The position numbers and the translations under genes are program-made. Positions 1-64,000 of a DNA stretch of 64,000 nucleotides are shown here, piece after piece (within the stretch, counting starts at the first letter, position 1; each line of letters starts with the position of its first letter). Source of the DNA: Calothrix sp. PCC 7103 (GTDB taxonomy: Bacteria > Cyanobacteriota > Cyanobacteriia > Cyanobacteriales > Nostocaceae); contig NZ_KB217478.1 in assembly GCF_000331305.1 (NCBI RefSeq), positions 1,471,679-1,535,678 on the forward strand, in the 5' to 3' direction. The notes under the pieces were generated by a model. That model was not told where the DNA came from and ran no database searches. It saw nothing but the letters and a program-made list of their open reading frames with translations.

Positions 1-78
1 AACGGATGGGTAATTTTAGATAACGAGACTTTGTTTGTATCAAATAAATCATCCGTTACATCCGTTGTATCCGTTGCC
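1..78. repeat. ACGGATGTAACGGAT-type inverted intergenic repeat (left end cut by window)
   Basis: An AACGGATG arm is followed about 40 bases later by ATCCGTTACATCCG and TCCGTTG arms, so the unit can fold into a long hairpin. The same arrangement returns at 31582-31680 and 59487-59580, and a half copy lies at 38064-38091. It is non-coding. Confidence 0.7.
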
Positions 79-99
79 AGCCTACTCCCCAAAATTAAT

Positions 100-170
100 G
101 ACACATACCCGCCCTAGACTATAAGCAAGTGGGCTAACTGTAGCGAAGCCTGCTATAAGCAGACCAATGA
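100..170. repeat. Degenerate copy of the ACCCTA...GAAGCCT intergenic repeat
   Basis: This GCCCTAGACTATAAG... CGAAGCCTGC stretch resembles the better copies at 18693-18746, 26494-26620 and 32546-32610. A separate 20-bp stretch just before it (CTCCCCAAAATTAATGACAC, about 86-105) recurs at about 18519-18538. No coding potential is seen. Confidence 0.35.
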
Positions 171-177
171 GTACGGA

Positions 178-285
178 TGTAATATAAATTACTTTTGTAT
201 GGGAACACTCTCATGGTATTTTTAAAAACATATTGATTATCACTCTCGGTTCGCTTTTTTTAGATAAATATAAACAGGCGCCGCA
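178..285 (+). repeat. Orphan third copy of the TpsA-gene upstream leader
   Basis: This stretch (ACTTTTGTATGGGAACACTC, then CTCATGGTATTTTT, CTCTCGGTTCGC, TAGATAAATATAAACAGGCG) matches the DNA directly upstream of both large haemagglutinin genes (1066-1203 and 7218-7383). No such gene follows here. After the GGCGCC the similarity stops and the end of the DUF operon begins. It probably marks a lost third gene or a duplication/recombination end point. Confidence 0.75.
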
Positions 286-308
286 ACGAAACGTAATGCA
301 TTAAAACT

Positions 309-644
309 TTAACTAAAGATATGGTGGTCAGATAAATTTCCTGCTTCAATAGCAACGTCTGATAATGCTTCTGAGTCCTGACTGATTTTGTCCCAACGGT
401 ATTGCCAGCGTGCCAAGGTTCTTCCTACATCAACTAGCTCTGCTGCTTGTTCTACGTCAACTTCTACTAAAGTCGGCACCGTCCACTCTATAAAGAACAA
501 ACTTTCTCTAATCAACGAAGCTGCTGTATCGAGGTTATTTCCCACTTCTCGCTTGATGGCGCCGAGGTTGTTTGCTATCTTGCTTAAACGAGTAGCAACG
601 TCATCTTGTACAAAAATCTTTTCTTGCTGTATTAAATCTGTCAT
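309..644 (-). CDS. Hypothetical protein (111 aa), second gene of the DUF5674 operon
   Basis: A 111-residue acidic, helix-rich protein with no signal peptide or membrane segment and no domain that I recognise. Its ATG overlaps the stop of the upstream DUF5674 gene by four bases (ATGA), so the two are almost certainly co-translated. The centre (residues about 25-60) has heptad-like hydrophobic spacing compatible with a helical bundle. The pairing of two small overlapping genes resembles toxin-antitoxin or partner-protein architecture, but no motif confirms that. The coding call rests on the operon overlap and the absence of a credible gene on the other strand. Confidence 0.6.
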   Translation of the reverse strand: MTDLIQQEKIFVQDDVATRLSKIANNLGAIKREVGNNLDTAASLIRESLFFIEWTVPTLVEVDVEQAAELVDVGRTLARWQYRWDKISQDSEALSDVAIEAGNLSDHHIFS

Positions 645-967
645 ATTCCACCTAGCAGTTCTATAATAATTTTTGCAACTCTTTCTCTTATGATAGAGTC
701 TGATATTTCCATTGAACGATTTTGAGGAGCGCGAATATTAATCAAGGAGTCGTAAATAATTTCCTGTGTATCAGGCTCAAAACCCGCTCCCCAAATATCT
801 TTTTGCTTACTGCCATCTGCAAGTAATTCCTGCTCACAGTAATAATGCATCTCTCCTCCACCTGCCAATATACGACGCTCGATATCGACTGCTAGCTTGA
901 TAAACATTCCAAATTCCAAGAGCATCTCCTCCATCTCCTCGGTAGTCGCACGCCTGCGTATTATCAA
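641..967 (-). CDS. DUF5674 family protein
   Basis: A 108-aa protein that I recognise as DUF5674-like from its order of motifs: N-terminal MIIRRRAT, LAVDIERRILAGGG, the central acidic D-G-S-x-Q-x-D-x-W-G-A-G and the INIRxxQNRSMEI segment. Family length is about 100-120 residues, so this copy is complete. The molecular function of the family is unknown to me. It is the first gene of a two-gene minus-strand operon with the 111-aa hypothetical (4-base overlap). It is a soluble cytoplasmic protein by composition. No obvious promoter is placed; the DNA upstream is shared with the divergent TpsA gene. Confidence 0.75.
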   Translation of the reverse strand: MIIRRRATTEEMEEMLLEFGMFIKLAVDIERRILAGGGEMHYYCEQELLADGSKQKDIWGAGFEPDTQEIIYDSLINIRAPQNRSMEISDSIIRERVAKIIIELLGGI

Positions 968-1065
968 AACACAGAGGCACTAGATGCTAATGTTTATGAG
1001 TTATTTAACTCACCCGAAATATTTATTAGCATTACTTGACAAAAAAATCACAATTTAGGCACCGG

Positions 1066-1203
1066 AAACATTCTCATGGTATTTTTTAAAACATATTGAT
1101 TACCACTCTCGGTTCGCCTTGTTTGAATAAATATAGACAGGCGCCCGTTAATAAATCAATTGTTCCGAAAGATTGAACTTTTCGACACCAGGAGAGACTC
1201 AAA
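1066..1203 (+). promoter_or_regulatory. Conserved upstream leader of TpsA gene 1
   Basis: The 140 bases before the GTG start are nearly identical to those before the second TpsA gene. They include a GGTTCGCC block, GGCGCC, a TCAATTGTTCCGAAAGATTG block and a purine-rich GGAGAGACTC segment that may act as ribosome-binding site. Conservation between paralogues suggests the promoter and 5' UTR lie here. A TTGACA hexamer at 1038-1043 lies just outside the repeated part. Confidence 0.55.
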
Positions 1204-4200
1204 GTGAAAAATGTTGGTTTGGGCAGTATTGTTTGGCGTTTGAGTACATCTCTTTTACTTGGATGCGTAAGTGCTTTCACTACATCTATCAGTCCAAGTT
1301 TTGCCCAAAGTAACATCGTACCCGACGAAACACTCGGAGCAACAGAGTCTTCGAGAGTTATTTTCAACTTTAACGGCGCCACAAACGATGCAATAATAGG
1401 AGGCGCCGAACGTGGACAGAATTTATTTCACAGTCTCAGAGAGTTTGGCATCAGCGAAAATAGAGGAGCTTATTTTTTGACTCCTAATGCCAATATCCAA
1501 AACATTTTTGCGCGAGTAACAGGAAGTAACCCTTCACAAATTTTTGGAACTCTGGGTGTACGTCAAGCAAATAACTTCACACCTTCAACCGCAAATCTGT
1601 ATTTAGTGAATCCGAATGGGGTTTTGTTCGGACAGAATGCTAGTTTGGATTTAGGAGGCTCTTTTGTTGTAACGACAGCTTCGGGAATTCAGTTTGGCGA
1701 TAGAGGAGTTTACAATGCGAGTGGTGGTCAACCTGCTGATGTTTTAACAATCAACCCTTCGGCTTTTTTGTTCAATCAAATATCTAGAGGTAATATTACC
1801 AATCGTTCTGTTGCACCTGCAGGGCAAAATTTAGTTGGTGAGAATATTACCGGGTTGCGTGTACCCAATGGTAAAAGTTTGTTGTTTTTGGGTGGTGATA
1901 TCAATATAGAAGGTGGTGGACTTAGTAACCCACCTTTTGATGGAAGTGGTGGACTGCGTGCTTATAACGGAAGAATAGAGCTAGGGAGTTTAGCGGCACC
2001 TGGTATTGTAGGATTGAATATAACTGGTGATAGTTTGAGCTTGAACATTCCTGAAGGTGTGGAACGGGGTAATATATCCATCAGCAACGGAGCAGAAATT
2101 AATGTTCGTGGTTCTGGTGGTGGTGATATTGCTTTTACTGCCAAGGATGTGAATGTTAGTGGAACAGGTATAGTCAGAGCAGGTATTGATAATAAATTAG
2201 GTAGTCCCACGAGTAAGTCGGGTGATATACAAATAAACGCGACGGGAACGGTGACTATAACTGATGTAAATTCTCGTGTTAGTAATGTTTTGGATGAGGG
2301 AGCTATTGGTAAAAGCGGTAATGTAAATATTATTACAGGTTCATTGATTGTAAGTAATGATGCAATTTTGAGTACAGATACATTTGGTATAGGAGACGCA
2401 GGGAATATATCTATACTTGCATCTGATAAATTACTTGTTAATAATGGTTTGATTGGCAGTAGCGTTCAATCGGGAGCTATTGGCAACGGTGGTAATATAT
2501 TTATAAAAGTAAATGATGCTGTCTCGTTAATAGACGCTATCGTTGATAGTAATATAGAATCAGGTGCCGTAGGTAATGGTGGTACTATTAATATTGAAGC
2601 TGCTTCTTTATCAATTACTGATGGCACCCAAATACAAACTCTTGTTCGTACAAAAGACGGTGAACAAACTCCAGGGATAAGAAATGGAGGAAATGTTAAT
2701 ATTAATGTTCGTGGCGCCGTTAATATTTCTGGTATTAAAGATGGAATACCTAGCGGTATCCGCAGCACCTTAAATGGAGTAGAGGGAGAAGCAGGTAATA
2801 TTACAATTAATGCTGGTTCTTTAAATTTATCTGATAAAGCTGTAATTAGTTCTGGCACTTTTGGTACAGGGGATGCGGGTAACATTTTTATTCAAGTTAA
2901 TGATTTAGTTGCTCTTGATGATAGCGGCATACTTAGTAATGTGGGAGATGGCGCCGTTGGTAATGGTGGTAATATTAGTATAAAATCTGATTCGCTTTCT
3001 TTATTTAATAGCTCTATAATTTCTGCACAAGTTAATGCTGCAACTACTAATTTTCCTGGTGGTCAAGGTAATGGTGGCAATATTAATATAGATGTTACGG
3101 GAAAAGTTACTTTCGCTGAATCTCAACCAGGCTTTGCTAATGGAATTCTTAATATAGTGGGAGCAGGCGCCGTTGGTAATGGTGGTAATGTTACAATTAA
3201 TGCTGATGTACTCGAAGTAACAGGTGGTTCCCAAATTCAAGGAAGTACCCGTGGAAAAGGGAATTCTGGAGCTATCACTATTAATGCACGCGATACTATT
3301 CGTTTTGATGGTTCTGATGGTGGAGATTTATTTAGTCGCGCTATCAACTCTGTACAACCAGGAGCAGAAGGTAATGCAGGAGGAATTAAGATTATAACAG
3401 GTTCTTTATTTTTGACCAATGGTGCTTTTCTTGGTAGTAGTACTAATGGAGTTGGAAATGCAGGTGATATTAGTATAGATGCCCGCAATATTATTAGCTT
3501 GGATGGGGTTGCAGACATTAATAATAATGTATTAAATACAGGTAGAGGTAAAGCTGGAAATACTTTTATAAAAACAGGTTCATTATTTTTAACGAATGGT
3601 AGCCAAATAAGCGCTGATATTTCAGGTAAAGGAGAAGGTGGAAATATTATCATCAATGCGCGCGATACAGTAAAATTAGATGGAAAAATAGATAGTGCCG
3701 CAAGTGCAATTGGAAATTCATTAATCCCTAATGCTGAAGGAAAAGCTGGGAATATTCAGATAACAACAGGTTCACTTTTAGTAAGTAATGGTGCTAATAT
3801 TGCTACCAGTACTGCTGGAATAGGAGATGCAGGTAATATTACTATTAATGCTCTTGATACAATTACTTTTGAAGGATTTGATAGCAAGCAATTTTTATCA
3901 AGTGAAGCCAGAAGTTCAGTTAGTACTACAGCCACAGGAAATGGTGGAACTATTCGGATTACAGGTAAAGAATTATTTCTTCAAAAAGGTGGTCAAATCA
4001 ATGCTAGTAGCTTCGGTGCTGGTGGCAGTGGTAATATTTTCGTTGATATTAAAAATGCTGTTAATATTGACGGGATTGGCGCTAGAGATGGGACAAGCAG
4101 TGGAATTATAAGCCTGATGTCAGGAACTGCGGGTAAAGGGGGAGATATTCAGATAACAACTGGGAGTCTTTTTGCTACCAATGGTGGTATTTTAGCTAAT

Positions 4201-6168
4201 TTTGGTCAAGGTGAAATTGGTGATATTACTATAAATGCCCGCGATAGTGTTAAATTTGATGGGGTTAAAAATGGATTATTTAGCGGCGCCAGTAGTCAAA
4301 TCTTGCCTGGAAACCAAGGTAGAGGAGGAGATATCAAGATAACGACTGGGTTGTTTACTATTAGCAATGGTGCTGGTATTAGTTCCGGCGCTTCAGGAAT
4401 AGGTGATGGTGGTAATATTTTTATTGATGCCCGTGATGATATTAACTTAATTAATAACGTTCTTATTAACGCCAGCACTTCTGGGCAAGGAAATGGAGGC
4501 AGTATAACTATTAATGCTGGTAAATCCATTGATATGTCAGGTGTATCCGCTAATGAAAACCCTGTTGTTATTAGTGCAGTCTTGCCCAGGAGTTTTGGAA
4601 GGGCTGGTGATTTACGATTAAGTGCTAAAAAATTGTCTTTAAACAATGCTGGTATTGCCAATAGTACATTAGGAACAGGAGATGCGGGTAATATTTTCTT
4701 GCAAGTATCTGAAGATATCTCAATGAATAGTAGTTTAATTGATAGCAGCGTTTTATCTGGGGGTATTGGTAAAGGTGGAAACCTGGATATTGAAACAAAA
4801 AACCTAACCTTAACTAATGGTTCTGGAATTAGCGCTGGGGTATATCGTTCAGAAACAATAGGGAATAATCTTCTTCCAGCAGGTAATGGTAAAGGTGGAA
4901 ATATTCGCATTAATGCATCTGATTCTATAACTATGTCAGGTATTGATGTTACTAGTGCTTCTAGTGGGATAGCAACCTTAACACAAAGAGGTGCATCTGG
5001 TGCTGCTGGAGATATGACTATAACTACTAAAAACTTTCGTGCTACAGATGGAGCAGTTGTTTCGTCTGCGACTTTTAATGAAAGTAAAGGTGGTGAAATT
5101 ACCATCAATGCTAATACATTTGAACTCTTCAGCGGCGCCCAAATACTAGCGAATACTCGCAGTAGTGGAAACGCAGGTAATATTAACCTCAATGTTAAAG
5201 ACCGCATTACTATATCTGGAAGTGACCCAAATTTTAACCAACGATTAGCTTTAGCACAAGAAAATTTAGAAAGGTCTGGTTCAACAAATACGCAATTAAC
5301 TGATGTCATTACAAATGAAGGCGCCAATAGTGGATTATTCGCTAGTACATTACCAGGTTCAACAGGTAATGGCGGCAGCATTATTATTGACCCTCGTGAA
5401 TTTACTATCTCTGACGGTGGACGTATTTCTGTTAATAGCGAAGGTACGGGAACGGCTGGTAATATTTCTGTTACAGGTGGAAATCTCACCCTCGATAAAG
5501 CTGCAATTACTGCCCGTTCTGCCAGTCGTGATGGTGGTAATATCAAATTTACCCTTAGTGATAAGTTTGTATTAAGACGTAGTAGTGAAATTTCTACAAC
5601 TGCGGGAACAGCAGGCGCCGGAGGAAATGGTGGTAATATTGATATTAATGCCAAGTTTGTCGTTGCCATTCCTAAAGAAAATAGTAATATTGATGCCAAT
5701 GCTTTTGAAGGGAATGGTGGCAGAGTACAAATCAATACTCAAGGTATATTTGGAATTGGTTTTAGTCCCCAGGAAACAGAATTGAGCGATATAACCGTTA
5801 GTTCTCAATTTGGTGTTTCTGGTACTGCTGATATTACTTCTCCGAATAATAGCTTTATTCCCAATAATCTAACAGAATTAAATAAAGACACAATCGATAC
5901 GAATGCAATTATTGCTACTAGTTGTATTGCTAGAGATAAAAAAAGTGGTACATTTTACTTTAAAGGTTCTGGTAGTTTGAGTGCGCGTCCGGGTAATGCT
6001 CCACTTAGTACCTATTCAACAGGAACTGTTAGTAATTTACCAGAACAAGAATTATCTACACAACAACGGCGTCCTTGGAAAAAAGGTGACAGCATAGTTG
6101 AGCCTCAAGGAATGTATCAACTACCAAACGGAAAAATTTTTATGGGCAATGAGTGTTCTGAAACCTAA
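1204..6168 (+). CDS. Two-partner secretion exoprotein, filamentous haemagglutinin-like (TpsA), paralogue 1
   Basis: A 1654-aa exported beta-helix protein with a GTG start. Residues 1-35 form a signal peptide ending SFAQ. Residues about 40-190 are the TPS/haemagglutination-activity domain with the hallmark NPNGVLFG (about residue 135) and NPSAFLF motifs. From about 250 to 1530 come dozens of 20-40-residue repeats built on GNGGNI-x-I-x-A-x-SL-x-L-x-NG, typical of a right-handed beta-helix. The C-terminus holds two Cys motifs (ATSCIAR and GNECSE) and QGMYQLPNGKIFMG, common in cyanobacterial members. It should be exported by Sec and threaded across the outer membrane by the TpsB at 12289-14049. 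A paralogue follows at 7384. The likely role is surface adhesion or sheath structure, inferred from family only. Confidence 0.93.
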   Translation: MKNVGLGSIVWRLSTSLLLGCVSAFTTSISPSFAQSNIVPDETLGATESSRVIFNFNGATNDAIIGGAERGQNLFHSLREFGISENRGAYFLTPNANIQNIFARVTGSNPSQIFGTLGVRQANNFTPSTANLYLVNPNGVLFGQNASLDLGGSFVVTTASGIQFGDRGVYNASGGQPADVLTINPSAFLFNQISRGNITNRSVAPAGQNLVGENITGLRVPNGKSLLFLGGDINIEGGGLSNPPFDGSGGLRAYNGRIELGSLAAPGIVGLNITGDSLSLNIPEGVERGNISISNGAEINVRGSGGGDIAFTAKDVNVSGTGIVRAGIDNKLGSPTSKSGDIQINATGTVTITDVNSRVSNVLDEGAIGKSGNVNIITGSLIVSNDAILSTDTFGIGDAGNISILASDKLLVNNGLIGSSVQSGAIGNGGNIFIKVNDAVSLIDAIVDSNIESGAVGNGGTINIEAASLSITDGTQIQTLVRTKDGEQTPGIRNGGNVNINVRGAVNISGIKDGIPSGIRSTLNGVEGEAGNITINAGSLNLSDKAVISSGTFGTGDAGNIFIQVNDLVALDDSGILSNVGDGAVGNGGNISIKSDSLSLFNSSIISAQVNAATTNFPGGQGNGGNINIDVTGKVTFAESQPGFANGILNIVGAGAVGNGGNVTINADVLEVTGGSQIQGSTRGKGNSGAITINARDTIRFDGSDGGDLFSRAINSVQPGAEGNAGGIKIITGSLFLTNGAFLGSSTNGVGNAGDISIDARNIISLDGVADINNNVLNTGRGKAGNTFIKTGSLFLTNGSQISADISGKGEGGNIIINARDTVKLDGKIDSAASAIGNSLIPNAEGKAGNIQITTGSLLVSNGANIATSTAGIGDAGNITINALDTITFEGFDSKQFLSSEARSSVSTTATGNGGTIRITGKELFLQKGGQINASSFGAGGSGNIFVDIKNAVNIDGIGARDGTSSGIISLMSGTAGKGGDIQITTGSLFATNGGILANFGQGEIGDITINARDSVKFDGVKNGLFSGASSQILPGNQGRGGDIKITTGLFTISNGAGISSGASGIGDGGNIFIDARDDINLINNVLINASTSGQGNGGSITINAGKSIDMSGVSANENPVVISAVLPRSFGRAGDLRLSAKKLSLNNAGIANSTLGTGDAGNIFLQVSEDISMNSSLIDSSVLSGGIGKGGNLDIETKNLTLTNGSGISAGVYRSETIGNNLLPAGNGKGGNIRINASDSITMSGIDVTSASSGIATLTQRGASGAAGDMTITTKNFRATDGAVVSSATFNESKGGEITINANTFELFSGAQILANTRSSGNAGNINLNVKDRITISGSDPNFNQRLALAQENLERSGSTNTQLTDVITNEGANSGLFASTLPGSTGNGGSIIIDPREFTISDGGRISVNSEGTGTAGNISVTGGNLTLDKAAITARSASRDGGNIKFTLSDKFVLRRSSEISTTAGTAGAGGNGGNIDINAKFVVAIPKENSNIDANAFEGNGGRVQINTQGIFGIGFSPQETELSDITVSSQFGVSGTADITSPNNSFIPNNLTELNKDTIDTNAIIATSCIARDKKSGTFYFKGSGSLSARPGNAPLSTYSTGTVSNLPEQELSTQQRRPWKKGDSIVEPQGMYQLPNGKIFMGNECSET

Positions 6169-6201
6169 TATCAATTTAATATGAAGCTGCACTATATTTT
6201 T

Positions 6202-6236
6202 TACCACAGAGGCACAGAGACATAGAGACATAGAGA
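6202..6236. repeat. Short tandem heptamer-like repeats (CCACAGAGGCACAGAG type)
   Basis: ACCACAGAGGCACAGAGACATAGAGACATAGAG is a run of near-7-mers of the STRR kind found between genes of heterocystous cyanobacteria. Similar runs occur at 15659-15686, 45957-46021 and 52200-52230. Confidence 0.7.
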
Positions 6237-6256
6237 GTAAGAGGAATGAACCACAA

Positions 6257-6355
6257 ATCATGTCCGGGTACATAACCATAATAAAACCATCGTAGAGACG
6301 CGATTAATCGCGTCTCTACATTGTCGGGAATTATAGGCAAGCAACCGGATATGAT
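6257..6355. mobile_element. 99-bp palindrome-cored MITE-like element, TIR ATCATRTCCGG
   Basis: Left end ATCATGTCCGGGT and right end (reverse complement) ATCATATCCGGTT form imperfect terminal inverted repeats around a perfect 28-bp palindrome at 6292-6319 (half-site GTAGAGACGCGATT). The element abuts the broken 5' end of the Rpn-family gene. No ORF is inside. A one-sided relative with the same right terminus lies at 26916-26975. Confidence 0.65.
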
Positions 6356-7111
6356 ATCAAAAATGGTCGGGAAGAGTGGGTATTAGTACATATTGAAGTA
6401 CAATCGCAAGACGAAGAAGATTTTGCGATGCGGATGTATATTTATAATTATCGCATCTACGATAAATATAAAAAATCAGTCGCTTCGCTGGCTATCTTAG
6501 GTGATGAAAAAAAAAGTTGGCGCCCGTCGAGCTTTGGTTATAGTTTATTTGGATGTTCGTTGAATTTTGAGTTTCCAATCATCAAATTGGTAGATTATCA
6601 ACAAAGGTTATCTGAGCTAGAAAACGATGGGAACCCATTTGCAACGGTAATTATGGCACACTTGGCTGCTCTTAATACCCGTGAAGACCGTAGCGAACGT
6701 AAAGTGCAGAAACTGGCTTTAGTACGCAGATTGTACGAAAAAGGGTTTGAAGAACAGGAGGTTATCAATTTACTCGCTTTTGTAGATTGGATGCTGACTC
6801 TACCACCAGATATTGAAGCAGAGTTTAAACTTGAAGTAAAACAACTTGAGGCTGGACGACGTATGAAATATGTAACATCTTTTGAGCGCAGTGGCATTGA
6901 AATTGGTAGGCAGGAAGGTAGGCAGGAAGGCAGGCAGGAACAAACACTATTACTTGTAACACGGCAACTTAATCGCCGTTTGGGTGATATTGATGAGGCG
7001 ACCTTAGAGCGTGTGAGTTCTTTGTCTACTGAAGAGTTGGAAGCGCTAGCTGAGGAATTACTTGATTTTACGTCGGTTACTGACTTAACCAACTGGTTAT
7101 CAAATGGGTAA
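6356..7111 (+). pseudogene. Rpn family nuclease/DUF4351-type protein, 5' truncated
   Basis: The frame is open from the edge of the MITE and reads YDIKNGREEWVLVHIEVQ before the first ATG at 6428. This is the conserved core of Rpn (recombination-promoting nuclease, formerly putative transposase) proteins, which normally have about 60-80 more N-terminal residues. The IEVQS segment carries the nuclease-fold E-x-Q. The tail contains RQEGRQEGRQEQ from 12-bp tandem repeats (about 6904-6940) and a C-terminal LNRRLGDIDEATLERVSSLSTEELEALAEELL helix pair typical of DUF4351. No N-terminal remnant is present on the far side of the MITE, so the 5' part was deleted rather than only interrupted. If expressed, translation could start at 6428 (227 aa), but the nuclease fold would be incomplete. 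Confidence 0.75.
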
Positions 7112-7217
7112 CATGAGTCATGGGCGCCTGCTCTCAAAGCAAAGCCTAGGTGCCCATACTTTAACATCTTATCAAAAAGGATATATAGATAAACCATAGT
7201 ATCCAAAGGCTGATATT

Positions 7218-7383
7218 TGAATGTAGTATAGATTACTTTTGTGTGGAAACACTCTCATGGTATTTTTGAAACATACTGATTATCACTCCCGGTTCGCCTT
7301 TTTTAGATAAATATAAACAGGCGCCCGTCAGTAAATCAATTGTTCCGAAAGATTGAACTTTTCAATACCAGGGGAGACTCGAA
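7218..7383 (+). promoter_or_regulatory. Conserved upstream leader of TpsA gene 2
   Basis: Near-identical to 1066-1203 and sharing extra 5' sequence (TATAGATTACTTTTGTGTGG) with the orphan copy at 178-285. It ends in AGGGGAGACTCGAA immediately before the GTG start. The strong conservation compared with neighbouring intergenic DNA suggests promoter and translation signals. Confidence 0.55.
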
Positions 7384-10300
7384 GTGAAAAATGTTGGTTT
7401 GGGTAGTATTATTTGGCGTTTGACTACATCTATTTTACTTGGATGCGTAAGTGCTTTCACTACATCTATCAGTCCAAGTTTTGCCCAAAGTAACATCGTA
7501 CCCGACGAAACACTAGGAGCAACCAAGTCTTCGAGAGTTATTTTCAACTTTAACGGCGCCGCTAACGATGCAATAATAGGTGGCGCCGAACGTGGTCAGA
7601 ATTTATTTCATAGTCTCAGGGAGTTTGGTGTCAATGAAAATAGAGGAGCTTATTTCCTGACTCCTAATGCCAATATCCAAAATATTTTTGCGCGAGTCAC
7701 AGGAAGTAACGCTTCACAAATCTTTGGAACTCTGGGTGTTCGTCAAGCAAATAACTTCACACCTTCCACAGCAAATCTGTATTTGATGAATCCGAATGGT
7801 GTTTTGTTCGGACTAAATGCCAGGTTAGATGTGGGTGGTTCGTTTTTAGCTACGACAGCAAGCGGGATTCAGTTTGGCAATAGCGGAGTATACAATGCTA
7901 GCGGTGGTCAACCTGTTGATGTACTGACAATTAATCCTTCTGCTTTCTTATTCAATCAAATATCCAAGGGCAATATTACCAATCGTTCTGTCGCACCTGC
8001 AGGGCAAAATCTAGTTGGTGAGAATATTACCGGGTTGCGTGTACCCGATGGTAAGAGTTTGTTGTTTTTAGGTGGTGATATCAATGTCGAAGGTGGTGGA
8101 CTTATTAATGCACCTTCTGATGGAAGTGGTGGACTGCGCGCGTATAACGGAAGAATAGAGTTAGGTAGTTTGGCGGCGCCTGGTACTGTAGGATTCAATA
8201 TTGCTGGTGATAATTGGAGCTTTAACATTCCTGAAGGTTTGGAAAGAGGCAATATATCCATTAGCAATGGAGCAGAGATCAACGTTCGTGGTTCTGGTGG
8301 TGGCGATATCGCTTTTACAGCCAAGGATGTAAATATCAGTGGAGCAAGTATAGTTAGAGCAGGAATTGATAATAAGTTAGGTAGTCCCACAACTTTTGCA
8401 GGTGATGTACAGATAAATGCAACGGGAACGGTGACTTTAACCGATGAGTATTCTCGTATTAGTAATGTTTTAGATCAGGGAGCTATTGGTAAAAGCGGTA
8501 ATATAAACATCATTACAGGTTCACTGACTGTAAGTAAGGATGCAGTATTGAGTGTCGATACATTTGGCGCCGGGGATGCAGGAGACATATCTATACTTGC
8601 AGCAGACAAAGTACTTGTTAGTGATGGTCTAATTGCTAGTAGTGTGCGACAGAACTCAACGGGGAATGGCGGTAATATTAATATAATAGCGAATTCACTT
8701 TCTGTTACTGATGAAAGTTGGTTTGATGCCAATACTTTAGGAAATGGCAATGCTGGCAATATACTATTGAAAATCAATGATGCTATATCTCTAAGTGGTT
8801 ATTCTAACTTGGATAGTAATGTAGAAGCTGGCGCCACAGGGAATGGCGGTAATATTAATATTGAAGCGGGTTCATTATCAATTACTGATGGTACACAAAT
8901 TCAAACATTAGTTCGCCAAAGACAAAATGAGCTAACTTCAGGAAAAGGGAACGGAGGAAATGTCAACATTAATGTACGTGGTCTCGTAAATATCTCTGGT
9001 ACTAGAGGTCGAATACCAAGTAGTATTCGTAGCACTTCAAATTCTGAAGCTGAGGGCAACGCAGGAAATATTAGAATTAATTCAGACTCTTTTTATTTAA
9101 CAGATAAAGCACAACTTATTTCTAGCACGTTTGGTAAAGCGAATGCTGGTAATATTTCTGTTCAAGTTAATGATTTAGCATTCTTTGACAATGGTAGGAT
9201 ATCGAGTAGTGTAGGAGATGGAGCTATTGGTGATGGTGGCAATATTAACATCAAAGCTGCTTCTCTTTCTTTAATTAATAGCTCTCTAATTGCTACTGGT
9301 GTTATAGGCAAAACTGATAACTTTTCTGGTGGTCAGGGTAAGGGTGGTGATATTAACATAGATGTTAGCGGAAAAGTAACTTTAGCAGGAGCTTCTAATG
9401 GAATTGTTACTGAAGTAGGAGCAGGCGCCATTGGTAATGGTGGTAATGTTACAATCAATACTGGCTCATTAGAAGTAACAGGTGGTTCTGAAATTCAAGG
9501 AAGTGTTCGCGGAAAAGGAAATTCTGGGACTATTACTATTAATGCACGTGACACAATACGCTTTGATGGTTTTGATAGTACAAATTTTACTAGTCGTGCA
9601 ATTAACTCTGTGCAACAGGGAGCAGAGGGTAATGCAGGAGGAATAAATATTACAACAGGTTCTTTATTTTTAGCGAACAAGGCTTTTCTTAGTAGCAGTT
9701 CTGATGGAATTGGAAATGCTGGTATTATTAACATAGATGCTCGTAATAGTATTAATTTAGATGCAGAAGCACGGATTACTAATGATGCATTTAAGTTAAG
9801 TCAAGGGAATGCTGGTAATATTTTTATAAAAACAGGTTCGTTATCGTTAATAAATGGTGGTAACATAAGCGCTAATGTTTCAGGGAAAGGAGAAGGTGCA
9901 AATATTAATATTAATGCTCGTGATTCAATTAAATTGGATGGAGTAACAGATAATTTTTTTAGTTCAATTGAAAGTGTTTTAATCCGGGGTGGTGAAGGTA
10001 AAGCTGGGAATATTGATATCACAACAGGTTCGCTTTTGATAAGTAATGGTGCTAGAATCGCAACTAACACTGACGGTAAAGGAGATACAGGTAATATTAC
10101 TATTAATGTGCGTGAAACTGTTGGTATTGACGGATTTGGAGGTGATTCAAGCTTTCCTAGTGGTATTACTAGCAGTATTGGTTCAGAAGCTGTAGGAAAT
10201 GGTGGAAATATTCGGATTAGTGCGAGAGCTTTAGCATTAAACAATGGTGGTGTAATCAATGGCAATAGTTCTGGTCAAGGAAAAGGTAGCAGTATTTTTG

Positions 10301-12243
10301 TAAATACCAGTGATACAGTTACTATTGATGGCGCCGGGAAAAGGGTTAGCAGTGCTATTTTTAGTGGACCTTACGGTTCTCCTAATGTTGATAATAATAT
10401 TAAACAAGGTATTGGTGGAGATATTCAAATAACAACAGGTTCTCTCTCTATCAGCAATGGAGCTTTAATCGATTCTGGTGTTTTGCGGCAAGGTGATGGT
10501 GGTAATATTCTTATAAATGCTCGTAACAATGTTAGTTTAATTAATAATGGGTCAATCAATGCCAGCACAACTGGTAATGGTAATGCAGGTAATATCACCA
10601 TCAATGCTGGCGATACAGTTACTCTTGAAAGTATAAATATTAATAGAAATAGTGGCATTTTAAACTCTGTTTATGTTAATGGTGTAGGCAAAGCTGGAGA
10701 TATACGTATCACAGCAAAAAATCTTATATTGAATGATAACGCTTTGTTAATAAATGGTACTTTTGGTAAAGGCGATGCGGGCAATATATTTTTACAATTA
10801 TCAGAAGATATATTACTCAATAATAGTAATATTGCTAGTGGTGTGTTAACTGGCGTGGGGAATAGTGGAAATATAGATATTAGTGCTAGAAATGTAATAT
10901 CAAAAAGCTCTTTAATTACTACTATTCTTGCAGGTGCCATCGAACTTGAAAATCTTTCTTTACCTTCCGGTAGAGGCAAAGCAGGTAATATTAACATTAA
11001 TGCTTCTGATTCTATAATTGTTTCTGGTACTAGTGCGAATGGTAGTTCAACAGGAATTGCAAGCTCATCACAAAAAGGTACATTTGGAGCAGCAGGAAAT
11101 ATTACTTTAAAGAGTGCAAATATTCGCATTGCAGATGCAGCGGTTATAAGTGCGGATACTGGCAATGAAGACAAAGGTGGAGATATTAATATTAATGCTA
11201 ATGTGTTTGAACTAATCAACGGCGCGCAAATTGGAACTAGTACTAGCGATAAAGGAAACGCAGGTAATATTCATCTCAATGTTAAAGACCGTATCACTAT
11301 ATCGGGAAGCGACCCAACTTTTAACCAACGCACCGCTTTAAGAATAGAAGATTTGAGAAGAACAGGCGCCAACGATGAGAGAATAAATGAAGCTTTGAAT
11401 AATAACGGTGCCGCAAGTGGGTTATTCGCCAACACATTACCAGGTTCTACAGGTAATGGTGGTAGCATTATTATTGACCCTCGCGAATTTACTATCTCTG
11501 ATAATGGACGTATTTCTGTAAATAGCGAAGGTACGGGAACTGCTGGTAATATTTCCGTTGCAGGTGGAAATCTCACTCTTGATAAAGCTTCAATTACTGC
11601 CCGTTCTGTTAGCCGTGATGGTGGTAATATCAAATTTACTCTAAGTGATAAGCTTGTATTACGACGCAATAGCGAGATTTCTACCACTGCGGGAACAGCA
11701 GGCACCGGGGGAGATGGTGGTAACATCGATATTAATGCTAAATTTGTTGTTGCCATTCCCAAAGAAAACAGTAATATCAACGCTAATGCTTTTGAAGGAA
11801 ATGGTGGTAGAGTCCAAATCAATACTCAAGGTATATTTGGAATTATTTTTAGTCCCCAGGAAACAGACTTGAGTGATATTACTGTTAGTTCCCAATTTGG
11901 TGTTTCTGGTGTTGCTGATATAAATTCTCCTAATAATAGTTTTATTCCCAATAATCTAACAGAATTAAATAAAAATACAATCGATACTAATGCGATTATT
12001 GCTACTAGCTGTATTGCCAGAGATAAAAAAAGCGGAACATTTTATTTCAAAGGTTCTGGTAGTTTAAGCGCGCGTCCTGGTAGCGCTCCACTTAGTACCT
12101 ATTCAACAGGAAGTGTTAGTAATTTACCAGAAACGCAAGAACGGCGCCTTTGGAAAAAGGGTGACACTATAGTTGAGCCGCAAGGAATGTATCAGTTACC
12201 AAACGGAAAGATATTTATGGGTAATGAATGTTCTGAATCTTAA
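7384..12243 (+). CDS. Two-partner secretion exoprotein, filamentous haemagglutinin-like (TpsA), paralogue 2
   Basis: A 1619-aa paralogue of the protein at 1204-6168, also with a GTG start. It has the same signal peptide (ending SFAQ), TPS domain (NPNGVLFG at about residue 135), repeated GNxGNIxI beta-helix rungs and Cys-containing C-terminus (ATSCIAR, GNECSES). The first roughly 330 and last roughly 250 residues are highly similar to paralogue 1, whereas the central rungs differ in number and sequence, as expected when a duplicated adhesin diversifies. The tpsB gene begins 45 bases downstream, so this copy is the one in a direct tpsA-tpsB operon. Its partner transporter probably serves both paralogues because their TPS domains are nearly the same. 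Confidence 0.93.
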   Translation: MKNVGLGSIIWRLTTSILLGCVSAFTTSISPSFAQSNIVPDETLGATKSSRVIFNFNGAANDAIIGGAERGQNLFHSLREFGVNENRGAYFLTPNANIQNIFARVTGSNASQIFGTLGVRQANNFTPSTANLYLMNPNGVLFGLNARLDVGGSFLATTASGIQFGNSGVYNASGGQPVDVLTINPSAFLFNQISKGNITNRSVAPAGQNLVGENITGLRVPDGKSLLFLGGDINVEGGGLINAPSDGSGGLRAYNGRIELGSLAAPGTVGFNIAGDNWSFNIPEGLERGNISISNGAEINVRGSGGGDIAFTAKDVNISGASIVRAGIDNKLGSPTTFAGDVQINATGTVTLTDEYSRISNVLDQGAIGKSGNINIITGSLTVSKDAVLSVDTFGAGDAGDISILAADKVLVSDGLIASSVRQNSTGNGGNINIIANSLSVTDESWFDANTLGNGNAGNILLKINDAISLSGYSNLDSNVEAGATGNGGNINIEAGSLSITDGTQIQTLVRQRQNELTSGKGNGGNVNINVRGLVNISGTRGRIPSSIRSTSNSEAEGNAGNIRINSDSFYLTDKAQLISSTFGKANAGNISVQVNDLAFFDNGRISSSVGDGAIGDGGNINIKAASLSLINSSLIATGVIGKTDNFSGGQGKGGDINIDVSGKVTLAGASNGIVTEVGAGAIGNGGNVTINTGSLEVTGGSEIQGSVRGKGNSGTITINARDTIRFDGFDSTNFTSRAINSVQQGAEGNAGGINITTGSLFLANKAFLSSSSDGIGNAGIINIDARNSINLDAEARITNDAFKLSQGNAGNIFIKTGSLSLINGGNISANVSGKGEGANININARDSIKLDGVTDNFFSSIESVLIRGGEGKAGNIDITTGSLLISNGARIATNTDGKGDTGNITINVRETVGIDGFGGDSSFPSGITSSIGSEAVGNGGNIRISARALALNNGGVINGNSSGQGKGSSIFVNTSDTVTIDGAGKRVSSAIFSGPYGSPNVDNNIKQGIGGDIQITTGSLSISNGALIDSGVLRQGDGGNILINARNNVSLINNGSINASTTGNGNAGNITINAGDTVTLESININRNSGILNSVYVNGVGKAGDIRITAKNLILNDNALLINGTFGKGDAGNIFLQLSEDILLNNSNIASGVLTGVGNSGNIDISARNVISKSSLITTILAGAIELENLSLPSGRGKAGNININASDSIIVSGTSANGSSTGIASSSQKGTFGAAGNITLKSANIRIADAAVISADTGNEDKGGDININANVFELINGAQIGTSTSDKGNAGNIHLNVKDRITISGSDPTFNQRTALRIEDLRRTGANDERINEALNNNGAASGLFANTLPGSTGNGGSIIIDPREFTISDNGRISVNSEGTGTAGNISVAGGNLTLDKASITARSVSRDGGNIKFTLSDKLVLRRNSEISTTAGTAGTGGDGGNIDINAKFVVAIPKENSNINANAFEGNGGRVQINTQGIFGIIFSPQETDLSDITVSSQFGVSGVADINSPNNSFIPNNLTELNKNTIDTNAIIATSCIARDKKSGTFYFKGSGSLSARPGSAPLSTYSTGSVSNLPETQERRLWKKGDTIVEPQGMYQLPNGKIFMGNECSES

Positions 12244-12288
12244 ATCTTTTAATCACATTAATAAAATTATACTAGGATAAATTTAACA

Positions 12289-14049
12289 ATGAGAGGAATT
12301 GCGCGCGTATTTTTTAGCTTCATTACTATCAGCCAATTTGTATTTACACCAAATGTAATAGCTCAGTCTAACCCGCTTGATGGAGTTAATATTCCTCCTA
12401 ACACTCTCCAACGACTTAACGAAACTACCCCTCAAAATACATCCCCAACTCCAGTACCAACTCCTAAACCAGAAGTACCACCTATTTTTAATAATCCAGG
12501 TATACTAGAACCAAGCAAAACACCTGTTAACACTAATGTTCGTGTTAGAATCAAAAAAGTCAATGTTTTGGGTAACACTGTTCTACAAGAAGAAATTGAC
12601 AAAATTAAAAAGGATTATGAGGAGCGCTCGTATAAGGGAGAAACTTTTACTTTTGAACAATTAATTGAACTGCGAACGAAAATTACCCAACTTTATATAA
12701 ATAATGGTTATGTTACATCAGGCGCCTTTCTTCTTCCAGATGACCCAGACCCAGACCCAGACAAACTCCCAGACTTTAATGAATACATTGTTAACATCCA
12801 AGTAGTTGAAGGTGAATTAGAAAAATTAGAGATAAGTGGACTTTCTCGACTTCAAGAAGGATATATTCGCAGTCGTGTAAACCCTGCTATTACTAAACCT
12901 CTTAATGTTAAACGGCTCCGGGAAGCATTACAATTGTTACAAATTGACCCAGTACTCGAACGGGTTGAGGCAGAATTAATTGCAGGGAAAAAATCGGGAT
13001 TCTCTATTTTAGCTTTACGTTTGACAGAGGCGCCTGCTTTTAATGCTGGTATTATAATTGCTAATAACCAATCTCCTAGTGTTGGCTCAATTCAAGGAAG
13101 TGTTTTTGTTAACCACGATAATTTTTTAGGGTTTGGTGACCGCTTTTCTGCTGAATATGGACTAACCCAAGGTTTAAATCTCTACAGTCTCGGTTATACC
13201 TTTCCTGTAACTCCCAATAATGGTACTTTTAGTGTTCGTTATAGCAATAATAATAGTGTAATTACTGAGGCGCCGTTTGATGATTTAGGAATTCGCAGCG
13301 ACTCCGAAACCCTATCATTTAGTTTACGTCAACCCATCATCAGAAAACCCCAAACCGAATTTGCTGTAGGTTTAGGCTTAGACTTGCGTCGAAATCAAAC
13401 ATTTATTCTTGATGATGTTCCCTTTTCCTTTTCTACTGGGCCAGAAGAGGGAGAATCAAAAGTTACTGCAATTCGATTTTTTCAAGATTGGTTACAACGT
13501 GATGCAACACAGGTTTTTGCCGCACGCTCGCAATTTAATTTTGGTATCGACGCATTCGACGCAACAATCAATAATTTTGGTACAGATGGACGCTTCTTTT
13601 CTTGGGTTGGACAATTTCAATGGGCAAAACAAGTATCTCCTAGAAGAACTTTAATCGCACGTATCGATACTCAACTTACACCAGATTCTCTACTTTCCCT
13701 AGAACGCTTTAGTATTGGTGGAGTTAGTACAGTTCGCGGTTATCGCCAAAACCAAATTACATCAGATAATGGTATATTAGCCTCTGTAGAATATAGCTTT
13801 CCTCTTATACCTCGTTTAAGAAACTTACAACTTACACCATTTGTTGAGTTAGGTTATGGTTGGAATAATCGTGGCGAAAACCCTCAACAAAATTTTATTG
13901 CCAGCTTTGGTAGCAGTTTACGTTGGGAAATAACTCCTAGTTTTGATGTGACTATAGATTATGGTATTCCTTTAGTTGCTGTAAAAGATAAAGGTGATTC
14001 ATTGCAGGATAACGGATTATATTTTTCGTTGCGTTATAAACCCTTTTAA
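12289..14049 (+). CDS. ShlB/FhaC/HecB family haemolysin secretion/activation protein (TpsB outer-membrane transporter)
   Basis: A 586-aa outer-membrane pore that recognises TPS domains in the periplasm and exports TpsA proteins. A signal peptide (to about residue 26, ending VIAQ) is followed by a proline-rich linker (45-75), a POTRA_2 domain (about 85-165, starting VRIKKVNVLGNTVL), a second ShlB-type POTRA (to about 235) and a 16-strand-type beta-barrel. The conserved VRGYRQNQ motif of loop L6 is at about residue 483, and the protein ends in the aromatic C-terminus RYKPF. It lies 45 bases after TpsA paralogue 2 on the same strand. A D-P-rich segment (DDPDPDPDKLPD) between the POTRAs is slightly expanded by a short tandem repeat. 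Length is normal for the family. Confidence 0.93.
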   Translation: MRGIARVFFSFITISQFVFTPNVIAQSNPLDGVNIPPNTLQRLNETTPQNTSPTPVPTPKPEVPPIFNNPGILEPSKTPVNTNVRVRIKKVNVLGNTVLQEEIDKIKKDYEERSYKGETFTFEQLIELRTKITQLYINNGYVTSGAFLLPDDPDPDPDKLPDFNEYIVNIQVVEGELEKLEISGLSRLQEGYIRSRVNPAITKPLNVKRLREALQLLQIDPVLERVEAELIAGKKSGFSILALRLTEAPAFNAGIIIANNQSPSVGSIQGSVFVNHDNFLGFGDRFSAEYGLTQGLNLYSLGYTFPVTPNNGTFSVRYSNNNSVITEAPFDDLGIRSDSETLSFSLRQPIIRKPQTEFAVGLGLDLRRNQTFILDDVPFSFSTGPEEGESKVTAIRFFQDWLQRDATQVFAARSQFNFGIDAFDATINNFGTDGRFFSWVGQFQWAKQVSPRRTLIARIDTQLTPDSLLSLERFSIGGVSTVRGYRQNQITSDNGILASVEYSFPLIPRLRNLQLTPFVELGYGWNNRGENPQQNFIASFGSSLRWEITPSFDVTIDYGIPLVAVKDKGDSLQDNGLYFSLRYKPF

Positions 14050-14217
14050 TTACCTAGCAATTCTTTCGATTTTTGCGTTACCCTGATTTATTATACGCAT
14101 ACATTGTTCGTGCGTATTGGCATTAGCTGGTCGAGTATAAGCACTAAATGTATTTGGCAATATTACAATGGCTGTTAATGCTATTATAGTTGTAATTTGC
14201 AGTTGAATGTTGTTCAT
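14050..14217 (-). CDS. Small predicted exported protein (55 aa)
   Basis: Starting at the ATG at 14217 gives MNNIQLQ followed by a hydrophobic stretch (about 8-24) and a PANANTHEQC region, a plausible signal peptide with a roughly 25-residue mature basic peptide. A GGAGG at 14232-14236 lies somewhat far upstream, about 14 bases. A longer in-frame start at 14280 would run through the terminator hairpin and is less likely. The stop codon touches the end of the convergent tpsB gene. Function unknown; coding status moderately supported. Confidence 0.45.
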   Translation of the reverse strand: MNNIQLQITTIIALTAIVILPNTFSAYTRPANANTHEQCMRIINQGNAKIERIAR

Positions 14218-14249
14218 ATGCTGAGACACTGACCTCCGTTCACAACTAG

Positions 14250-14280
14250 TACTAAAAATATGCGGGCAATATGCCCGCAT
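14250..14280 (-). terminator. Rho-independent terminator for the 14331-14801 gene
   Basis: A perfect 9-bp stem (ATGCGGGCA/TGCCCGCAT) with a 3-base loop at 14260-14280 is followed on the minus strand by TATTTTTAG. It lies 50 bases past the stop of the 156-aa exported protein gene. Confidence 0.7.
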
Positions 14281-14330
14281 TGTAAAACTTCATTGGAGCA
14301 TTTGAGATTTATAAAGATAAATTAGTATGA

Positions 14331-14801
14331 CTACTTAATCACTTCAAAATCTACATCAGAACACCTATTTTCTCTATCGCAAGTCAAAACAATAAATGAA
14401 CCATCAGGCTGAACTGCTAGTATAAAATTATCCTCTACATAAGTAGGATGTCGTTTAGAAGTCCCGTCATAAACTGGATTTGAGCCTATAAGCATTAATC
14501 CTCTTGGCACAGATTTAAGAGTCATATTTTGTTTGACAATTTCTGTTTTCTTGGTAAGAGGATTGAAATATTTAGTTCTCATTACACCAGAACGACCATT
14601 CATCACAACAGTGCTTTCATGCACATAACCAGCAAAACTATGTGTTAGCTTCCAAGTTTCATAAATTGGTTGTGCTTCAAAAGTTTGTGCTATTGTATAT
14701 GAAGATGTTTGGAATAAAGTTCTTGCATCTACAGACTCTAAACCTAAAAATCCAAGTCCGGTAACTAAAATTCCAATCGAAGCAAATTGTTTTAAATTCA
14801 T
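14331..14801 (-). CDS. Predicted secreted hypothetical protein (156 aa)
   Basis: It begins MNLKQFASIGILVTGLGFLG with a signal peptide to about residue 27 (VDA-RT). The mature part has alternating beta-rich segments, WKLTHSFAGYVHESTVVMNGRSGVMRTKYF and VQPDGSFIVLTC, and ends with a pair of cysteines (TCDRENRC). No family is recognised. A good AAAAGGAGAAAG ribosome-binding site precedes the ATG, and a strong terminator follows the gene. The next gene upstream on the same strand encodes a small beta-barrel protein, so these may be co-regulated envelope proteins. Confidence 0.75.
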   Translation of the reverse strand: MNLKQFASIGILVTGLGFLGLESVDARTLFQTSSYTIAQTFEAQPIYETWKLTHSFAGYVHESTVVMNGRSGVMRTKYFNPLTKKTEIVKQNMTLKSVPRGLMLIGSNPVYDGTSKRHPTYVEDNFILAVQPDGSFIVLTCDRENRCSDVDFEVIK

Positions 14802-14837
14802 GACTTTCTCCTTTTAAATATCATTAAAATTTTCACC

Positions 14838-15326
14838 CTACCATTTGTAACCAAAACCTAGTTTTAAAAGAGTTCCACCTCCATTAGTAAAATAAGTTCC
14901 ATCTCCGTAAACAACAACATTTTTACTAATTGCACTTTCTGCACCAGCTTGTAAGACTGCACCAGTACCTAAAGAAACGGAAGATGAACTATCACTAAGA
15001 GTGAATACAGAACCGCCTATACCAGCATAGATATTAGTGTTTTCACTTAGACCAAAATCGTAAGTGACGGTAGGTATAAATAAAGTTGCACATACATCAC
15101 TCTCACAGGCGCCTGTTACAGTACCTCGAATAGAAAATGATTCCAAATCTAATCTTCCACCCACAAATGGTGCTGCTCCACCGCTGTCTACACTTACTCC
15201 GGCGCCGACATAACTTCCTTTCATTCGTTGTTCTGCGCTAGCAGATTGAGATGATAAAACAGTAGGAACACAAGCGATAATAGACACAAAAGTGATTGTT
15301 GCCACAGACTTGAAAAAGCGTTGCAT
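14838..15326 (-). CDS. Outer-membrane beta-barrel protein (OmpA/opacity-type, 162 aa)
   Basis: A signal peptide of about 31 residues (MQRFFKSVATITFVSIIACV ... SASA-EQ) is followed by about 130 residues of alternating hydrophobic strands: YVGAGVSV, FVGGRLDL, TVTYDFGLSENTNIYAGIGGSVF, AVLQAGAESAI. It ends in the aromatic GFGYKW typical of small barrel proteins. Size fits an 8-stranded barrel. A pair of cysteines (ACESDVCA) may form an extracellular disulfide. AGAGGTTAATT before the ATG is a plausible ribosome-binding site. It is probably in the same transcription unit as the downstream secreted protein, 37 bases apart. Confidence 0.8.
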   Translation of the reverse strand: MQRFFKSVATITFVSIIACVPTVLSSQSASAEQRMKGSYVGAGVSVDSGGAAPFVGGRLDLESFSIRGTVTGACESDVCATLFIPTVTYDFGLSENTNIYAGIGGSVFTLSDSSSSVSLGTGAVLQAGAESAISKNVVVYGDGTYFTNGGGTLLKLGFGYKW

Positions 15327-15949
15327 AATTAACCTCTATTAAGATAAATTCAAATTCTTGCTATAGATGAAAGTAAAAACACCAACCATTTCCTAAGCAA
15401 TAATTACTTTTGATTGGCTCCGTGTTTTTGCTTACATGATTAAATTACAACTAATCTCAAATATATAAAATCTCTGTTTACGCCAATTTTTTAATAAAAG
15501 CTTGACACCTAAATGACATAAAACTGCAATTTTAGTTTATGTAAGTACTAAATAACGTAATGTATAAGATGCTAATCCTAAGTTATTTAATGCCGTCTAC
15601 CTTTGTGGGTACAAACATATAAAGCTAAATACTCTTTATAATGTGCGCTCTTGTATTTACCACAGAGACACAGAGTTCACAGAGGAGAAATTTAAGATTG
15701 GTGCTTGGAAAATTTAGGGTGCGAAATAATTGTTAGAATAGGTGCGGTGAAGTTGACCTCTATTATGTTTTAGGCGTGACATGGGGAGATGCTACCCTGC
15801 GGGAAAACTCCGTTTACGTTCCTCAGCATGACAAATTAGAAATGCTTCGTTCCTCAGTATGACATGAGTATAGTTTATATTATGGTATTGGCGCCCTTTG
15901 AGCAACTTTATAATTAAAAACATAACGTTATTAGATGTAGGTAAGTCCC
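15327..15949. other. Intergenic region with scattered repeats, no gene seen
   Basis: Holds an AT-rich first half that must contain the promoter of the minus-strand barrel gene, an STRR-like CCACAGAGACACAGAG run (15659-15686), and an intergenic repeat around GCTTCGTTCCTCAGYATGAC (about 15795-15860) that recurs at 18609-18683. One GGCGCC lies just before the oxidoreductase gene. No ORF with coding character was found. Confidence 0.6.
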
Positions 15950-18226
15950 ATGAGTCAGGATAAGAACCAAAACGTTCAGCAGTTTCCTCCGTTTAATGAT
16001 AAGAATGAGGAGGCGCCAGATATTGGGGGTGGCTTACCTGTTATTGAGTATTGGGCAAAGCATACTATTTCTCCTGAAGGACCAAAACTTTGGAAAACTT
16101 TACTTCACCATAGTGCTTGTCTTTCTTGCTCTTGGGGGACGGGAGGGCAAAAGGGGGGTTTTACTAATGAGGATGGGGAAAAGCTTCAGCGCTGTATGAA
16201 AAGTGTTGAGGCTATTTCGGCGGAAATTAAACCGGGTATTAAGCAGCAATTTTTTGAGCAACAGAGCATTACTGAGCTACAAAAACTGACTTCAATGGAA
16301 GCTGATAGGTTGGGACGGTTAAGTTTTCCAATGATTTTGCGAGCGGGTAAATCGCACTATGAGCGCATTTCTTGGTCAGAAATTTATCAAATAGCTGAAG
16401 CTGGTTTCCGTAAAACCCCAGAACGAGTAGCTTCTTATAGTTCGGGTCGCTCTTCTAACGAAGCGGCATTTTTACTGCAATTAATGATGCGGTCGCTTGG
16501 TTCTAATAATTTAGCTGATTGTTCAGATTTGTGTCACGCACCTTCGACTTATGGTCTTCAGCAGATGTTTGGCACAAAAACCTCTATTGTAAGTTTAGAA
16601 AGTTTGAATGAAGCTGATTGTGTTGTTTTAACTGGCGCCAATTCTGCTTACAACCATCCACGTTTGATGAATGAGTTGATTAAATTGCGAGAGCGTGGGG
16701 GAAAGATAATTGTTATTAATCCTATTATGGAAATTGGATTGGTGAAATTTGGTTCACCTGCTTTCCCTATCAAATCTCTAATACCTGGTTCTGATATTGC
16801 TTCGCTGTATCTTCAATTAATTCCCGGTAGCGATTCTGTATTATTTACTGGAATTCAAAAAGCACTTATTGAAACAGGAAATATTAAAACAGAGTTTCTT
16901 CAAGCTTACACAGAAGGATGGGAGGCAGTCGTTGAAAATGCTTGCTCTATTTCTTGGGAAACTATTACAGAAATATGTGGAGTATCGCAAGCAGAAATTG
17001 AGGCAGCCGCAGCTATAATTAGTAGTGCTAAAGGCGTTGTGTTTGGTTGGGCAATGGGCATTACGCAGCATAAAAATGGTGTAGATAACGTTTATAGTAT
17101 CGGCAACACTGCATTAATGAGTGGCAATATAGGTAGAGAAGGAGCGGGTGTAATGCCCGTGCGAGGACACTCAAACGTTCAGGGTTTCGGCTCAATGGGT
17201 GTGACAACCCAAAAAATCAAAAAAGGACTTCAAGAAGCATTAGAAAGGCTTTTAGGACGTTCTTTAAGTGGCGTTAAAGGCTATGATACTCGTTCGTTAA
17301 TTGAAGCTGCTGATGAACACAAGGTAGATACACTCATCTGTCTAGGTGGAAATTTATATGGCGCCAATCCAGATTCCACTCAGGCAAAACGCGCGTTAGG
17401 TAATATTGAAACTATAATATACTTGGCTACAAAACCCAACCTAGGACATTTTCACGGGTTAGCCAAACAAAATACAATTGTTATTCCCGTATTGAATAGA
17501 TTTGAAAATCCTTATAAAACAACTGTTGAATCGGGTAATAACTTTGTACGTCTCAATGACGAGGGTAAAACTCATCTTAAAGACGCTGATTTAATTCCCG
17601 AAGTACAATTTTTGACAGAATTAGCTCATAGAATTCACGGTGAATATCCAGTTGACTGGCGCCAGCTTCGAGATACAAAATTTATCCGTAAACTAATTGC
17701 ACAAACCGTTCCAGGTTATGAGAAAATAGGTACGATTGATGAAACCAAAGAAGAGTTTACTATTGGTGGACGCATTATTAATACACCTCACTTCCCCACT
17801 GAGAACGGTAAAGCTAAAATGTTTGTTACACCACTGCCACAACTAACACTTCCTGACCGAAAAGATTTTGGCGCCTCGGAACAAACCCAAGGAATTGTAG
17901 TAGCATTAATAACAGCGCGTAGCTATGCTCAACATAATACAGTAGTCTATCAAATAGAAGACAAGTATCGAGGAATGCCCCACCGTAACTGTATCTTAAT
18001 GAATCGAATCGATTTAGAAAAAGCAGGATTGAAAGAACATCAGCGAGTTACTGTAGAGGGAAACGCAGGTAAATTAGAAAATGTGGAAATTATTCACGGA
18101 GCAGTACGTCCAGGAGCAGCGCTAATGTTTTACCCAGAAGTAAATGTAATTTTTAACGCACAGGTTGACAAACGAGCAGGAACACCAGCATATAAAAGAG
18201 TTCCCGTGTTTGTTTACGCAAATTAA
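15950..18226 (+). CDS. FdhF/YdeP family molybdopterin oxidoreductase
   Basis: A 758-aa cytoplasmic protein of the DMSO-reductase superfamily, YdeP-type formate-dehydrogenase-like branch. Recognisable parts are the N-terminal ACLSCSWG Cys pair (YdeP proteins have CPGCAW here), the SYSSGRSSNEAAFLLQL and DLCHAPSTYGL segments, the cofactor-binding NPIMEIGLVKF and GITQHKNGVDNVYSIGNTALMSGNIGREGAGVMPVRGHSNVQG block, and a C-terminal molybdopterin-dinucleotide binding domain (RSYAQHNTVVYQIEDKYRGMPHRNCILMN). Length is normal. No Tat signal is present. The physiological substrate of this branch is not established. It stands alone, with no electron-transfer partner gene nearby. The ATG at 15950 follows TAGGTAAG, a weak ribosome-binding site. 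Confidence 0.9.
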   Translation: MSQDKNQNVQQFPPFNDKNEEAPDIGGGLPVIEYWAKHTISPEGPKLWKTLLHHSACLSCSWGTGGQKGGFTNEDGEKLQRCMKSVEAISAEIKPGIKQQFFEQQSITELQKLTSMEADRLGRLSFPMILRAGKSHYERISWSEIYQIAEAGFRKTPERVASYSSGRSSNEAAFLLQLMMRSLGSNNLADCSDLCHAPSTYGLQQMFGTKTSIVSLESLNEADCVVLTGANSAYNHPRLMNELIKLRERGGKIIVINPIMEIGLVKFGSPAFPIKSLIPGSDIASLYLQLIPGSDSVLFTGIQKALIETGNIKTEFLQAYTEGWEAVVENACSISWETITEICGVSQAEIEAAAAIISSAKGVVFGWAMGITQHKNGVDNVYSIGNTALMSGNIGREGAGVMPVRGHSNVQGFGSMGVTTQKIKKGLQEALERLLGRSLSGVKGYDTRSLIEAADEHKVDTLICLGGNLYGANPDSTQAKRALGNIETIIYLATKPNLGHFHGLAKQNTIVIPVLNRFENPYKTTVESGNNFVRLNDEGKTHLKDADLIPEVQFLTELAHRIHGEYPVDWRQLRDTKFIRKLIAQTVPGYEKIGTIDETKEEFTIGGRIINTPHFPTENGKAKMFVTPLPQLTLPDRKDFGASEQTQGIVVALITARSYAQHNTVVYQIEDKYRGMPHRNCILMNRIDLEKAGLKEHQRVTVEGNAGKLENVEIIHGAVRPGAALMFYPEVNVIFNAQVDKRAGTPAYKRVPVFVYAN

Positions 18227-18301
18227 ATCAACCAGTCTAAATGTTAAAACTTGCCAGGTTGTCATCAAGTGCTAGAAAGAAATTAATCAGGTCTGTTTCA
18301 A

Positions 18302-18409
18302 TACTGCTCGGGTAAGGATTTTTTGCGTTGATTTCGGGTACGTAGAGACGCGATTAATCGCGTCTCTACAAGGTTTATCATTCTATAGAATTTTATTAAC
18401 CGAGCAGTA
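18302..18409. mobile_element. 108-bp palindrome-cored MITE-like element, TIR TACTGCTCGGKTAA
   Basis: Inverted terminal repeats TACTGCTCGGGTAA (18302-18315) and TTAACCGAGCAGTA (18396-18409) enclose the perfect 28-bp palindrome at 18342-18369 (half-site GTAGAGACGCGATT). The ends begin and finish with TA, compatible with a TA target site. It has no ORF and sits in the 608-base gap after the oxidoreductase. Confidence 0.65.
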
Positions 18410-18608
18410 CCAGTTAATCCTAAACCACTAGTAGTTCATGTCAATAGTTTTGGTGTGTTCTCTTCTCTTATTTCTTCCTTTGCGCCCTTCGCGTACTTTG
18501 CGGTTCGTTTTTTGTACTCCCCAAAATTAATGACACGAACTACTACTTTACTTGTACATATACTTCGGTTTTGTATATTCACTCAAGCCTTTGAGATGCT
18601 AGGAAAGC

Positions 18609-18746
18609 GGGAAAACTACGTTTACGTACCTGACTCATGACAATTACAATCTTAGATGCTTCGTTCCTCAGCATGACAAATCATTAAAATTTTTAGCCTG
18701 CGAAGGCAGGCTTCGCCCGTGTAGTCGTACCCTTATAGGGTATGAG
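18609..18746. repeat. Two intergenic repeat units: GCTTCGTTCCTCAGCATGACAA and ACCCTA...GAAGCCT families
   Basis: The first part repeats sequence seen at 15795-15860. The second part (18693-18746), read on the minus strand, gives CATACCCTATAAGGGT, CGAAGCCTGC and CTTCGCAGGCT. This matches the order of motifs in the copy at 32546-32610 and, less well, the one at 26494-26620. Each contains two small hairpins. No coding potential is evident. Confidence 0.55.
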
Positions 18747-18821
18747 ATACGCGATACACAATTACACGATTATGTAATACACAATTACGCGATTATGTAA
18801 TACGCGATTACGCAATACGTG
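18746..18821. repeat. 23-bp tandem repeat with 7-bp sub-periodicity upstream of the RNA methyltransferase gene
   Basis: Two 23-bp units (18755-18777 and 18778-18800) differ at one base. They are flanked by shorter pieces built from the same TACGCGAT/TACACAAT/TATGTAAT words. The array ends 15 bases before the ATG of the next gene, so it overlaps its promoter or 5' UTR. Confidence 0.8.
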
Positions 18822-18835
18822 AATAATATATATAA

Positions 18836-19591
18836 ATGACAACAACCGGGATAAAAGTAATATTAGTCGAACCAGCGGGGCCATTAAACGTGGGTTCAAC
18901 AGCGCGTGTCATGAAAAATTTTGGCTTGACTCAACTCATCTTAGTCAACCCACAATGCGACCATATAGGCGCCGAAGCAAAACTTATGGCGGTTCGTGCA
19001 TCAGATATATTAGAATCGGCAATTATTGTAAACTCTTTACCCGAAGCTTTAATTGGATGTAAGCGTGTAATAGCTACAACTGGCGCCGACCATGACTGGG
19101 ATGCACCTTTGGAAACACCACGTGATGCTTTACCCTGGTTACTCGAAGAAAACGCACAACCCAGTGCTTTAATATTTGGTCGTGAAGATAGAGGGTTGAG
19201 TAACCAAGAATTAAATTATGCCCAACGATTTATTCGTATTCCTTCCAGCGAAGAATATTCATCATTAAATTTGGCAATGGCTGTTGGTGTTTGCTGCTAC
19301 GAACTTGCACAGCAAGCGACCGTATCATTACAGGAAACAGATGTAGCAAAAAACATACCTTATTTAAGCCAACTGGCGCCTGTAGAGCTTGTCGAATCGT
19401 ATTACCAGCAGTTAGAATTACTACTGCTTAGTATTGGTTATCTTTTTCCTCATACTGCAAAAAGCCGTATGGAAAAATTCCGACAACTGTACAACCGCAC
19501 GCAGCTAAAAAATAGGGAATTAGCTATGTTGAGAGGAATTTTACATCAGGTACAATGGGCACTTGATAAAAAAAACCATGCTGGCGATTAG
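18836..19591 (+). CDS. trmJ: TrmH-family RNA methyltransferase, TrmJ type
   Basis: A 251-aa SPOUT-class methyltransferase, probably 2'-O-methylating position 32 of tRNAs using S-adenosylmethionine. Visible motifs are the N-terminal VEPAGPLNVGSTARVMKNFG (motif 1 with N and R), the IFGREDRGLSNQEL knot loop and the IPSSEEYSSLNLAMAVGVCCYEL cofactor-binding trefoil knot motif. The C-terminal helical extension (residues about 165-251) matches TrmJ proteins rather than short SpoU enzymes. The start ATG lies just after the 23-bp tandem repeat, and no good ribosome-binding site is visible. A group-1 TrmH-family paralogue of other specificity cannot be excluded. Confidence 0.85.
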   Translation: MTTTGIKVILVEPAGPLNVGSTARVMKNFGLTQLILVNPQCDHIGAEAKLMAVRASDILESAIIVNSLPEALIGCKRVIATTGADHDWDAPLETPRDALPWLLEENAQPSALIFGREDRGLSNQELNYAQRFIRIPSSEEYSSLNLAMAVGVCCYELAQQATVSLQETDVAKNIPYLSQLAPVELVESYYQQLELLLLSIGYLFPHTAKSRMEKFRQLYNRTQLKNRELAMLRGILHQVQWALDKKNHAGD

Positions 19592-19768
19592 CAAATATAT
19601 TTATGATGTGCTTTTGCCACCACCCCAAACTAAATAATATGGCTTAAACTAAACAAGCAGAGTGTAAAGTGCTGAGTATAAAGTACTGAGTGCTGAGTGT
19701 ATATTAGTAGCGTGTGTGTTTGCTTTGGGGTCGGTACAAATATAGTTCAGTGGTTATAAGGAGTAGCG

Positions 19769-21385
19769 GTGTCAGATTCGAGTTATAGATTAACACCTTC
19801 GTCGCGAGGTCAAAGCGTTGGCCGTCGTGTGTCACGTCCTGTTAAAAAGTCGGGACTTCCTCAACCGAAAGTCGCTAAAAAAACTCAACCAGGACAGAAG
19901 AAAGTCAAACCGACTGCCAAAGCTGTCAAATCGACATCGCCTAGAACAACTGTGCCTTCTTCAGGTCAAAATATAGTTAAAAGTACAGTTAGACCTGCCA
20001 CACATCCAAGCGTCAAAAACCAAATACCTGTTTATAATCCCAATACCGTTAAGGTAAAATCCGTCCGAGTTCGCAAGCAACCTACCGCTCGAAAAACTGT
20101 TGTTTCCCGTCGGACACGATTAAAGCCGATGGCGCGAAATATTTTATATGCTTTAAGATTATTAATTGTTGGAGTCGGTATTGGCGCCATTGTTGGTACT
20201 GCGCTTTCTGTATTAGACCCTGCCACAAAGTTGAATAGCCAAAACGGGCAAACACCTACAATAGAACCAACTGCACCACAAACTCAAGCTCCTACTGTTG
20301 CTAACATATTACAGCTATCACAAGAAATACCTTCTTTAAAATCAGCAATCCAAAATCTAGCAATCCAAAACCCAAATTTAACTCCAGGGGTATTTGTTGC
20401 CGATTTAGATAATGGTGGTTATGTTGATTTTAATGGCGGCGCCATGTTTTCAAGTGCCAGTACAATTAAACTAGCAATTCTTATCGCCTTTTTCCAAGAG
20501 GTTGATGAAGGCAAAATAAACCTTGAAGAAACTCTCCGCACTAGTAAGTCTACTGTAGCTGGTGGTTCAGGAGACATGCAAAATAGACCTGTTGGTACTG
20601 AGTATGGAATACTTGAAGTCGCTACTAAAATGATGACTATTAGCGACAATACAGCAACTAACATGCTGATTGAGCGAATGGGGGGAATTGAAAAATTAAA
20701 TCAGCGCTTCCGCAGTTGGGGACTTAACACTACTTCGCTTGGTAATATTTTACCTGATATTGAGGGGACGAATAAAACCTCTCCAAAAGAGTTGAGTAAT
20801 TTAATGGCAATGATAACTAAAGGTAATATAGTTAGTTCTCAGTCACGCGAACGTATTATTGATATTATGCAGCGTACTGTCAAAGATACTTTGTTACCTC
20901 CTGGTTTAGGACAAGGTGCAAAAATTGCTCATAAAACAGGTGAAATTGGCGGAATTTTAGCAGATACGGGTTTAGTAGAGTTGCCATCAGGAAAACGCTA
21001 TCTAATTTCGGTAATGGTACAACGTCCTCGAAACGATGTCAGTGCAGAAAAGCTGATAAATGGGATTTCACGTGCTGCGTATCAGCAGTTTACTGGTATT
21101 AGCATGGCGCCTAATAATTCTGTTAACCCTGCTGTACCTAATAATATTCCTGCACCTGTAAATCCAATTCAACCTCCTGTTATTACTCAGCCGCTTCCAC
21201 CAACTACTAACATTAATCCTAATATTAATCCAATTCCCCCAGGTGGCTATACTCCACCAATCATGAATCCAATGCCTAGCTCTACATACATGACTCCTGT
21301 ACCAAATATGGGAACTAATATTCCTCCTACTGGTTATCAGGCGCCTGTAGTAAATCCTCAATATTATTATCCTTACCAACAATAA
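19769..21385 (+). CDS. Membrane-anchored class A beta-lactamase-like serine hydrolase
   Basis: A 538-aa protein with a GTG start preceded by AAGGAG. The N-terminal roughly 125 residues are very basic (K/R/T/P/S-rich) and presumably cytoplasmic, followed by one transmembrane helix (about 128-150). The hydrolase domain carries the class A triad motifs: S231-T-I-K234, S292-D-N294 and K389-T-G391. The last roughly 100 residues are P/N-rich and low complexity. Such proteins in cyanobacteria are annotated as serine hydrolases, and penicillin hydrolysis or peptidoglycan DD-peptidase activity is possible but unproven. No typical Glu166 omega-loop motif (ExxLN) is evident, which argues against an efficient beta-lactamase. 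It stands alone on the plus strand. Confidence 0.85.
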   Translation: MSDSSYRLTPSSRGQSVGRRVSRPVKKSGLPQPKVAKKTQPGQKKVKPTAKAVKSTSPRTTVPSSGQNIVKSTVRPATHPSVKNQIPVYNPNTVKVKSVRVRKQPTARKTVVSRRTRLKPMARNILYALRLLIVGVGIGAIVGTALSVLDPATKLNSQNGQTPTIEPTAPQTQAPTVANILQLSQEIPSLKSAIQNLAIQNPNLTPGVFVADLDNGGYVDFNGGAMFSSASTIKLAILIAFFQEVDEGKINLEETLRTSKSTVAGGSGDMQNRPVGTEYGILEVATKMMTISDNTATNMLIERMGGIEKLNQRFRSWGLNTTSLGNILPDIEGTNKTSPKELSNLMAMITKGNIVSSQSRERIIDIMQRTVKDTLLPPGLGQGAKIAHKTGEIGGILADTGLVELPSGKRYLISVMVQRPRNDVSAEKLINGISRAAYQQFTGISMAPNNSVNPAVPNNIPAPVNPIQPPVITQPLPPTTNINPNINPIPPGGYTPPIMNPMPSSTYMTPVPNMGTNIPPTGYQAPVVNPQYYYPYQQ

Positions 21386-21448
21386 GAAACCGAATTTCTT
21401 CGTTTAAATCTGTTATACAAATGACAATTTTGCTAGAAACCCGGTTTC
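21386..21448. terminator. Hairpins after the serine hydrolase gene (AGAAACCSGGTTTCT-type repeats)
   Basis: AAGAAA-ccgaa-TTTCTT directly after the stop codon and AGAAACCCGGTTTCT at 21433-21447 both fold as hairpins and precede T-rich DNA. Another copy lies at 21884-21898 (AGAAACCGGGCTTCT). The repeat is widespread in cyanobacterial intergenic DNA. A terminator role here is inferred. Confidence 0.45.
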
Positions 21449-21539
21449 TGCTTTCCTTGTTATCTTAATAACTTAATAAATAAATTGTTAAGAAATTAAC
21501 TACAAAAGAATATTGCATTTTACAATTGCTTAGTAATTA

Positions 21540-21573
21540 AAAAAACTACCCACTCTAGCCGAGTCAGGTAGTT
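21540..21573 (-). terminator. Strong minus-strand Rho-independent terminator with no gene upstream
   Basis: On the minus strand AACTACC ... GGTAGTT (7-bp stem, with an inner GACTC/GAGT pairing) is followed by TTTTTTT. The nearest minus-strand gene further right is more than 4 kb away, so this should end an unannotated transcript starting between 21580 and about 22190. Confidence 0.6.
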
Positions 21574-22190
21574 GATTTTGATGTATTCCAATTTAAGAAT
21601 ATCAAATAATTCCCTAGATGGGAGAATATTAATAATTTAATTCAACTATAAAGTCAATTTTCAGTACTTGTGACCTATATAAAACATTGAGTTTAGAAAT
21701 CCCCCATTACAACAGATTTATGAAGCCTAAAGTAATGGGGAAGTAGATTACAATCGATGCAAAATACAGCAGACCAATCAAGCGCTTTGTCAAAACATAA
21801 CCAATAAAAATGAAGAACTCATGAAGTATGAGATTTTCTTTACAATACTTAATAAAATATTTTTACAAAAATTAAAAACCCTAGAAACCGGGCTTCTTTA
21901 TTTAAACTAACTATAGATTAAAATATTTTATAAACATAGTTATTCCTGATAGTAAAGAAAACTTCATATTAAATGCAAGTATATACTTTAACTTAATTAA
22001 GAAACAATACGAAACATTAAGTATATTAAATTTAAGTTACTATTGATTCCCAAATTTTACGATAATACTCTTTTAAGAAAATGTGTGCGAGGTCATTTTT
22101 GATAAAAATAAGTCAACCATAGTATTTATAGAAAATTAGAGATTAATTATGTCAAACCAACAGCGTTGAAGTACACAGAGGTTTAATTCA
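21574..22190. other. Gene-free region with inverted repeat; possible minus-strand small RNA and promoter of the signalling cluster
   Basis: Contains a perfect 9-bp inverted repeat CCCCATTAC ... GTAATGGGG (21702-21740), a third AGAAACCGGGCTTCT-type repeat and very AT-rich DNA up to the response regulator. The inverted repeat plus the minus-strand terminator at 21540-21573 suggest a structured non-coding RNA on the minus strand. No known RNA family was recognised. Confidence 0.35.
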
Positions 22191-22871
22191 ATGCGAATTT
22201 TAATAGTTGAAGATGACGAGTGCATAGCTAAAACACTTTTAAGTGTCCTTGGCAACCAGCATTACACAGTTGATGTGGCTAGCGACGGTAACTCCGGTTG
22301 GGAGTTAATAGAAACTTTCTCGTATGATTTGATACTGCTTGATGTCATGCTGCCAAAGCTAGATGGACTCAAGATTTGTCAGAGGTTGCGTTCTAAAAAC
22401 TACCAAACCCCTATTTTACTACTGACGGCAAAAAATTCAAATACAGATAAAGTAGAGGGACTAGAAGCAGGAGCAGATGATTATGTGGTTAAGCCATTTG
22501 AGTTTTCTGAGCTACTAGCGCGTATTCGTGTTTTGCTACGGCGCCGAAATTTACCCATTCAAACAGTACTACGATGGGAAAACTTGTGTTTATATCCAGA
22601 TAGCTGCGAAGTTACCTACAACGATAATTTGCTCACCTTAACTCCTAAAGAGTACCGTTTACTAGAACTTTTCCTTGGTTTAGCAGAGGGTTCACGTCTT
22701 GCCAAGCAGATAGAGCAGATGTTTAAGTTAGGGATGCAAAAAGACCAAACTACAGTAATTAACCTCTGCCACTTAGTAGAACTTCTCCAACAAGAACTCA
22801 ATAAACCAGTCTTTGAAGAGTTTGACAAAGCAGTTTTGAATTTTGTAGAGGAGGAAGATAGTGTTAAATAA
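22191..22871 (+). CDS. Response regulator, OmpR-like with a degenerate DNA-binding domain
   Basis: A 226-aa protein. Residues 1-120 are a receiver domain with the acidic pocket (VEDDE near the N-terminus), phospho-acceptor D51 in LLDVMLPKLDG, the T/A switch (LLTAKN) and K in VVKPFEFSE. Residues about 125-165 match the start of an OmpR winged helix (LTPKEYRLLELFLGL). The expected recognition helix and wing (VKAHIKxLRxKL ... GxGYRL) are absent and replaced by an unrelated helical stretch ending NFVEEEDSVK. It is therefore uncertain that it binds DNA. It overlaps the start of the downstream kinase by 11 bases, so the two are translationally coupled partners. Confidence 0.88.
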   Translation: MRILIVEDDECIAKTLLSVLGNQHYTVDVASDGNSGWELIETFSYDLILLDVMLPKLDGLKICQRLRSKNYQTPILLLTAKNSNTDKVEGLEAGADDYVVKPFEFSELLARIRVLLRRRNLPIQTVLRWENLCLYPDSCEVTYNDNLLTLTPKEYRLLELFLGLAEGSRLAKQIEQMFKLGMQKDQTTVINLCHLVELLQQELNKPVFEEFDKAVLNFVEEEDSVK

Positions 22872-25347
22872 TACTTTTAATAACCAAGAAAATTCGTCTA
22901 TAGAGTCAATAAACCCTGTAGACTCACTTGAAGTATTGCTGCATAAATTAATGAACCGCGTCCGTCAATATGCAGAATTATCTGACATTTTGTCTGTAAC
23001 CGTTAACGAAGTGCGGGTTTTTTTAGAAACTGACCGGGTTAAGGTATATAAATTTGATACAGATGGTAGCGGTGAAGTTGTCGCTGAGTCTGTTAACGAG
23101 TGTTTACCATCACTGTTAGGGCAACATTTTCCTGCTGAGGATATTCCACTGGAAGCACGTGAAATGTTTCAAAAAGTTCGCCAGCGTACAATTGTAGATG
23201 TACCTGCTCAAACTATAGGGTTAAGTCGATTTTTATATCCTGACAGTGATAACAATGATATTTGGTTTCGTCACGTAGACCCCTGCCATATCGAATATTT
23301 GATATCAATGGGTGTGAATTCTTCTGTAGTTGTGCCAATTTTACACCGTCAGCAGTTGTGGGGATTATTAGTTTCTCATCACAGCGTACCGCGAAATGTT
23401 ACCGAACGAGAATTACAAGTATTGCAACTTATAGCAGACCAATTATCGATTGCGGTGGGACAGTCAACCTTACTTCAACAGACTCGAATTTTAGCACAAC
23501 AAGAAGCTACAATTAACCGCGTTGCTAAACTGTTACATTCGATGACCGAAATGCAGTTGCAACAGGCTTTAGAGTTAGCTGTGTCGGGTTTGCAAGCTAG
23601 CGGTGGTAGAGTTTATATTGCGCCACAAAAACCAAACGAAGAAGCGCAAATATATAGTTGTGGGTCTGGGAGTATATTGAATGAAGATTATTGCGATTGG
23701 TTAACTACTCAACCAACATTACCTGAACTGAGCCATATTTGGGTATTTAATGATTTGCTTGTGTACTCTTTACCAGAATATTTAGCGAATGATTTTAATA
23801 AAGCTGAAATTCGGAGCTTATTAATTATTCGTTTGGAGTACCATACTTCAATTGTGGGTTATTTGAGTATTTTCCGTCGCTCTATTGATACAGAAACTTT
23901 ATGGGCACGGCGCCGAGACCCTCTGGAAGCGCGACACTTACGTCCGGTAAAATCGTTTGAAGCATGGCAAGAGTTAAAAAAAGCTCAAGTCAACCCTTGG
24001 ACGGCGCCAGAAATTGATTTAGCTAATTCTTTGGGTAGCCACTTTGCAATGGCAATTCAGCAATATCATCTGTATCAAAAATTGCATGTTACTAATTATC
24101 ATTTACATAGAGATATTGAACAAAGAAAGCTGTTTGAAAGCAAAATTTCTGCATTAAACACGGAGTTAGAAACACGAGTAATTGAACGCACTGCTGAGTT
24201 ACAGCAAGCTAATACCGAATTGAAACGTGAAGTCACAGAACGTCAAATCGCACAAGCTTCTGTAGAGCGTTTAAGTCGGTATAACGAGTTAATTTTAAAC
24301 TCAGCAGGTGAGGGAATTTACGGTTTAGATGCCAACGCAAAACTCACTTTTATTAATTCTGCTGGCGCCAGAATGTTGGGTTATCAAGTCGAAGAACTAA
24401 TTACCCTAGGTCAGCATTTTATACACTATACCTTAAAACACTCTAAACCCGATAATACTGCCTACAAATGGTCAGAGAACCCAATTCGTGCAACTTTGGA
24501 ATATGGCAAAGTCCAAAACATTAGCGATGATATATACTATCGTCGAGATGGCACAAAATTTCCTGTTGAGTATATTTCAACACCAATCGAAGAACAAGGT
24601 CAAATTATCGGCGCCGTAGTTATTTTCAAAGATATTACCGAACGGCAAATAATTGAGCGCATGAAGGATGAGTTTGTTTCTATAGTTAGTCACGAACTAC
24701 GAACACCTTTAACTTCGATATGCAGCGCTTTAGGTTTACTATCAAATAATTCGCTTGATAGCCAACCAGTTAAGAAACATAGAATGTTAGAAATTGCCTT
24801 TGAAAATACAAACCGCTTGGTGCGTCTTATCAACGATATCCTTGATATCGAGCGCATCAACTCCGGCAAAGTTTCAATGCATTTTCAAATATGTAATGCT
24901 GCTGAATTAATGACGCAAGCTGCTGATGAAATGCGCGCAATGGCAGAAAAAGCCGAAATTACTCTTTGTGTGGCGCCACTTCATGCTCAACTTTGGGCAG
25001 ACCCAGACAAAATAGTTCAAACACTTACTAATTTAATTAGCAATGCGATTAAGTTTTCATCACCTAGTAGTCATGTTTGGTTAAGTGCGGAAATTCAGAT
25101 GACTCCTCATATATTATTTAAAGTCAAAGATGAAGGGAGGGGAATTCCAGAAGATAAATTAGAAACTATATTTGACCGTTTTCAGCAAGTCGATGCATCA
25201 AATTCTCGTAACCAAGGTGGGACGGGTTTGGGACTTGCCATATGTCGAAGTATTGTACAACAACATGGAGGCGCCATTTGGGCAGAAAGTATATTAGACG
25301 TAGGTAGTACATTTTATTTTACATTACCTTTATTACGAGGAGCATAA
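22861..25347 (+). CDS. Phytochrome-like sensor histidine kinase (GAF-PHY-PAS-HisKA-HATPase)
   Basis: An 828-aa protein with a GTG start overlapping the upstream regulator. A GAF domain (about 37-205) contains D-P-C142-H143-I-E-Y-L, the Cys-His pair of bilin-binding phytochromes. Residues about 215-400 resemble a PHY domain with a tongue-like LEARHLRPVKSFEAW (PRxSF-type) segment. There is no N-terminal PAS domain, so it is of the knotless, Cph2-like kind. A coiled coil (about 405-465), a PAS domain (470-595), HisKA with H611 in SIVSHELRTPLTS, and an ATPase domain (N-box NLISNAIKFSS, DEGRGIPED, GGTGLGLAI) follow. It probably autophosphorylates in response to red/far-red or similar light and passes phosphate to the flanking receivers. 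Bilin attachment is inferred from C142. Confidence 0.9.
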   Translation: MLNNTFNNQENSSIESINPVDSLEVLLHKLMNRVRQYAELSDILSVTVNEVRVFLETDRVKVYKFDTDGSGEVVAESVNECLPSLLGQHFPAEDIPLEAREMFQKVRQRTIVDVPAQTIGLSRFLYPDSDNNDIWFRHVDPCHIEYLISMGVNSSVVVPILHRQQLWGLLVSHHSVPRNVTERELQVLQLIADQLSIAVGQSTLLQQTRILAQQEATINRVAKLLHSMTEMQLQQALELAVSGLQASGGRVYIAPQKPNEEAQIYSCGSGSILNEDYCDWLTTQPTLPELSHIWVFNDLLVYSLPEYLANDFNKAEIRSLLIIRLEYHTSIVGYLSIFRRSIDTETLWARRRDPLEARHLRPVKSFEAWQELKKAQVNPWTAPEIDLANSLGSHFAMAIQQYHLYQKLHVTNYHLHRDIEQRKLFESKISALNTELETRVIERTAELQQANTELKREVTERQIAQASVERLSRYNELILNSAGEGIYGLDANAKLTFINSAGARMLGYQVEELITLGQHFIHYTLKHSKPDNTAYKWSENPIRATLEYGKVQNISDDIYYRRDGTKFPVEYISTPIEEQGQIIGAVVIFKDITERQIIERMKDEFVSIVSHELRTPLTSICSALGLLSNNSLDSQPVKKHRMLEIAFENTNRLVRLINDILDIERINSGKVSMHFQICNAAELMTQAADEMRAMAEKAEITLCVAPLHAQLWADPDKIVQTLTNLISNAIKFSSPSSHVWLSAEIQMTPHILFKVKDEGRGIPEDKLETIFDRFQQVDASNSRNQGGTGLGLAICRSIVQQHGGAIWAESILDVGSTFYFTLPLLRGA

Positions 25348-25349
25348 CT

Positions 25350-25736
25350 ATGAGTAAGCGTGTATTAATAATAGATGACGAGCAGGGTATTAGAGAAACA
25401 ACTCAAGTATGTTTAGAAATAACTGGAGATTGGGAAGTTTTTACTGCTAGTTCTGGTAAAGAAGGATTAATATTAGCAGCTTCTGAAAAGCCAGATGTAA
25501 TTCTTTTGGATGTAATGATGCCAGATATGGATGGGTTGACTACATTAAAAAAAATACAATCAGACTTAGAAATTCAGCATATACCTGTAGTCTTTTTAAC
25601 GGCAAAAGCTCAACCTGCCGAACAGCGTCAATTTAGCCATTTAAAATTGGCAGCATTAATTACTAAACCCTATGACCCATTTACTTTATCAGACCAACTT
25701 ACAGAAATAATTTTACGAGGAGTTCAAAAACCATAA
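25350..25736 (+). CDS. Single-domain response regulator (CheY-like)
   Basis: A 128-aa receiver-only protein: DDEQG acidic pocket, phospho-acceptor D54 in ILLDVMMPDMDG, FLTAKAQ and K in ITKPYDPF. It starts two bases after the stop of the kinase gene, completing a regulator-kinase-regulator operon. With no output domain, it likely signals by protein interaction or as a phosphate shuttle between kinase and another partner. Confidence 0.92.
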   Translation: MSKRVLIIDDEQGIRETTQVCLEITGDWEVFTASSGKEGLILAASEKPDVILLDVMMPDMDGLTTLKKIQSDLEIQHIPVVFLTAKAQPAEQRQFSHLKLAALITKPYDPFTLSDQLTEIILRGVQKP

Positions 25737-25792
25737 AAAATTACCTTTTAATATTAGCAAGCGATAAAGTCGGATATTTACATAAGAAGTTT

Positions 25793-26251
25793 TTATTTTT
25801 GCGTTTGCTTGCGAGTCATAGTGATTACTGCCTTGACCGTAAGCTCTGGTAAATCGCCCAAAGTTGGTAAAATGTCTTCAGTAGAAAAAATTTGGGGTAG
25901 GTTATCTCCAAACCATACCCAAACCTGTTGGCGAGTTATATCTATTAGCCAAGCTAATTGCGTTCCATTGCTAAGGCAGTGGAGAATTTTGTTTTGCACA
26001 TCCAAGGTGCTTTGATCAGGAGAAAGAATTTCAATTAACCATTCCGGCGCCCCCTGTAGCGGTTCATCTTCATCGCCAAGACGGTCACTGTTGACGACAG
26101 AAATATCTGGTACTGAGGAGTAGGGAGGTATAATACAACGCAGTTCTTGCACGGCTTCAAACCGCTCAGTTTTTGCGATTGGAAAACCACAACCAGCCTT
26201 TTGTGTACTAGATTGAGGATAAGATAATTGATTTTCTTGTGTGTCTGGCAT
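25793..26251 (-). CDS. Uma2 family endonuclease, N-terminally shortened
   Basis: A 152-aa product with the Uma2/DUF820 nuclease core: VPDISVV, PEWLIEILSPDQS and the following QNK, providing the PD-(D/E)xK-type residues, then AWLIDITRQQVWVW. Full members are about 185-200 residues. Here roughly 40-60 N-terminal residues are missing. The same frame continues upstream of the ATG as SKLSERLICRIGALLTK, a recognisable Uma2 helix, up to an in-frame TGA at about 26312, so a premature stop appears to have cut the original gene. Catalytic residues survive, so a shortened active enzyme is possible, but decay is more likely. Two further Uma2 loci follow within 1.4 kb. Confidence 0.7.
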   Translation of the reverse strand: MPDTQENQLSYPQSSTQKAGCGFPIAKTERFEAVQELRCIIPPYSSVPDISVVNSDRLGDEDEPLQGAPEWLIEILSPDQSTLDVQNKILHCLSNGTQLAWLIDITRQQVWVWFGDNLPQIFSTEDILPTLGDLPELTVKAVITMTRKQTQK

Positions 26252-26493
26252 TTTAGTAAGTAAGGCGCCAATACGACAAATTAATCGTTCCGATAGTTTA
26301 GATGCACTACCTCAATTGTGTGATGCGATTTTAGAGGATGTGGCTTGCGTTATGAAATGTGATTTGTACTCATAAGCAGTTTTAGAAGGCGCCGACAAAA
26401 TATAGATTCTATCCTTTGCTATTGAGCGTTTTCCGAAGTGCTGGCACCCTTAGCATATATCTTGCACCTACGCCGAATTTGTAACTACGCTCA

Positions 26494-26620
26494 TACCCGC
26501 CAACACCCTACAAGGGTGTAGCTAATTGAACAAAGCCCACCGGGAGTGGGCTACAATCTTAGCCTACGTAGGTAGGCTAAGATTGTAGCCCCAGTCATTT
26601 ATTGCCTGCGGGCGGGTCGT
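26494..26620. repeat. Intergenic hairpin repeat with a 20-bp perfect stem
   Basis: Contains ACACCCT-aca-AGGGTGT (26503-26519) and a perfect 44-bp hairpin at 26548-26591 (20-bp arms starting GGGCTACAATCTTAGC, 4-base loop). The ACCCTA...GAACAAAGCCYACC order matches the copy at 32546-32610. Confidence 0.75.
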
Positions 26621-26706
26621 AAAATACTAATTCCTGTGTCTGGGGAACCAGGGAACGGAACCAAATTGCAAATATTGCACAGTCTTGTATATAACCATCT
26701 AAACTG

Positions 26707-26910
26707 ATGCCTTACCAGTTTTCTACAGGGTTGGTGGCAGCATTTATAGATAATGGCGCCCTTTTAGGGTGGTTACTAAACCCGCAACAGCGACAAGTGG
26801 AAATTTATAAACCGGGTAAAGAGGTAGAGGTATTGGAGAATCCTACTAAATTGTCTGGTGAGGATGTGCTACCAGGTTTTGTTTTGAATTTGCGTCGAGT
26901 ATGGGGTTAA
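26707..26910 (+). pseudogene. Uma2 family endonuclease, C-terminal fragment
   Basis: A 67-residue frame whose last roughly 50 residues (NGALLGWLLNPQQRQVEIYKPG ... KLSGEDVLPGFVLNL) are the C-terminal end of a Uma2 protein. They align with the end of the complete copy 100 bases downstream (GVQLGWLINPQLSQVEIY ... QLSGENILPGFSLSL). The nuclease core is absent. The first 15 residues are unrelated. It is best read as a 3' remnant. Confidence 0.75.
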
Positions 26911-26915
26911 AAATG

Positions 26916-26975
26916 GTAGAGACGTTACATATAACGTCTCTACCAAGGTGGGGAATCAACCGGGCATGATATAAT
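26916..26975. mobile_element. Variant 28-bp palindrome with a one-sided ATCATGCCCGG terminus
   Basis: GTAGAGACGTTA-CATA-TAACGTCTCTAC (26916-26943) keeps the outer half-sites of the 28-bp palindrome with a changed centre. On its right, ACCGGGCATGAT is the inverted terminus of the 6257-6355 element. No left terminus is seen, so the copy is partial. It lies six bases after the Uma2 fragment stop. Confidence 0.5.
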
Positions 26976-27007
26976 GTTTATTACTATTGCGGCATTTGTT
27001 TAGATTT

Positions 27008-27577
27008 ATGACTCCTTTGACATTAAGTTTAGACAGCGTTCATCTGAGTGACGAGCAATTCTATCAGTTATGTCAAAATAACCGCGAGTTACAGTTTGAA
27101 CTTTCGTCTAAGGGAAAATTAATAATTATGTCACCTGTTGGAGGCGAGAGCGGCAATCGAGAAGCTGACTTTATTATCGATTTAGGAATTTGGAATCGGC
27201 AAACTGGTCTCGGTTATACTTTCAGTTCCTCCACTGTATTTAAGTTACCCAATGGTGCAAACCGTTCTCCCGATGCCACTTGGATTAAAAAGGAACGTTG
27301 GGAAGCACTCACTCTCGAACAAAGACGCAAATTTCCCCCCATCGCACCAGATTTTTTAATTGAATTAAGGTCAGCAACAGATGATTTGGAAACGCTGCGT
27401 GAGAAAATGCAGGAATATATGGATGCAGGGGTGCAATTAGGATGGTTAATTAATCCACAACTTTCTCAAGTGGAAATTTATCGTACTGGGCAAGATATAG
27501 AAGTGCGGAACCTGCCTACACAACTATCAGGTGAAAATATATTACCAGGATTTAGCTTAAGTTTATCCCCGTACTAA
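27008..27577 (+). CDS. Uma2 family endonuclease
   Basis: The ATG at 27008 gives a 189-aa protein of normal family length: MTPLTLSLDSVHLSDEQFYQLCQNN, FELSSKGKLIIMSPVGGES, a central SPDATWIKKERW, the PDFLIELRSATDDL acidic pair with a following K in EKMQEYMDAG, and the C-terminal LGWLINPQLSQVEIY. An earlier TTG at 26987 would add seven residues but has no better support. Uma2 proteins have a restriction-endonuclease-like fold and are hugely expanded in cyanobacteria; their biological role is unclear. It is the only intact copy of three in this stretch. Confidence 0.88.
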   Translation: MTPLTLSLDSVHLSDEQFYQLCQNNRELQFELSSKGKLIIMSPVGGESGNREADFIIDLGIWNRQTGLGYTFSSSTVFKLPNGANRSPDATWIKKERWEALTLEQRRKFPPIAPDFLIELRSATDDLETLREKMQEYMDAGVQLGWLINPQLSQVEIYRTGQDIEVRNLPTQLSGENILPGFSLSLSPY

Positions 27578-27935
27578 TAGAATACAGAAGACTGAGGAGC
27601 GGGTGGTGCGTCAAAGCAGATGATTTTTCAACAGGTGTTAATATTATAGATATTAGTAAACTTATTTTATGAAAAAAACTAGAATATTCTTTTTGACCAT
27701 GAACAAGAATTGCTGTTAACTTCGGCGCCATTGCCACAATGACAGGTTCAATAACAATAAATATTTTTTGAGCTAAAGTACTAGCCAAAACATAGTATCC
27801 AAACTTTTTAAGTGTTACGAGTTTAGATAGCAAAATTTTATCAACTTGCGACAACATCAACGATACTACTATTGTCCAACTAACTCCAGCAGAAAATCGC
27901 CAAATTTGTTGTACAATACTGAATTTAAAACTAAG
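27552..27935 (-). pseudogene. Polysaccharide/O-antigen flippase, internal fragment
   Basis: The minus-strand frame reads IWRFSAGVSWTIVVSLMLSQVDKILLSKLVTLKKFGYYVLAS and continues AQKIFIVIEPVIVAMAPKLT ... LLISIILTPVEKSS. This is the characteristic Q-x-D-K-x-x-L-S-K-L-x-x-L-x-x-F-G-Y-Y-x-L-A signature of Wzx-type flippases. Only about 110 of some 450 residues remain, with neither true start nor true end. The last 20 codons are unrelated and overlap the Uma2 stop. It is a gene remnant, not a functional transporter. Confidence 0.7.
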
Positions 27936-27973
27936 CCATTAGAACAGTAATAATAATGTTGCCAATTATATAA

Positions 27974-29095
27974 TTAACAACGTTGATAGCGCATCCCTGG
28001 TAACTGTGCAATTAAACCCATTAACTCAAGTTGTAATAGCGCACTAGAAACTAAACCCGGCGCCATACCTGTTTGTTGAATAATGGCATCAAAAGCAGTA
28101 GAGTCCATCGAAACAGTTTCGATAACCTTTTGAAGTTCAGGTTCTAATTGAGGTAAAGCTGTTTGTACAGGTTTTGCAGGTATGGAATCAAACTGTGGTA
28201 TCGCTCCTAGCATTTTAATTAACTCATCCAGTTCGCTTGGAATTGGTGTGGCGCCTTGTGCAATCAGCTTTAAACAACCTTGAGAATTATAATCATCCAC
28301 TCTACCCGGCAGTGCATACACATCACGTCCAAACTCGTTCGCGTAGTCTGCTGTAATTAAGGCGCCAGATTTAATAGGCGCCTCAAGTACCAAAACCGCG
28401 CGACACAAACCAGCAATAATGCGGTTGCGACGAGGGAAATGTGTGCGGTCGGGTGGAGTTTTGCTATTAAATTCACTGACAACCATTCCTTGCTTTAGTA
28501 TTTGCTGATAAAGTTTTTGATTTTTTGCAGGGTAGACAACATCAACACCTGTACCAAAAACAGCAATAGTGCGTCCGTCTGCTTTCAATGCAGCAACATG
28601 ACTTTCACTGTCAATACCCTCTGCCATTCCCGAAACAACTGTAAATCCATTCTTTGCAAGCGCAGTACTAATTTGCCTAGTCCAACGCACACCATATTCA
28701 CTCGGTTGTCGTGTCCCCACAATTCCAATAAGTCCTTTTTGCCCCAAGTTCTCTTCTAGTTCTACGGTGCCGCAATAATACAAAATAGGTGGAGGACTCG
28801 CAGTTTCCATAAGTAAACGCGGGTACTCATCATCAACAGGTGTCCAGAAATTAGGATTTTCTTTGAGGTGTTTTGCGAGGAACTCTTCTGGATGATTAGT
28901 TTTATTAAAATTAGCTCGCTCTTTGCCGACTTTTTGTATTGTATTGAGACCAAAACCTTCTACGGCGCCTAATTCGCTTGAATTTACGAACCATGCAGCT
29001 TGTAAAGAACCAAAGTGCTGATGCAACCGTTGTAATAATACTGGGCCAACACCTGATATCTGCGACCAAGCTAACCAATACGCGCGTTCTGACAA
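27974..29095 (-). CDS. dprA: DNA-processing protein DprA
   Basis: A 373-aa protein if started at the TTG at 29095 (TTG-TCA-GAA-CGC, reading SERAYWLAWSQISGVGP), which is preceded by GAGGATGG. The longer frame to 29227 runs through repeat-like, non-conserved DNA and is unlikely. Domains: an N-terminal SAM-like helix-hairpin region (residues 1-90), the Rossmann core with GIVGTRQPSEYG, VSGMAEGIDSESH, AVFGTGVDVVYPAKN, SEFNSKTPPDRTHFPRRNRIIAGL and ALPG (about 110-310), and a C-terminal winged-helix-like domain. DprA binds incoming single-stranded DNA and loads RecA during natural transformation. It fits with the pilin-like gene upstream. Confidence 0.9.
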   Translation of the reverse strand: MSERAYWLAWSQISGVGPVLLQRLHQHFGSLQAAWFVNSSELGAVEGFGLNTIQKVGKERANFNKTNHPEEFLAKHLKENPNFWTPVDDEYPRLLMETASPPPILYYCGTVELEENLGQKGLIGIVGTRQPSEYGVRWTRQISTALAKNGFTVVSGMAEGIDSESHVAALKADGRTIAVFGTGVDVVYPAKNQKLYQQILKQGMVVSEFNSKTPPDRTHFPRRNRIIAGLCRAVLVLEAPIKSGALITADYANEFGRDVYALPGRVDDYNSQGCLKLIAQGATPIPSELDELIKMLGAIPQFDSIPAKPVQTALPQLEPELQKVIETVSMDSTAFDAIIQQTGMAPGLVSSALLQLELMGLIAQLPGMRYQRC

Positions 29096-29280
29096 CTTCC
29101 CATCCTCAATAACTATATATAGTGTTCCCAGAATGAATTTTGGATTTATGCTTGGAGGTGAAAGCGTAATTATTTTTAACTCTTGTTTCTTGGTCGATAT
29201 ATTGTAATATTGTAATAAAAACGACAATTTTGGGTAGAAGCCAGGTTCCTGTACTTTCTAATATAATGACAATAATATAT

Positions 29281-29838
29281 TTATGATACTGGTGATGTTC
29301 CAGAAGCACAAACAGGGACATTATTTTGAATAATTGGTTTTAGAGGTAAATTTTGACCAGACTTATTAATCTGACAAACAATACTAACTATTGTAAATCC
29401 ACTCTCTTTTTTTGTGGAAGAGTCTTGCTTTTTATGAGGAACAGCAAACACTGCTCCAACAAAGCTATTTTTATCCTGTTTATTTTGATTTGTTTCCTTT
29501 AAAAAAGCGTAATGGTAAACTGCGTTTTTTGTGGTGGAGAGAGAAAATTGATAAAACTGATTATTCGCTAGGTTATTAATTTCCATTTGTTGTTCTACCT
29601 TCTTTAATGAATCCATAAAGTAACCATTTTCAATATGTGAAGCTTGCTGCATTCTATTTATGGCTTGAATATAAATCAGAGCAAATGATTTGCAGCCACA
29701 ACTTGGTTCGGTGCGTAGCAGCAATGAAGCAGCAACTATTCCAACTGTCACGAATGGGAATACAAGCCATCCACCAGGAAATATTAGCTTTTTTTTAATA
29801 ATTGCTTGTATTAAATTTGATTTTTGATTATCTTGCAT
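29281..29838 (-). CDS. Type IV pilin-like G/H family protein
   Basis: A 185-aa protein with an N-terminal transmembrane segment (about 24-41, WLVFPFVTVGIVAASLLL). The conserved pilin-like block AINRMQQASHIENGYFMDSLKKVE follows, and the SFVGAVFAVP ... FTIVSIVCQINKSGQNLP ... VCASGTSPVS C-terminus is typical of the cyanobacterial G/H group. The canonical G-F-T-L-x-E prepilin cleavage site is not present, since the segment before the membrane helix is KKKLIFPGGW, so processing by PilD is uncertain. It is upstream of dprA on the same strand (about 185 bases). The role in pili or secretion is inferred. Confidence 0.75.
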   Translation of the reverse strand: MQDNQKSNLIQAIIKKKLIFPGGWLVFPFVTVGIVAASLLLRTEPSCGCKSFALIYIQAINRMQQASHIENGYFMDSLKKVEQQMEINNLANNQFYQFSLSTTKNAVYHYAFLKETNQNKQDKNSFVGAVFAVPHKKQDSSTKKESGFTIVSIVCQINKSGQNLPLKPIIQNNVPVCASGTSPVS

Positions 29839-30007
29839 ATGAAATTATAAAGAACAGAAGTCTTCTTTGTTATTGTTCCCTAAATCTGAGTTGATGTAAC
29901 ATCACGCTGAGATTGGGGAGCGAGTATCAACTCTTGAAAAAACCGGGTTAAGATGGTGCTAAGTTGTACACACTTGTTAAAATAAGACAGTTTACAGCCT
30001 GTTGAGC

Positions 30008-30393
30008 ATGAGTGAAACTGTTTACATCGAAACCAGCATTTTTGGTTATCTCACTGCCAGATCGACCAAAAATCTGATTATTGCTGGAAATATTGAGATT
30101 ACAAGAGACTGGTGGGAATTACGCAGAAGTGCTTTTACTCTCTACATCTCACAAGTTGTTTTGGACGAGGTATAGCAAACCTATATGAGTTGTGAAAAAT
30201 TATATTTCGTAGAGACGCGATTAATCGCGTCTCTACAAATTGTGGATTTTACAAATGATTTAGGACTGCTATATCACAAGGTGATGCGGAAATAGCAGAT
30301 CAACGGTTAGAGGTAGCTCGTGGAATCCCATTACTTAAAGTGACCGAAGCAGTTGAGAACCTAGCTGCTCAGTTTATGGCAAGGAGCAAATAG
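30008..30393 (+). pseudogene. PIN-domain (VapC-like) toxin gene interrupted by a MITE
   Basis: MSETVYIETSIFGYLTARSTKN ... LYISQVVLDEV runs from 30008 to a TAG created by the inserted element (30173-30271). Beyond the insert the same frame resumes as SQGDAEIADQRLEVARGIPLLKVTEAVENLAAQFMARSK. Removing the insert with one TA copy restores DEV-SQGDAE exactly in frame. The rejoined sequence corresponds to the first roughly 95 residues of a cyanobacterial PIN protein with the Y-x-E-T-S-x-F-G-Y-L start. The usual LPPKADDDALH half is missing, so a second truncation has occurred. No antitoxin gene is adjacent. Confidence 0.85.
30173..30271. mobile_element. 99-bp MITE with TA target duplication, TIR TAGCARNCCTAAAT
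   Basis: Left end TAGCAAACCTATATGAGTTG and right end (reverse complement) TAGCAGTCCTAAATCATTTG form imperfect inverted repeats. TA lies on both sides (30171-30172 and 30272-30273). The centre is the perfect 28-bp palindrome (30209-30236, half-site GTAGAGACGCGATT). TA duplication suggests mobilisation by an IS630/Tc1-mariner-type transposase, as for the cyanobacterial Nezha-type MITEs; this family link is inferred. Confidence 0.85.
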
Positions 30394-30463
30394 TAATCTT
30401 TACAATCTAATTCCAATAAGTTATACAAGTATTACATGTGAGTTTAATGTAATAATAGTTACC

Positions 30464-31573
30464 ATGATTCTTAAATATACTGCTGGCTATATTCCGGGTA
30501 AAAAATCAGAGGGTGCGAAGTTTCATCAAATAGGACGTTTCCAGAGTAAGCATTTACCACCCAAAGTAGACCTGCGTAAATATATGACCGATGTAGAAGA
30601 ACAGGTAGGTAATAGTTGTGTTGCTAATGCTTTTGTAGGCGCCTATGAATACCTTGCAAAAAGGGCTTTAGGGGAATCTGGCGATGTTAGTCGTTTGTTT
30701 GTTTACTATAACGCGCGGTCGCTGCACGAAAGCGAAAATGAAGACAAAGGGACACAAATGGAACTAGCAATCGATGCTTTGTGCAAGTATGGAGCTTGTT
30801 CAGAAGAACTTTGGGCTAACTCCGAAGAGCTAATATTAGAGCAACCAGACGATTTAGCCTACGAACATGCTGCTAACTTTACAATTGAGGAAGCTGAGTT
30901 TGTTGAAACTGACCTTGACTTATGGCGCCATACTTTAGCAGAAGGATATCCAATTGCCTTTGCTCTCAATACATTTAATTCTTTTGATGAAGCTACAAAA
31001 AATCGTGGGCGAGTACCAATGCCCAAGTCATCCGATAATGTACGGAAAACCCACGGATGGCACGCAATGCTGTGTGTTGGGTACTCTGATAAAGACAAGA
31101 TGTTTATAGTACGCAACTCATGGGGTTCTTCTTGGGGAGATAAAGGGTACTGTTATATTCCCTACGATTATGTAATTCACAAAGACTATAATGGACACGA
31201 CTCGTGGATTATAAAATCTGTTAGCGATTTAGACTTTAGCGCTGAGGTTTGGGAAGAGGATGAGTCTGTTTTTGCTAACGAAGATTCTTTATTGCTATTT
31301 GACTTCTATGTTACAACTTCCGACCCAGAGGGTTTTGCGACCGATTTAGAAAATCTATGTCTCAATTATGTAGAAAGCGACGAAGAATACTACTTTGACT
31401 ATGAGTACGAAGAACAAGATGATGAAAGCTTTGTTCTCAATATCCTTAACTTTGACCTGACAATTGAAGACGCAAGCGAATTCCTTGAAGAGTTAGACGC
31501 GCTTTGCGATGAATACGCTATTGATGGTGACTACGACTACTGTATTGATGACGAGGACTGCGAAGAGGAGTAG
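30464..31573 (+). CDS. C1 (papain) family peptidase with an acidic C-terminal extension
   Basis: A 369-aa protein lacking a signal peptide. The papain fold is marked by the active-site Q and C52 in EQVGNSCVANAF, H200 in GWHAMLCVGY and N218 in VRNSWGSSWGDKGYCYIP. There is no long N-terminal inhibitory prodomain, only about 45 residues before the catalytic Gln. Residues about 265-369 form an extra domain very rich in Asp/Glu/Tyr (DYEYEEQDDESF ... DYDYCIDDEDCEEE), containing two similar segments LLLFDFYVTTSDPEGFATDLENLC and FVLNILNFDLTIEDASEFLEELDALC. It is probably a cytoplasmic protease. The substrate is unknown. It stands alone, followed by a hairpin repeat. Confidence 0.87.
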   Translation: MILKYTAGYIPGKKSEGAKFHQIGRFQSKHLPPKVDLRKYMTDVEEQVGNSCVANAFVGAYEYLAKRALGESGDVSRLFVYYNARSLHESENEDKGTQMELAIDALCKYGACSEELWANSEELILEQPDDLAYEHAANFTIEEAEFVETDLDLWRHTLAEGYPIAFALNTFNSFDEATKNRGRVPMPKSSDNVRKTHGWHAMLCVGYSDKDKMFIVRNSWGSSWGDKGYCYIPYDYVIHKDYNGHDSWIIKSVSDLDFSAEVWEEDESVFANEDSLLLFDFYVTTSDPEGFATDLENLCLNYVESDEEYYFDYEYEEQDDESFVLNILNFDLTIEDASEFLEELDALCDEYAIDGDYDYCIDDEDCEEE

Positions 31574-31581
31574 AAAGATTG

Positions 31582-31680
31582 GCAACGGATGATGAACGGA
31601 TGTAACGGATGGTTATTTGTTAAAAACAAAATCTAATTATTTAAAGCAGCCTATCCGTTACATCCGTTGTATCCGTTGCA
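31582..31680. repeat. ACGGATGTAACGGAT inverted repeat, full copy
   Basis: GCAACGGAT ... ACGGATGTAACGGAT and the inverse ATCCGTTACATCCG ... ATCCGTTGC arms are separated by about 42 bases, forming a long hairpin between the peptidase gene and the convergent TetR gene. It may terminate both transcripts. Relatives lie at 1-78, 38064-38091 and 59487-59580. Confidence 0.8.
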
Positions 31681-31705
31681 AAGTTGCTTATCCATGTATA
31701 TACAA

Positions 31706-32527
31706 TTATTTCAACTCTTGACCTCGTGCTAAAAGTTCAATTATTTCGCTACGAGTCAGGTTGTTCGTCTTTGCAATGGCATCTAAGTTTTCCCAAGCAG
31801 TATCGGTAAGTCGTATTGAGCGTAAGCGTTTCGGTTCTTTATAATCTGGTTCAAACTGACCTGTAGCAGAACGCTTACGTCGTGTAGATTTTTCTTTATT
31901 AGCAGAATATTTATTTTCATCTAACTGAACGTTTGTAGTAATTAAGTTAACTAAGTTATCAATTAGTCTCTGACGCTCCATTGGCATAATATCCGCACTT
32001 TGCAGCATATATTCAATCATCACAAAATGAAATAAGGCGCCTAAGAATATACGTGCTGTTGCCTCTGGGTCGGTTAATTGTAATTCTGGATGAAACTGCA
32101 AATACTGAGTAATATTATTAACAAATATTTTTTGTGTGTTACTAACTAAATACCTTGCTAGCGTAGGAAACCGACCAGACTCAGCAATTACCAAGCGTAT
32201 CAAATCTAAAAGTTCTGGTGTATCACTGACACTTTTACTTAGTTGATTTAAAAAATTATTTGCCAAACCTGCCAATACAGATGCAGGTTCTCCTTGAAAA
32301 AAATCTTTTGGTAAGTCTAGCACACCTGCACAACTTGTTATCAAACGCTCAATTAAGGCGATAAATAACTTTTCCTTATCTTGAAAATGGCTGTAAACGG
32401 TTGTTTTCGATACACCTGCCGCTGCTGTGACTCTATCCATCGTTGCCCCAGCAAATCCGTGTGTCAAAAATTCCTGCATGGCGCCTTGTAAAATTGCTTC
32501 GACTTTATCTGCATTTTTTGCTTGCAT
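31706..32527 (-). CDS. TetR/AcrR family transcriptional regulator with C-terminal ribbon-helix-helix segment
   Basis: Starting at the ATG at 32527 (preceded by GAGGTGAT) gives 273 aa. A longer frame to 32647 would run through a repeat and is rejected. Residues about 5-55 are the TetR DNA-binding domain (AILQGAMQEFLTHGFAGATMDRVTAAAGVSKTTVYSHFQDKEKLF). Residues 60-205 are the ligand-binding helices, with TetR_C-like DLIRLVIAESGRFPTLARYL. A basic linker (STRRKRSATGQ) leads to RLRSIRLTDTAWENLDAIA ... LTRSEIIELLARG, which looks like a ribbon-helix-helix DNA-binding unit. The gene is divergent from the devBCA-type operon and likely represses it through the inverted repeat at 32705-32724. Confidence 0.88.
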   Translation of the reverse strand: MQAKNADKVEAILQGAMQEFLTHGFAGATMDRVTAAAGVSKTTVYSHFQDKEKLFIALIERLITSCAGVLDLPKDFFQGEPASVLAGLANNFLNQLSKSVSDTPELLDLIRLVIAESGRFPTLARYLVSNTQKIFVNNITQYLQFHPELQLTDPEATARIFLGALFHFVMIEYMLQSADIMPMERQRLIDNLVNLITTNVQLDENKYSANKEKSTRRKRSATGQFEPDYKEPKRLRSIRLTDTAWENLDAIAKTNNLTRSEIIELLARGQELK

Positions 32528-32545
32528 ATCACCTCTTGTTTTGGC

Positions 32546-32610
32546 TTCATACCGACACCCTAGAAGGGCGGGGCTATACGAACAAAGCCTACCTTCGCAG
32601 GCTAATGAGT
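32546..32610. repeat. Copy of the ACCCTA...GAACAAAGCCTACC intergenic repeat
   Basis: GACACCCTAGAAGGGCG, CGAACAAAGCCTACC and the small hairpin AGCCT-accttcgc-AGGCT follow the same order as in 26494-26620 and, inverted, 18693-18746. It lies in the untranslated leader of the TetR gene. Confidence 0.6.
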
Positions 32611-32679
32611 ATATGTTCATCAAGAATTGGTATAACATCACCCACAATTTATTAATGTCTAAATTCTAAAATACGCACC

Positions 32680-32724
32680 TTGACAAAAGCAACTGTACAG
32701 TTTAGTTTAGTAGTGTCACTAAAC
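32680..32724 (+). promoter_or_regulatory. Promoter and candidate TetR operator of the devBCA-type operon
   Basis: A TTGACA at 32680-32685 is followed after about 17 bases by TAGTTT, a weak -10. Overlapping it is the inverted repeat GTTTAGT-agtgtc-ACTAAAC (32705-32724), with a further GATTTAGTTTAC half-site to the right. The position between the divergent regulator and exporter genes fits autoregulated TetR control. Confidence 0.55.
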
Positions 32725-32761
32725 GATTTAGTTTACCTGTCTCACATAAGAGGGGGAAATT

Positions 32762-34069
32762 ATGGTGCGCGATTCTATAATAAATCATTCAATATTATCA
32801 AAAGTTAAACCCCGACAGCTTGTATTACTTGGCATGACTGCAAGTTTACTGGCAGCTAGTGTATTAGTATCTCAAGTCCGCAACAGCCATGTATTACAAA
32901 AAGAAAACCAAGCACAGCAAGTTGTGGCGCCTGAAATCAAAACGGTGACAGCGTTAGGTAGACTTGAGCCAAAAGGTGAAGTTATCAAACTTTCGGCGCC
33001 GACAGCATCAAGTCAAGGAAGTCGGTTAAAAAAGCTCTTAGTAGAAGAGGGAGATACAGTAAAAGCGGAACAAGTAATTGCAGTATTGGATAGTAGCGAT
33101 ATACTCAAAGCTGCATACGATAAAGCTTCAGAAGTGGTGCAAGTTCAAAAAGCAAATTTAGCCAAGGTCAAAGCAGGTGCAAAAGTTGGAGAGATAGACG
33201 CACAGAAAGCCGAAATTGCGCGCGTTCAAGCGCAGTCGTTGGGTGAAGAAAGGGCACAACGAGAAACTGTCTTGAGATTACAAGCACAGTGGGAAGGGGA
33301 TAAAGCTGCACAAAGAGCGACTATTAGAAGACTTGAAGGTGAGTTGAATAATGCTAAATCAGAATTTGGTCGTTACGAGCAGTTGTATAAAGAAGGCGCC
33401 ATTTCCCAGTCTAATTTTGACAGTAAGCGTTTGGGTGTGGATACACTGACTCAGCAATTAAGCGAAGCTAAAGCTAATTTTGAACGTACAAATAGTACTG
33501 GTAACAGACAAATTCAAGAAGCTAAAGCAGTTTTGAGTCGTATTCAAGCTACTAGTAGCAAGCAAGTAACATCAGCAGAAGCGACGCTTAATAAAATTGC
33601 TGAAGTGCGTCCGGTAGATGTTGCCGCAGCTAATGCCGAACTTCGACAAGCTATAGCAGCACAGAAAGAAGCAAAAGCAAATTTTGAGCAAGCTTTTGTA
33701 AAGGCGCCTTCAAGTGGAGTTATTTTCAGGGTAAATACTCGTTCTGGGGAAACAGTTTCAAACGATGGCATTGTTGAACTTGGAGAAGTTAATCAAATGA
33801 TGGTCATTGCTGAGGTGTATCAAAGCAATATTAGTAAAATTAGACCTGGGCAAACAGTGCGTGTTACTAGTAATTCTCTCAATGGTGAGTTATTTGGAAA
33901 AGTTGAATTAGTTGGTTGGCAAGTACGGCGCCAGAATATTATTAATTCTGACCCTAGTGATAATATTGATTCACGAGTTGTCGAAGTTAGAGTAAAACTC
34001 AATGAACCATCAAGTCAAAAAGCTGCTAAGTTAACAAACTTGCAAGTCAAAGCAATATTTGAATTATAG
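32762..34069 (+). CDS. DevB-type ABC exporter membrane fusion protein (HlyD family)
   Basis: A 435-aa periplasmic adaptor. A single N-terminal transmembrane helix (about 21-40, LVLLGMTASLLAASVLVS) precedes the lipoyl-like half-domain starting VTALGRLEPKGEVIKLSAP, a hallmark of DevB proteins. A long coiled-coil hairpin (about 110-300, rich in A/E/K/Q) and the returning barrel FVKAPSSGVIFRVNTRSGETV ... GEVNQMMVIAEVYQ follow. AGAGGGGGAAA precedes the ATG. It links the inner-membrane DevC/DevA transporter to an outer-membrane TolC-like duct. In heterocyst formers DevBCA exports glycolipids, but such operons are multicopy and this one's substrate is unknown. It is the first gene of a four-gene operon. 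Confidence 0.9.
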   Translation: MVRDSIINHSILSKVKPRQLVLLGMTASLLAASVLVSQVRNSHVLQKENQAQQVVAPEIKTVTALGRLEPKGEVIKLSAPTASSQGSRLKKLLVEEGDTVKAEQVIAVLDSSDILKAAYDKASEVVQVQKANLAKVKAGAKVGEIDAQKAEIARVQAQSLGEERAQRETVLRLQAQWEGDKAAQRATIRRLEGELNNAKSEFGRYEQLYKEGAISQSNFDSKRLGVDTLTQQLSEAKANFERTNSTGNRQIQEAKAVLSRIQATSSKQVTSAEATLNKIAEVRPVDVAAANAELRQAIAAQKEAKANFEQAFVKAPSSGVIFRVNTRSGETVSNDGIVELGEVNQMMVIAEVYQSNISKIRPGQTVRVTSNSLNGELFGKVELVGWQVRRQNIINSDPSDNIDSRVVEVRVKLNEPSSQKAAKLTNLQVKAIFEL

Positions 34070-34085
34070 ATAATATAAAATTATC

Positions 34086-35261
34086 ATGATAGAATTTATT
34101 CAAGAGTTACAAAGACGTACACCTTTAGGGTGGCTGCAATTAAACCGTCATAAAGGACGCTTAATTGTCGCAGTTTCTGGGATTGCATTTGCAGATGTTT
34201 TGATGTTTATGCAATTAGGTTTTCAAAGCGCGCTTTTTGATAGTAATACTCGTCTGAACCGCGCAATACTTGCTGATGTCGTTTTAGTTAGTAATCAAGC
34301 TAAAAATACCGATAATATATCTACGTTTACACGACGAAGATTATTTGATGCATCAGACGTACCTGGAGTAAAGACCGCAGAACCCATGTATATTAGTACA
34401 GTGACATGGAGAAATCCTCAAACGCGAAAAAAAGCAAAAGTTCAAGCGATTGGTTTTAATCCTGAACGACCCGCTTTGAATATACCTGAAGCTAATGCTC
34501 AACTTGATAAAATTCAGTTACCAGATAGTTTTTTATTTGATAAAGGAGCAAGAGGAGAATACAAACAGATTTTTGCACAAATCGAAGCAGGTAAGGAAGT
34601 TTCTACAGAAGTAGATAGGCGTACTATTACTATAAATGGTTTATTTAAATTCGGCGCTTCTTTTGCTTCTGATGGACTATTGATTTCTAGTAGTGATAAT
34701 TATTTAAGATTATTTCCGCGTCAAAAAGCAGGTAGTGTAAATCTTGGTTTAATTTATATTAAACCAGGATATGACCCAATTAAAGTTGCAACTGCATTAA
34801 AAGCGCATCTACCTGATGATGTAAAAATTATGACTCGTGATGAGTTTGTGGAATTTGAAGAAGGTTATTTGAGAAGAGAAAGTCCAATTGCTTTTATCTT
34901 TACTTTTGGTGTAGCAATGGGGTTTTTGATTGGTGTAATTATCGTTTATCAAATTCTTTCAACAGATGTCAACTCTCATTTGAAAGAATACGCAACTTTT
35001 AAAGCAATGGGCTATCCGAATAGTTATTTGCTGGGTGTAATTTTTGAAGAAGCGATTATTATTGCAACAATTGGTTATATACCAGGATTTATCATACCTG
35101 TTGGACTTTATCAATTAGCTGCAAATGCTACTAATTTACCTTTATATATGCCAATTGCGCGAGCTATTTTTGTTTTTGTTTTAACTCTAATTATTTGTAG
35201 TATTTCTGGAACTATAGCAACCCGTAAGTTACAGTCTGCTGACCCAGCTGATATGTTTTAG
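34086..35261 (+). CDS. DevC-type ABC exporter permease (FtsX-like)
   Basis: A 391-aa inner-membrane protein. One N-terminal membrane helix (about 25-48) and a periplasmic MacB-like domain (about 50-260) precede three C-terminal helices (about 265-380), the FtsX/MacB topology. The start PLGWLQLNRHKGRLIVAVSGIAFADVLMFMQLGFQSALFDS is characteristic of DevC. It starts 16 bases after the devB-type gene and is followed 19 bases later by the ATPase, consistent with one transport complex. Confidence 0.92.
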   Translation: MIEFIQELQRRTPLGWLQLNRHKGRLIVAVSGIAFADVLMFMQLGFQSALFDSNTRLNRAILADVVLVSNQAKNTDNISTFTRRRLFDASDVPGVKTAEPMYISTVTWRNPQTRKKAKVQAIGFNPERPALNIPEANAQLDKIQLPDSFLFDKGARGEYKQIFAQIEAGKEVSTEVDRRTITINGLFKFGASFASDGLLISSSDNYLRLFPRQKAGSVNLGLIYIKPGYDPIKVATALKAHLPDDVKIMTRDEFVEFEEGYLRRESPIAFIFTFGVAMGFLIGVIIVYQILSTDVNSHLKEYATFKAMGYPNSYLLGVIFEEAIIIATIGYIPGFIIPVGLYQLAANATNLPLYMPIARAIFVFVLTLIICSISGTIATRKLQSADPADMF

Positions 35262-35280
35262 CTGATATTTTTTAAACATT

Positions 35281-36027
35281 ATGCATACGAATTTTAGCAA
35301 TGAGTCTGTTATTTTAGTTAAAAATCTTAACCATTTCTTTGGTAAAGGTCAACTTCGTAAGCAAGTTTTATTTGATGTTAATTTAGAAATAAAGGCAGGT
35401 GAAATAATTATAATGACTGGCCCTTCTGGTTCTGGTAAAACAACCTTACTAACTTTGGCAGGTGGTTTACGTTCTACTCAAGAAGGTAGTTTACAAGTTT
35501 TAGGTAAAGAACTTTGCGGCGCCAATGAAAAACAATTAACCGAGGCAAGGCGAAGTAACGGATATATCTTTCAAGCACATAATTTACACGGTAGTTTAAC
35601 AGCTTTACAAAATGTGCGGATGGGTTTAGAAGTTCATAAAAAACTCTCTCCAGAGGTGATGATTGCTCGTTCTAAAGAAATGCTAGAATTAGTTGGTTTA
35701 GGGCAACGTGTTAATTATTACCCAGATGATTTATCAGGAGGTCAAAAACAAAGAGTAGCAATAGCTCGCGCGTTAGTTAGTCAACCAAAAATTGTTCTTG
35801 CTGATGAACCTACTGCTGCGTTGGATAAAAAATCTGGACGCGATGTAGTAGAGATGATGCAAAAACTAGCCAAAGAACAAGGTTGCACAATTTTATTAGT
35901 AACTCACGATAACCGAATTTTAGATATTGCCGACCGTATCGTTTATATGGAAGATGGTCGTTTAGTTAGCGATAGTAGTATTAATGCTTCCGATGAAGAA
36001 GTATCGCACAAGTTTATCCACAGTTGA
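35281..36027 (+). CDS. DevA-type ABC exporter ATP-binding protein
   Basis: A 248-aa ATPase of the MacB/LolD group with Walker A GPSGSGKTTL, the signature LSGGQKQRVAIARAL, Walker B IVLADEPTAALD and the switch H in LLVTHDNRI. It starts VILVKNLNHFFGKGQLRKQVLFDVNLEI, typical of DevA. It energises the DevC permease encoded immediately upstream. The C-terminal tail (DEEVSHKFIHS) is of ordinary length. Confidence 0.93.
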   Translation: MHTNFSNESVILVKNLNHFFGKGQLRKQVLFDVNLEIKAGEIIIMTGPSGSGKTTLLTLAGGLRSTQEGSLQVLGKELCGANEKQLTEARRSNGYIFQAHNLHGSLTALQNVRMGLEVHKKLSPEVMIARSKEMLELVGLGQRVNYYPDDLSGGQKQRVAIARALVSQPKIVLADEPTAALDKKSGRDVVEMMQKLAKEQGCTILLVTHDNRILDIADRIVYMEDGRLVSDSSINASDEEVSHKFIHS

Positions 36028-36045
36028 ATAACAGGAGTTCAGGTT

Positions 36046-37608
36046 ATGGAAACAGTAACTAAAACCGATGTGATAATAGTTGGCGCCGGACCAACGGGTT
36101 TATCTTTAGCTGTACAATTAATACATTACGGCATTGACTTTGTAATCTTTGATAAAAAAGAAAGTGTTACCGAACTTAGTAAAGCTGTGATAGTTCACGC
36201 GCGCACGTTGGAGATTTATGACCAGGTTAATTTAGCGCAAAAAGCCGTCTCTGGTGGTGAGATAGTTCAGAAAGGCGCCTTGATGCACGATGGCAAAATT
36301 AGCGCTCGCCTAGATTTTTCTGACTTTGGTGGGCGCCTTAGTCCGTTTCCCTTTTTCCTCATTTTTGAACAAAGCAAAAATGAGCGTCTTCTTTATGAGC
36401 ATCTTCAGCAAAACGGGAAAGAGGTTCAGTGGCAGACCGAAATGGAAAGTTTAACACAAGATGCGGACGGTGTGAACGTAGTTCTATTAACAGCAAACGG
36501 CAAACAGACAGTTGAAGCTCGATATCTGGTAGGCTGTGACGGCGCCAGTAGTCCAACGCGGCATTTCCTCGGTCTTCCTTTTGAAGGTTCAACACACCCA
36601 CGTTTGTTTTACGTTGCAGATGTGGAGATGGAGTTTCAGGTTGATCAGGCTACATTTTATGGCGCCTTGGGACATGACTCGTTTGCGCTAATGTTCCCCA
36701 TGCAAGGTGAGAAGCACTGGAGACTTGTCGGCAACCTGCCCGAATATAATGACCAAGTTGATCAAGATGTTAGATATGATGAAATCGAAAACAAGGTTAA
36801 ACAATTAGTGCAGCGTCCACTTGATATCACGAACGTGCGCTGGTTTTCGACTTACAAAGTACATACACGTCACGCTGATACATTCTCTGTTGGCAGATGC
36901 TTTCTAGCTGGCGATGCCGCACATATCCATACACCTGCGGGTGGACAGGGAATGAATACGGGCATTCAAGACGCTTATAATTTAGCTTGGAAATTAGCAT
37001 TTGTTTTAAAAAGTTATGCTGGTGTGTCGCTACTCCAAAGTTATAATGAGGAGCGCTTGGCAAACGCTAAACGACTATTGCATACAACCGACCAGTTTTT
37101 TGAAGTTGCAGCAGGCGACCAGTGGTATCTTAGATTTTTCCGCGATAATATTTTGCCCGGTCTTGCCAGTGTTGTCACGAAGTTTGGCGCCGCAAAAGAA
37201 TTTTTATTTCCAATGGTTTCTCAAATTGGAATTAACTATCGTGAGAGTTCTTTAAGTCAACATCATGGCGATAAAGATTTTAAGGTAAAAGCCGGAGATA
37301 GAATGCCGTATTTTTTAGTTGATGGCGCCAGTGTTTACGATAAACTCCACGCTCCCAAATTTCACCTGCTTGTTTTCTCAGACGGGGAACATAATTATCA
37401 AGGTTTAAAGTTGGAACTTGAAAAAGAATACGGGGAATTAATTGACTTTAATGTTATTCCACTTTACCCGCGCGTTGTAGAGATATTCGGTATAAACCGA
37501 CCTTTTCAGGTGCTGCTAAGACCCGACAACTATATTGGATTTATCTCCACGGAAGTATCATTAGATGAGCTTAACGTGTATTTTAATGGGTTTGTTGGGC
37601 GCCTGTAA
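36046..37608 (+). CDS. FAD-dependent aromatic monooxygenase (PHBH-type, group A)
   Basis: A 520-aa flavoprotein. N-terminal FAD-binding GxGxxG in DVIIVGAGPTGLSLAVQL, the DG motif YLVGCDGASSPTR and the GD motif GRCFLAGDAAHIHTPAGGQGMNTGIQDAYNLAWKLA define class A NAD(P)H-dependent hydroxylases. A C-terminal thioredoxin-like domain (about 390-520) occurs in the phenol-hydroxylase/MhpA/PgaE subgroup. It is the last gene of the exporter operon (19 bases after devA, with AGGAGTTCAGG before the ATG). This suggests that an aromatic compound is oxidised and exported, or detoxified. Homology to rifampicin or tetracycline monooxygenases is possible but not specific. Confidence 0.88.
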   Translation: METVTKTDVIIVGAGPTGLSLAVQLIHYGIDFVIFDKKESVTELSKAVIVHARTLEIYDQVNLAQKAVSGGEIVQKGALMHDGKISARLDFSDFGGRLSPFPFFLIFEQSKNERLLYEHLQQNGKEVQWQTEMESLTQDADGVNVVLLTANGKQTVEARYLVGCDGASSPTRHFLGLPFEGSTHPRLFYVADVEMEFQVDQATFYGALGHDSFALMFPMQGEKHWRLVGNLPEYNDQVDQDVRYDEIENKVKQLVQRPLDITNVRWFSTYKVHTRHADTFSVGRCFLAGDAAHIHTPAGGQGMNTGIQDAYNLAWKLAFVLKSYAGVSLLQSYNEERLANAKRLLHTTDQFFEVAAGDQWYLRFFRDNILPGLASVVTKFGAAKEFLFPMVSQIGINYRESSLSQHHGDKDFKVKAGDRMPYFLVDGASVYDKLHAPKFHLLVFSDGEHNYQGLKLELEKEYGELIDFNVIPLYPRVVEIFGINRPFQVLLRPDNYIGFISTEVSLDELNVYFNGFVGRL

Positions 37609-37802
37609 ACATAGTATTAGCGCGCGTTTTCTGGGTAACAAATTAGTTTAAACACTGGCGAAACGTTTATTGAAGATAATTTAAATATATCAGGTATAAA
37701 CTTTCTCTCGCCCCAGTATTTGCAAATCTTGTACAGCAAAGTATTTTGATGTAATGATGCGGGAAATTATAAGTTTAATGAAGTTAAAATCCTGAATTTC
37801 TG

Positions 37803-38060
37803 ATGCTTTTTTTGAACTATGTAATGATGGAATTTGCTCTGCGAGCATCGATAGTTCCATATAAGCATCGTATCCTTCTGGCTGTGTATAAACACAACGC
37901 ATCCAGTGAACCTGAGTTCGACGTAAGAAAGATAGCCGCTTTTATCGCCGCTGATGCCAATGAAGCTGTGGGAATGAAACATATAAAAGGCGCCGCATAT
38001 AGTGAATACATGAAATTAGAACGTCAACTTACCGACATCGAAGTTAGAGGGTGGGAATAG
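37803..38060 (+). CDS. Small hypothetical protein (85 aa), doubtful
   Basis: An open frame coding for MLFLNYVMMEFALRAS ... DVRKIAAFIAADANEAVGMKH ... YMKLERQLTDIEVRGWE. The C-terminal 50 residues have a balanced charged/hydrophobic composition and a natural-looking end, but no family is recognised. Two overlapping minus-strand frames compete (37690-37902 and 37767-37982). No clear ribosome-binding site is seen. It could be a remnant. Confidence 0.25.
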   Translation: MLFLNYVMMEFALRASIVPYKHRILLAVYKHNASSEPEFDVRKIAAFIAADANEAVGMKHIKGAAYSEYMKLERQLTDIEVRGWE

Positions 38061-38063
38061 TTT

Positions 38064-38091
38064 GCAACGGATATAACGGATGTAACGGATA
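38064..38091. repeat. Half copy of the ACGGATGTAACGGAT repeat
   Basis: GCAACGGATATAACGGATGTAACGGAT, the left arm only; the inverse arm is absent. Compare 31582-31680. Confidence 0.65.
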
Positions 38092-38237
38092 AATTATTGG
38101 ATACAAATAAACTTCTTCTTGCCCTAATATTTGCAAATCTTGTTCAGTTTGTAGGTTGGGTGGAGGGACAGCGGAACCCAACAATATTATCTTTTTAGAA
38201 ATATAGATATTGAAATAGACCTTGTTTAATCATCAAA

Positions 38238-38549
38238 TTATTGAGAATCTGAATCATGAAATAGGGCTGACAAATCTCGATAACCACTGATAACACGAAA
38301 AATCTCGACATCTTCCCCTATGGGCATGTATAGAATGAGGTAGGTGCCTATTGAGAGGCTACGGATACCAGCTAAAATTTCATCACGCTGCCGTCCAAGG
38401 TTAGGGAACTGAGCAATTTTAGCGAATTTAGCATCGAGCTTACTCAAAAAAAGCTCAGATTGAACCAAGCCAGATTGTTTAGCAATATAATCCGCAATTT
38501 GCTCAATATCTTTAATTGCAGGTTCAGTGAGTCGAAATTGCTGGGTCAT
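38238..38549 (-). CDS. ParE/RelE-superfamily toxin
   Basis: A 103-aa protein of ParE type: FRLTEPAIKDIEQIADYIAKQSG at the start, FPNLGRQRDEILAGIRSLSIGTYLILYMPIGEDVEIFRVISGYRDL at the end, the classic YRV-type ribbon of RelE/ParE toxins. Family members poison DNA gyrase (ParE) or cleave mRNA (RelE). Its ATG overlaps the stop of the upstream antitoxin gene by four bases, as in most parDE operons. Length normal; appears intact. Confidence 0.87.
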   Translation of the reverse strand: MTQQFRLTEPAIKDIEQIADYIAKQSGLVQSELFLSKLDAKFAKIAQFPNLGRQRDEILAGIRSLSIGTYLILYMPIGEDVEIFRVISGYRDLSALFHDSDSQ

Positions 38550-38818
38550 GCTTCGTAGTCGGCGCCGTAGCGTGATCGAAGATTGGCACGAATTTGAGAC
38601 ATCGCAGTTGAGCCATCAACCACTTCGCCCCGTTGGGATGCTTCCAACCCAATGCGTGCTTCTTGTTGAAGCTCTTGCAATCGTCCTTGATAAATGTCTT
38701 CTTGCTGTTCTAGGAGTTTTATGCCTGCAAAAATAACTTCGATAGCGTTCTGATACTTACCGCTATTGAGTTGGCGTTCCAACAGGGCTTCTACTTCGGG
38801 TGGCAAAAAAATTTGCAT
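38546..38818 (-). CDS. ParD-like antitoxin
   Basis: A 90-aa protein from the ATG at 38818 (MQIFLPPEVEALLERQLNSGKYQNAIEVIFAGIKLLEQQEDIY). It has an N-terminal ribbon-helix-helix DNA-binding segment and a C-terminal disordered/helical toxin-binding tail. A longer in-frame start at 38872 adds a non-conserved Tyr/Ser-rich leader and is rejected. It neutralises the ParE toxin encoded with a 4-base overlap downstream and probably represses its own promoter. Confidence 0.85.
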   Translation of the reverse strand: MQIFLPPEVEALLERQLNSGKYQNAIEVIFAGIKLLEQQEDIYQGRLQELQQEARIGLEASQRGEVVDGSTAMSQIRANLRSRYGADYEA

Positions 38819-38875
38819 GAATTTTTCGATTGAGTAGGAGTAACTGTAATTATAAGCTATGAGCGCGGTCAACGG

Positions 38876-38989
38876 ATGGCAGCAGCTTTGGAGAAGCTAG
38901 CAAAAGCAAAAGCTTTTGCAGGAATCAACCCGGTAGCTTGGCAGCGAGATGTGAGACAGGATCGAGAACTTCCAGGTCGGGATGAATAA
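38876..38989 (+). pseudogene. Small antitoxin-like C-terminal fragment
   Basis: MAAALEKLAKAKAFAGINPVAWQRDVRQDRELPGRDE (in two pieces: residues 1-19, then 20-37) is the DPVAWQR-x-x-R-x-DRxLPGRD tail of a family of small cyanobacterial antitoxins usually encoded before a PIN toxin. No toxin gene follows, and the N-terminal half is missing. It runs divergently from parD. Confidence 0.5.
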
Positions 38990-39241
38990 TGCTTTTAGAT
39001 AGCAATATTATATAAATATAGCTAAAAAATCATCTTTTTGAGAATTATTATTAGTAATTGTGGTGTTTGTAAAAATTAATTTCTATGCATATTGCTTGTA
39101 AAGTCCTATTATTAGCGACTTTCAGTAGTTATTTATATAACCTTGACTGGGCTGGTGGGGCTATGCCTCACTTACTTTTATTGACAAAGCGCATTCCGGT
39201 CAGTAAAGCTATCCGTTACATTAATTTATTATATGTAACAT

Positions 39242-42200
39242 TCAATTTGTTTTGGCTTGACCAACATTTTCTTTTTTTCTATCTAGATTTGATGGCTTTC
39301 TAGGAGTAAAATCACGTAATAAGCCCATCAAGGCTGGCACAACAGTAGGTGTAAGAATAGTAGACAATGCTAATCCTCCTGTTAAAGCAATCCCTAAACC
39401 TTGATACAGTTCTGCGCCTTGTCCTGGTACTACAGCTAACGGTAACATTCCTAACACGCTAGTTTCTGCTGACATAAATATTGGTCGCAGTCGGTCTTTT
39501 GTCGCATTATAGAGAGATTCGTCGTAATCTTGCCCATAGTCTTGCTGAAGTTGCAATACTCTATCTACTAACAAAATGGCGTTGTTTACTACTACCCCAG
39601 TTAAAATGATAAAACCTAAAGCAGTAATCATATCGACTGGCACAATTACACCTGGAATCATATTGGCTACAACAATACTTAGTAAGGCACCACTCATTCC
39701 CATTGGTACTGTTGCCATAATTACGAGTGGATAAACAAACGAGCGATATAATGCTATCAGTAATAAATAGGTAATCAACAAAGATAAGACAAACGCTGAA
39801 GCAAGTTGTGAGACTGTTTCCGTTAACCTATCAGCAGAACCAGCTAGTTCTAAACGGAAATTTGGCGGTAGATTTTGCCGTAACGGTTGAAGAATTTCGT
39901 TTTCTGTACGCTGTACTAGTTCTCCCAAAGGTGCATCGGGAGTTAGACTGATTGTCAAGGTCGTAGAACGCTCTAGATCAACGTGGTTAATTACATCCGG
40001 TCCAGTTGTCTCTCGCACGGATGCAACGTCGGCTAGTTGTACAAAACGCCCTTGTGCCTGCATTGTTAAGTTGCTTGGTGTTGTATTGCCAGATGTAGTA
40101 CTACCAGGCTGTGTGGAGTTGGTGTAAAGCGATAATTGGCGCAGTTGTTCGGGTGTTTCTACAAACACATTTTGCAGCTTGACGGTAACGTCTATTTCCT
40201 CTTTTCCTTCAATGAAATCTGAGGCAAGGCGCCCACCCAAAGCAGCTTCCACCATTGCTCCTAATTCCGATTCAGATAAACCGACTTCTGCTAAACGTTC
40301 GCGGTTAGGAATCACTTGCAGTTCTGGCGCCCCTGCAACATAATCAGAGCGCACATTTGCGACTCCAGGTAATGCTCTAAGTTTTTGAGTAATCTGTTTT
40401 TCCAACTTCTCAACTTCATTTAATTCGGGACCGACGATTTGCAGTTCAAACTCTTTACCTGGGTCGTTAAAAATAGAGAACCTCGTAGGGAACATAAAGC
40501 GATACCCAGAATATGTAAAGCTTTTGCTACGTAAGCGGTTAACTACTTCTGCCAAACCATTCGTCGTTGCAAACTCCGGTTTGAGAGTGACACCAATTGC
40601 TCGAAATTGAGGCAAATTTACCATGAAAGTATCTTCGATTTCCGGCTGTTGCTTTAAAAAGGCTCTCGCCGAGGTGGATAATTCTAGCGCTTCTTGTACA
40701 CTTGTGCCAGCAAAAGGTTCCGCTAGCCACATCACCAAGTTACGATTACCTTCTGGCAAATAATCAACAGATGGCAGTAAAAGTATACTGGCGATTAAAA
40801 GTCCAATTGGAACTGATAATACCAAAAGTCGGCGCCCTCGTCTTCCTCGACCAATCGACCAAGCTGCTGTTGCCGCCAAAAAGCGCTCGATTTTCTCTTG
40901 AACAAATCGAAACTTTGCTGATACTTGTCCCACAAATCGCTCAAACCAGTTACCGCCAATATAGTCACCTCCTTGGAGCATTTGTTGTGCTTCTGCTTGT
41001 TTGAGAAATAAACCGCAGAGCATAGGTACTAAAGTAACAGCAGCAAGCATTGAAAAAATCGCTGCCGCAGAAATAGCAATTGCCATGTCGGTAAATAAAG
41101 CTGCTATTTCACCTGTCACCAGTACTAAAGGCGTAAAAACCGCAATATTGCTTAAGGTTGCTGCAAAGATTCCAGCTGCAACTTCTTTTGTGCCATCAAT
41201 TGCAGATACAATCGGATTTTTGCCCTCCTGCATGTGGGTGAAAGTGTTCTCAACCACCACAATGGCGTTGTCCACTACCATCCCTGACGCAAAACCCAAA
41301 GCCGCCAAACTGATAATGTTGAGCGTGCGTTTAAACAAGAACATGGCGATAAACACTGTGATCATCGTAATTGGGATAGTCAGCCCAACCACAGCAACGG
41401 TTCGCATCGATCCCAAAAATAGCAACAATACGATAATCGCGAGTACCGCTCCACTGAGCAAATTCTCCTGTACTAATTGCACAGATTGGTCGATATACGA
41501 ACTTTCATCATAGTTAATAACAAAGCCAACACCTTGACCGTTGGCTTCAAACTGCGTCTCCAAGTCTTTTAAAGCTTTTTTGACACCATCAGACACCTGT
41601 GGAACATTTGCCCCAATTCGCCGAATTATACCAATAACTACAGAAGGCTGGTCATTTGCCAAGAAAAAGCTGTCTTGAAACTTACGCCCCATTTGCACTT
41701 TTGCCACATCGCGCAAATAAACTGTTCCTTGGGAGTCGCGACGCAAAACAAATTTCTCTAGTTCTTCAATTTTTTGAGAGCGACTAATAGTCCTGACTCG
41801 ATATTCCCGGCGCCCTAAAACTAAAGGACCACCTCGAATATCACGGTTGTTATCACGTATAACATCAACTACATTGCCAATAGTAAGATTGCGGTCAGAA
41901 AGAGCCTTTGGGTCAACCCGTATCTCGACTTCCCGCTCTTGACCACCAGCAATGAGGAAACGACTAACACCTTGAACTCGCTGTAATCGCGGTTCAATCA
42001 CATCTTCCACCAAATCACGGTAGCTATTAGCATCAGGAGTAGAGCCGTTTTTAGGTCTTAGAGTAATCCACATCATCGGCGAATTATCACCACTAGCAAC
42101 CCGTACTGATGATTCACCCGCTTCTTCTGGCAACTCTTCAGCTTGTTGTAGCTGGTTAATCACGTCTACTAAACGAGCATCTACATCAACACCCCAGTCG

Positions 42201-42484
42201 AACTCTATATTAATGCTGCTTACACCTGGTCGCGAGTTGCTAGTAATTTCTTGAACTCCTTCAACTTCCTCTAATACCTCTTCTATTGGACGAGTAATCA
42301 AGTCTTCTACTTCGGCAGGTCCGGCACCAATATAGGGAGTAGTAATGGTAATTTCTGGTCTATCTCCACCAGGTTGTAGTTCTAAAGGCAACCTAAATAA
42401 ACCTACCACGCCAAACATCGCTAGTAAGCAAAATAAAACAAAAGTACCATGTCGCCAACGAACTGCTGTTTCTATTATGTTCAT
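39242..42484 (-). CDS. RND family efflux transporter, inner-membrane pump
   Basis: A 1080-aa AcrB/CzcA-superfamily proton-driven pump. It shows the N-terminal helix and porter segment RLPLELQPGGDRPEITITTPYIGAGPAEVEDLITRPIEEVL, the first membrane block with NLLSGAVLAIIVLLLFLGSMRTVAVVGLTIPITMI and the GMVVDNAIVVVEN motif of TM4 (D for proton relay). The second half repeats the architecture (LLLIALYRSFVYPLVIMATVPMGMSG ... GVVVNNAILLVDR ... LPLAVVPGQGAELYQGLG). About 12 transmembrane helices are expected. It overlaps the adaptor gene by four bases. It is closer to the HAE1/multidrug and lipooligosaccharide-type pumps than to metal pumps, since the CzcA metal motifs are not seen. Confidence 0.93.
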   Translation of the reverse strand: MNIIETAVRWRHGTFVLFCLLAMFGVVGLFRLPLELQPGGDRPEITITTPYIGAGPAEVEDLITRPIEEVLEEVEGVQEITSNSRPGVSSINIEFDWGVDVDARLVDVINQLQQAEELPEEAGESSVRVASGDNSPMMWITLRPKNGSTPDANSYRDLVEDVIEPRLQRVQGVSRFLIAGGQEREVEIRVDPKALSDRNLTIGNVVDVIRDNNRDIRGGPLVLGRREYRVRTISRSQKIEELEKFVLRRDSQGTVYLRDVAKVQMGRKFQDSFFLANDQPSVVIGIIRRIGANVPQVSDGVKKALKDLETQFEANGQGVGFVINYDESSYIDQSVQLVQENLLSGAVLAIIVLLLFLGSMRTVAVVGLTIPITMITVFIAMFLFKRTLNIISLAALGFASGMVVDNAIVVVENTFTHMQEGKNPIVSAIDGTKEVAAGIFAATLSNIAVFTPLVLVTGEIAALFTDMAIAISAAAIFSMLAAVTLVPMLCGLFLKQAEAQQMLQGGDYIGGNWFERFVGQVSAKFRFVQEKIERFLAATAAWSIGRGRRGRRLLVLSVPIGLLIASILLLPSVDYLPEGNRNLVMWLAEPFAGTSVQEALELSTSARAFLKQQPEIEDTFMVNLPQFRAIGVTLKPEFATTNGLAEVVNRLRSKSFTYSGYRFMFPTRFSIFNDPGKEFELQIVGPELNEVEKLEKQITQKLRALPGVANVRSDYVAGAPELQVIPNRERLAEVGLSESELGAMVEAALGGRLASDFIEGKEEIDVTVKLQNVFVETPEQLRQLSLYTNSTQPGSTTSGNTTPSNLTMQAQGRFVQLADVASVRETTGPDVINHVDLERSTTLTISLTPDAPLGELVQRTENEILQPLRQNLPPNFRLELAGSADRLTETVSQLASAFVLSLLITYLLLIALYRSFVYPLVIMATVPMGMSGALLSIVVANMIPGVIVPVDMITALGFIILTGVVVNNAILLVDRVLQLQQDYGQDYDESLYNATKDRLRPIFMSAETSVLGMLPLAVVPGQGAELYQGLGIALTGGLALSTILTPTVVPALMGLLRDFTPRKPSNLDRKKENVGQAKTN

Positions 42485-43809
42485 TGCTTACTTCCTTGTT
42501 TGACTTGAATTGCGGCACTATCAGATAAACCCTCACTACCGCGCATTACGATTTGTTGTCCAGGTTGTAATTGTGGGTGAAAAATTGCCATTTGCTTACC
42601 CATATCAGCTACCATTTCCACTTCGTATTGTTTGGCTTTGCCACCATCAACACTGTAAAGTAGCCATTTTTCATTACGACGGACAAGAGCATCGCGAGGT
42701 ACAACGAAACTAGGACGGTTTGAGCGTAATTCCAATTGACCTTGTACCGCCATTCCTGGTAATAAATTGCTTTGTGGATTATTTAAGCGTACACGTACCA
42801 TTTGGCGCCGAGAAGTAGTGTTAGCTGCTGGTACTACTCCTGTAACGGTAGCTCGTCCTTGCCATTGTGGCAAAGCACGAGCAACGAGAGTTACAGGTAA
42901 ACCAGGGATAACTTGACTGCTAAGTTCTTCAGGTAATTCTAAAAACACATCTAATAGCTGTTTATCTACCAGAGTTGCAATAGAACCGTTACTTTCAACA
43001 TAATCTCCAACACTGACATTACGTGTTTCTACGATGCCATCTGATGCAACTATTACACGAGTTCGCTGTAATCCTAACTTGGCTTGGTTGACTGCTGCTT
43101 GTGCTGCTTCTACTAAACCCCGTTGAGCATCAATTTCTTCCTTAACTGGACCAGCTTGTGCTTCTCTTAGTACCGCTTCAGCTTTTAAACGTTCACCCCG
43201 TACCGTATCTATCCCTGCCCTAGCTTCAACTAATAACCGTTGGGCAACGGCGCCTTCTTTGACTAAAGCAGTAGTTCGTTGTAAGTTATCTTGTGCTTCT
43301 TGTTCGCGCGCTTGCACAGAACGTAAGTCAGATTGACGCTGGGCAATAATTTCTGGACGAGTACCAATTTGTAAACGTGTTAAGCGACTACGCTCTTGTG
43401 CTAACCTAGCTTGCGCTTCTGCCAAAACAATATTTTGGTCGGCATTGTCAAGGATGGCAATAGTCGTACCGCGAGAAACTCTATCACCTGCTTGTACCGT
43501 GATTTGCTCGACAACACCCGCAGTGCGACTACGAATTGTTGCTCGCGCGCTAGGTTCGATCTGACCGAGTAAACTTATCCGTTTAACTGCATTTCCAGAC
43601 TGTAACGCGATAGTTTCTACAACTGCTGCAGGTGGCGCCTTTGCTGCACTTTTAGGCTGTGTATTTTTTGCGGGTGTTAAATACCGCCAAACACCTATCC
43701 CACCACCAAGCAACAACAACGACAATAAAATCCACAACCACGGTTTCTTTTTTCGTGGTGCTGTGACTGCGATGGGTTCTAATACTGTTTGCGATTCTTG
43801 GGAGTTCAT
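42481..43809 (-). CDS. RND efflux periplasmic adaptor (membrane fusion protein)
   Basis: The start at the ATG at 43809 gives 442 aa (MNSQESQTVLEPIAVTAPRKKKPWLW). The GTG at 43845 is an alternative. One N-terminal membrane helix (about residues 24-42), then the barrel-sandwich part ISLLGQIEPSARATIRSRTAGVVEQITVQAGDRVSRGTTIAILDNAD, a helical hairpin (about 130-230), the returning VIVASDGIVETRNVSVGDYVESNGSIATLVDKQLLDVFLELPEEL and a membrane-proximal domain. It connects the RND pump to a TolC-like channel. It is co-translated with the pump (4-base overlap). Confidence 0.9.
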   Translation of the reverse strand: MNSQESQTVLEPIAVTAPRKKKPWLWILLSLLLLGGGIGVWRYLTPAKNTQPKSAAKAPPAAVVETIALQSGNAVKRISLLGQIEPSARATIRSRTAGVVEQITVQAGDRVSRGTTIAILDNADQNIVLAEAQARLAQERSRLTRLQIGTRPEIIAQRQSDLRSVQAREQEAQDNLQRTTALVKEGAVAQRLLVEARAGIDTVRGERLKAEAVLREAQAGPVKEEIDAQRGLVEAAQAAVNQAKLGLQRTRVIVASDGIVETRNVSVGDYVESNGSIATLVDKQLLDVFLELPEELSSQVIPGLPVTLVARALPQWQGRATVTGVVPAANTTSRRQMVRVRLNNPQSNLLPGMAVQGQLELRSNRPSFVVPRDALVRRNEKWLLYSVDGGKAKQYEVEMVADMGKQMAIFHPQLQPGQQIVMRGSEGLSDSAAIQVKQGSKQ

Positions 43810-43850
43810 AATTGCTAGTAGTGAATTTCGTTCCTCCCACTCCACGTTTT

Positions 43851-44510
43851 TTAAGAACGCAAATTAGCAGGAACATTTTTAGGTACAGTCCAATAATAGA
43901 CGGTATGCTGACGGTCATTACCTTGAACTTTTACGACTTTTTCAGGTTTCCATTCACCCATATCAAAATCATGAGAAACGATACGAGTACCTGGCTTGAG
44001 TTGGCTTAATAATTTTGGTCGCAGTTTTTTATTAACATCTGGTAATAGATACAGGGTAACAACTGAAGCATTGCTAAAATCTGTGTTAAATAAATCTTGT
44101 TGAGCAAATTTTACTTTATCTGTAACACCAGCACTTTGAGCATTTACATTAGCTTCTTTGATTCGTTCTGGGTCAATATCTATACCAGTTCCTCGCGTTC
44201 CATATTTTTGTGCTGCGGTAATTACAATTCGTCCATCACCGCTACCAAGGTCATAGAGAACATCATTCTGATTAACTTTAGCCAGACTCAACATTGTATC
44301 TACTACTGGTTGTGGTGTTGGAACATAAGGTACATCCGCGCGCACTTCTTTTGCGGGGGGAATTGTGTCGGGTGCTTGAGTTTGCTCTGTTTCGACAGAC
44401 TCTTTTGATTTAACAATATATTGCTGTCCTCCACATCCTGTAATTCCTAAGCTGGTCACACTAACTCCTGCGAAAAATATGATTAGGAGTTTTTGAAGTT
44501 GCATTTTCAT
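43851..44510 (-). CDS. Predicted lipoprotein class I SAM-dependent methyltransferase
   Basis: A 219-aa protein. Residues 1-26 are a lipoprotein signal with lipobox L-G-I-T-G-C26, and a Q/E/P-rich linker extends to about residue 60. The methyltransferase fold follows: motif I VLYDLGSGDGRIVITAAQ, acidic motif II GTGIDIDPERI, then KFAQQDLFNTDFSNASVVTLYLLP and RIVSHDFDMGEW. An exported methyltransferase is odd because S-adenosylmethionine is cytoplasmic. Either the signal is a membrane anchor facing inwards or the protein uses its fold differently. It is the first gene of the RND operon, 41 bases before the adaptor, so it may be linked to efflux or envelope lipid chemistry. Confidence 0.85.
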   Translation of the reverse strand: MKMQLQKLLIIFFAGVSVTSLGITGCGGQQYIVKSKESVETEQTQAPDTIPPAKEVRADVPYVPTPQPVVDTMLSLAKVNQNDVLYDLGSGDGRIVITAAQKYGTRGTGIDIDPERIKEANVNAQSAGVTDKVKFAQQDLFNTDFSNASVVTLYLLPDVNKKLRPKLLSQLKPGTRIVSHDFDMGEWKPEKVVKVQGNDRQHTVYYWTVPKNVPANLRS

Positions 44511-45068
44511 AGCTTCATTCCTCGTGGTATGACAAGAGATAACAAATCGTGGCTAAACCTTATTGTTCAAGCCCAAAATCAGAAATCATTCTTGGTACTG
44601 CGTTCAACAACACCTAGAACTAGTTAATGACAACAATCAGCACCATAGTATAGAGAGGAGAATGTACAGGCTATGTGGGCGCCTGTATAGAATTAACATA
44701 TTTACATTTTTCCAACCAGCTTTAAGTCAATAGAAACTATTATTGTATTGCCCAATCATCCAACTAATTTACCCTAAAATCATTATCGAATCAAGTTTAA
44801 AAAAGCTTACGCATCAAATTTAATAATAATCGGTGAAACAGTTATTAATCAACTTAACACAAAACAAAGAAGGGCATACTTAATGTTTATAAAATTTTAT
44901 TTAGCAAAAGACATGTATCTAAAGATATATATATTTTGACAGATAAAAGTTAATATTAAGCAAAAAACATGAATTATATATTTTCACTTCACCCGATTGG
45001 GTGAAAATTTTAACTTTATCAATATTCATTATATTTGTCCTACACATAGTTTTCCTTGTCAGCTAATT
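44511..45068. other. Intergenic region with hairpins, no gene
   Basis: Contains TACAGGC ... GCCTGTA (44666-44688), a GGCGCC and a hairpin TTCACCC-gatt-GGGTGAA at 44988-45005 followed by AATTTTAAC. AT-rich throughout. The hairpin looks terminator-like on the plus strand although no plus-strand gene precedes it, so a short transcript may end there. Confidence 0.45.
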
Positions 45069-45104
45069 ATGTCAAAAGAAGATAATAAAAACAATTACCT
45101 GTGA
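45069..45104 (+). CDS. Candidate 11-codon leader peptide
   Basis: ATG-initiated MSKEDNKNNYL followed by TGA. The stop lies exactly in the loop of the hairpin 45094-45110. No clear ribosome-binding site is present (TCAGCTAATT precedes it). Its position before a terminator/antiterminator-like structure and a methyltransferase gene suggests a regulatory leader. It is speculative. Confidence 0.3.
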   Translation: MSKEDNKNNYL

Positions 45105-45119
45105 GGTAATCGATTTTTT
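45094..45119 (+). terminator. Attenuator-like terminator before the methyltransferase gene
   Basis: The ATTACCT-gtg-AGGTAAT stem is followed by CGATTTTTT. The right arm AGGTAA can instead pair with TTACCT at 45118-45123, giving a mutually exclusive structure. A third stem TTAAGAAAT/ATTTCTTAA (45123-45131 and 45149-45157) follows. This arrangement resembles transcription attenuation. Confidence 0.5.
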
Positions 45120-45172
45120 ACCTTAAGAAATATGAAATAATTATATTGATTTCTTAAAAACGTTAAAATCAT

Positions 45173-45910
45173 ATGTATGAAGACAAAGAATTTTATGATA
45201 TCCCAGATGTACACAAGTTTTACCTGGCACACCGTAGGCGCCCTGATAACCCTAATGACGCACTCGAACGTCCGCTTTTCTTAGAAATTGCAGGCAATTT
45301 AACAAATCTGGACATTATTGATTTAGGATGTGGCGATGCTTCGTTTGGCAAAGATGCCCTACTTCAAGGCGCCCGCTCGTATGAAGGTGTTGAAGTTTCG
45401 TCATCTATGCTTGATATTGCTCGTCAAACACTTGCAGGCACATCTGGGAAAGTTCGTCATGAAAGCATAGAAACATGGCGAGCAAAAGCTGAACAAGTTG
45501 ATTTAGTGTCGTCACGGCTTGCGCTAAATTATGTTGAACACCTGAAACCTGTGTTTGAAGAAATTTATAAGGCGCTTCGTGCTGGTGGGAGACTAATTAT
45601 ATCAGTTGAGCATCCTGTTATTACATCGAACTTTGCCAGTTTATCAGAAGGGCGCCGTACTACGTGGTTGGTTGATAACTACTTCAATTCAGGTGCAAGA
45701 AAACACATGTGGCTTGGCTCGGAAGTTACGAAGTACCACCATACCTTAGAAGAATATTTTAATTTTGTCACAGATGCAGGCTTTGAGTTAACCCGCGTGC
45801 GGGAATCATGCCCTGAAAGAGAAAACTTTTTGAGCGAGGAAGAATATGAGCGGCGTTTACGAATTCCACTATTTTTGTTTATTGCCGCCCGTAAGCCGAA
45901 ATTTGAATAG
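45173..45910 (+). CDS. Class I SAM-dependent methyltransferase
   Basis: A 245-aa cytoplasmic protein. Motif I is IIDLGCGDASFGKDAL, followed by the acidic residue in YEGVEVSSSMLDIAR and the post-I DLVSSRLALNYVEHL and LRAGGRLIISVEHP segments, typical of small-molecule methyltransferases (Methyltransf_11/12 type). The C-terminal EEYERRLRIPLFLFIAARK closes the fold. The substrate is unknown. No strong ribosome-binding site; a second ATG four bases on (45177) is out of frame. It is preceded by an unusual leader with a mini-ORF and alternative hairpins, which suggests inducible expression. Confidence 0.88.
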   Translation: MYEDKEFYDIPDVHKFYLAHRRRPDNPNDALERPLFLEIAGNLTNLDIIDLGCGDASFGKDALLQGARSYEGVEVSSSMLDIARQTLAGTSGKVRHESIETWRAKAEQVDLVSSRLALNYVEHLKPVFEEIYKALRAGGRLIISVEHPVITSNFASLSEGRRTTWLVDNYFNSGARKHMWLGSEVTKYHHTLEEYFNFVTDAGFELTRVRESCPERENFLSEEEYERRLRIPLFLFIAARKPKFE

Positions 45911-46235
45911 TTGTAGTACAGGTCGGAAAGCCTGTACAGTCACATAGTTTTTTTTAACCACAGAGACGCAGAGAAAACTTAAGAGTTGAGAATTTAACCA
46001 CAAAGGCACAAATAACACAAAGAAATTAACTTTTATTCATAGCTTATAAGGCTTAATAGCAATGATAAATGCGATTAAACTTATAATGGACAATCCCGCG
46101 CGTGCGACATATAATTTGTACCTTTGGGTGTTTCAATTTGCCTTACCTCACAACATTAAATGCAAATATTAATTATACTAAATATTTTGTAAAGCGGCGC
46201 CACTACCAAAAGGCATAGTTACGCAATAATAAATT
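45911..46235. other. Hairpin and STRR repeats between convergent genes
   Basis: GTACAGG-tcggaaag-CCTGTAC (45916-45937) followed by a T8 run 11 bases later probably terminates the methyltransferase transcript. CCACAGAGACGCAGAG-type repeats occupy 45957-46021. A GGCGCC lies at about 46196. No gene. Confidence 0.5.
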
Positions 46236-47351
46236 TCATGTAAATTCAGTACTAGGAAGAAAACCCGTTTCTTGAAGCAGGCACCGTAATTTTACGTGAG
46301 GAAGTTTCGTATCTTTATCTTTCATATTATTATTCGCCATTTCAACAAAGAAGTCTTGCATCAGAGTAATGATGCTGCGGTATTTAACAACGGTAGCAAC
46401 ATAGTGTTCATCTAACTTCATAATTCCATCAGTAATTCCATCAGTATGTATTTGCTCAATGTTGTCGAGTAATAAGGAGCGCAGTTCATAATTTTTTAAG
46501 CCTTCTTTGATGCCATATTTCTCCATTATCCTACGTTTATCGTTTTCCGAGCATGAATCATACGGCGCCCAAATTAGGTGTCCAATATTTCGCATAACTT
46601 CTCCGTAGTCGTAAAATATGTTTTGCTCAAAAAAAGACTCTTCATCAAGAGTCAACGCAAAACTCTTGTCAAGCACCAAACCAAAATCAGTCAAATATGT
46701 TCGCTCACCATCGGTTAGAATATTTTGAAAATGCGCGTCGAAGTGAATAATTTTCTTAGTCCTCAAAAAATCAATCGTCGCGCGTAAGTCATCTAAAGAT
46801 TTTTGAAATTTACTAGGGTTTACTTGCAGCCATTTATCCAGAACATACGGTATATACTCTAAAAATATAATCAACTCATAATTGGCATTGACTCTATCTA
46901 ACACATAATTCCGGACGTTTGCATTACCCCACTGTTCAACATCTACATCCGCACGGCGCCCGAAAAAAGGGATAATCCGATAATGGTACATTAGTGGGAA
47001 GGTGGAAATTGCTTCTTCTAATACCCAGTTAGTTGTTTTGATATGGGTAATAAGTTCACGAAAGAAACCAAAACCAGGGGAAGCAAAACCGTAATTATAA
47101 CGTGTTGGCAGGTTATAGAGGTTTTTGGTGGAGAATAGGTTGTTATATTCAATGTTTGTAACTGGAACACGTTTAACAAAGACTTTAGATTCCCCAAAAA
47201 CTATAATCTGATTAAGCCCCCAACCTGAATTTGACTCCTTTGACTCACTATTATCAAACAGAGAGCGCAATTGTGCATTATCTAACTGGGCAATTTGTGA
47301 ATTGAGCGCGAAGTACCTCTTCCTTCTAAATTCTATATCGTTATTAGCCAT
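46236..47351 (-). CDS. Protein kinase-like/phosphotransferase family protein
   Basis: A 371-aa soluble protein with kinase-fold motifs: an N-terminal VFVKRVP lysine (beta-3), catalytic loop KKIIHFDAHFQNILTDG (H-x-D-x-x-x-x-N) and metal-binding YLTDFGLVLDKSF (DFG). The region between looks like neither a typical Ser/Thr kinase nor an aminoglycoside kinase. The C-terminal roughly 110 residues are helical. Substrate unknown. It is convergent with the methyltransferase at 45173 and divergent from the rph locus. Presence beside a drug-inactivating gene block makes a small-molecule kinase conceivable, but nothing in the sequence settles this. Confidence 0.75.
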   Translation of the reverse strand: MANNDIEFRRKRYFALNSQIAQLDNAQLRSLFDNSESKESNSGWGLNQIIVFGESKVFVKRVPVTNIEYNNLFSTKNLYNLPTRYNYGFASPGFGFFRELITHIKTTNWVLEEAISTFPLMYHYRIIPFFGRRADVDVEQWGNANVRNYVLDRVNANYELIIFLEYIPYVLDKWLQVNPSKFQKSLDDLRATIDFLRTKKIIHFDAHFQNILTDGERTYLTDFGLVLDKSFALTLDEESFFEQNIFYDYGEVMRNIGHLIWAPYDSCSENDKRRIMEKYGIKEGLKNYELRSLLLDNIEQIHTDGITDGIMKLDEHYVATVVKYRSIITLMQDFFVEMANNNMKDKDTKLPHVKLRCLLQETGFLPSTEFT

Positions 47352-47446
47352 TTTACGAGCGTCCAGAAGTGCGAGATTTACAATAGCAATAGCGGAGATT
47401 GCTAAGTTTCTAATCTATGGAATTTTTAAAAATTAAATTAACCATC

Positions 47447-47522
47447 TTGTGGGGTGGGCATCCTTGCCCGCCCTTATATCAGGCACCCAATATCAGGACG
47501 GGCGAGGACGCCCATTCCACAA
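47447..47522. repeat. 76-bp inverted repeat with GGGTGGGCATCC/GGACGCCCATTCC arms
   Basis: The arms TTGTGGGGTGGGCATCCTTG and (reverse complement of the right side) TTGTGGAATGGGCGTCCTCG pair almost perfectly around a short centre. This GGGCGAGGAYGCCC hairpin is a common type of cyanobacterial intergenic element; part of one arm also appears near 63311. It lies between the kinase-like gene and rph. Confidence 0.7.
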
Positions 47523-47610
47523 TATGGAGAATTAAAAAAAATTTTACATATATGACATACTACAGAATATAACATACTACAAAATCCTTCATTGGAGGGA
47601 GGGAAAATTC

Positions 47611-47624
47611 TAGAACATGTTCTA
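47611..47624. promoter_or_regulatory. 14-bp perfect palindrome TAGAACATGTTCTA upstream of rph
   Basis: The palindrome lies 65 bases before the rph start, with GGAGGGAGGG just to its left. The GAACATGTTC core is similar to the LexA box of Firmicutes (CGAACNNNNGTTCG). Because rph genes of the closest type are found in Firmicutes, it could be an operator imported with the gene. Function is inferred only. Confidence 0.4.
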
Positions 47625-47634
47625 CTTTGGATAG

Positions 47635-50919
<3,285 letters not shown>

Positions 50920-51224
50920 AATTGTTAGCCTTCTATTGATTTAAAACCAGCAAAATAATCAATCACAATTTCAGTTTACAGAAGCCACTCGCGACTGCGC
51001 TATCTAATTCCTCTGAAACTATCAAATTCTTGCGGTCAAGTTTCCAGCTACTGGGTAAAATCTTTTTGTGACTATGGCGCCTTTGAATTACGGTTAAATC
51101 ATTAACATACTTTAGCAGCAAAAACAACTATAATTATAAATTAAGATTGCCAACTTTAAGACTTTTTGGTAAGTAATCACACAAGTGAATATAATTAGGA
51201 TTAAACGCAATTGGGTTTGCCTGT
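50920..51224. promoter_or_regulatory. Intergenic control region between azoR and the AraC-type regulator
   Basis: A 305-base divergent spacer that should hold both promoters. It includes one GGCGCC and the motif AATTACGGTTAAATCATTAA (51075-51094). A related AATTACGGTTAAATTCA lies at about 57731 and ATCACGGTTAAATCTA at about 59399. No ORF is present. Confidence 0.4.
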
Positions 51225-52100
51225 ATGAAAAGTTCTGCTACCCACCCAACTCTTAAGGATTGCTTACCCTGCTTATCTAGCGAATCGCAAGGCTGGGAGA
51301 ATATTGTAGTTGAGAAATTTCAACATCCTGCTGGACAAGGAAATTGTACCTACAGTTTGGAGCATACAATTTGTCTGTCGCTTGCCCCTCGTCCAATTCG
51401 CTTAATGCAAATTCAGGGTGGCAAAACCTATACAGGACTGTACGGCAAAGGGGACATTTCCATTACACCAGCCAAAGTGCCTTTTTTCGCGCGCTGGGAT
51501 GGAGAAGATCACTATTTACAAATTCGGATTACATCTGGGTTTATTCAAACTGTCGCCCTTGAAGCTCTCGCAATTAACCCAGATAACTTAGAGTTACAGT
51601 CAGAATTTCGGATTCGTGATCCACAGATTGAGGCAATTGGCATGATGCTGCTAACTGAACTTCAACAGGGCAATTCAGGCAGCAAGCTCTACATTGATTC
51701 CTTAGCAAACGTTTTAGCAGTACACTTAATTAGACAATACGCTACCACCAAACCGCAGATTCCTATTTTTGAAGGTGGATTATCTGAACGGCAACTATTA
51801 CAAATCTTAGATTATATCCACGAACATCTACATAAAGATATCAAGCTTATTGATTTAGCAGGTCTATTGGGTATCAGTCAATTTCATTTTAGCCATTTAT
51901 TCAAACAATCTCTTGGAACAACTCCCTATCAATATTTACTTCAACAACGGGTAGAACGCGCGAAGCAATTATTGAAACAAAATAATCACTCGATTATGGA
52001 AATAGCTTTTTTATGTGGTTTTAATAGTCACAGCCACTTGAGTAAACAGTTTCGGCAACTCGTAGGCATGACACCGAAAGCTTATAGAACGCTAAAATAA
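51225..52100 (+). CDS. AraC family transcriptional regulator
   Basis: A 291-aa protein. The N-terminal roughly 175 residues are an unassigned sensing domain (ICLSLAPRPIRLMQIQGGKTYTGLYGKGDISITPAK, cupin-like). The C-terminal roughly 100 residues contain two helix-turn-helix motifs: IKLIDLAGLLGISQFHFSHLFKQSLGTTPYQYLLQQRVERAKQLL and SIMEIAFLCGFNSHSHLSKQFRQLVGMTPKAYR, the AraC/XylS signature. It is divergent from azoR and so probably controls it, by analogy with neighbouring-gene regulation in this family. Confidence 0.92.
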   Translation: MKSSATHPTLKDCLPCLSSESQGWENIVVEKFQHPAGQGNCTYSLEHTICLSLAPRPIRLMQIQGGKTYTGLYGKGDISITPAKVPFFARWDGEDHYLQIRITSGFIQTVALEALAINPDNLELQSEFRIRDPQIEAIGMMLLTELQQGNSGSKLYIDSLANVLAVHLIRQYATTKPQIPIFEGGLSERQLLQILDYIHEHLHKDIKLIDLAGLLGISQFHFSHLFKQSLGTTPYQYLLQQRVERAKQLLKQNNHSIMEIAFLCGFNSHSHLSKQFRQLVGMTPKAYRTLK

Positions 52101-52199
52101 GCTAGCTACCGTAGTAAACACTGATATAACTTGAATTACCAACTATAAACACAAAGCTAACGCATTTGATTTGCGTCCCATTAAAACATTTACCCTGTA

Positions 52200-52230
52200 T
52201 TTACCACAGAGGCGCAGAAGGCACAGAGAA
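52200..52230. repeat. STRR-like CCACAGAGGCGCAGAAGGCACAGAG run
   Basis: Same heptamer-based intergenic repeat as at 6202, 15659 and 45957, between the AraC-type gene and the convergent VOC gene. Confidence 0.65.
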
Positions 52231-52270
52231 GAGAGATTTAAAATTTGCGCCAATAATTAATAACACAATA

Positions 52271-52669
52271 TTATGATTGTGAGTTTGGCTCAGTTATCCA
52301 CTGAACAAGTTGAATAATAACACCGTTTGGGTCTTTAACCTGAAAAAATCTTTCGCCCCAAGGTTCGGTTTCTATTGGCGTTATAATTGGCGCCCCTTCT
52401 TTTTGTAATCGACTATATTCGCTATCGATGTCATCCACCACGAAGACAATTAGCAAACCATCTGCTCGATGTCCTCGCATATGGGTTGGTTTAAAGGTTT
52501 TTAGCCCAGTTTGAAGAAAAATAAGGTTGAAACCAGCATCTTGCCTAGAGAGAGATACAAACCCGTCGGCTGACATATCTTCATTGAATCCGAAGTGTTT
52601 CTTGACAAAGGCGCCTGAAGCCGTAACATCATCCACGTTGAGTGAGATAGCTGAAGAAGTAATTTGCAT
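52271..52669 (-). CDS. VOC family protein (glyoxalase/bleomycin-resistance type)
   Basis: A 132-aa protein with two beta-alpha-beta-beta-beta modules: ITSSAISLNVDDVTASGAFVKKHFGF and GLLIVFVVDDIDSEYSRLQKEGAPIITPIETEPWGERFFQVKDPNGVIIQLVQW. The WGERxFxxxDPxGxxxxLxQW end is typical of the VOC superfamily, which includes metal-dependent dioxygenases, glyoxalases and drug-sequestering proteins. Specific function is unknown. It lies inside the resistance-gene block, which makes a detoxification role plausible. Confidence 0.85.
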   Translation of the reverse strand: MQITSSAISLNVDDVTASGAFVKKHFGFNEDMSADGFVSLSRQDAGFNLIFLQTGLKTFKPTHMRGHRADGLLIVFVVDDIDSEYSRLQKEGAPIITPIETEPWGERFFQVKDPNGVIIQLVQWITEPNSQS

Positions 52670-53090
52670 TTTAAATTCCTGAGCGTGGGACAGCGAACAA
52701 AAAAGTTTTTAGTCCTCCGAAACTTATGTATTATTACTTTCAAGATTTTTAATCAAACCAATAAGCTCACCTGGTTGAGTTAGCTAGTTAGTGATCAGTG
52801 GTAATTTTCATAACTTTATCAACCTAAAAAATTCTATATTACAATATATTACACAAAAATTAAATTCGGTCAAAAATATCGAAAAACACTTGGGCAGCAC
52901 CAGAATTGTAGTATGTGTCAGGAGGCAAAGCTTATACATCAGTCTTAGGGCTGATATATATACTTAATCTCTAATTTCTGTGTAGAGACGCGATTAATCG
53001 CGTCTCTACGTATCTGTGTGGTAAAAAGAATTGCTGCACAGTTGGTATGCCTGTGCTACGGTGTATCATCATCCCTGTGCTACAGCTTTA
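52670..53090. other. Intergenic region with a 28-bp palindrome copy
   Basis: AT-rich upstream DNA of the VOC gene, then a perfect copy of the 28-bp palindrome (52982-53009, half-site GTAGAGACGCGATT) without convincing flanking inverted repeats, then GC-richer DNA leading to the hydrolase remnant. No gene. Confidence 0.6.
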
Positions 53091-53255
53091 TTACTTGCTC
53101 AGAAAGTTGAGAATTAAGCTAGAAACTTCGTCTGGGTGAGTCAATATTGATGTATGGTCGGCGCCATCAATCCAGGCAAAGCGAATATTAGGAACCTGCT
53201 TAAACAACTTTGCCGTGTGCAAGTTGTCTTTCATGTCCTCCGCGTCTACATGCAT
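53091..53255 (-). pseudogene. Alpha/beta hydrolase, C-terminal fragment
   Basis: Reads MHVDAEDMKDNLHTAKLF, KQVPNIRFAWIDGADHTSIL and THPDEVSSLILNFLSK, then stop. This is the last roughly 50 residues of an alpha/beta hydrolase including the catalytic-His region (G-A-D-H). The nucleophile domain is absent. It lies just past the MFS gene stop on the same strand. A second, more decayed copy of the same tail is at 58443-58552 on the other strand. Confidence 0.65.
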
Positions 53256-53282
53256 TTTTTTATTACTCATAGGTACAGGCTT

Positions 53283-54488
53283 TTAATCCTTTGATGTTAA
53301 TAACGGCAAACGATACCAACCAAAAATGGCTAATTCTATTAGCAAGCAACCAAACTGTATAAGCACCTGTTCAACATTCAATAACTCGGTCATAACCCCA
53401 GCGAGTAACAAACCAAAAAGACCACCAATAAAGTGAATAGCATTAAATGATGTAAAAACTTTTCCCGCTATTATTTCTGGTGTTTCTTCAAGCAAAATTG
53501 TTTGGGACAAAGGATTACCCGCTCCCAATAACAAGCCAGCTAAACCTGTGGATAATATGACTTGGTACTGATTAGTGGCAAAGGCGCCAAGCATAATAGA
53601 ACCTCCTGTTAAAAGTAACCCACCATAGTAAATTGCTGAACGAGAAAATTTATGAGAAAGCAGTGAGAAAGATGTTGCACCAATTGTTGCCACCAATCCA
53701 AATATAGATAAACTAATGCCAAGTAATGTATTGCTACCAAACTTACTCGTCGCCAACACAGGTAGAAGTAAGCTCAAAAATGGTAGGATGGCAAAATTTG
53801 CAACCATACCAACAATTGCTAAAGGTCTAATTTCAGGGTGCTTAAAGATAAACTTTATACCCGATAACCCAGCATCTTCGGCGCCTCGTGACACTTGAAC
53901 TCGTCTTGGTATCGCAATCAAAAATATACCCGCACAGAGTAAAAAAGTAGCGGCATTAATGAAAAACGTATTGATGATTCCAGTCGCACCAATTAAAGCA
54001 ACACCGATAATTGGGCCAAGAAAATCAGCCCCATTTTCAAGTCCTCCTCGCCATGAGTTGATTTTTTCCAATGATTTGCCAGATAAAGAAGCCAAACTTG
54101 GTACTAATGTTTGTCTAGCTGAGGTTCCTGTCGGGTCAAAGAGCGCTCCTAAAAATACCAATAGAAAAATCAATAATGGGGAAACTTCATTAAAGTAAAT
54201 AAAAGTCAATGGCAAGGCGAGAACAGAAAAAAAACTCAGTATATCTGCTGTCACGCTTGTATTCCAGGCGCCGAATCTATCAATTGCGCGTCCACCTACA
54301 ATAGCAGCCAATACTATCGGAATGATGTTGCCAACACTGGCAATTCCAGCAACTAAAGGAGAATGAGTATATTGTAATACTAGTATAGGAATTGCAACAG
54401 CCGCAATTTGATTGCCCAATAAGGACAATGATTCCGCAGCGATTAAGGCAATTATTGGTATTGAACGGATATTAGCTTCCTCCTTCAA
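53283..54488 (-). CDS. MFS transporter, drug/siderophore efflux type
   Basis: A 401-aa protein with about 12 hydrophobic helices, beginning IPIIALIAAESLSLLGNQIAAVAIPILVLQYTHSPLVAGI. The motif-A-like loop is VGGRAIDRFGAWNTSVTADILSF, and FLGALFDPTGTSARQTLVPSLA plus a duplicated second half follow. It resembles the MFS_3/enterobactin-exporter and macrolide-efflux group. The substrate is unknown. The promoter region contains TACAAATGTA (54543-54552), which is also found before mph, so the two are probably co-regulated. Part of this gene's 5' end is duplicated at 55805-55860. Confidence 0.88.
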   Translation of the reverse strand: MKEEANIRSIPIIALIAAESLSLLGNQIAAVAIPILVLQYTHSPLVAGIASVGNIIPIVLAAIVGGRAIDRFGAWNTSVTADILSFFSVLALPLTFIYFNEVSPLLIFLLVFLGALFDPTGTSARQTLVPSLASLSGKSLEKINSWRGGLENGADFLGPIIGVALIGATGIINTFFINAATFLLCAGIFLIAIPRRVQVSRGAEDAGLSGIKFIFKHPEIRPLAIVGMVANFAILPFLSLLLPVLATSKFGSNTLLGISLSIFGLVATIGATSFSLLSHKFSRSAIYYGGLLLTGGSIMLGAFATNQYQVILSTGLAGLLLGAGNPLSQTILLEETPEIIAGKVFTSFNAIHFIGGLFGLLLAGVMTELLNVEQVLIQFGCLLIELAIFGWYRLPLLTSKD

Positions 54489-54540
54489 CTTCTGTTGTCG
54501 ATTGTTTAGTTAGCCTACTCAAATATCTACTCTTTAATGT

Positions 54541-54560
54541 GCTACAAATGTAGTATAATA
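54541..54560. promoter_or_regulatory. TACAAATGTAGTATA operator-like site upstream of the MFS gene
   Basis: CTACA-AA-TGTAG is an inverted repeat matching the TACANNTGTA core bound by BlaI/MecI/CopY-type repressors (family knowledge). It sits about 55-65 bases before the MFS start. The same GTGYTACAAATGTAGTATA string lies 40-50 bases before mph. Confidence 0.55.
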
Positions 54561-54600
54561 CTAAAAAGAGGAAAAATAAACAAAAATAAAAACGCAAAAT

Positions 54601-54786
54601 TTAGCTCTTATCCAACACCAACACCAGACGGAAGAGAATTTTATAGTGTGTTCGCTGCACTACCAGTTCTGGCAAAGGTATTGGTAAAATAACTTCGTGC
54701 CAATAGCCTCGCGGAGTTTTGGGAACCCAATCAGGTGATATTGACACAGCTTCACTTACTAACCAGATAGAAAATAATCTCTTCAA
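54601..54786 (-). CDS. Short hypothetical frame (61 aa), possible remnant
   Basis: Codes for MKRLFSIWLVSEAVSISPDW, VPKTPRGYWHEVILPIPLPE and LVVQRTHYKILFRLVLVLDKS. No family recognised. The composition is compatible with a real protein fragment, but no ribosome-binding site is seen. The inverted repeat TAACTAAAGTTA (54829-54840) lies 43 bases upstream of its start. Confidence 0.3.
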   Translation of the reverse strand: MKRLFSIWLVSEAVSISPDWVPKTPRGYWHEVILPIPLPELVVQRTHYKILFRLVLVLDKS

Positions 54787-54828
54787 CGCTTGTTGAATAA
54801 ATTACTTGGCATATAAAATAATAACCTC

Positions 54829-55002
54829 TAACTAAAGTTATATTTTTTTCTGGCGTATTCAGTGTAAGCTTATACTGAAGTATTAACTTCCTCATTTTTA
54901 TAATGAAGTCAAAAGATGTTTTACACTAATCATATCAAGCAATTTTTTCAAAAATTAAACGTAGTACTTAGCATCTAAGTTAACTTCCTCTAACTAAAGT
55001 TA
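54829..55002. repeat. Two copies of CCTCTAACTAAAGTTATA inverted repeat
   Basis: TAACT-AA-AGTTA occurs at 54829-54840 and 54991-55002 with identical flanks. The 162-base spacing and palindromic form suggest operator sites or a small duplication. The surrounding 54489-55239 stretch is otherwise without a confident gene. Confidence 0.5.
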
Positions 55003-55239
55003 TAGTTTTTAAACAACTTAATAAAAAATATTATAAGCAATTCTCATAGGAATAAGCGATAGTGAGACCTCTGCTATTAAGTTTTTCTTAATCAAGACTT
55101 AAGCAACAGACAGACAGAGTTTTGATTATAATGACATATAATTGTGAAAAGAAGGAATTCATTATTGTAGAATTGATGAATGTTAATCCTTTTACTTCTA
55201 CTGCAAGAAATAATAGAGGTCTACACATGCGAAAACTAA

Positions 55240-55731
55240 TCACAAGGTTTCCATCAACACACATTCCTCTCCATTATTTATAAAGGTTTCCTTAATTGCA
55301 AAACCTAATTTCTGCAAAATCCGAAAGGAAGCGTGATTTTCCTTCTTCGCACACGCCAAAACTCGTTGATAACCCAAATCTTCCATAACATAGCGCAAAA
55401 ACTCTGTTGTCGCTTCTGTGGCATAACCTTTACCCTCGCGTTCGGTCAAAAGCGCGTAACCAATATCAACAGTATCTAAAAAATCACGTTTTAATAAGGA
55501 ATTTGTGCCAATCGGTGTGCCATCTTTCAAACGAATTACATACATTCCACAATGGGGATGGTTATAACTAACTAATCGCACAATTAAATAATCTCTAGCT
55601 TCTTCAATCGTATGCACGTTTTTATCGCCGATATATTTGAGCCAACCTTCGGAGTTCATAAGACGCAATACAAATTCTGCATCATCAATAGTCGCGGGTT
55701 GTATCGTTAAGCGATTGGTTGATAAATTCAT
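55240..55731 (-). CDS. GNAT family N-acetyltransferase (RimJ/RimL type)
   Basis: A 163-aa acetyltransferase: TNRLTIQPATIDDAEFVLRLMNSEGWLKYIGD at the start, GTNSLLKRDFLDTVDIGYALLTEREGKGYATEATTEFLRYVMEDLGYQRVLACAKKENHASFRILQKLGF with the R/Q-x-x-G-x-G/A acetyl-CoA loop (REGKGYA). It belongs to the Acetyltransf_3 group acting on protein N-termini or small molecules including antibiotics. The substrate cannot be told. It lies between the MFS and mph genes. Confidence 0.9.
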   Translation of the reverse strand: MNLSTNRLTIQPATIDDAEFVLRLMNSEGWLKYIGDKNVHTIEEARDYLIVRLVSYNHPHCGMYVIRLKDGTPIGTNSLLKRDFLDTVDIGYALLTEREGKGYATEATTEFLRYVMEDLGYQRVLACAKKENHASFRILQKLGFAIKETFINNGEECVLMETL

Positions 55732-55804
55732 AAAGTCTCGCCTAATTTCTATTTATTAGTCTTAATTTTAGGTTTTAGAATTGTTTGATTTTTTTGGGTA
55801 TTAA

Positions 55805-55880
55805 TGAGTATATTCTAATACTAGTATAAAAATTGTAACAGCCGCAATTTGATTCTTCAATATTGTGTTACAAATGTAGT
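55805..55880. promoter_or_regulatory. Shortened copy of the MFS gene start plus TACAAATGTA operator, upstream of mph
   Basis: GAGTATATTCTAATACTAGT and ACAGCCGCAATTTGATT match MFS coding DNA at about 54365-54415 almost base for base. About 120 bases are then missing, and GTGTTACAAATGTAGTATAG (55865-55884) follows, matching 54539-54558. It is therefore a duplicated, internally deleted MFS 5' end that now carries the operator and promoter region of mph. Confidence 0.7.
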
Positions 55881-55916
55881 ATAGTTCGGAAAAGTTTGTA
55901 ATAATTAGATAGATAT

Positions 55917-56834
55917 ATGAGCGAAAATACAAAAACACAGCAAGAAGTACTTGAGTTAGCCCATAAACGCGGTTTGAGGATACAACCAGATTCCCTAAAA
56001 TTCAATAAATCGGGGCTTGATTTTGAAGTAGTATTGGCGACAGATAGTGAGGGAGAACGCTGGATTTTACGTTTTCCGAGACGGGAAGATGTTTTGCCAT
56101 TGGTAGACAAGGAAAAACGCGCGCTAGAGCTAATTGCTCCCCTTCTGACTGTGGAGGTGCCGCGATGGGTCGTTTGTACTGATGAACTTATTGCTTATAA
56201 AGCATTAAATGGTGTGCCAGCAGGCACAATTGATTCTGAAGCAAAAGCGTATATTTGGGAAATTGACGAAACCAATGTGCCTAATCAATTCCATGAATCT
56301 CTGGCTAGGGGCTTGGTTTCTCTTCATCAAGTTAGTATCTCAAAAGCGCGCGCAGCTGGTCTTCCGGTTGAAACCATTGAGGACGTGCGTGTGGGGATGA
56401 AGCGGAGAATGGATAGGGTAAAGAGCGAGTTTACCATTGATGAAAAATTATGGAACCGCTGGCAAAATTGGCTCGAAAGTCATGTGCTTTGGCCGGAAGA
56501 TCCGGCGTTGACTCATGGTGATTTACATGCTGGGCATATTTTTATTGATGCACAAGCACAGGTTATCGGCTTTATTGACTGGACTGAAGCAGCTGTCACT
56601 GACCGAGCAATTGATTTTGTTGCCCACTACCACACGTTCGGTAAAGATGCTCTTGATAAATTGATCTTGGCATACGCTAAAGCTGGTGGGCACGTTTGGC
56701 CAAAGATGGCAGAGCATGTAATTGAATTAACTGCTTCTTATCCAATCGCAATCGCAGAATTTGCGTTGAAGTCGGGCTTAGATGAATACAAGGAGATGGC
56801 TAGGCAGTCACTTTGCGCTTTGGATTCGGAGTAA
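55917..56834 (+). CDS. mph: Macrolide 2'-phosphotransferase (Mph family)
   Basis: A 305-aa kinase-fold protein matching MphB/MphC-type enzymes along its length: ESGLDF-type LKFNKSGLDFEVVLATD, RWILRFPRREDVLPLVDKEKRALELI (the R-x-P-R-R segment), ELIAYKALNGVPAGTIDSEAKAYIWEIDETNVPNQFHESLARGLVSLH, catalytic loop LTHGDLHAGHIFID with D202, the metal-binding FIDWTEA and the end AEHVIELTASYPIAIAEFALKSG. It transfers phosphate (GTP/ATP) to the 2'-hydroxyl of macrolide desosamine. No GGCGCC lies in the gene or for almost 4 kb around it. The operator-like TACAAATGTA upstream suggests inducible control shared with the MFS gene. Confidence 0.9.
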   Translation: MSENTKTQQEVLELAHKRGLRIQPDSLKFNKSGLDFEVVLATDSEGERWILRFPRREDVLPLVDKEKRALELIAPLLTVEVPRWVVCTDELIAYKALNGVPAGTIDSEAKAYIWEIDETNVPNQFHESLARGLVSLHQVSISKARAAGLPVETIEDVRVGMKRRMDRVKSEFTIDEKLWNRWQNWLESHVLWPEDPALTHGDLHAGHIFIDAQAQVIGFIDWTEAAVTDRAIDFVAHYHTFGKDALDKLILAYAKAGGHVWPKMAEHVIELTASYPIAIAEFALKSGLDEYKEMARQSLCALDSE

Positions 56835-56915
56835 TTTGCTTGCTATACACACAATCATTTTAAATGAGCGTGGAAGCAACAAAATCTCTTGCTCAATTTC
56901 AAGGAGGATAAACCA

Positions 56916-57668
56916 ATGTCTGAGTTTACAGATAAGATAGCTATAGTCACTGGTGCAGCAACAGGTCTTGGCAAAGCTATTGCTGTCAAGTTGTATGAAA
57001 ACGGCGCGCGCGTCATTCTTGCAGATATTGATGTTGCCCAAACGCATGAAGTTGCTAGTCGGTTAGATCCGTCCGGCAAGCGAACACATGTTATTGAGAC
57101 GGATGTATCTGATCATATCGCTGTTGAGGCAATGGTAGCTGAAACTGTGGAGCGCTTCAGTGGGCTACATATGGCGGTTAACAATGCTGGTTTCACTGGG
57201 CCACACAATATCAAAACTGCCGACTACGATATTGAATGGTGGCATCGTGTAATTGCAGCTAATCTTAGTGGCATTTTCTTCGGAATGAAATATGAAATTC
57301 CGGCAATGATCCGAAGTGGTGGTAGGGCGATAGTCAATATGTCATCGGCTGCTGGCATCGTTGGAACACCTGGTATTGCTCCCTACGTCGCTGCAAAGCA
57401 CGGCATTGTCGGTTTGACGAAGGCAACAGCACTGGAATATGCCAGCGAAGGTATCCGGGTGAACGCAATTGGGCCAGGTTATGTTGATACACCCAAGATG
57501 CAGGAATTACCAGAGGACGCGCGGGCACAGATGGCAGCTTTACATCCTTTAGGTCGCTTTGCACGAACCGAGGAAGTGGCGGAGATGGTTAGTTTCCTTT
57601 TATCAGAGCGCGCTTCCTTTGTGACTGGCAGTTTCCACCTGATGGACGGTGGATACACCGCGCGTTAG
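56916..57668 (+). CDS. Short-chain dehydrogenase/reductase (SDR)
   Basis: A 250-aa enzyme from the ATG at 56916, preceded by AAGGAGGATAAACC; an upstream TTG is rejected. Classical SDR motifs: cofactor TGAATGLGKAIA, acidic residue ILADID (NAD preference), NNAG, catalytic SSAAG, Y-x-x-x-K in PYVAAKHGIVGLTKA and IRVNAIGPGYVDTP. It forms a Rossmann-fold oxidoreductase of unknown substrate. It starts 82 bases after mph on the same strand and may be co-transcribed. It contains several GCGCGC sites but no GGCGCC. Confidence 0.92.
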   Translation: MSEFTDKIAIVTGAATGLGKAIAVKLYENGARVILADIDVAQTHEVASRLDPSGKRTHVIETDVSDHIAVEAMVAETVERFSGLHMAVNNAGFTGPHNIKTADYDIEWWHRVIAANLSGIFFGMKYEIPAMIRSGGRAIVNMSSAAGIVGTPGIAPYVAAKHGIVGLTKATALEYASEGIRVNAIGPGYVDTPKMQELPEDARAQMAALHPLGRFARTEEVAEMVSFLLSERASFVTGSFHLMDGGYTAR

Positions 57669-57908
57669 TAATGTTTTTACTCATCGTGGTCATGTTAAAC
57701 GCTATATTTTAACTCTGGATAAATGCTAGCAAATTACGGTTAAATTCAAGCGAAATGCATTAAAATTTTAATTTTTATCAATAATCACCACATTAGGCAA
57801 AACCTACAATATTACCCTTCAACAATTACGAATTTAATGTCTATTTCCTGCTTCGGAAACAACTGAGCAAAACTGAAAAAAGCAAAAAACATTAATAAGG
57901 AAATCGTT
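57669..57908. other. Intergenic stretch with GGATAAATG...TTACGGTTAAAT motif
   Basis: Nothing coding. GATAAATGCTAGCAAATTACGGTTAAAT (57717-57744) resembles GATAAATGTCAAAAAATCACGGTTAAAT at 59385-59412 and, in its second half, 51075-51090. It is probably a small dispersed repeat. Confidence 0.35.
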
Positions 57909-58436
57909 ATGCCCAGCCAATATACTTTCACAGACTATTCGCCAAAATGGCCCCTAGAGTTCGAGCAAGAAGCCAAACGGCTCAAAACACTTTTTGGTAA
58001 TGAGCTTATTACTGTACACCATATCGGTAGCACATCGGTGCCTCTTTTAGCAGCAAAGCCAATCATTGATTTGCTACCTTTGGTTCGGAACATTAATTAT
58101 ATTGACAACCAGACTCCCATGCTTGAGAAATTAGGCTACAAAGCCTGGGGAGAATACGGACTGGCAGGGCGCCGTTATTTTACCAAGGATTGCGGTGTAT
58201 ATCGGACACATAACATCCATGTTTATCAAGCTGATTCCCCTGATGTTGAGCGTCACTTGGCATTTTGTGCTTATTTGAGAAACCATGAGTCGGTTCGCAC
58301 AGAATACGAGGCCTTGAAGCGAGAAGTTTATGCACGTCATCCAGCAGATATCGCGGCTTACAACGATGGTAAAAACGAGTGGATAAAGCAGATTGAGCCA
58401 GTAGCCGTAGAATGGTATCGGCAACATGGTACTTGA
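57909..58436 (+). CDS. GrpB family protein
   Basis: A 175-aa protein with the GrpB/UPF0157 nucleotidyltransferase-like fold: DYSPKWPLEFEQEAKRLKTLFG, VHHIGSTSVPLLAAKPIIDLLPLV (G-S-T-S with the D-x-L/D metal motif) and NIHVYQADSPDVERHLAFCAYLRNHESVRTEYEALKREVYARHPADIAAYNDGKNEWI. The biochemical role of stand-alone GrpB proteins is not established; members are often found in accessory and antibiotic-related loci. Length normal. Confidence 0.9.
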   Translation: MPSQYTFTDYSPKWPLEFEQEAKRLKTLFGNELITVHHIGSTSVPLLAAKPIIDLLPLVRNINYIDNQTPMLEKLGYKAWGEYGLAGRRYFTKDCGVYRTHNIHVYQADSPDVERHLAFCAYLRNHESVRTEYEALKREVYARHPADIAAYNDGKNEWIKQIEPVAVEWYRQHGT

Positions 58437-58442
58437 TTAGAA

Positions 58443-58552
58443 TTGTTTCAACAGGTTCCCGACATTCGCTTTGCCTGAATTGATGGTGCAACCCAACACT
58501 GACTCAGCCAGACGAAGTTTCTAGGCTGATTATCGAATTCCTGAGCAAGTAA
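58443..58552 (+). pseudogene. Alpha/beta hydrolase tail, decayed copy
   Basis: LFQQVPDIRFA-stop-IDGATQH, then after a frame change TQPDEVSRLIIEFLSK-stop. It corresponds piece by piece to the tail at 53091-53255 (LFKQVPNIRFAWIDGADHTS ... HPDEVSSLILNFLSK) but is in the opposite orientation, with an internal stop and frameshift. The two tails bracket the MFS-GNAT-mph-SDR-grpB block. Confidence 0.6.
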
Positions 58553-58745
58553 TTAAGAATGCTCCTGTCTGTTTCCACATCAATATCCTCGGTCCCTTAC
58601 TTTCCTACCTAGATAAATCCTTTGTTATTTCTAGGCTACAAAATATAGTTGAACGGTAATATTAACCGCACAGAGCGACATTCTAACAAGCGCATTAAAT
58701 GTTTGGTGTCTCGTTTAAAATGTACAACTATTCCTTCGAGTTAAT
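58553..58745. other. Gene-free stretch before the methyltransferase
   Basis: No coding signal, repeat or hairpin of note; it must contain the promoter of the following gene. Confidence 0.4.
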
Positions 58746-59369
58746 ATGAATATTCAAACAGCATACGACAATTGGTCAGCTACATACGATGCTGATGCAA
58801 ACCTAACGCGCGATCTAGATCAAGCAGTCACTAGAGAAACTTTGATGGGTATAAGGTATAAATCACTGATTGAAATTGGCTGTGGCACAGGTAAAAATAC
58901 GTTGATGCTTTCACAAATTGCTGAAAAAGTTTATGCCATCGATTTTTCAGCACAGATGCTCGAAAAGGCTAAAGAGAAAGTTAATTCAGCTAACGTAATA
59001 TTTATGATAGGTAATATTACGGAGAAGTGGACTTGCAGCAATGAGTCTGCTGATTTGGTAACTTGCAATCTAGTTTTAGAACACATAGAAGACTTGTCAT
59101 TTATATTTTCAGAAGCATTTCGTACATTGGTTAAGGGAGGATATTTTTTTATCTCCGAACTCCATCCATTTAGACAATATCAAGGAACGCAAGCTAATTT
59201 TCAACAAGATAAAGAGGTTATTACAATCCCAGCATTTGTGCATAACATATCAGATTTTTTGAATGCAGCAAAAAATCATGGTTTTATACTTGAAAACTTT
59301 GTAGAGTGCTGGCATAAACAAGACCAAAATAAACCACCTAGACTTGCATCCTTTCTGTTTAAAAAATGA
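58746..59369 (+). CDS. Class I SAM-dependent methyltransferase
   Basis: A 207-aa protein: N-terminal AYDNWSATYDADANLTRDLD (typical of Methyltransf_11/25 proteins), motif I LIEIGCGTGKNTLMLSQIAEKVYAIDFSAQMLEKA, DLVTCNLVLEHIEDLSFIFSEAFRTLVKGGYFFISELHP. It is a small-molecule methyltransferase of unknown substrate. The last gene of the accessory run on the plus strand, followed by an inverted repeat that separates it from the convergent ABC gene. Confidence 0.88.
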   Translation: MNIQTAYDNWSATYDADANLTRDLDQAVTRETLMGIRYKSLIEIGCGTGKNTLMLSQIAEKVYAIDFSAQMLEKAKEKVNSANVIFMIGNITEKWTCSNESADLVTCNLVLEHIEDLSFIFSEAFRTLVKGGYFFISELHPFRQYQGTQANFQQDKEVITIPAFVHNISDFLNAAKNHGFILENFVECWHKQDQNKPPRLASFLFKK

Positions 59370-59486
59370 ACATCTTAGCCTCTCGATAAATGTCAAAAAA
59401 TCACGGTTAAATCTATCTTTATGAGTGAAAAATAAGCCATGTGCGGCGCCTGAAATGACCTTAATTTTGGTACGTTAAAAAGATTA

Positions 59487-59580
59487 GCAACGGATGCTGA
59501 ACAGATGTAACGGATGGTTAATTTTGAACGACTAAACTTTGTTTGTAATTAATAAATTATCCGTTACATCCGCTTTATCA
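59487..59580. repeat. ACGGATGTAACGGAT inverted repeat, copy between convergent genes
   Basis: GCAACGGATGCTGAACAGAT ... GTAACGGAT and the inverse ATCCGTTACATCCG arm flank an AT-rich centre. Compare 1-78 and 31582-31680. It may serve as a bidirectional terminator. Confidence 0.75.
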
Positions 59581-59588
59581 GCCACAAC

Positions 59589-60371
59589 TTACCGATAACT
59601 GCTAGCTTGACGAGTAAACATCAAATAGTACTGCCCCTCTAACCTCATTAATTCATCATGAGTTCCCATTTCAATAATTTGACCTTGTTCTAAAACAACT
59701 ATTCGGTCGGCGAGTTTTGCTAAAGCAAGACGATGGCTGACTATTACCGCAATTCTCCCTTTTGCTAAAGTACGGAAAATTTCATAAATTTCATTTTCAG
59801 TTTTTGGGTCTAAGTTAGCTGTTGGTTCGTCGAGTATAAGTAACTCGGTATGAGATAATCGTAGTAAAGCACGAGCAATAGATAAACGTTGCCATTGTCC
59901 CCCTGATAAGTCAACACCACCTTCAAGTTGTTTACCTAAAAGAGTTTCTATACCATTTTCTAATTTATCGATTACCTTGGTCATTCCCGTTTCAGCTATA
60001 GCTTCGGTGATAGCTGCATGATTTTCTATATCTGGAAGATAGCCAAAGCCAATATTTTCTCGAACAGTGGTAGGAAAGCGAGCATAATCTTGCATGACAA
60101 CGGCGATGCGTTTGCGTAGTTCTTCAACGCTAAAGTCTCTTAAATCCTGATTATTCCAAATAATGTTACCTGCGTTGGGGTCGTATAAACGACATAATAA
60201 TTTCGCTAAAGTTGTCTTTCCGGCGCCGTTTTCACCCACCAGCACAATCATTTCGTTTGGTTTAATTGTGAAATTAATGTCGCGCAAAATTTTGCGTTCG
60301 CTATTTGGGTAGTTGAAAGATAGGTTTTGAATTTGAATTCCTTCCGATAAATGATCAACTTGTTCAGCCAA
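59589..60371 (-). CDS. ABC exporter nucleotide-binding domain, membrane domain deleted
   Basis: A 260-aa ATPase half: GIQIQNLSFNYPNSERKILRDINFTI, Walker A VGENGAGKTTLAKLL, Q-loop VVMQDYARFP, signature VDLSGGQWQRLSIARAL, Walker B LLILDEPTANLD and switch H in VIVSHRLAL. This type is normally fused behind a six-helix membrane domain. Here the putative start is a TTG, and the bases immediately upstream belong to the N-terminus of the same exporter in another frame (60353-60505), so about 900 bases of membrane domain are gone. All ATPase motifs are intact, but a free domain is unlikely to work alone. Confidence 0.8.
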   Translation of the reverse strand: MAEQVDHLSEGIQIQNLSFNYPNSERKILRDINFTIKPNEMIVLVGENGAGKTTLAKLLCRLYDPNAGNIIWNNQDLRDFSVEELRKRIAVVMQDYARFPTTVRENIGFGYLPDIENHAAITEAIAETGMTKVIDKLENGIETLLGKQLEGGVDLSGGQWQRLSIARALLRLSHTELLILDEPTANLDPKTENEIYEIFRTLAKGRIAVIVSHRLALAKLADRIVVLEQGQIIEMGTHDELMRLEGQYYLMFTRQASSYR

Positions 60372-60505
60372 ACAACTATACTTGGTATTGCTCCTGCAAA
60401 TAACGTTAAAATTGCTACATAACGTAATTCACGTGGAGCAGCCTGCATCACCATAACCACACTACGGTGAAATGCCTGGAAGGTCGTTGATTGTGTGACT
60501 TTCAT
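60353..60505 (-). pseudogene. N-terminal fragment of the deleted ABC exporter
   Basis: Starting at the ATG at 60505, MKVTQSTTFQAFHRSVVMVM, QAAPRELRYVAILTLFAGAI and PSIVVWLNKLI form the cytoplasmic start and first membrane helix of an ABC exporter. The frame then collides with the ATPase half in a different frame, the two sharing the bases around 60353-60371. An internal deletion is the simplest explanation. Confidence 0.65.
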
Positions 60506-61259
60506 GTTACGTATTTTTCGGTAGAGGATAAAAGCACAAATGCCCCTAATGCTTCTGTGAAGGCACAAAAGCGACATACCCAAACGAGGATAATTATTTG
60601 TTGAAGTAGCCAATTACTCAGATTTCTTTATCTTGGGAATTATTTACCTGCTCTTAAATAAAGGGGAACAATTTTAGCCTCTACAATGTAACATGACATT
60701 TCAATATATTACTTCTAACTTCAGGTGGTAGACTAATGCGTAAGTTTTCTGAGATGATATAAACAATAGAAAGGTAGTCAAATTTTACGAAATTGGCGCG
60801 CGTATTCTGCGGACACATTCTGAAAATGTATGAATATGTGATATTTAATACTTTACTTACTGCAAGTAAGATTTGAGTTATAAAGTAAAGATTAAGACTA
60901 CGTAGGTTGAGTGTAGCGGTAGCGTAACCCAACATATCGGTATTAAGTTGGGAACGCAATTTCACCTTCAAGGACTTTTTGCCCTGTACTTTGAAGGCGC
61001 CCTATCTCTTTCATTATAATTTTTATCCCTTTTTCAAGTGTCTTTTCAAAACGATTTTTCTACGAACGTGTCACGGACTTCATTGCAGGCAGATTTAGTA
61101 GAAATATTTCGGCGCCTTGCTTGTATCTCAAATGACGCAAATTGGTACTACTGGTTAACGTTAACCAGTAGTACTCTAGCATAACAAGAACTTTGCAATA
61201 CGTATTATTACTTAAAAAAAATACTATGAATATAATTTAACTAGTAAAAATACTTATTT
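60506..61259. other. Gene-free region with a 30-bp perfect palindrome
   Basis: AT-rich DNA with three GGCGCC/GCGCGC sites. At 61145-61174 a perfect 30-bp palindrome (half-site GTACTACTGGTTAAC) can form a 15-bp stem without a loop. The minus-strand frame at 60681-60971 has no coding character. Confidence 0.6.
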
Positions 61260-61689
61260 ATGAGCAAAAGTTTGAAACTAGCTGTTTTAAAGGCTTGTAG
61301 TGTATTTACCGTTTTATTAGCTGATAGCGGAGTAAAAACAGCTTCGGCAATATCCTTGCTGGTTATCTACGCAATATCAACCCAGATTTTTTGACAGAGT
61401 TTGGATAATCTGTTTATCCAGCACAAGAAGACCCAATATTAAAATCTCAAAACCTGCCTGAAGGTTATTTAACAACACTACCAGGAACGTGCGGTAAGTT
61501 ATTTTATAACGTTGCAAATACAGACCCCAAAGTTTTAGAAATTGATGAAGCTACCAAACAAACATTTACAACAGGTGAGGGAGGTAGTTTATAGGATATG
61601 CTGATAAAAATGACTGGAGTCCACTTTTTGCAAGTGAAAATCCAGGTGAAGTAATTAGCGTACTAATACGGACTCTTAGCGTTAGATAA
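61260..61689 (+). pseudogene. Predicted secreted-protein gene, frameshifted
   Basis: MSKSLKLAVLKACSVFTVLL followed by ADSGVKTASAIS is a signal-peptide-like start. The reading then changes frame to LAGYLRNINPDFLTEFG, a stop, SVYPAQEDPILKSQNLPEGY and LTTLPGTCGKLFYNVANTDP continuing to TFTTGEGGSL, and in a further frame GYADKNDWSPLFASENPGEV. At least two frameshifts and a stop are needed to join these parts. No family is recognised. Confidence 0.5.
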
Positions 61690-61792
61690 AACACTTTTTA
61701 TTAATGCAAATGGCGCCATATATGGGAACATACTTTTTTTTACAGTGGTGGTTGTTCACAGTTTGTTTGCGTTTTGACTAAATGTACGCCAT

Positions 61793-61820
61793 GTAGAGAC
61801 CGACTATATTCGCTCTCTAC
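61793..61820. repeat. Degenerate copy of the 28-bp palindrome
   Basis: GTAGAGAC ... CTCTCTAC ends are kept, but the centre (CGACTATATTCG) no longer pairs fully. Weak flanking similarity only. It lies about 130 bases upstream of the TPR gene. Confidence 0.5.
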
Positions 61821-61924
61821 ATTATGTGCGAACCCATAGTGGCGCCTGCCAAATCGAATAAAATAGAGTATTATCGTATACCAATAACCTTTAGCGCTCA
61901 AATTTTATAGTACCTTTGCATTGT

Positions 61925-62659
61925 ATGAATAATTATTACTTTAGAATATTTTCCATAGCTTCAATTATCACAATACTTATATTGTTAACTAGCAAAACAT
62001 TACTGAGCAGTAGTAATAAAGCTAATGAAAACCAATCTAATTCAACCGAAACAATAAAAACAGAAAAGCCGCAACAATCACAAATAGAGTTATCTCAACA
62101 AAAACAGTGGCGTCAACAATTATCTGTATTACAGCAAAATTTCAAAAAATACCAGCAAGATGGTAATATTACTCAAGAAATATCAACATTAAGTCAAATA
62201 GGTGTTATTCATAACGAGCTAAATGAATATTCACAAGCATTGGAATATTTACGATTAGCCCAAACAAAGCTCAACGCATCTAATTTGGCGCCAAGGGAAA
62301 AATCTTTTATAGAATCCGAACTACTTGTTAGTTTAGGAACTATTTATGCTGACCAAGGGAATTATCCTCAAGTTTTAGAAATTACAAGAAAAATATCTCA
62401 ATCTAGCTCTTTAACTATAGGTGATTTAGGAAACAATGCAAAACCGACACCAGACAAAAAGCAACCACCAGAAGTAGACATAAGAAAAGATGCTTATACA
62501 CTTTATAGCATCGCAACCACACAACAAAAACGCGGTAAAGTTCGTGAAGCATTACGCACTGCTGAAGAAGTATTAAAAATGCTCAGAACAGTAAATGAGA
62601 AAAACGGCGAACAAGAAGTTACTAATTTTATTAATACTCTGCGTCAGCAATTACAGTAA
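61925..62659 (+). CDS. Tetratricopeptide-repeat protein with N-terminal membrane anchor
   Basis: 244 aa from the ATG at 61925; an upstream TTG in frame is less likely. Residues about 5-25 (FRIFSIASIITILILLTSKTLL) form a signal anchor. A polar N/Q/S/E linker follows, then TPR-like helices: QEISTLSQIGVIHNELNEYSQALEYLRLAQTKL, ESELLVSLGTIYADQGNYPQVLEITRKI and AYTLYSIATTQQKRGKVREALRTAEEVLKML. It probably acts as a periplasmic or membrane-bound protein-interaction scaffold. Function unknown. Confidence 0.8.
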   Translation: MNNYYFRIFSIASIITILILLTSKTLLSSSNKANENQSNSTETIKTEKPQQSQIELSQQKQWRQQLSVLQQNFKKYQQDGNITQEISTLSQIGVIHNELNEYSQALEYLRLAQTKLNASNLAPREKSFIESELLVSLGTIYADQGNYPQVLEITRKISQSSSLTIGDLGNNAKPTPDKKQPPEVDIRKDAYTLYSIATTQQKRGKVREALRTAEEVLKMLRTVNEKNGEQEVTNFINTLRQQLQ

Positions 62660-62686
62660 CTCTATTCTCAAAATATAAATAAAAAA

Positions 62687-62722
62687 GATAGAAGTTGAAA
62701 TTTACATCACTCAACTTCTATC
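62687..62722 (-). terminator. Terminator between convergent genes, strongest on the minus strand
   Basis: A perfect 12-bp stem GATAGAAGTTGA/TCAACTTCTATC with a 12-base loop. On the minus strand it is followed by TTTTTTATTTATATTTT, a good U-tract for the 62794-63015 gene. On the plus strand CAAACCTTTT follows, weaker, for the TPR gene. Confidence 0.75.
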
Positions 62723-62793
62723 AAACCTTTTACGTGCAATATACAAATATAGCTTTCAAGCATTTAACTATCTAGCTAAAAGGATTTTGCACC

Positions 62794-63015
62794 TTAACCG
62801 TTCAACATGACATCAGGGCATCGTTTACGACAAACTTTTTTACCATTAATAATTTCACAGGTTAAAACAGGGTATCCACCTCCGTTACACTGTGCAATTA
62901 ACTGTTGAGGTTTTAAGTTTGATGAGGTTTGGGCTACAACTGGAATTACATTTAGTAATAGAGCAGTTGCAGTTGAACCTAACGCAGCAAAACTAAAAAT
63001 TGTTGACTTTTTCAT
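62794..63015 (-). CDS. Small secreted cysteine-containing protein (73 aa)
   Basis: From the ATG at 63015: MKKSTIFSFAALGSTATALLLNVIPVVAQ is a clear signal peptide ending V-A-Q. The mature peptide of about 45 residues has four cysteines (QCNGGGYPVLTCEIINGKKVCRKRCPD), suggesting two disulfides. A longer frame to 63081 is rejected because the signal peptide should be N-terminal. No family is recognised. A strong terminator follows. Confidence 0.7.
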   Translation of the reverse strand: MKKSTIFSFAALGSTATALLLNVIPVVAQTSSNLKPQQLIAQCNGGGYPVLTCEIINGKKVCRKRCPDVMLNG

Positions 63016-63355
63016 GGTCAATCTCACAAACATTGTATGTTGAATAGATTTGTAAGTTGTTATCCTTACCCATCTAAGCATTTACATGTTTGGCTCTTCA
63101 GGTTTATGCAATAATGTAGTACTTACGCTAACTATATTTATAGCGTGTGTTGAAAGCAGATATTGACATTGTGATGTCCCAAAAAGGCGCCAATGTTAGA
63201 AAAGCAGGTATCGATGGATATTCTAACATTAGAATTCAACTTTCAAATTTTTGTTTTGATTAGGTTATCTCAGGAGATATAACAGAACACCATTTAATAG
63301 GAAAAGGCAAGGATGCCCGCTTTACAAGAGTTGAGATTAAGAGATTATAAGGGTT
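63016..63355. other. Intergenic region, small inverted repeat only
   Basis: Holds AATGTTAG ... CTAACATT arms (about 63191-63230) around a GGCGCC-adjacent stretch, and GGCAAGGATGCCCGC (63308-63322), an arm of the hairpin family at 47447-47522. No gene. Confidence 0.4.
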
Positions 63356-63970
63356 TTAATAGCTTTTGAATAATGCATAAATGTAGGCTATGGCTTCTGG
63401 AATTACTGTGCGTATTCCTTCGCTGGAACTCCACCACCTTTTTGCGTCGTAACTGCGGGTTTCTGCGGCAATTACACCTATTTTTGTGTTAGGTAATACT
63501 TTTTTATATAGCATCCAGCTACGTCGCGCGTGTACGTCATCGCTGAATAGGTTCATTGATTCAAGTTTAATTGGAGATGTTGCTAGTTTTTCTTTTAATG
63601 CAATAACTGAAGCATAAGTTCTATCTTTTCTTACGTCTGGTGTTGGTATTGGTATTATTTTATCATCGTCGGCGCCCATTGCTTTTAGTGTGGCTGCGGC
63701 AAGGTTTGCAAAGTCTTTATATTCAGATAGATAATATCCGCGTTGTAGGGGAATGCCTGTAGTTATTATATGAGTATATGAACCCATTTCAAATTCATTT
63801 AATGCTTGTTTTAGTGCTTCGTCAGCAAGCCATCCTTCGACTACTAGTATATCGGCTTTGATGGGAGAGGTAACGGCAAGAAATGGTTGAACTTGAGTGA
63901 TTATAATTGTGATTAAAGCAAGAATCAGCGTACTCGCTATTATCCAGCCTTGCAGTGTTAGAGTCAACAT
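63356..63970 (-). CDS. YdcF/ElyC family protein (DUF218)
   Basis: A 204-aa protein with one N-terminal transmembrane helix (about 8-27, GWIIASTLILALITIIITQV), then the DUF218 domain: ADILVVEGWLADEALKQALNEFEMGSYTHIITTG (the V-V-x-G-W/G start), DRTYASVIALKEKL and MNLFSDDVHARRSWMLYKKVLP. Members act in envelope carbon or exopolysaccharide metabolism, with vancomycin-sensitivity (SanA) and ElyC examples. This copy resembles the cyanobacterial group with VVEGWL. It seems complete, ending LFKSY. Confidence 0.85.
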   Translation of the reverse strand: MLTLTLQGWIIASTLILALITIIITQVQPFLAVTSPIKADILVVEGWLADEALKQALNEFEMGSYTHIITTGIPLQRGYYLSEYKDFANLAAATLKAMGADDDKIIPIPTPDVRKDRTYASVIALKEKLATSPIKLESMNLFSDDVHARRSWMLYKKVLPNTKIGVIAAETRSYDAKRWWSSSEGIRTVIPEAIAYIYALFKSY

Positions 63971-64000
63971 TTCTTGCCGTCTTATTAGTTTAATATCAAA

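Follow-up and report, generated by a model that had tools for sequence, protein, structure and literature searches.

GGCGCC as an alternate HIP common to seven sampled genomes of the Calothrix/Dulcicalothrix genus, with a change of DNA-methylating enzymes

In most cyanobacteria, HIP1 (GCGATCGC) is a dispersed palindrome found about once per kb and tied to conserved methyltransferases (PMC4390886), features that GGCGCC appears to share in the genomes described here. For Calothrix PCC 7103, Elhai 2015 (PMC4390886) gives GGCGCC as the alternate HIP, the data being one genome and 19 kb of strain D253; two GrCGyC methyltransferases are attributed to PCC 7103, and alternate HIPs are described as sporadic and forming no clades. 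The motif is the same as ours and the genome very probably too, the values given there being 14 HIP1 per Mb (163 in 11.58 Mb here), 159 CAGGCGCC per Mb (155 in a 604-kb sample here) and a GATC observed/expected ratio (O/E) of 0.16 (0.19 here). For the enzymes, the closest described systems are those of the BsaHI/HgiDI/HindVP type, which recognize GRCGYC and include an endonuclease; according to the 2008 BsaHI report (PMC2413257), M.BsaHI methylates the central C of this site. The one-strain finding, GGCGCC as a HIP in Calothrix PCC 7103, is thus already published, and what is new is that this alternate HIP is common to all seven sampled genomes of the genus and accompanied by a change of DNA-methylating enzymes.

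The window, i.e., the whole stretch of 64 kb that was analysed (38.8% GC), contains 113 GGCGCC sites against 3.4 by zero-order expectation (Table 1), in line with the about 110 counted by eye in the first-pass annotation, and the count of zero for GCGATCGC bears out its remark that this octamer was not seen once. In the whole 11.58-Mb genome, 17,704 GGCGCC and 163 HIP1 were counted, the latter versus 58 for the reversed-pattern control, so some HIP1 remains, with clusters among the places listed. HIP1-rich patches of the genome are poor in GGCGCC, which suggests that the type of motif can mark foreign DNA. The reversed-pattern control for GGCGCC, CCGCGG (8 copies in the genome), is a poor one, because it is itself depleted, with a C5 methyltransferase gene adjoining an Eco29kI-type endonuclease gene. 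The first-pass annotation would have been overturned by a GGCGCC count near Markov expectation or by abundant GCGATCGC elsewhere in the genome, and neither was found: in a 604-kb sample of this genome (from which a 20-kb stretch of N, L178, was left out), an order-2 model expects 44 GGCGCC and 958 were observed (O/E ~21.6), making it the top palindrome ahead of CGCGCG (202 versus 82 expected). A maximum-order model gives 58 expected in the window (O/E 1.9), but this null was rejected as unfair, since the motif dominates its own sub-words and most GGCGC/GCGCC words are parts of GGCGCC. Unlike HIP1, the motif holds neither GATC nor CGATCG. It also differs in spacing: in the larger sample, only 74 gaps below 50 bp were counted where 158 would be expected, whereas HIP1 genomes, sampled as 20 pieces, show no such short-range repulsion of HIP1 (12 versus 10).

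Table 1. Positions of GGCGCC landmarks in the window and of the candidate companion methyltransferase gene
Feature	Position	Strand	Basis or remark
113 GGCGCC, dispersed, 2-10 per 4 kb; 0 GCGATCGC	1..64000	.	motif count
First GGCGCC of the window	277..282	.	
Tightest GGCGCC pair of the window (sites 28361 and 28377)	28361..28382	.	
Dense GGCGCC run (sites 36082, 36274, 36332, 36541, 36661, 37186, 37324, 37598)	36082..37603	.	
Last GGCGCC of the window	63671..63676	.	
Companion methyltransferase gene	G000:C7:8004469-8005404		outside the window

The comparison set comprised 217 genomes of the family, seven from the genus and 210 others. GGCGCC occurs at 1.15-1.71 per kb (1150-1711 per Mb) in all seven genus genomes, a density within the over-representation of alternate HIPs sensu Elhai 2015 (~500-2500 per Mb), and it is the top palindrome in samples of each of them, while none of the 210 others exceeds ~0.11 per kb. 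HIP1 is depressed in the same genomes to almost none (31-163 copies versus 37-75 for reversed controls), and the gross over-representation of GCGATCGC typical of HIP1 is lacking (0 in the window, 163 in the genome). GATC is likewise scarce, with an O/E of 0.09-0.31 in samples of all seven, compared with 0.81 for HIP1 genomes (20 pieces). The presence of GGCGCC in 7/7 genus genomes contradicts the no-clades statement of Elhai 2015, which is an observation on alternate HIPs and no part of their definition.

The change extends to the enzymes. A DmtC-like C5 methyltransferase (E<=1e-90) is present in 202 of the 210 non-genus genomes and had no match at this threshold in the seven genus genomes; from its distribution, we infer that this class (L100) is DmtC, the CGATCG C5 methyltransferase. 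The eight non-genus genomes with no DmtC-like match at the same threshold keep at least 2,878 HIP1 each. All seven genus genomes carry at one syntenic locus a C5 methyltransferase of the GRCGYC family (L017-type), next to an upstream gene, read as RuBisCO-like, conserved in 7/7 and a downstream gene conserved in 6/7. In the G061 assembly, two contig ends each hold part of the syntenic copy, and a second copy (83%) lies elsewhere; this second copy represents G061 in a tree of 43 rows, in which the seven genus sequences form one clade with 100/99 support. Identity to most non-genus homologues is 53-72% (31% for one partial match), and the target-recognition region is well conserved. The upstream neighbours of these homologues included the endonuclease RE_HindVP (PF09519) in 10/10 cases scanned, two of them partial, and RE_HindVP scored over the cut-off in 42 of the 210 non-genus genomes, whereas no match over the cut-off was obtained in the seven genus genomes. 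We therefore regard the L017-type enzyme as an orphan methyltransferase and not as part of a restriction-modification system of the BsaHI/HindVP type. Because of its RE_HindVP-linked homologues and the conserved recognition region, it probably recognizes GRCGYC rather than GGCGCC alone. The proposal of the first-pass annotation, a swap of the iterated palindrome in this lineage, perhaps along with a different companion methyltransferase, is supported on both counts, with GGCGCC in place of HIP1 in 7/7 genus and 0/210 other genomes and, as judged by homology, a putative orphan enzyme whose predicted specificity covers GGCGCC. The L017 and L018 genes are candidates for the two GrCGyC methyltransferases reported in Elhai 2015. 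Other C5 methyltransferases were set aside as companions: the L022-type occurs in 7/7 genus genomes but also in 6/7 chosen HIP1 genomes and is therefore not specific (presumably it is DmtD), L014 adjoins RE_TdeIII, L013 is a 76% paralogue of L014, and the L015-type was present in only 5/7 among the fetched loci.

An orphan methyltransferase alone is insufficient for enrichment, as 13 non-genus genomes with a full-length methyltransferase of this family and no RE_HindVP have only 0.3-42.6 GGCGCC per Mb. In the 39 non-genus genomes matching both methyltransferase and RE_HindVP, fragments included, the median is 0.7 per Mb versus 1545 per Mb in the genus. Nor can methylation by itself explain the enrichment of GGCGCC, given that the other GRCGYC members are depleted (GACGTC 2/36, GACGCC 11/40).

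Site turnover was scored in a syntenic alignment of G000:C7:7.9-8.3 Mb, since the window aligns only in patches. Among 830 hexamers, none is more biased towards loss than GGCGCC, for which polarised single-step changes comprise 72 losses and 4 gains (with looser counting, 65 losses and 18 gains, each in a single genome). All four gains are GGCACC to GGCGCC (4 versus 0.2 expected), and some of them may be parallel losses. Most losses are C>T changes of the inner CpG; inner-CpG transitions account for 52/72 single-step losses, compared with 43/99 for HGCGCD words taken as matched controls (Fisher p = 0.0002). Per site, the inner C>T rate equals that of other GCGC words (52/841 and 43/724); the signature of deamination therefore holds only in relative terms, which weakens any absolute claim of m5C deamination. 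The remaining changes, which take in one inner transversion for GGCGCC and six for the matched words, are ~3-fold fewer in GGCGCC (20/841 versus 56/724, p = 8e-7). In the four-genome comparison, GGCGCC ranks 4th of 923 hexamers for conservation, with 108/182 positions conserved versus 32% for other all-GC hexamers.

Several explanations can be weighed against these data. That Gly-Ala codon preference or GC islands lift GGCGCC would agree with its commonest phase, GGC GCC, which accounts for 434 of 788 coding sites, but the other two phases also hold many sites (159 and 195) and, by crude ORF calling, density is 1.26 per kb in intergenic against 1.68 per kb in coding DNA, as the first-pass annotation had it in noting the motif in both. 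Together with the order-2 excess in an AT-rich genome and the lack of any relative of comparable density (0/210), this already contradicts a compositional or codon artefact, which we consider highly improbable. Still more improbable is that avoidance of other palindromes under restriction makes GGCGCC seem high by contrast: many are indeed near zero in the genome sample (TTCGAA, GTGCAC, GTCGAC and CCGCGG among them), but GGCGCC stands ~21 times above its own expectation, beyond being merely undepleted, and this explanation too is already contradicted.

Two explanations concern how sites spread and persist. In the ratchet model set out in Elhai 2015 (PMC4390886), besides which we found no published proposal for the spread of sites, G-meC-directed mismatch repair at GRCGYC-methylated sites would have raised GGCGCC as a neutral by-product, the sites themselves being unselected. 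The depletion of the GACGCC/GGCGTC intermediates and the shortage of close neighbours, which fits a density-dependent process, speak for it, as do two GGCGTC to GGCGCC changes in the 4-way alignment, which are absent under stricter criteria. Against it, gains are now rare and all from GGCACC, lending no support to an actively running creation ratchet; the repulsion reaches less than 100 bp, far below the ~1000 nt of the model; and a nicking enzyme has to be postulated. On balance we find a purely neutral origin rather unlikely. Selection of GGCGCC for a function (a recombination, repair or DNA-identity signal), with any palindrome serving equally well provided that it is methylated, is a slightly better but still tentative alternative. 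It agrees with the genus-wide persistence, the four-genome conservation, the rarity of changes other than inner transitions (protein constraint included) and the occurrence in all codon phases and intergenic DNA, but not with a net loss that is uneven among genomes (G000 27 and G064 18 versus G060 6 and G065 9).

Our preferred reading, to which as a full scenario we give a probability of about 0.6, is that GGCGCC is an alternate HIP fixed in the common ancestor of the Calothrix/Dulcicalothrix genus. Extending Elhai's scenario to the genus, GATC restriction pressure and loss of the CGATCG methyltransferase would have emptied the HIP1 niche, and a GRCGYC methyltransferase, by analogy with its characterised homologue that methylates the inner cytosine, may have provided a new class of methylated sites. 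The outer bases would now be kept by constraint, either selection or biased repair, whereas C>T changes erode the inner CpG, as would be predicted for m5C at that position. Against this reading, the genus represents a single evolutionary event, so that the association of gene and motif within the family has n = 1.

The purpose of HIP1 is, to our knowledge, a long-open question. The genus offers a comparative system, with close species, syntenic sites whose gain or loss can be scored and one conserved orphan methyltransferase, and HIP1-bearing relatives with a homologous methyltransferase, with or without the endonuclease, can serve as comparison partners. In Elhai 2015 (PMC4390886), the supposedly sporadic occurrence of alternate HIPs is used as an argument for selection on HIP1; an alternate HIP that is fixed and shared in a genus removes this argument for GGCGCC. 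It is conceivable, at a confidence well below that in the ancestral fixation, that the genus swapped one genome-wide methylated-palindrome system for another and kept it through speciation, with the outer bases selected and the inner cytosine eroding; C>T decay would then outpace the remaking of sites and the replacement would itself be slowly eroding. If the system was indeed swapped, what matters for HIP function would be that palindromes are methylated and spaced, and not the particular sequence GCGATCGC.

GGCGCC occurs 113 times in the window, against a zero-order expectation of 3.4, and HIP1, the octamer GCGATCGC, is missing from its 64,000 nt; the whole genome (11,584,393 bases) holds 17,704 GGCGCC and 163 GCGATCGC. 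Against an order-2 Markov model, the top palindrome in a 604-kb sample of the own genome was GGCGCC (958 versus 44 expected), followed by CGCGCG (202 versus 82). These counts bear out the first-pass annotation, which had named GGCGCC as the iterated palindrome of the window and HIP1 as absent from it. With crude ORF calling, coding DNA carried 1.68 sites per kb and intergenic DNA 1.26, and sites fell in all three codon phases (434, 159 and 195). CGCGCG ranked second among over-represented palindromes in the samples of all seven genomes of the genus (O/E 2-6). Many palindromes were near-absent from the own-genome sample (TTCGAA, GTGCAC, GTCGAC, CGTACG, CCGCGG and CCCGGG all 0; TGCGCA 1 versus about 126), which points to many restriction systems, past or present. 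The segment G000:C7:100001-120000 (L178) reads as N in the sequence used.

That GGCGCC replaces HIP1 at the strain level, in PCC 7103, is already known. Elhai 2015 (PMC4390886) gives HIP1 at 14 per Mb (14 here, 163/11.58), CAGGCGCC at 159 per Mb (155 here) and GATC at 16% of expectation (0.19 here), and describes GGCGCC of PCC 7103 as by far the most over-represented 6-mer across 97 genomes, words inside HIP1 apart. It also lists two GrCGyC methyltransferases and a damaged CGATCG methyltransferase, and argues that exceptional HIPs are not grouped in clades.

For GGCGCC the latter argument fails, since all seven genus genomes carry it, with 7,475-20,380 copies (1.15-1.71 per kb, computed mostly from rounded genome sizes) and only 31-163 copies of HIP1. 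Among the 217 family genomes counted, none of the 210 outside the genus exceeds about 0.11 GGCGCC per kb; the highest count, in G084, is 1,053 in 9.5 Mb, where the reversed-pattern control (CCGCGG) gives 1,270. HIP1 reaches at least 535 in each of them except G182 (genus g46; 3.2 Mb, 88% complete), which has 30 HIP1, 15 GGCGCC and, nevertheless, a DmtC-like gene. The suggested palindrome swap in the lineage thus stands at the level of the genus. In a phylum sample of 386 genomes, some equal or surpass this density, for example G241 (12,912 in 6.1 Mb; control 9,210), G263 (14,895 in 7.0 Mb; control 9,970) and G291 (9,489 in 3.8 Mb; control 2,450). We take most of these dense phylum genomes to be GC-rich. 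G291 and G224 (2,493 in 6.2 Mb; control 38), which belong to other families of the order, are possible independent enrichments.

The idea of a different companion methyltransferase is also supported. Among 15 PF00145 stretches in the own genome, the L017 class, predicted to be of GRCGYC type, is present in 7/7 genus genomes, with sequences 82-99% identical to the own one (in G061 two contig ends each hold part of the syntenic copy, and there is a second copy, 83%). The upstream gene, RuBisCO-like by our reading, is syntenic in 7/7 and the downstream gene in 6/7. In a 43-row tree, where G061 is represented by its second copy, the genus rows form one clade (100/99) with a conserved recognition region. 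More distant paralogues (about 59-61%) are found in G000, G062, G064 and G065, and partial ones in G061 and G065. The cognate endonuclease, RE_HindVP, exceeds the cut-off in 0/7 genus genomes versus 42/210 others. In an upstream scan covering 10 of the 19 non-genus loci of a 26-locus homologue set, it was found at all 10 (two being short pieces, 133 and 305 aa), and tblastn did not find it at 3/14 non-genus loci (L085, L086, L090).

Another conserved C5 class, present in 7/7 chosen HIP1 genomes, matches at E<=1e-90 in 202/210 non-genus versus 0/7 genus genomes; from this distribution we take it to be DmtC, the CGATCG methyltransferase. One genome, G079, has 6,883 HIP1 despite lacking such a match. 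A second conserved C5 class (L022), presumably DmtD, is kept in 7/7 genus genomes. The rarity of CCGCGG (8 in 11.58 Mb) would be explained by L023 and its neighboring endonuclease gene. GGNCC and GGCC are depleted in the own-genome sample, and relatives of L016 with longer open frames occur in G060, G061 and G062.

Methyltransferase genes and HIP1-rich patches in the own genome (G000)
Locus	Coordinates	Feature	Remarks
L017	G000:C7:8004469-8005404	C5 methyltransferase	PF00145 class
L023	G000:C12:1215005-1216153	C5 methyltransferase	followed by Eco29kI-type endonuclease gene (PF09517)
L014	G000:C7:3460727-3461806	C5 methyltransferase	adjoins TdeIII-type endonuclease gene (PF09520)
L013	C7:7282329	76% paralogue of L014	neighbor without Pfam match
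L016	G000:C7:7848143-7849318	C5 methyltransferase gene	one in-frame stop
L168/L169	G000:C7:652-662 kb	HIP1-rich patch	few or no GGCGCC
L170	G000:C7:2103-2109 kb	HIP1-rich patch	few or no GGCGCC
L174	G000:C7:2865-2875 kb	HIP1-rich patch	few or no GGCGCC

An L017 homologue (E<=1e-40) is found in 56/210 non-genus genomes. Of these, 39 also match RE_HindVP (fragments of either gene included), with a GGCGCC median of 0.7 per Mb, and 17 do not; with four fragmentary or broken orphans dropped (G019, G097, G105, G124), the 13 full-length ones have a median of 12.8 per Mb (range 0.3-42.6). Another four genomes match RE_HindVP without the methyltransferase. As the 13 full-length bearers stay low in GGCGCC, the orphan enzyme is not sufficient by itself to give rise to the motif. 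Likewise, lacking DmtC is not enough for HIP1 to disappear, since eight non-genus genomes without a DmtC-like match keep at least 2,878 copies each. All four genomes of genus g26 (G076-G079) have an orphan GRCGYC-type methyltransferase, no RE_HindVP and intact HIP1, and of the 13 they carry the most GGCGCC per Mb (144-277 copies); perhaps they represent an early or alternative state. GATC O/E is 0.09-0.31 in samples of all seven genus genomes. The palindrome switch coincides with the orphan methyltransferase, the absence of DmtC and genus-wide GATC depletion, in one event only (n=1).

Site turnover was followed in G000:C7:7.9-8.3 Mb, aligned to syntenic DNA of G060, G064, G065 and G062; the losses and gains given here are those of this one region. 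In a first four-way set, GGCGCC stood at 182 positions in any genome and at 108 in all four, rank 4 of 923 hexamers in four-way conservation (other all-GC words, 32%). Of 46 three-to-one losses, 33 consisted of one C>T or G>A change at the inner CpG; one-to-three gains numbered 13, several resembling parallel losses. In a larger set, with changes polarised by identical other genomes, single-step losses numbered 72 versus 140 expected from trinucleotide rates, and gains 4 versus 1.4. GGCGCC was the most loss-biased of 830 hexamers, while its decay product GGCACC/GGTGCC, with 4 losses and 56 gains, had the strongest bias towards gain. Multi-base changes comprised thirteen losses and three gains, and a less strict tally of positions covered by at least four genomes gave 65 single-genome losses and 18 such gains. 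Losses were uneven by genome (G000 27, G064 18, G065 9, G060 6, G062 5). In total single-step loss against expectation, GGCGCC is merely 217th lowest of 1,754 words, so the constraint becomes visible once inner transitions are set apart: other changes affected 20/841 GGCGCC versus 56/724 matched HGCGCD words (p = 8e-7; counting one inner transversion in the former and six in the latter), while inner transitions were equal (52/841 and 43/724), a 3.4-fold enrichment in GGCGCC relative to the other changes (p = 0.0002). M.BsaHI methylates the inner C, according to PMC2413257, and the pattern fits, but does not prove, a constrained site with m5C at that position. Gaps below 50 bp between GGCGCC sites numbered 74 versus 158 expected, a roughly twofold deficit (as low in 1/226 control words) that HIP1 did not show in HIP1 genomes.

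In the best-supported reading, GGCGCC is an alternate HIP linked to a GRCGYC-type orphan methyltransferase. It would have been fixed in the genus ancestor once the HIP1/DmtC system had been lost, and the motif may have spread through repair bias, selection, or both. With losses far above gains at present, the current flux shows no active ratchet. The open-licence literature searched held no clade-level account of a GGCGCC HIP; as far as it shows, clade-level persistence, the genus-wide orphan locus and the loss/gain spectrum are additions to the known strain finding.

In 2-kb bins of G000, drawn from regions partly picked for HIP1 clusters, mean GGCGCC was 0.83 with at least two HIP1 (12 bins), 1.19 with one (26) and 3.03 with none (350; none versus at least two, p = 2e-5). 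The GGCGCC-poor HIP1 bins are consistent with DNA imported from HIP1 cyanobacteria, and the tabulated patches are probably such imports. The type of motif, HIP1 or GGCGCC, could flag DNA transfer.
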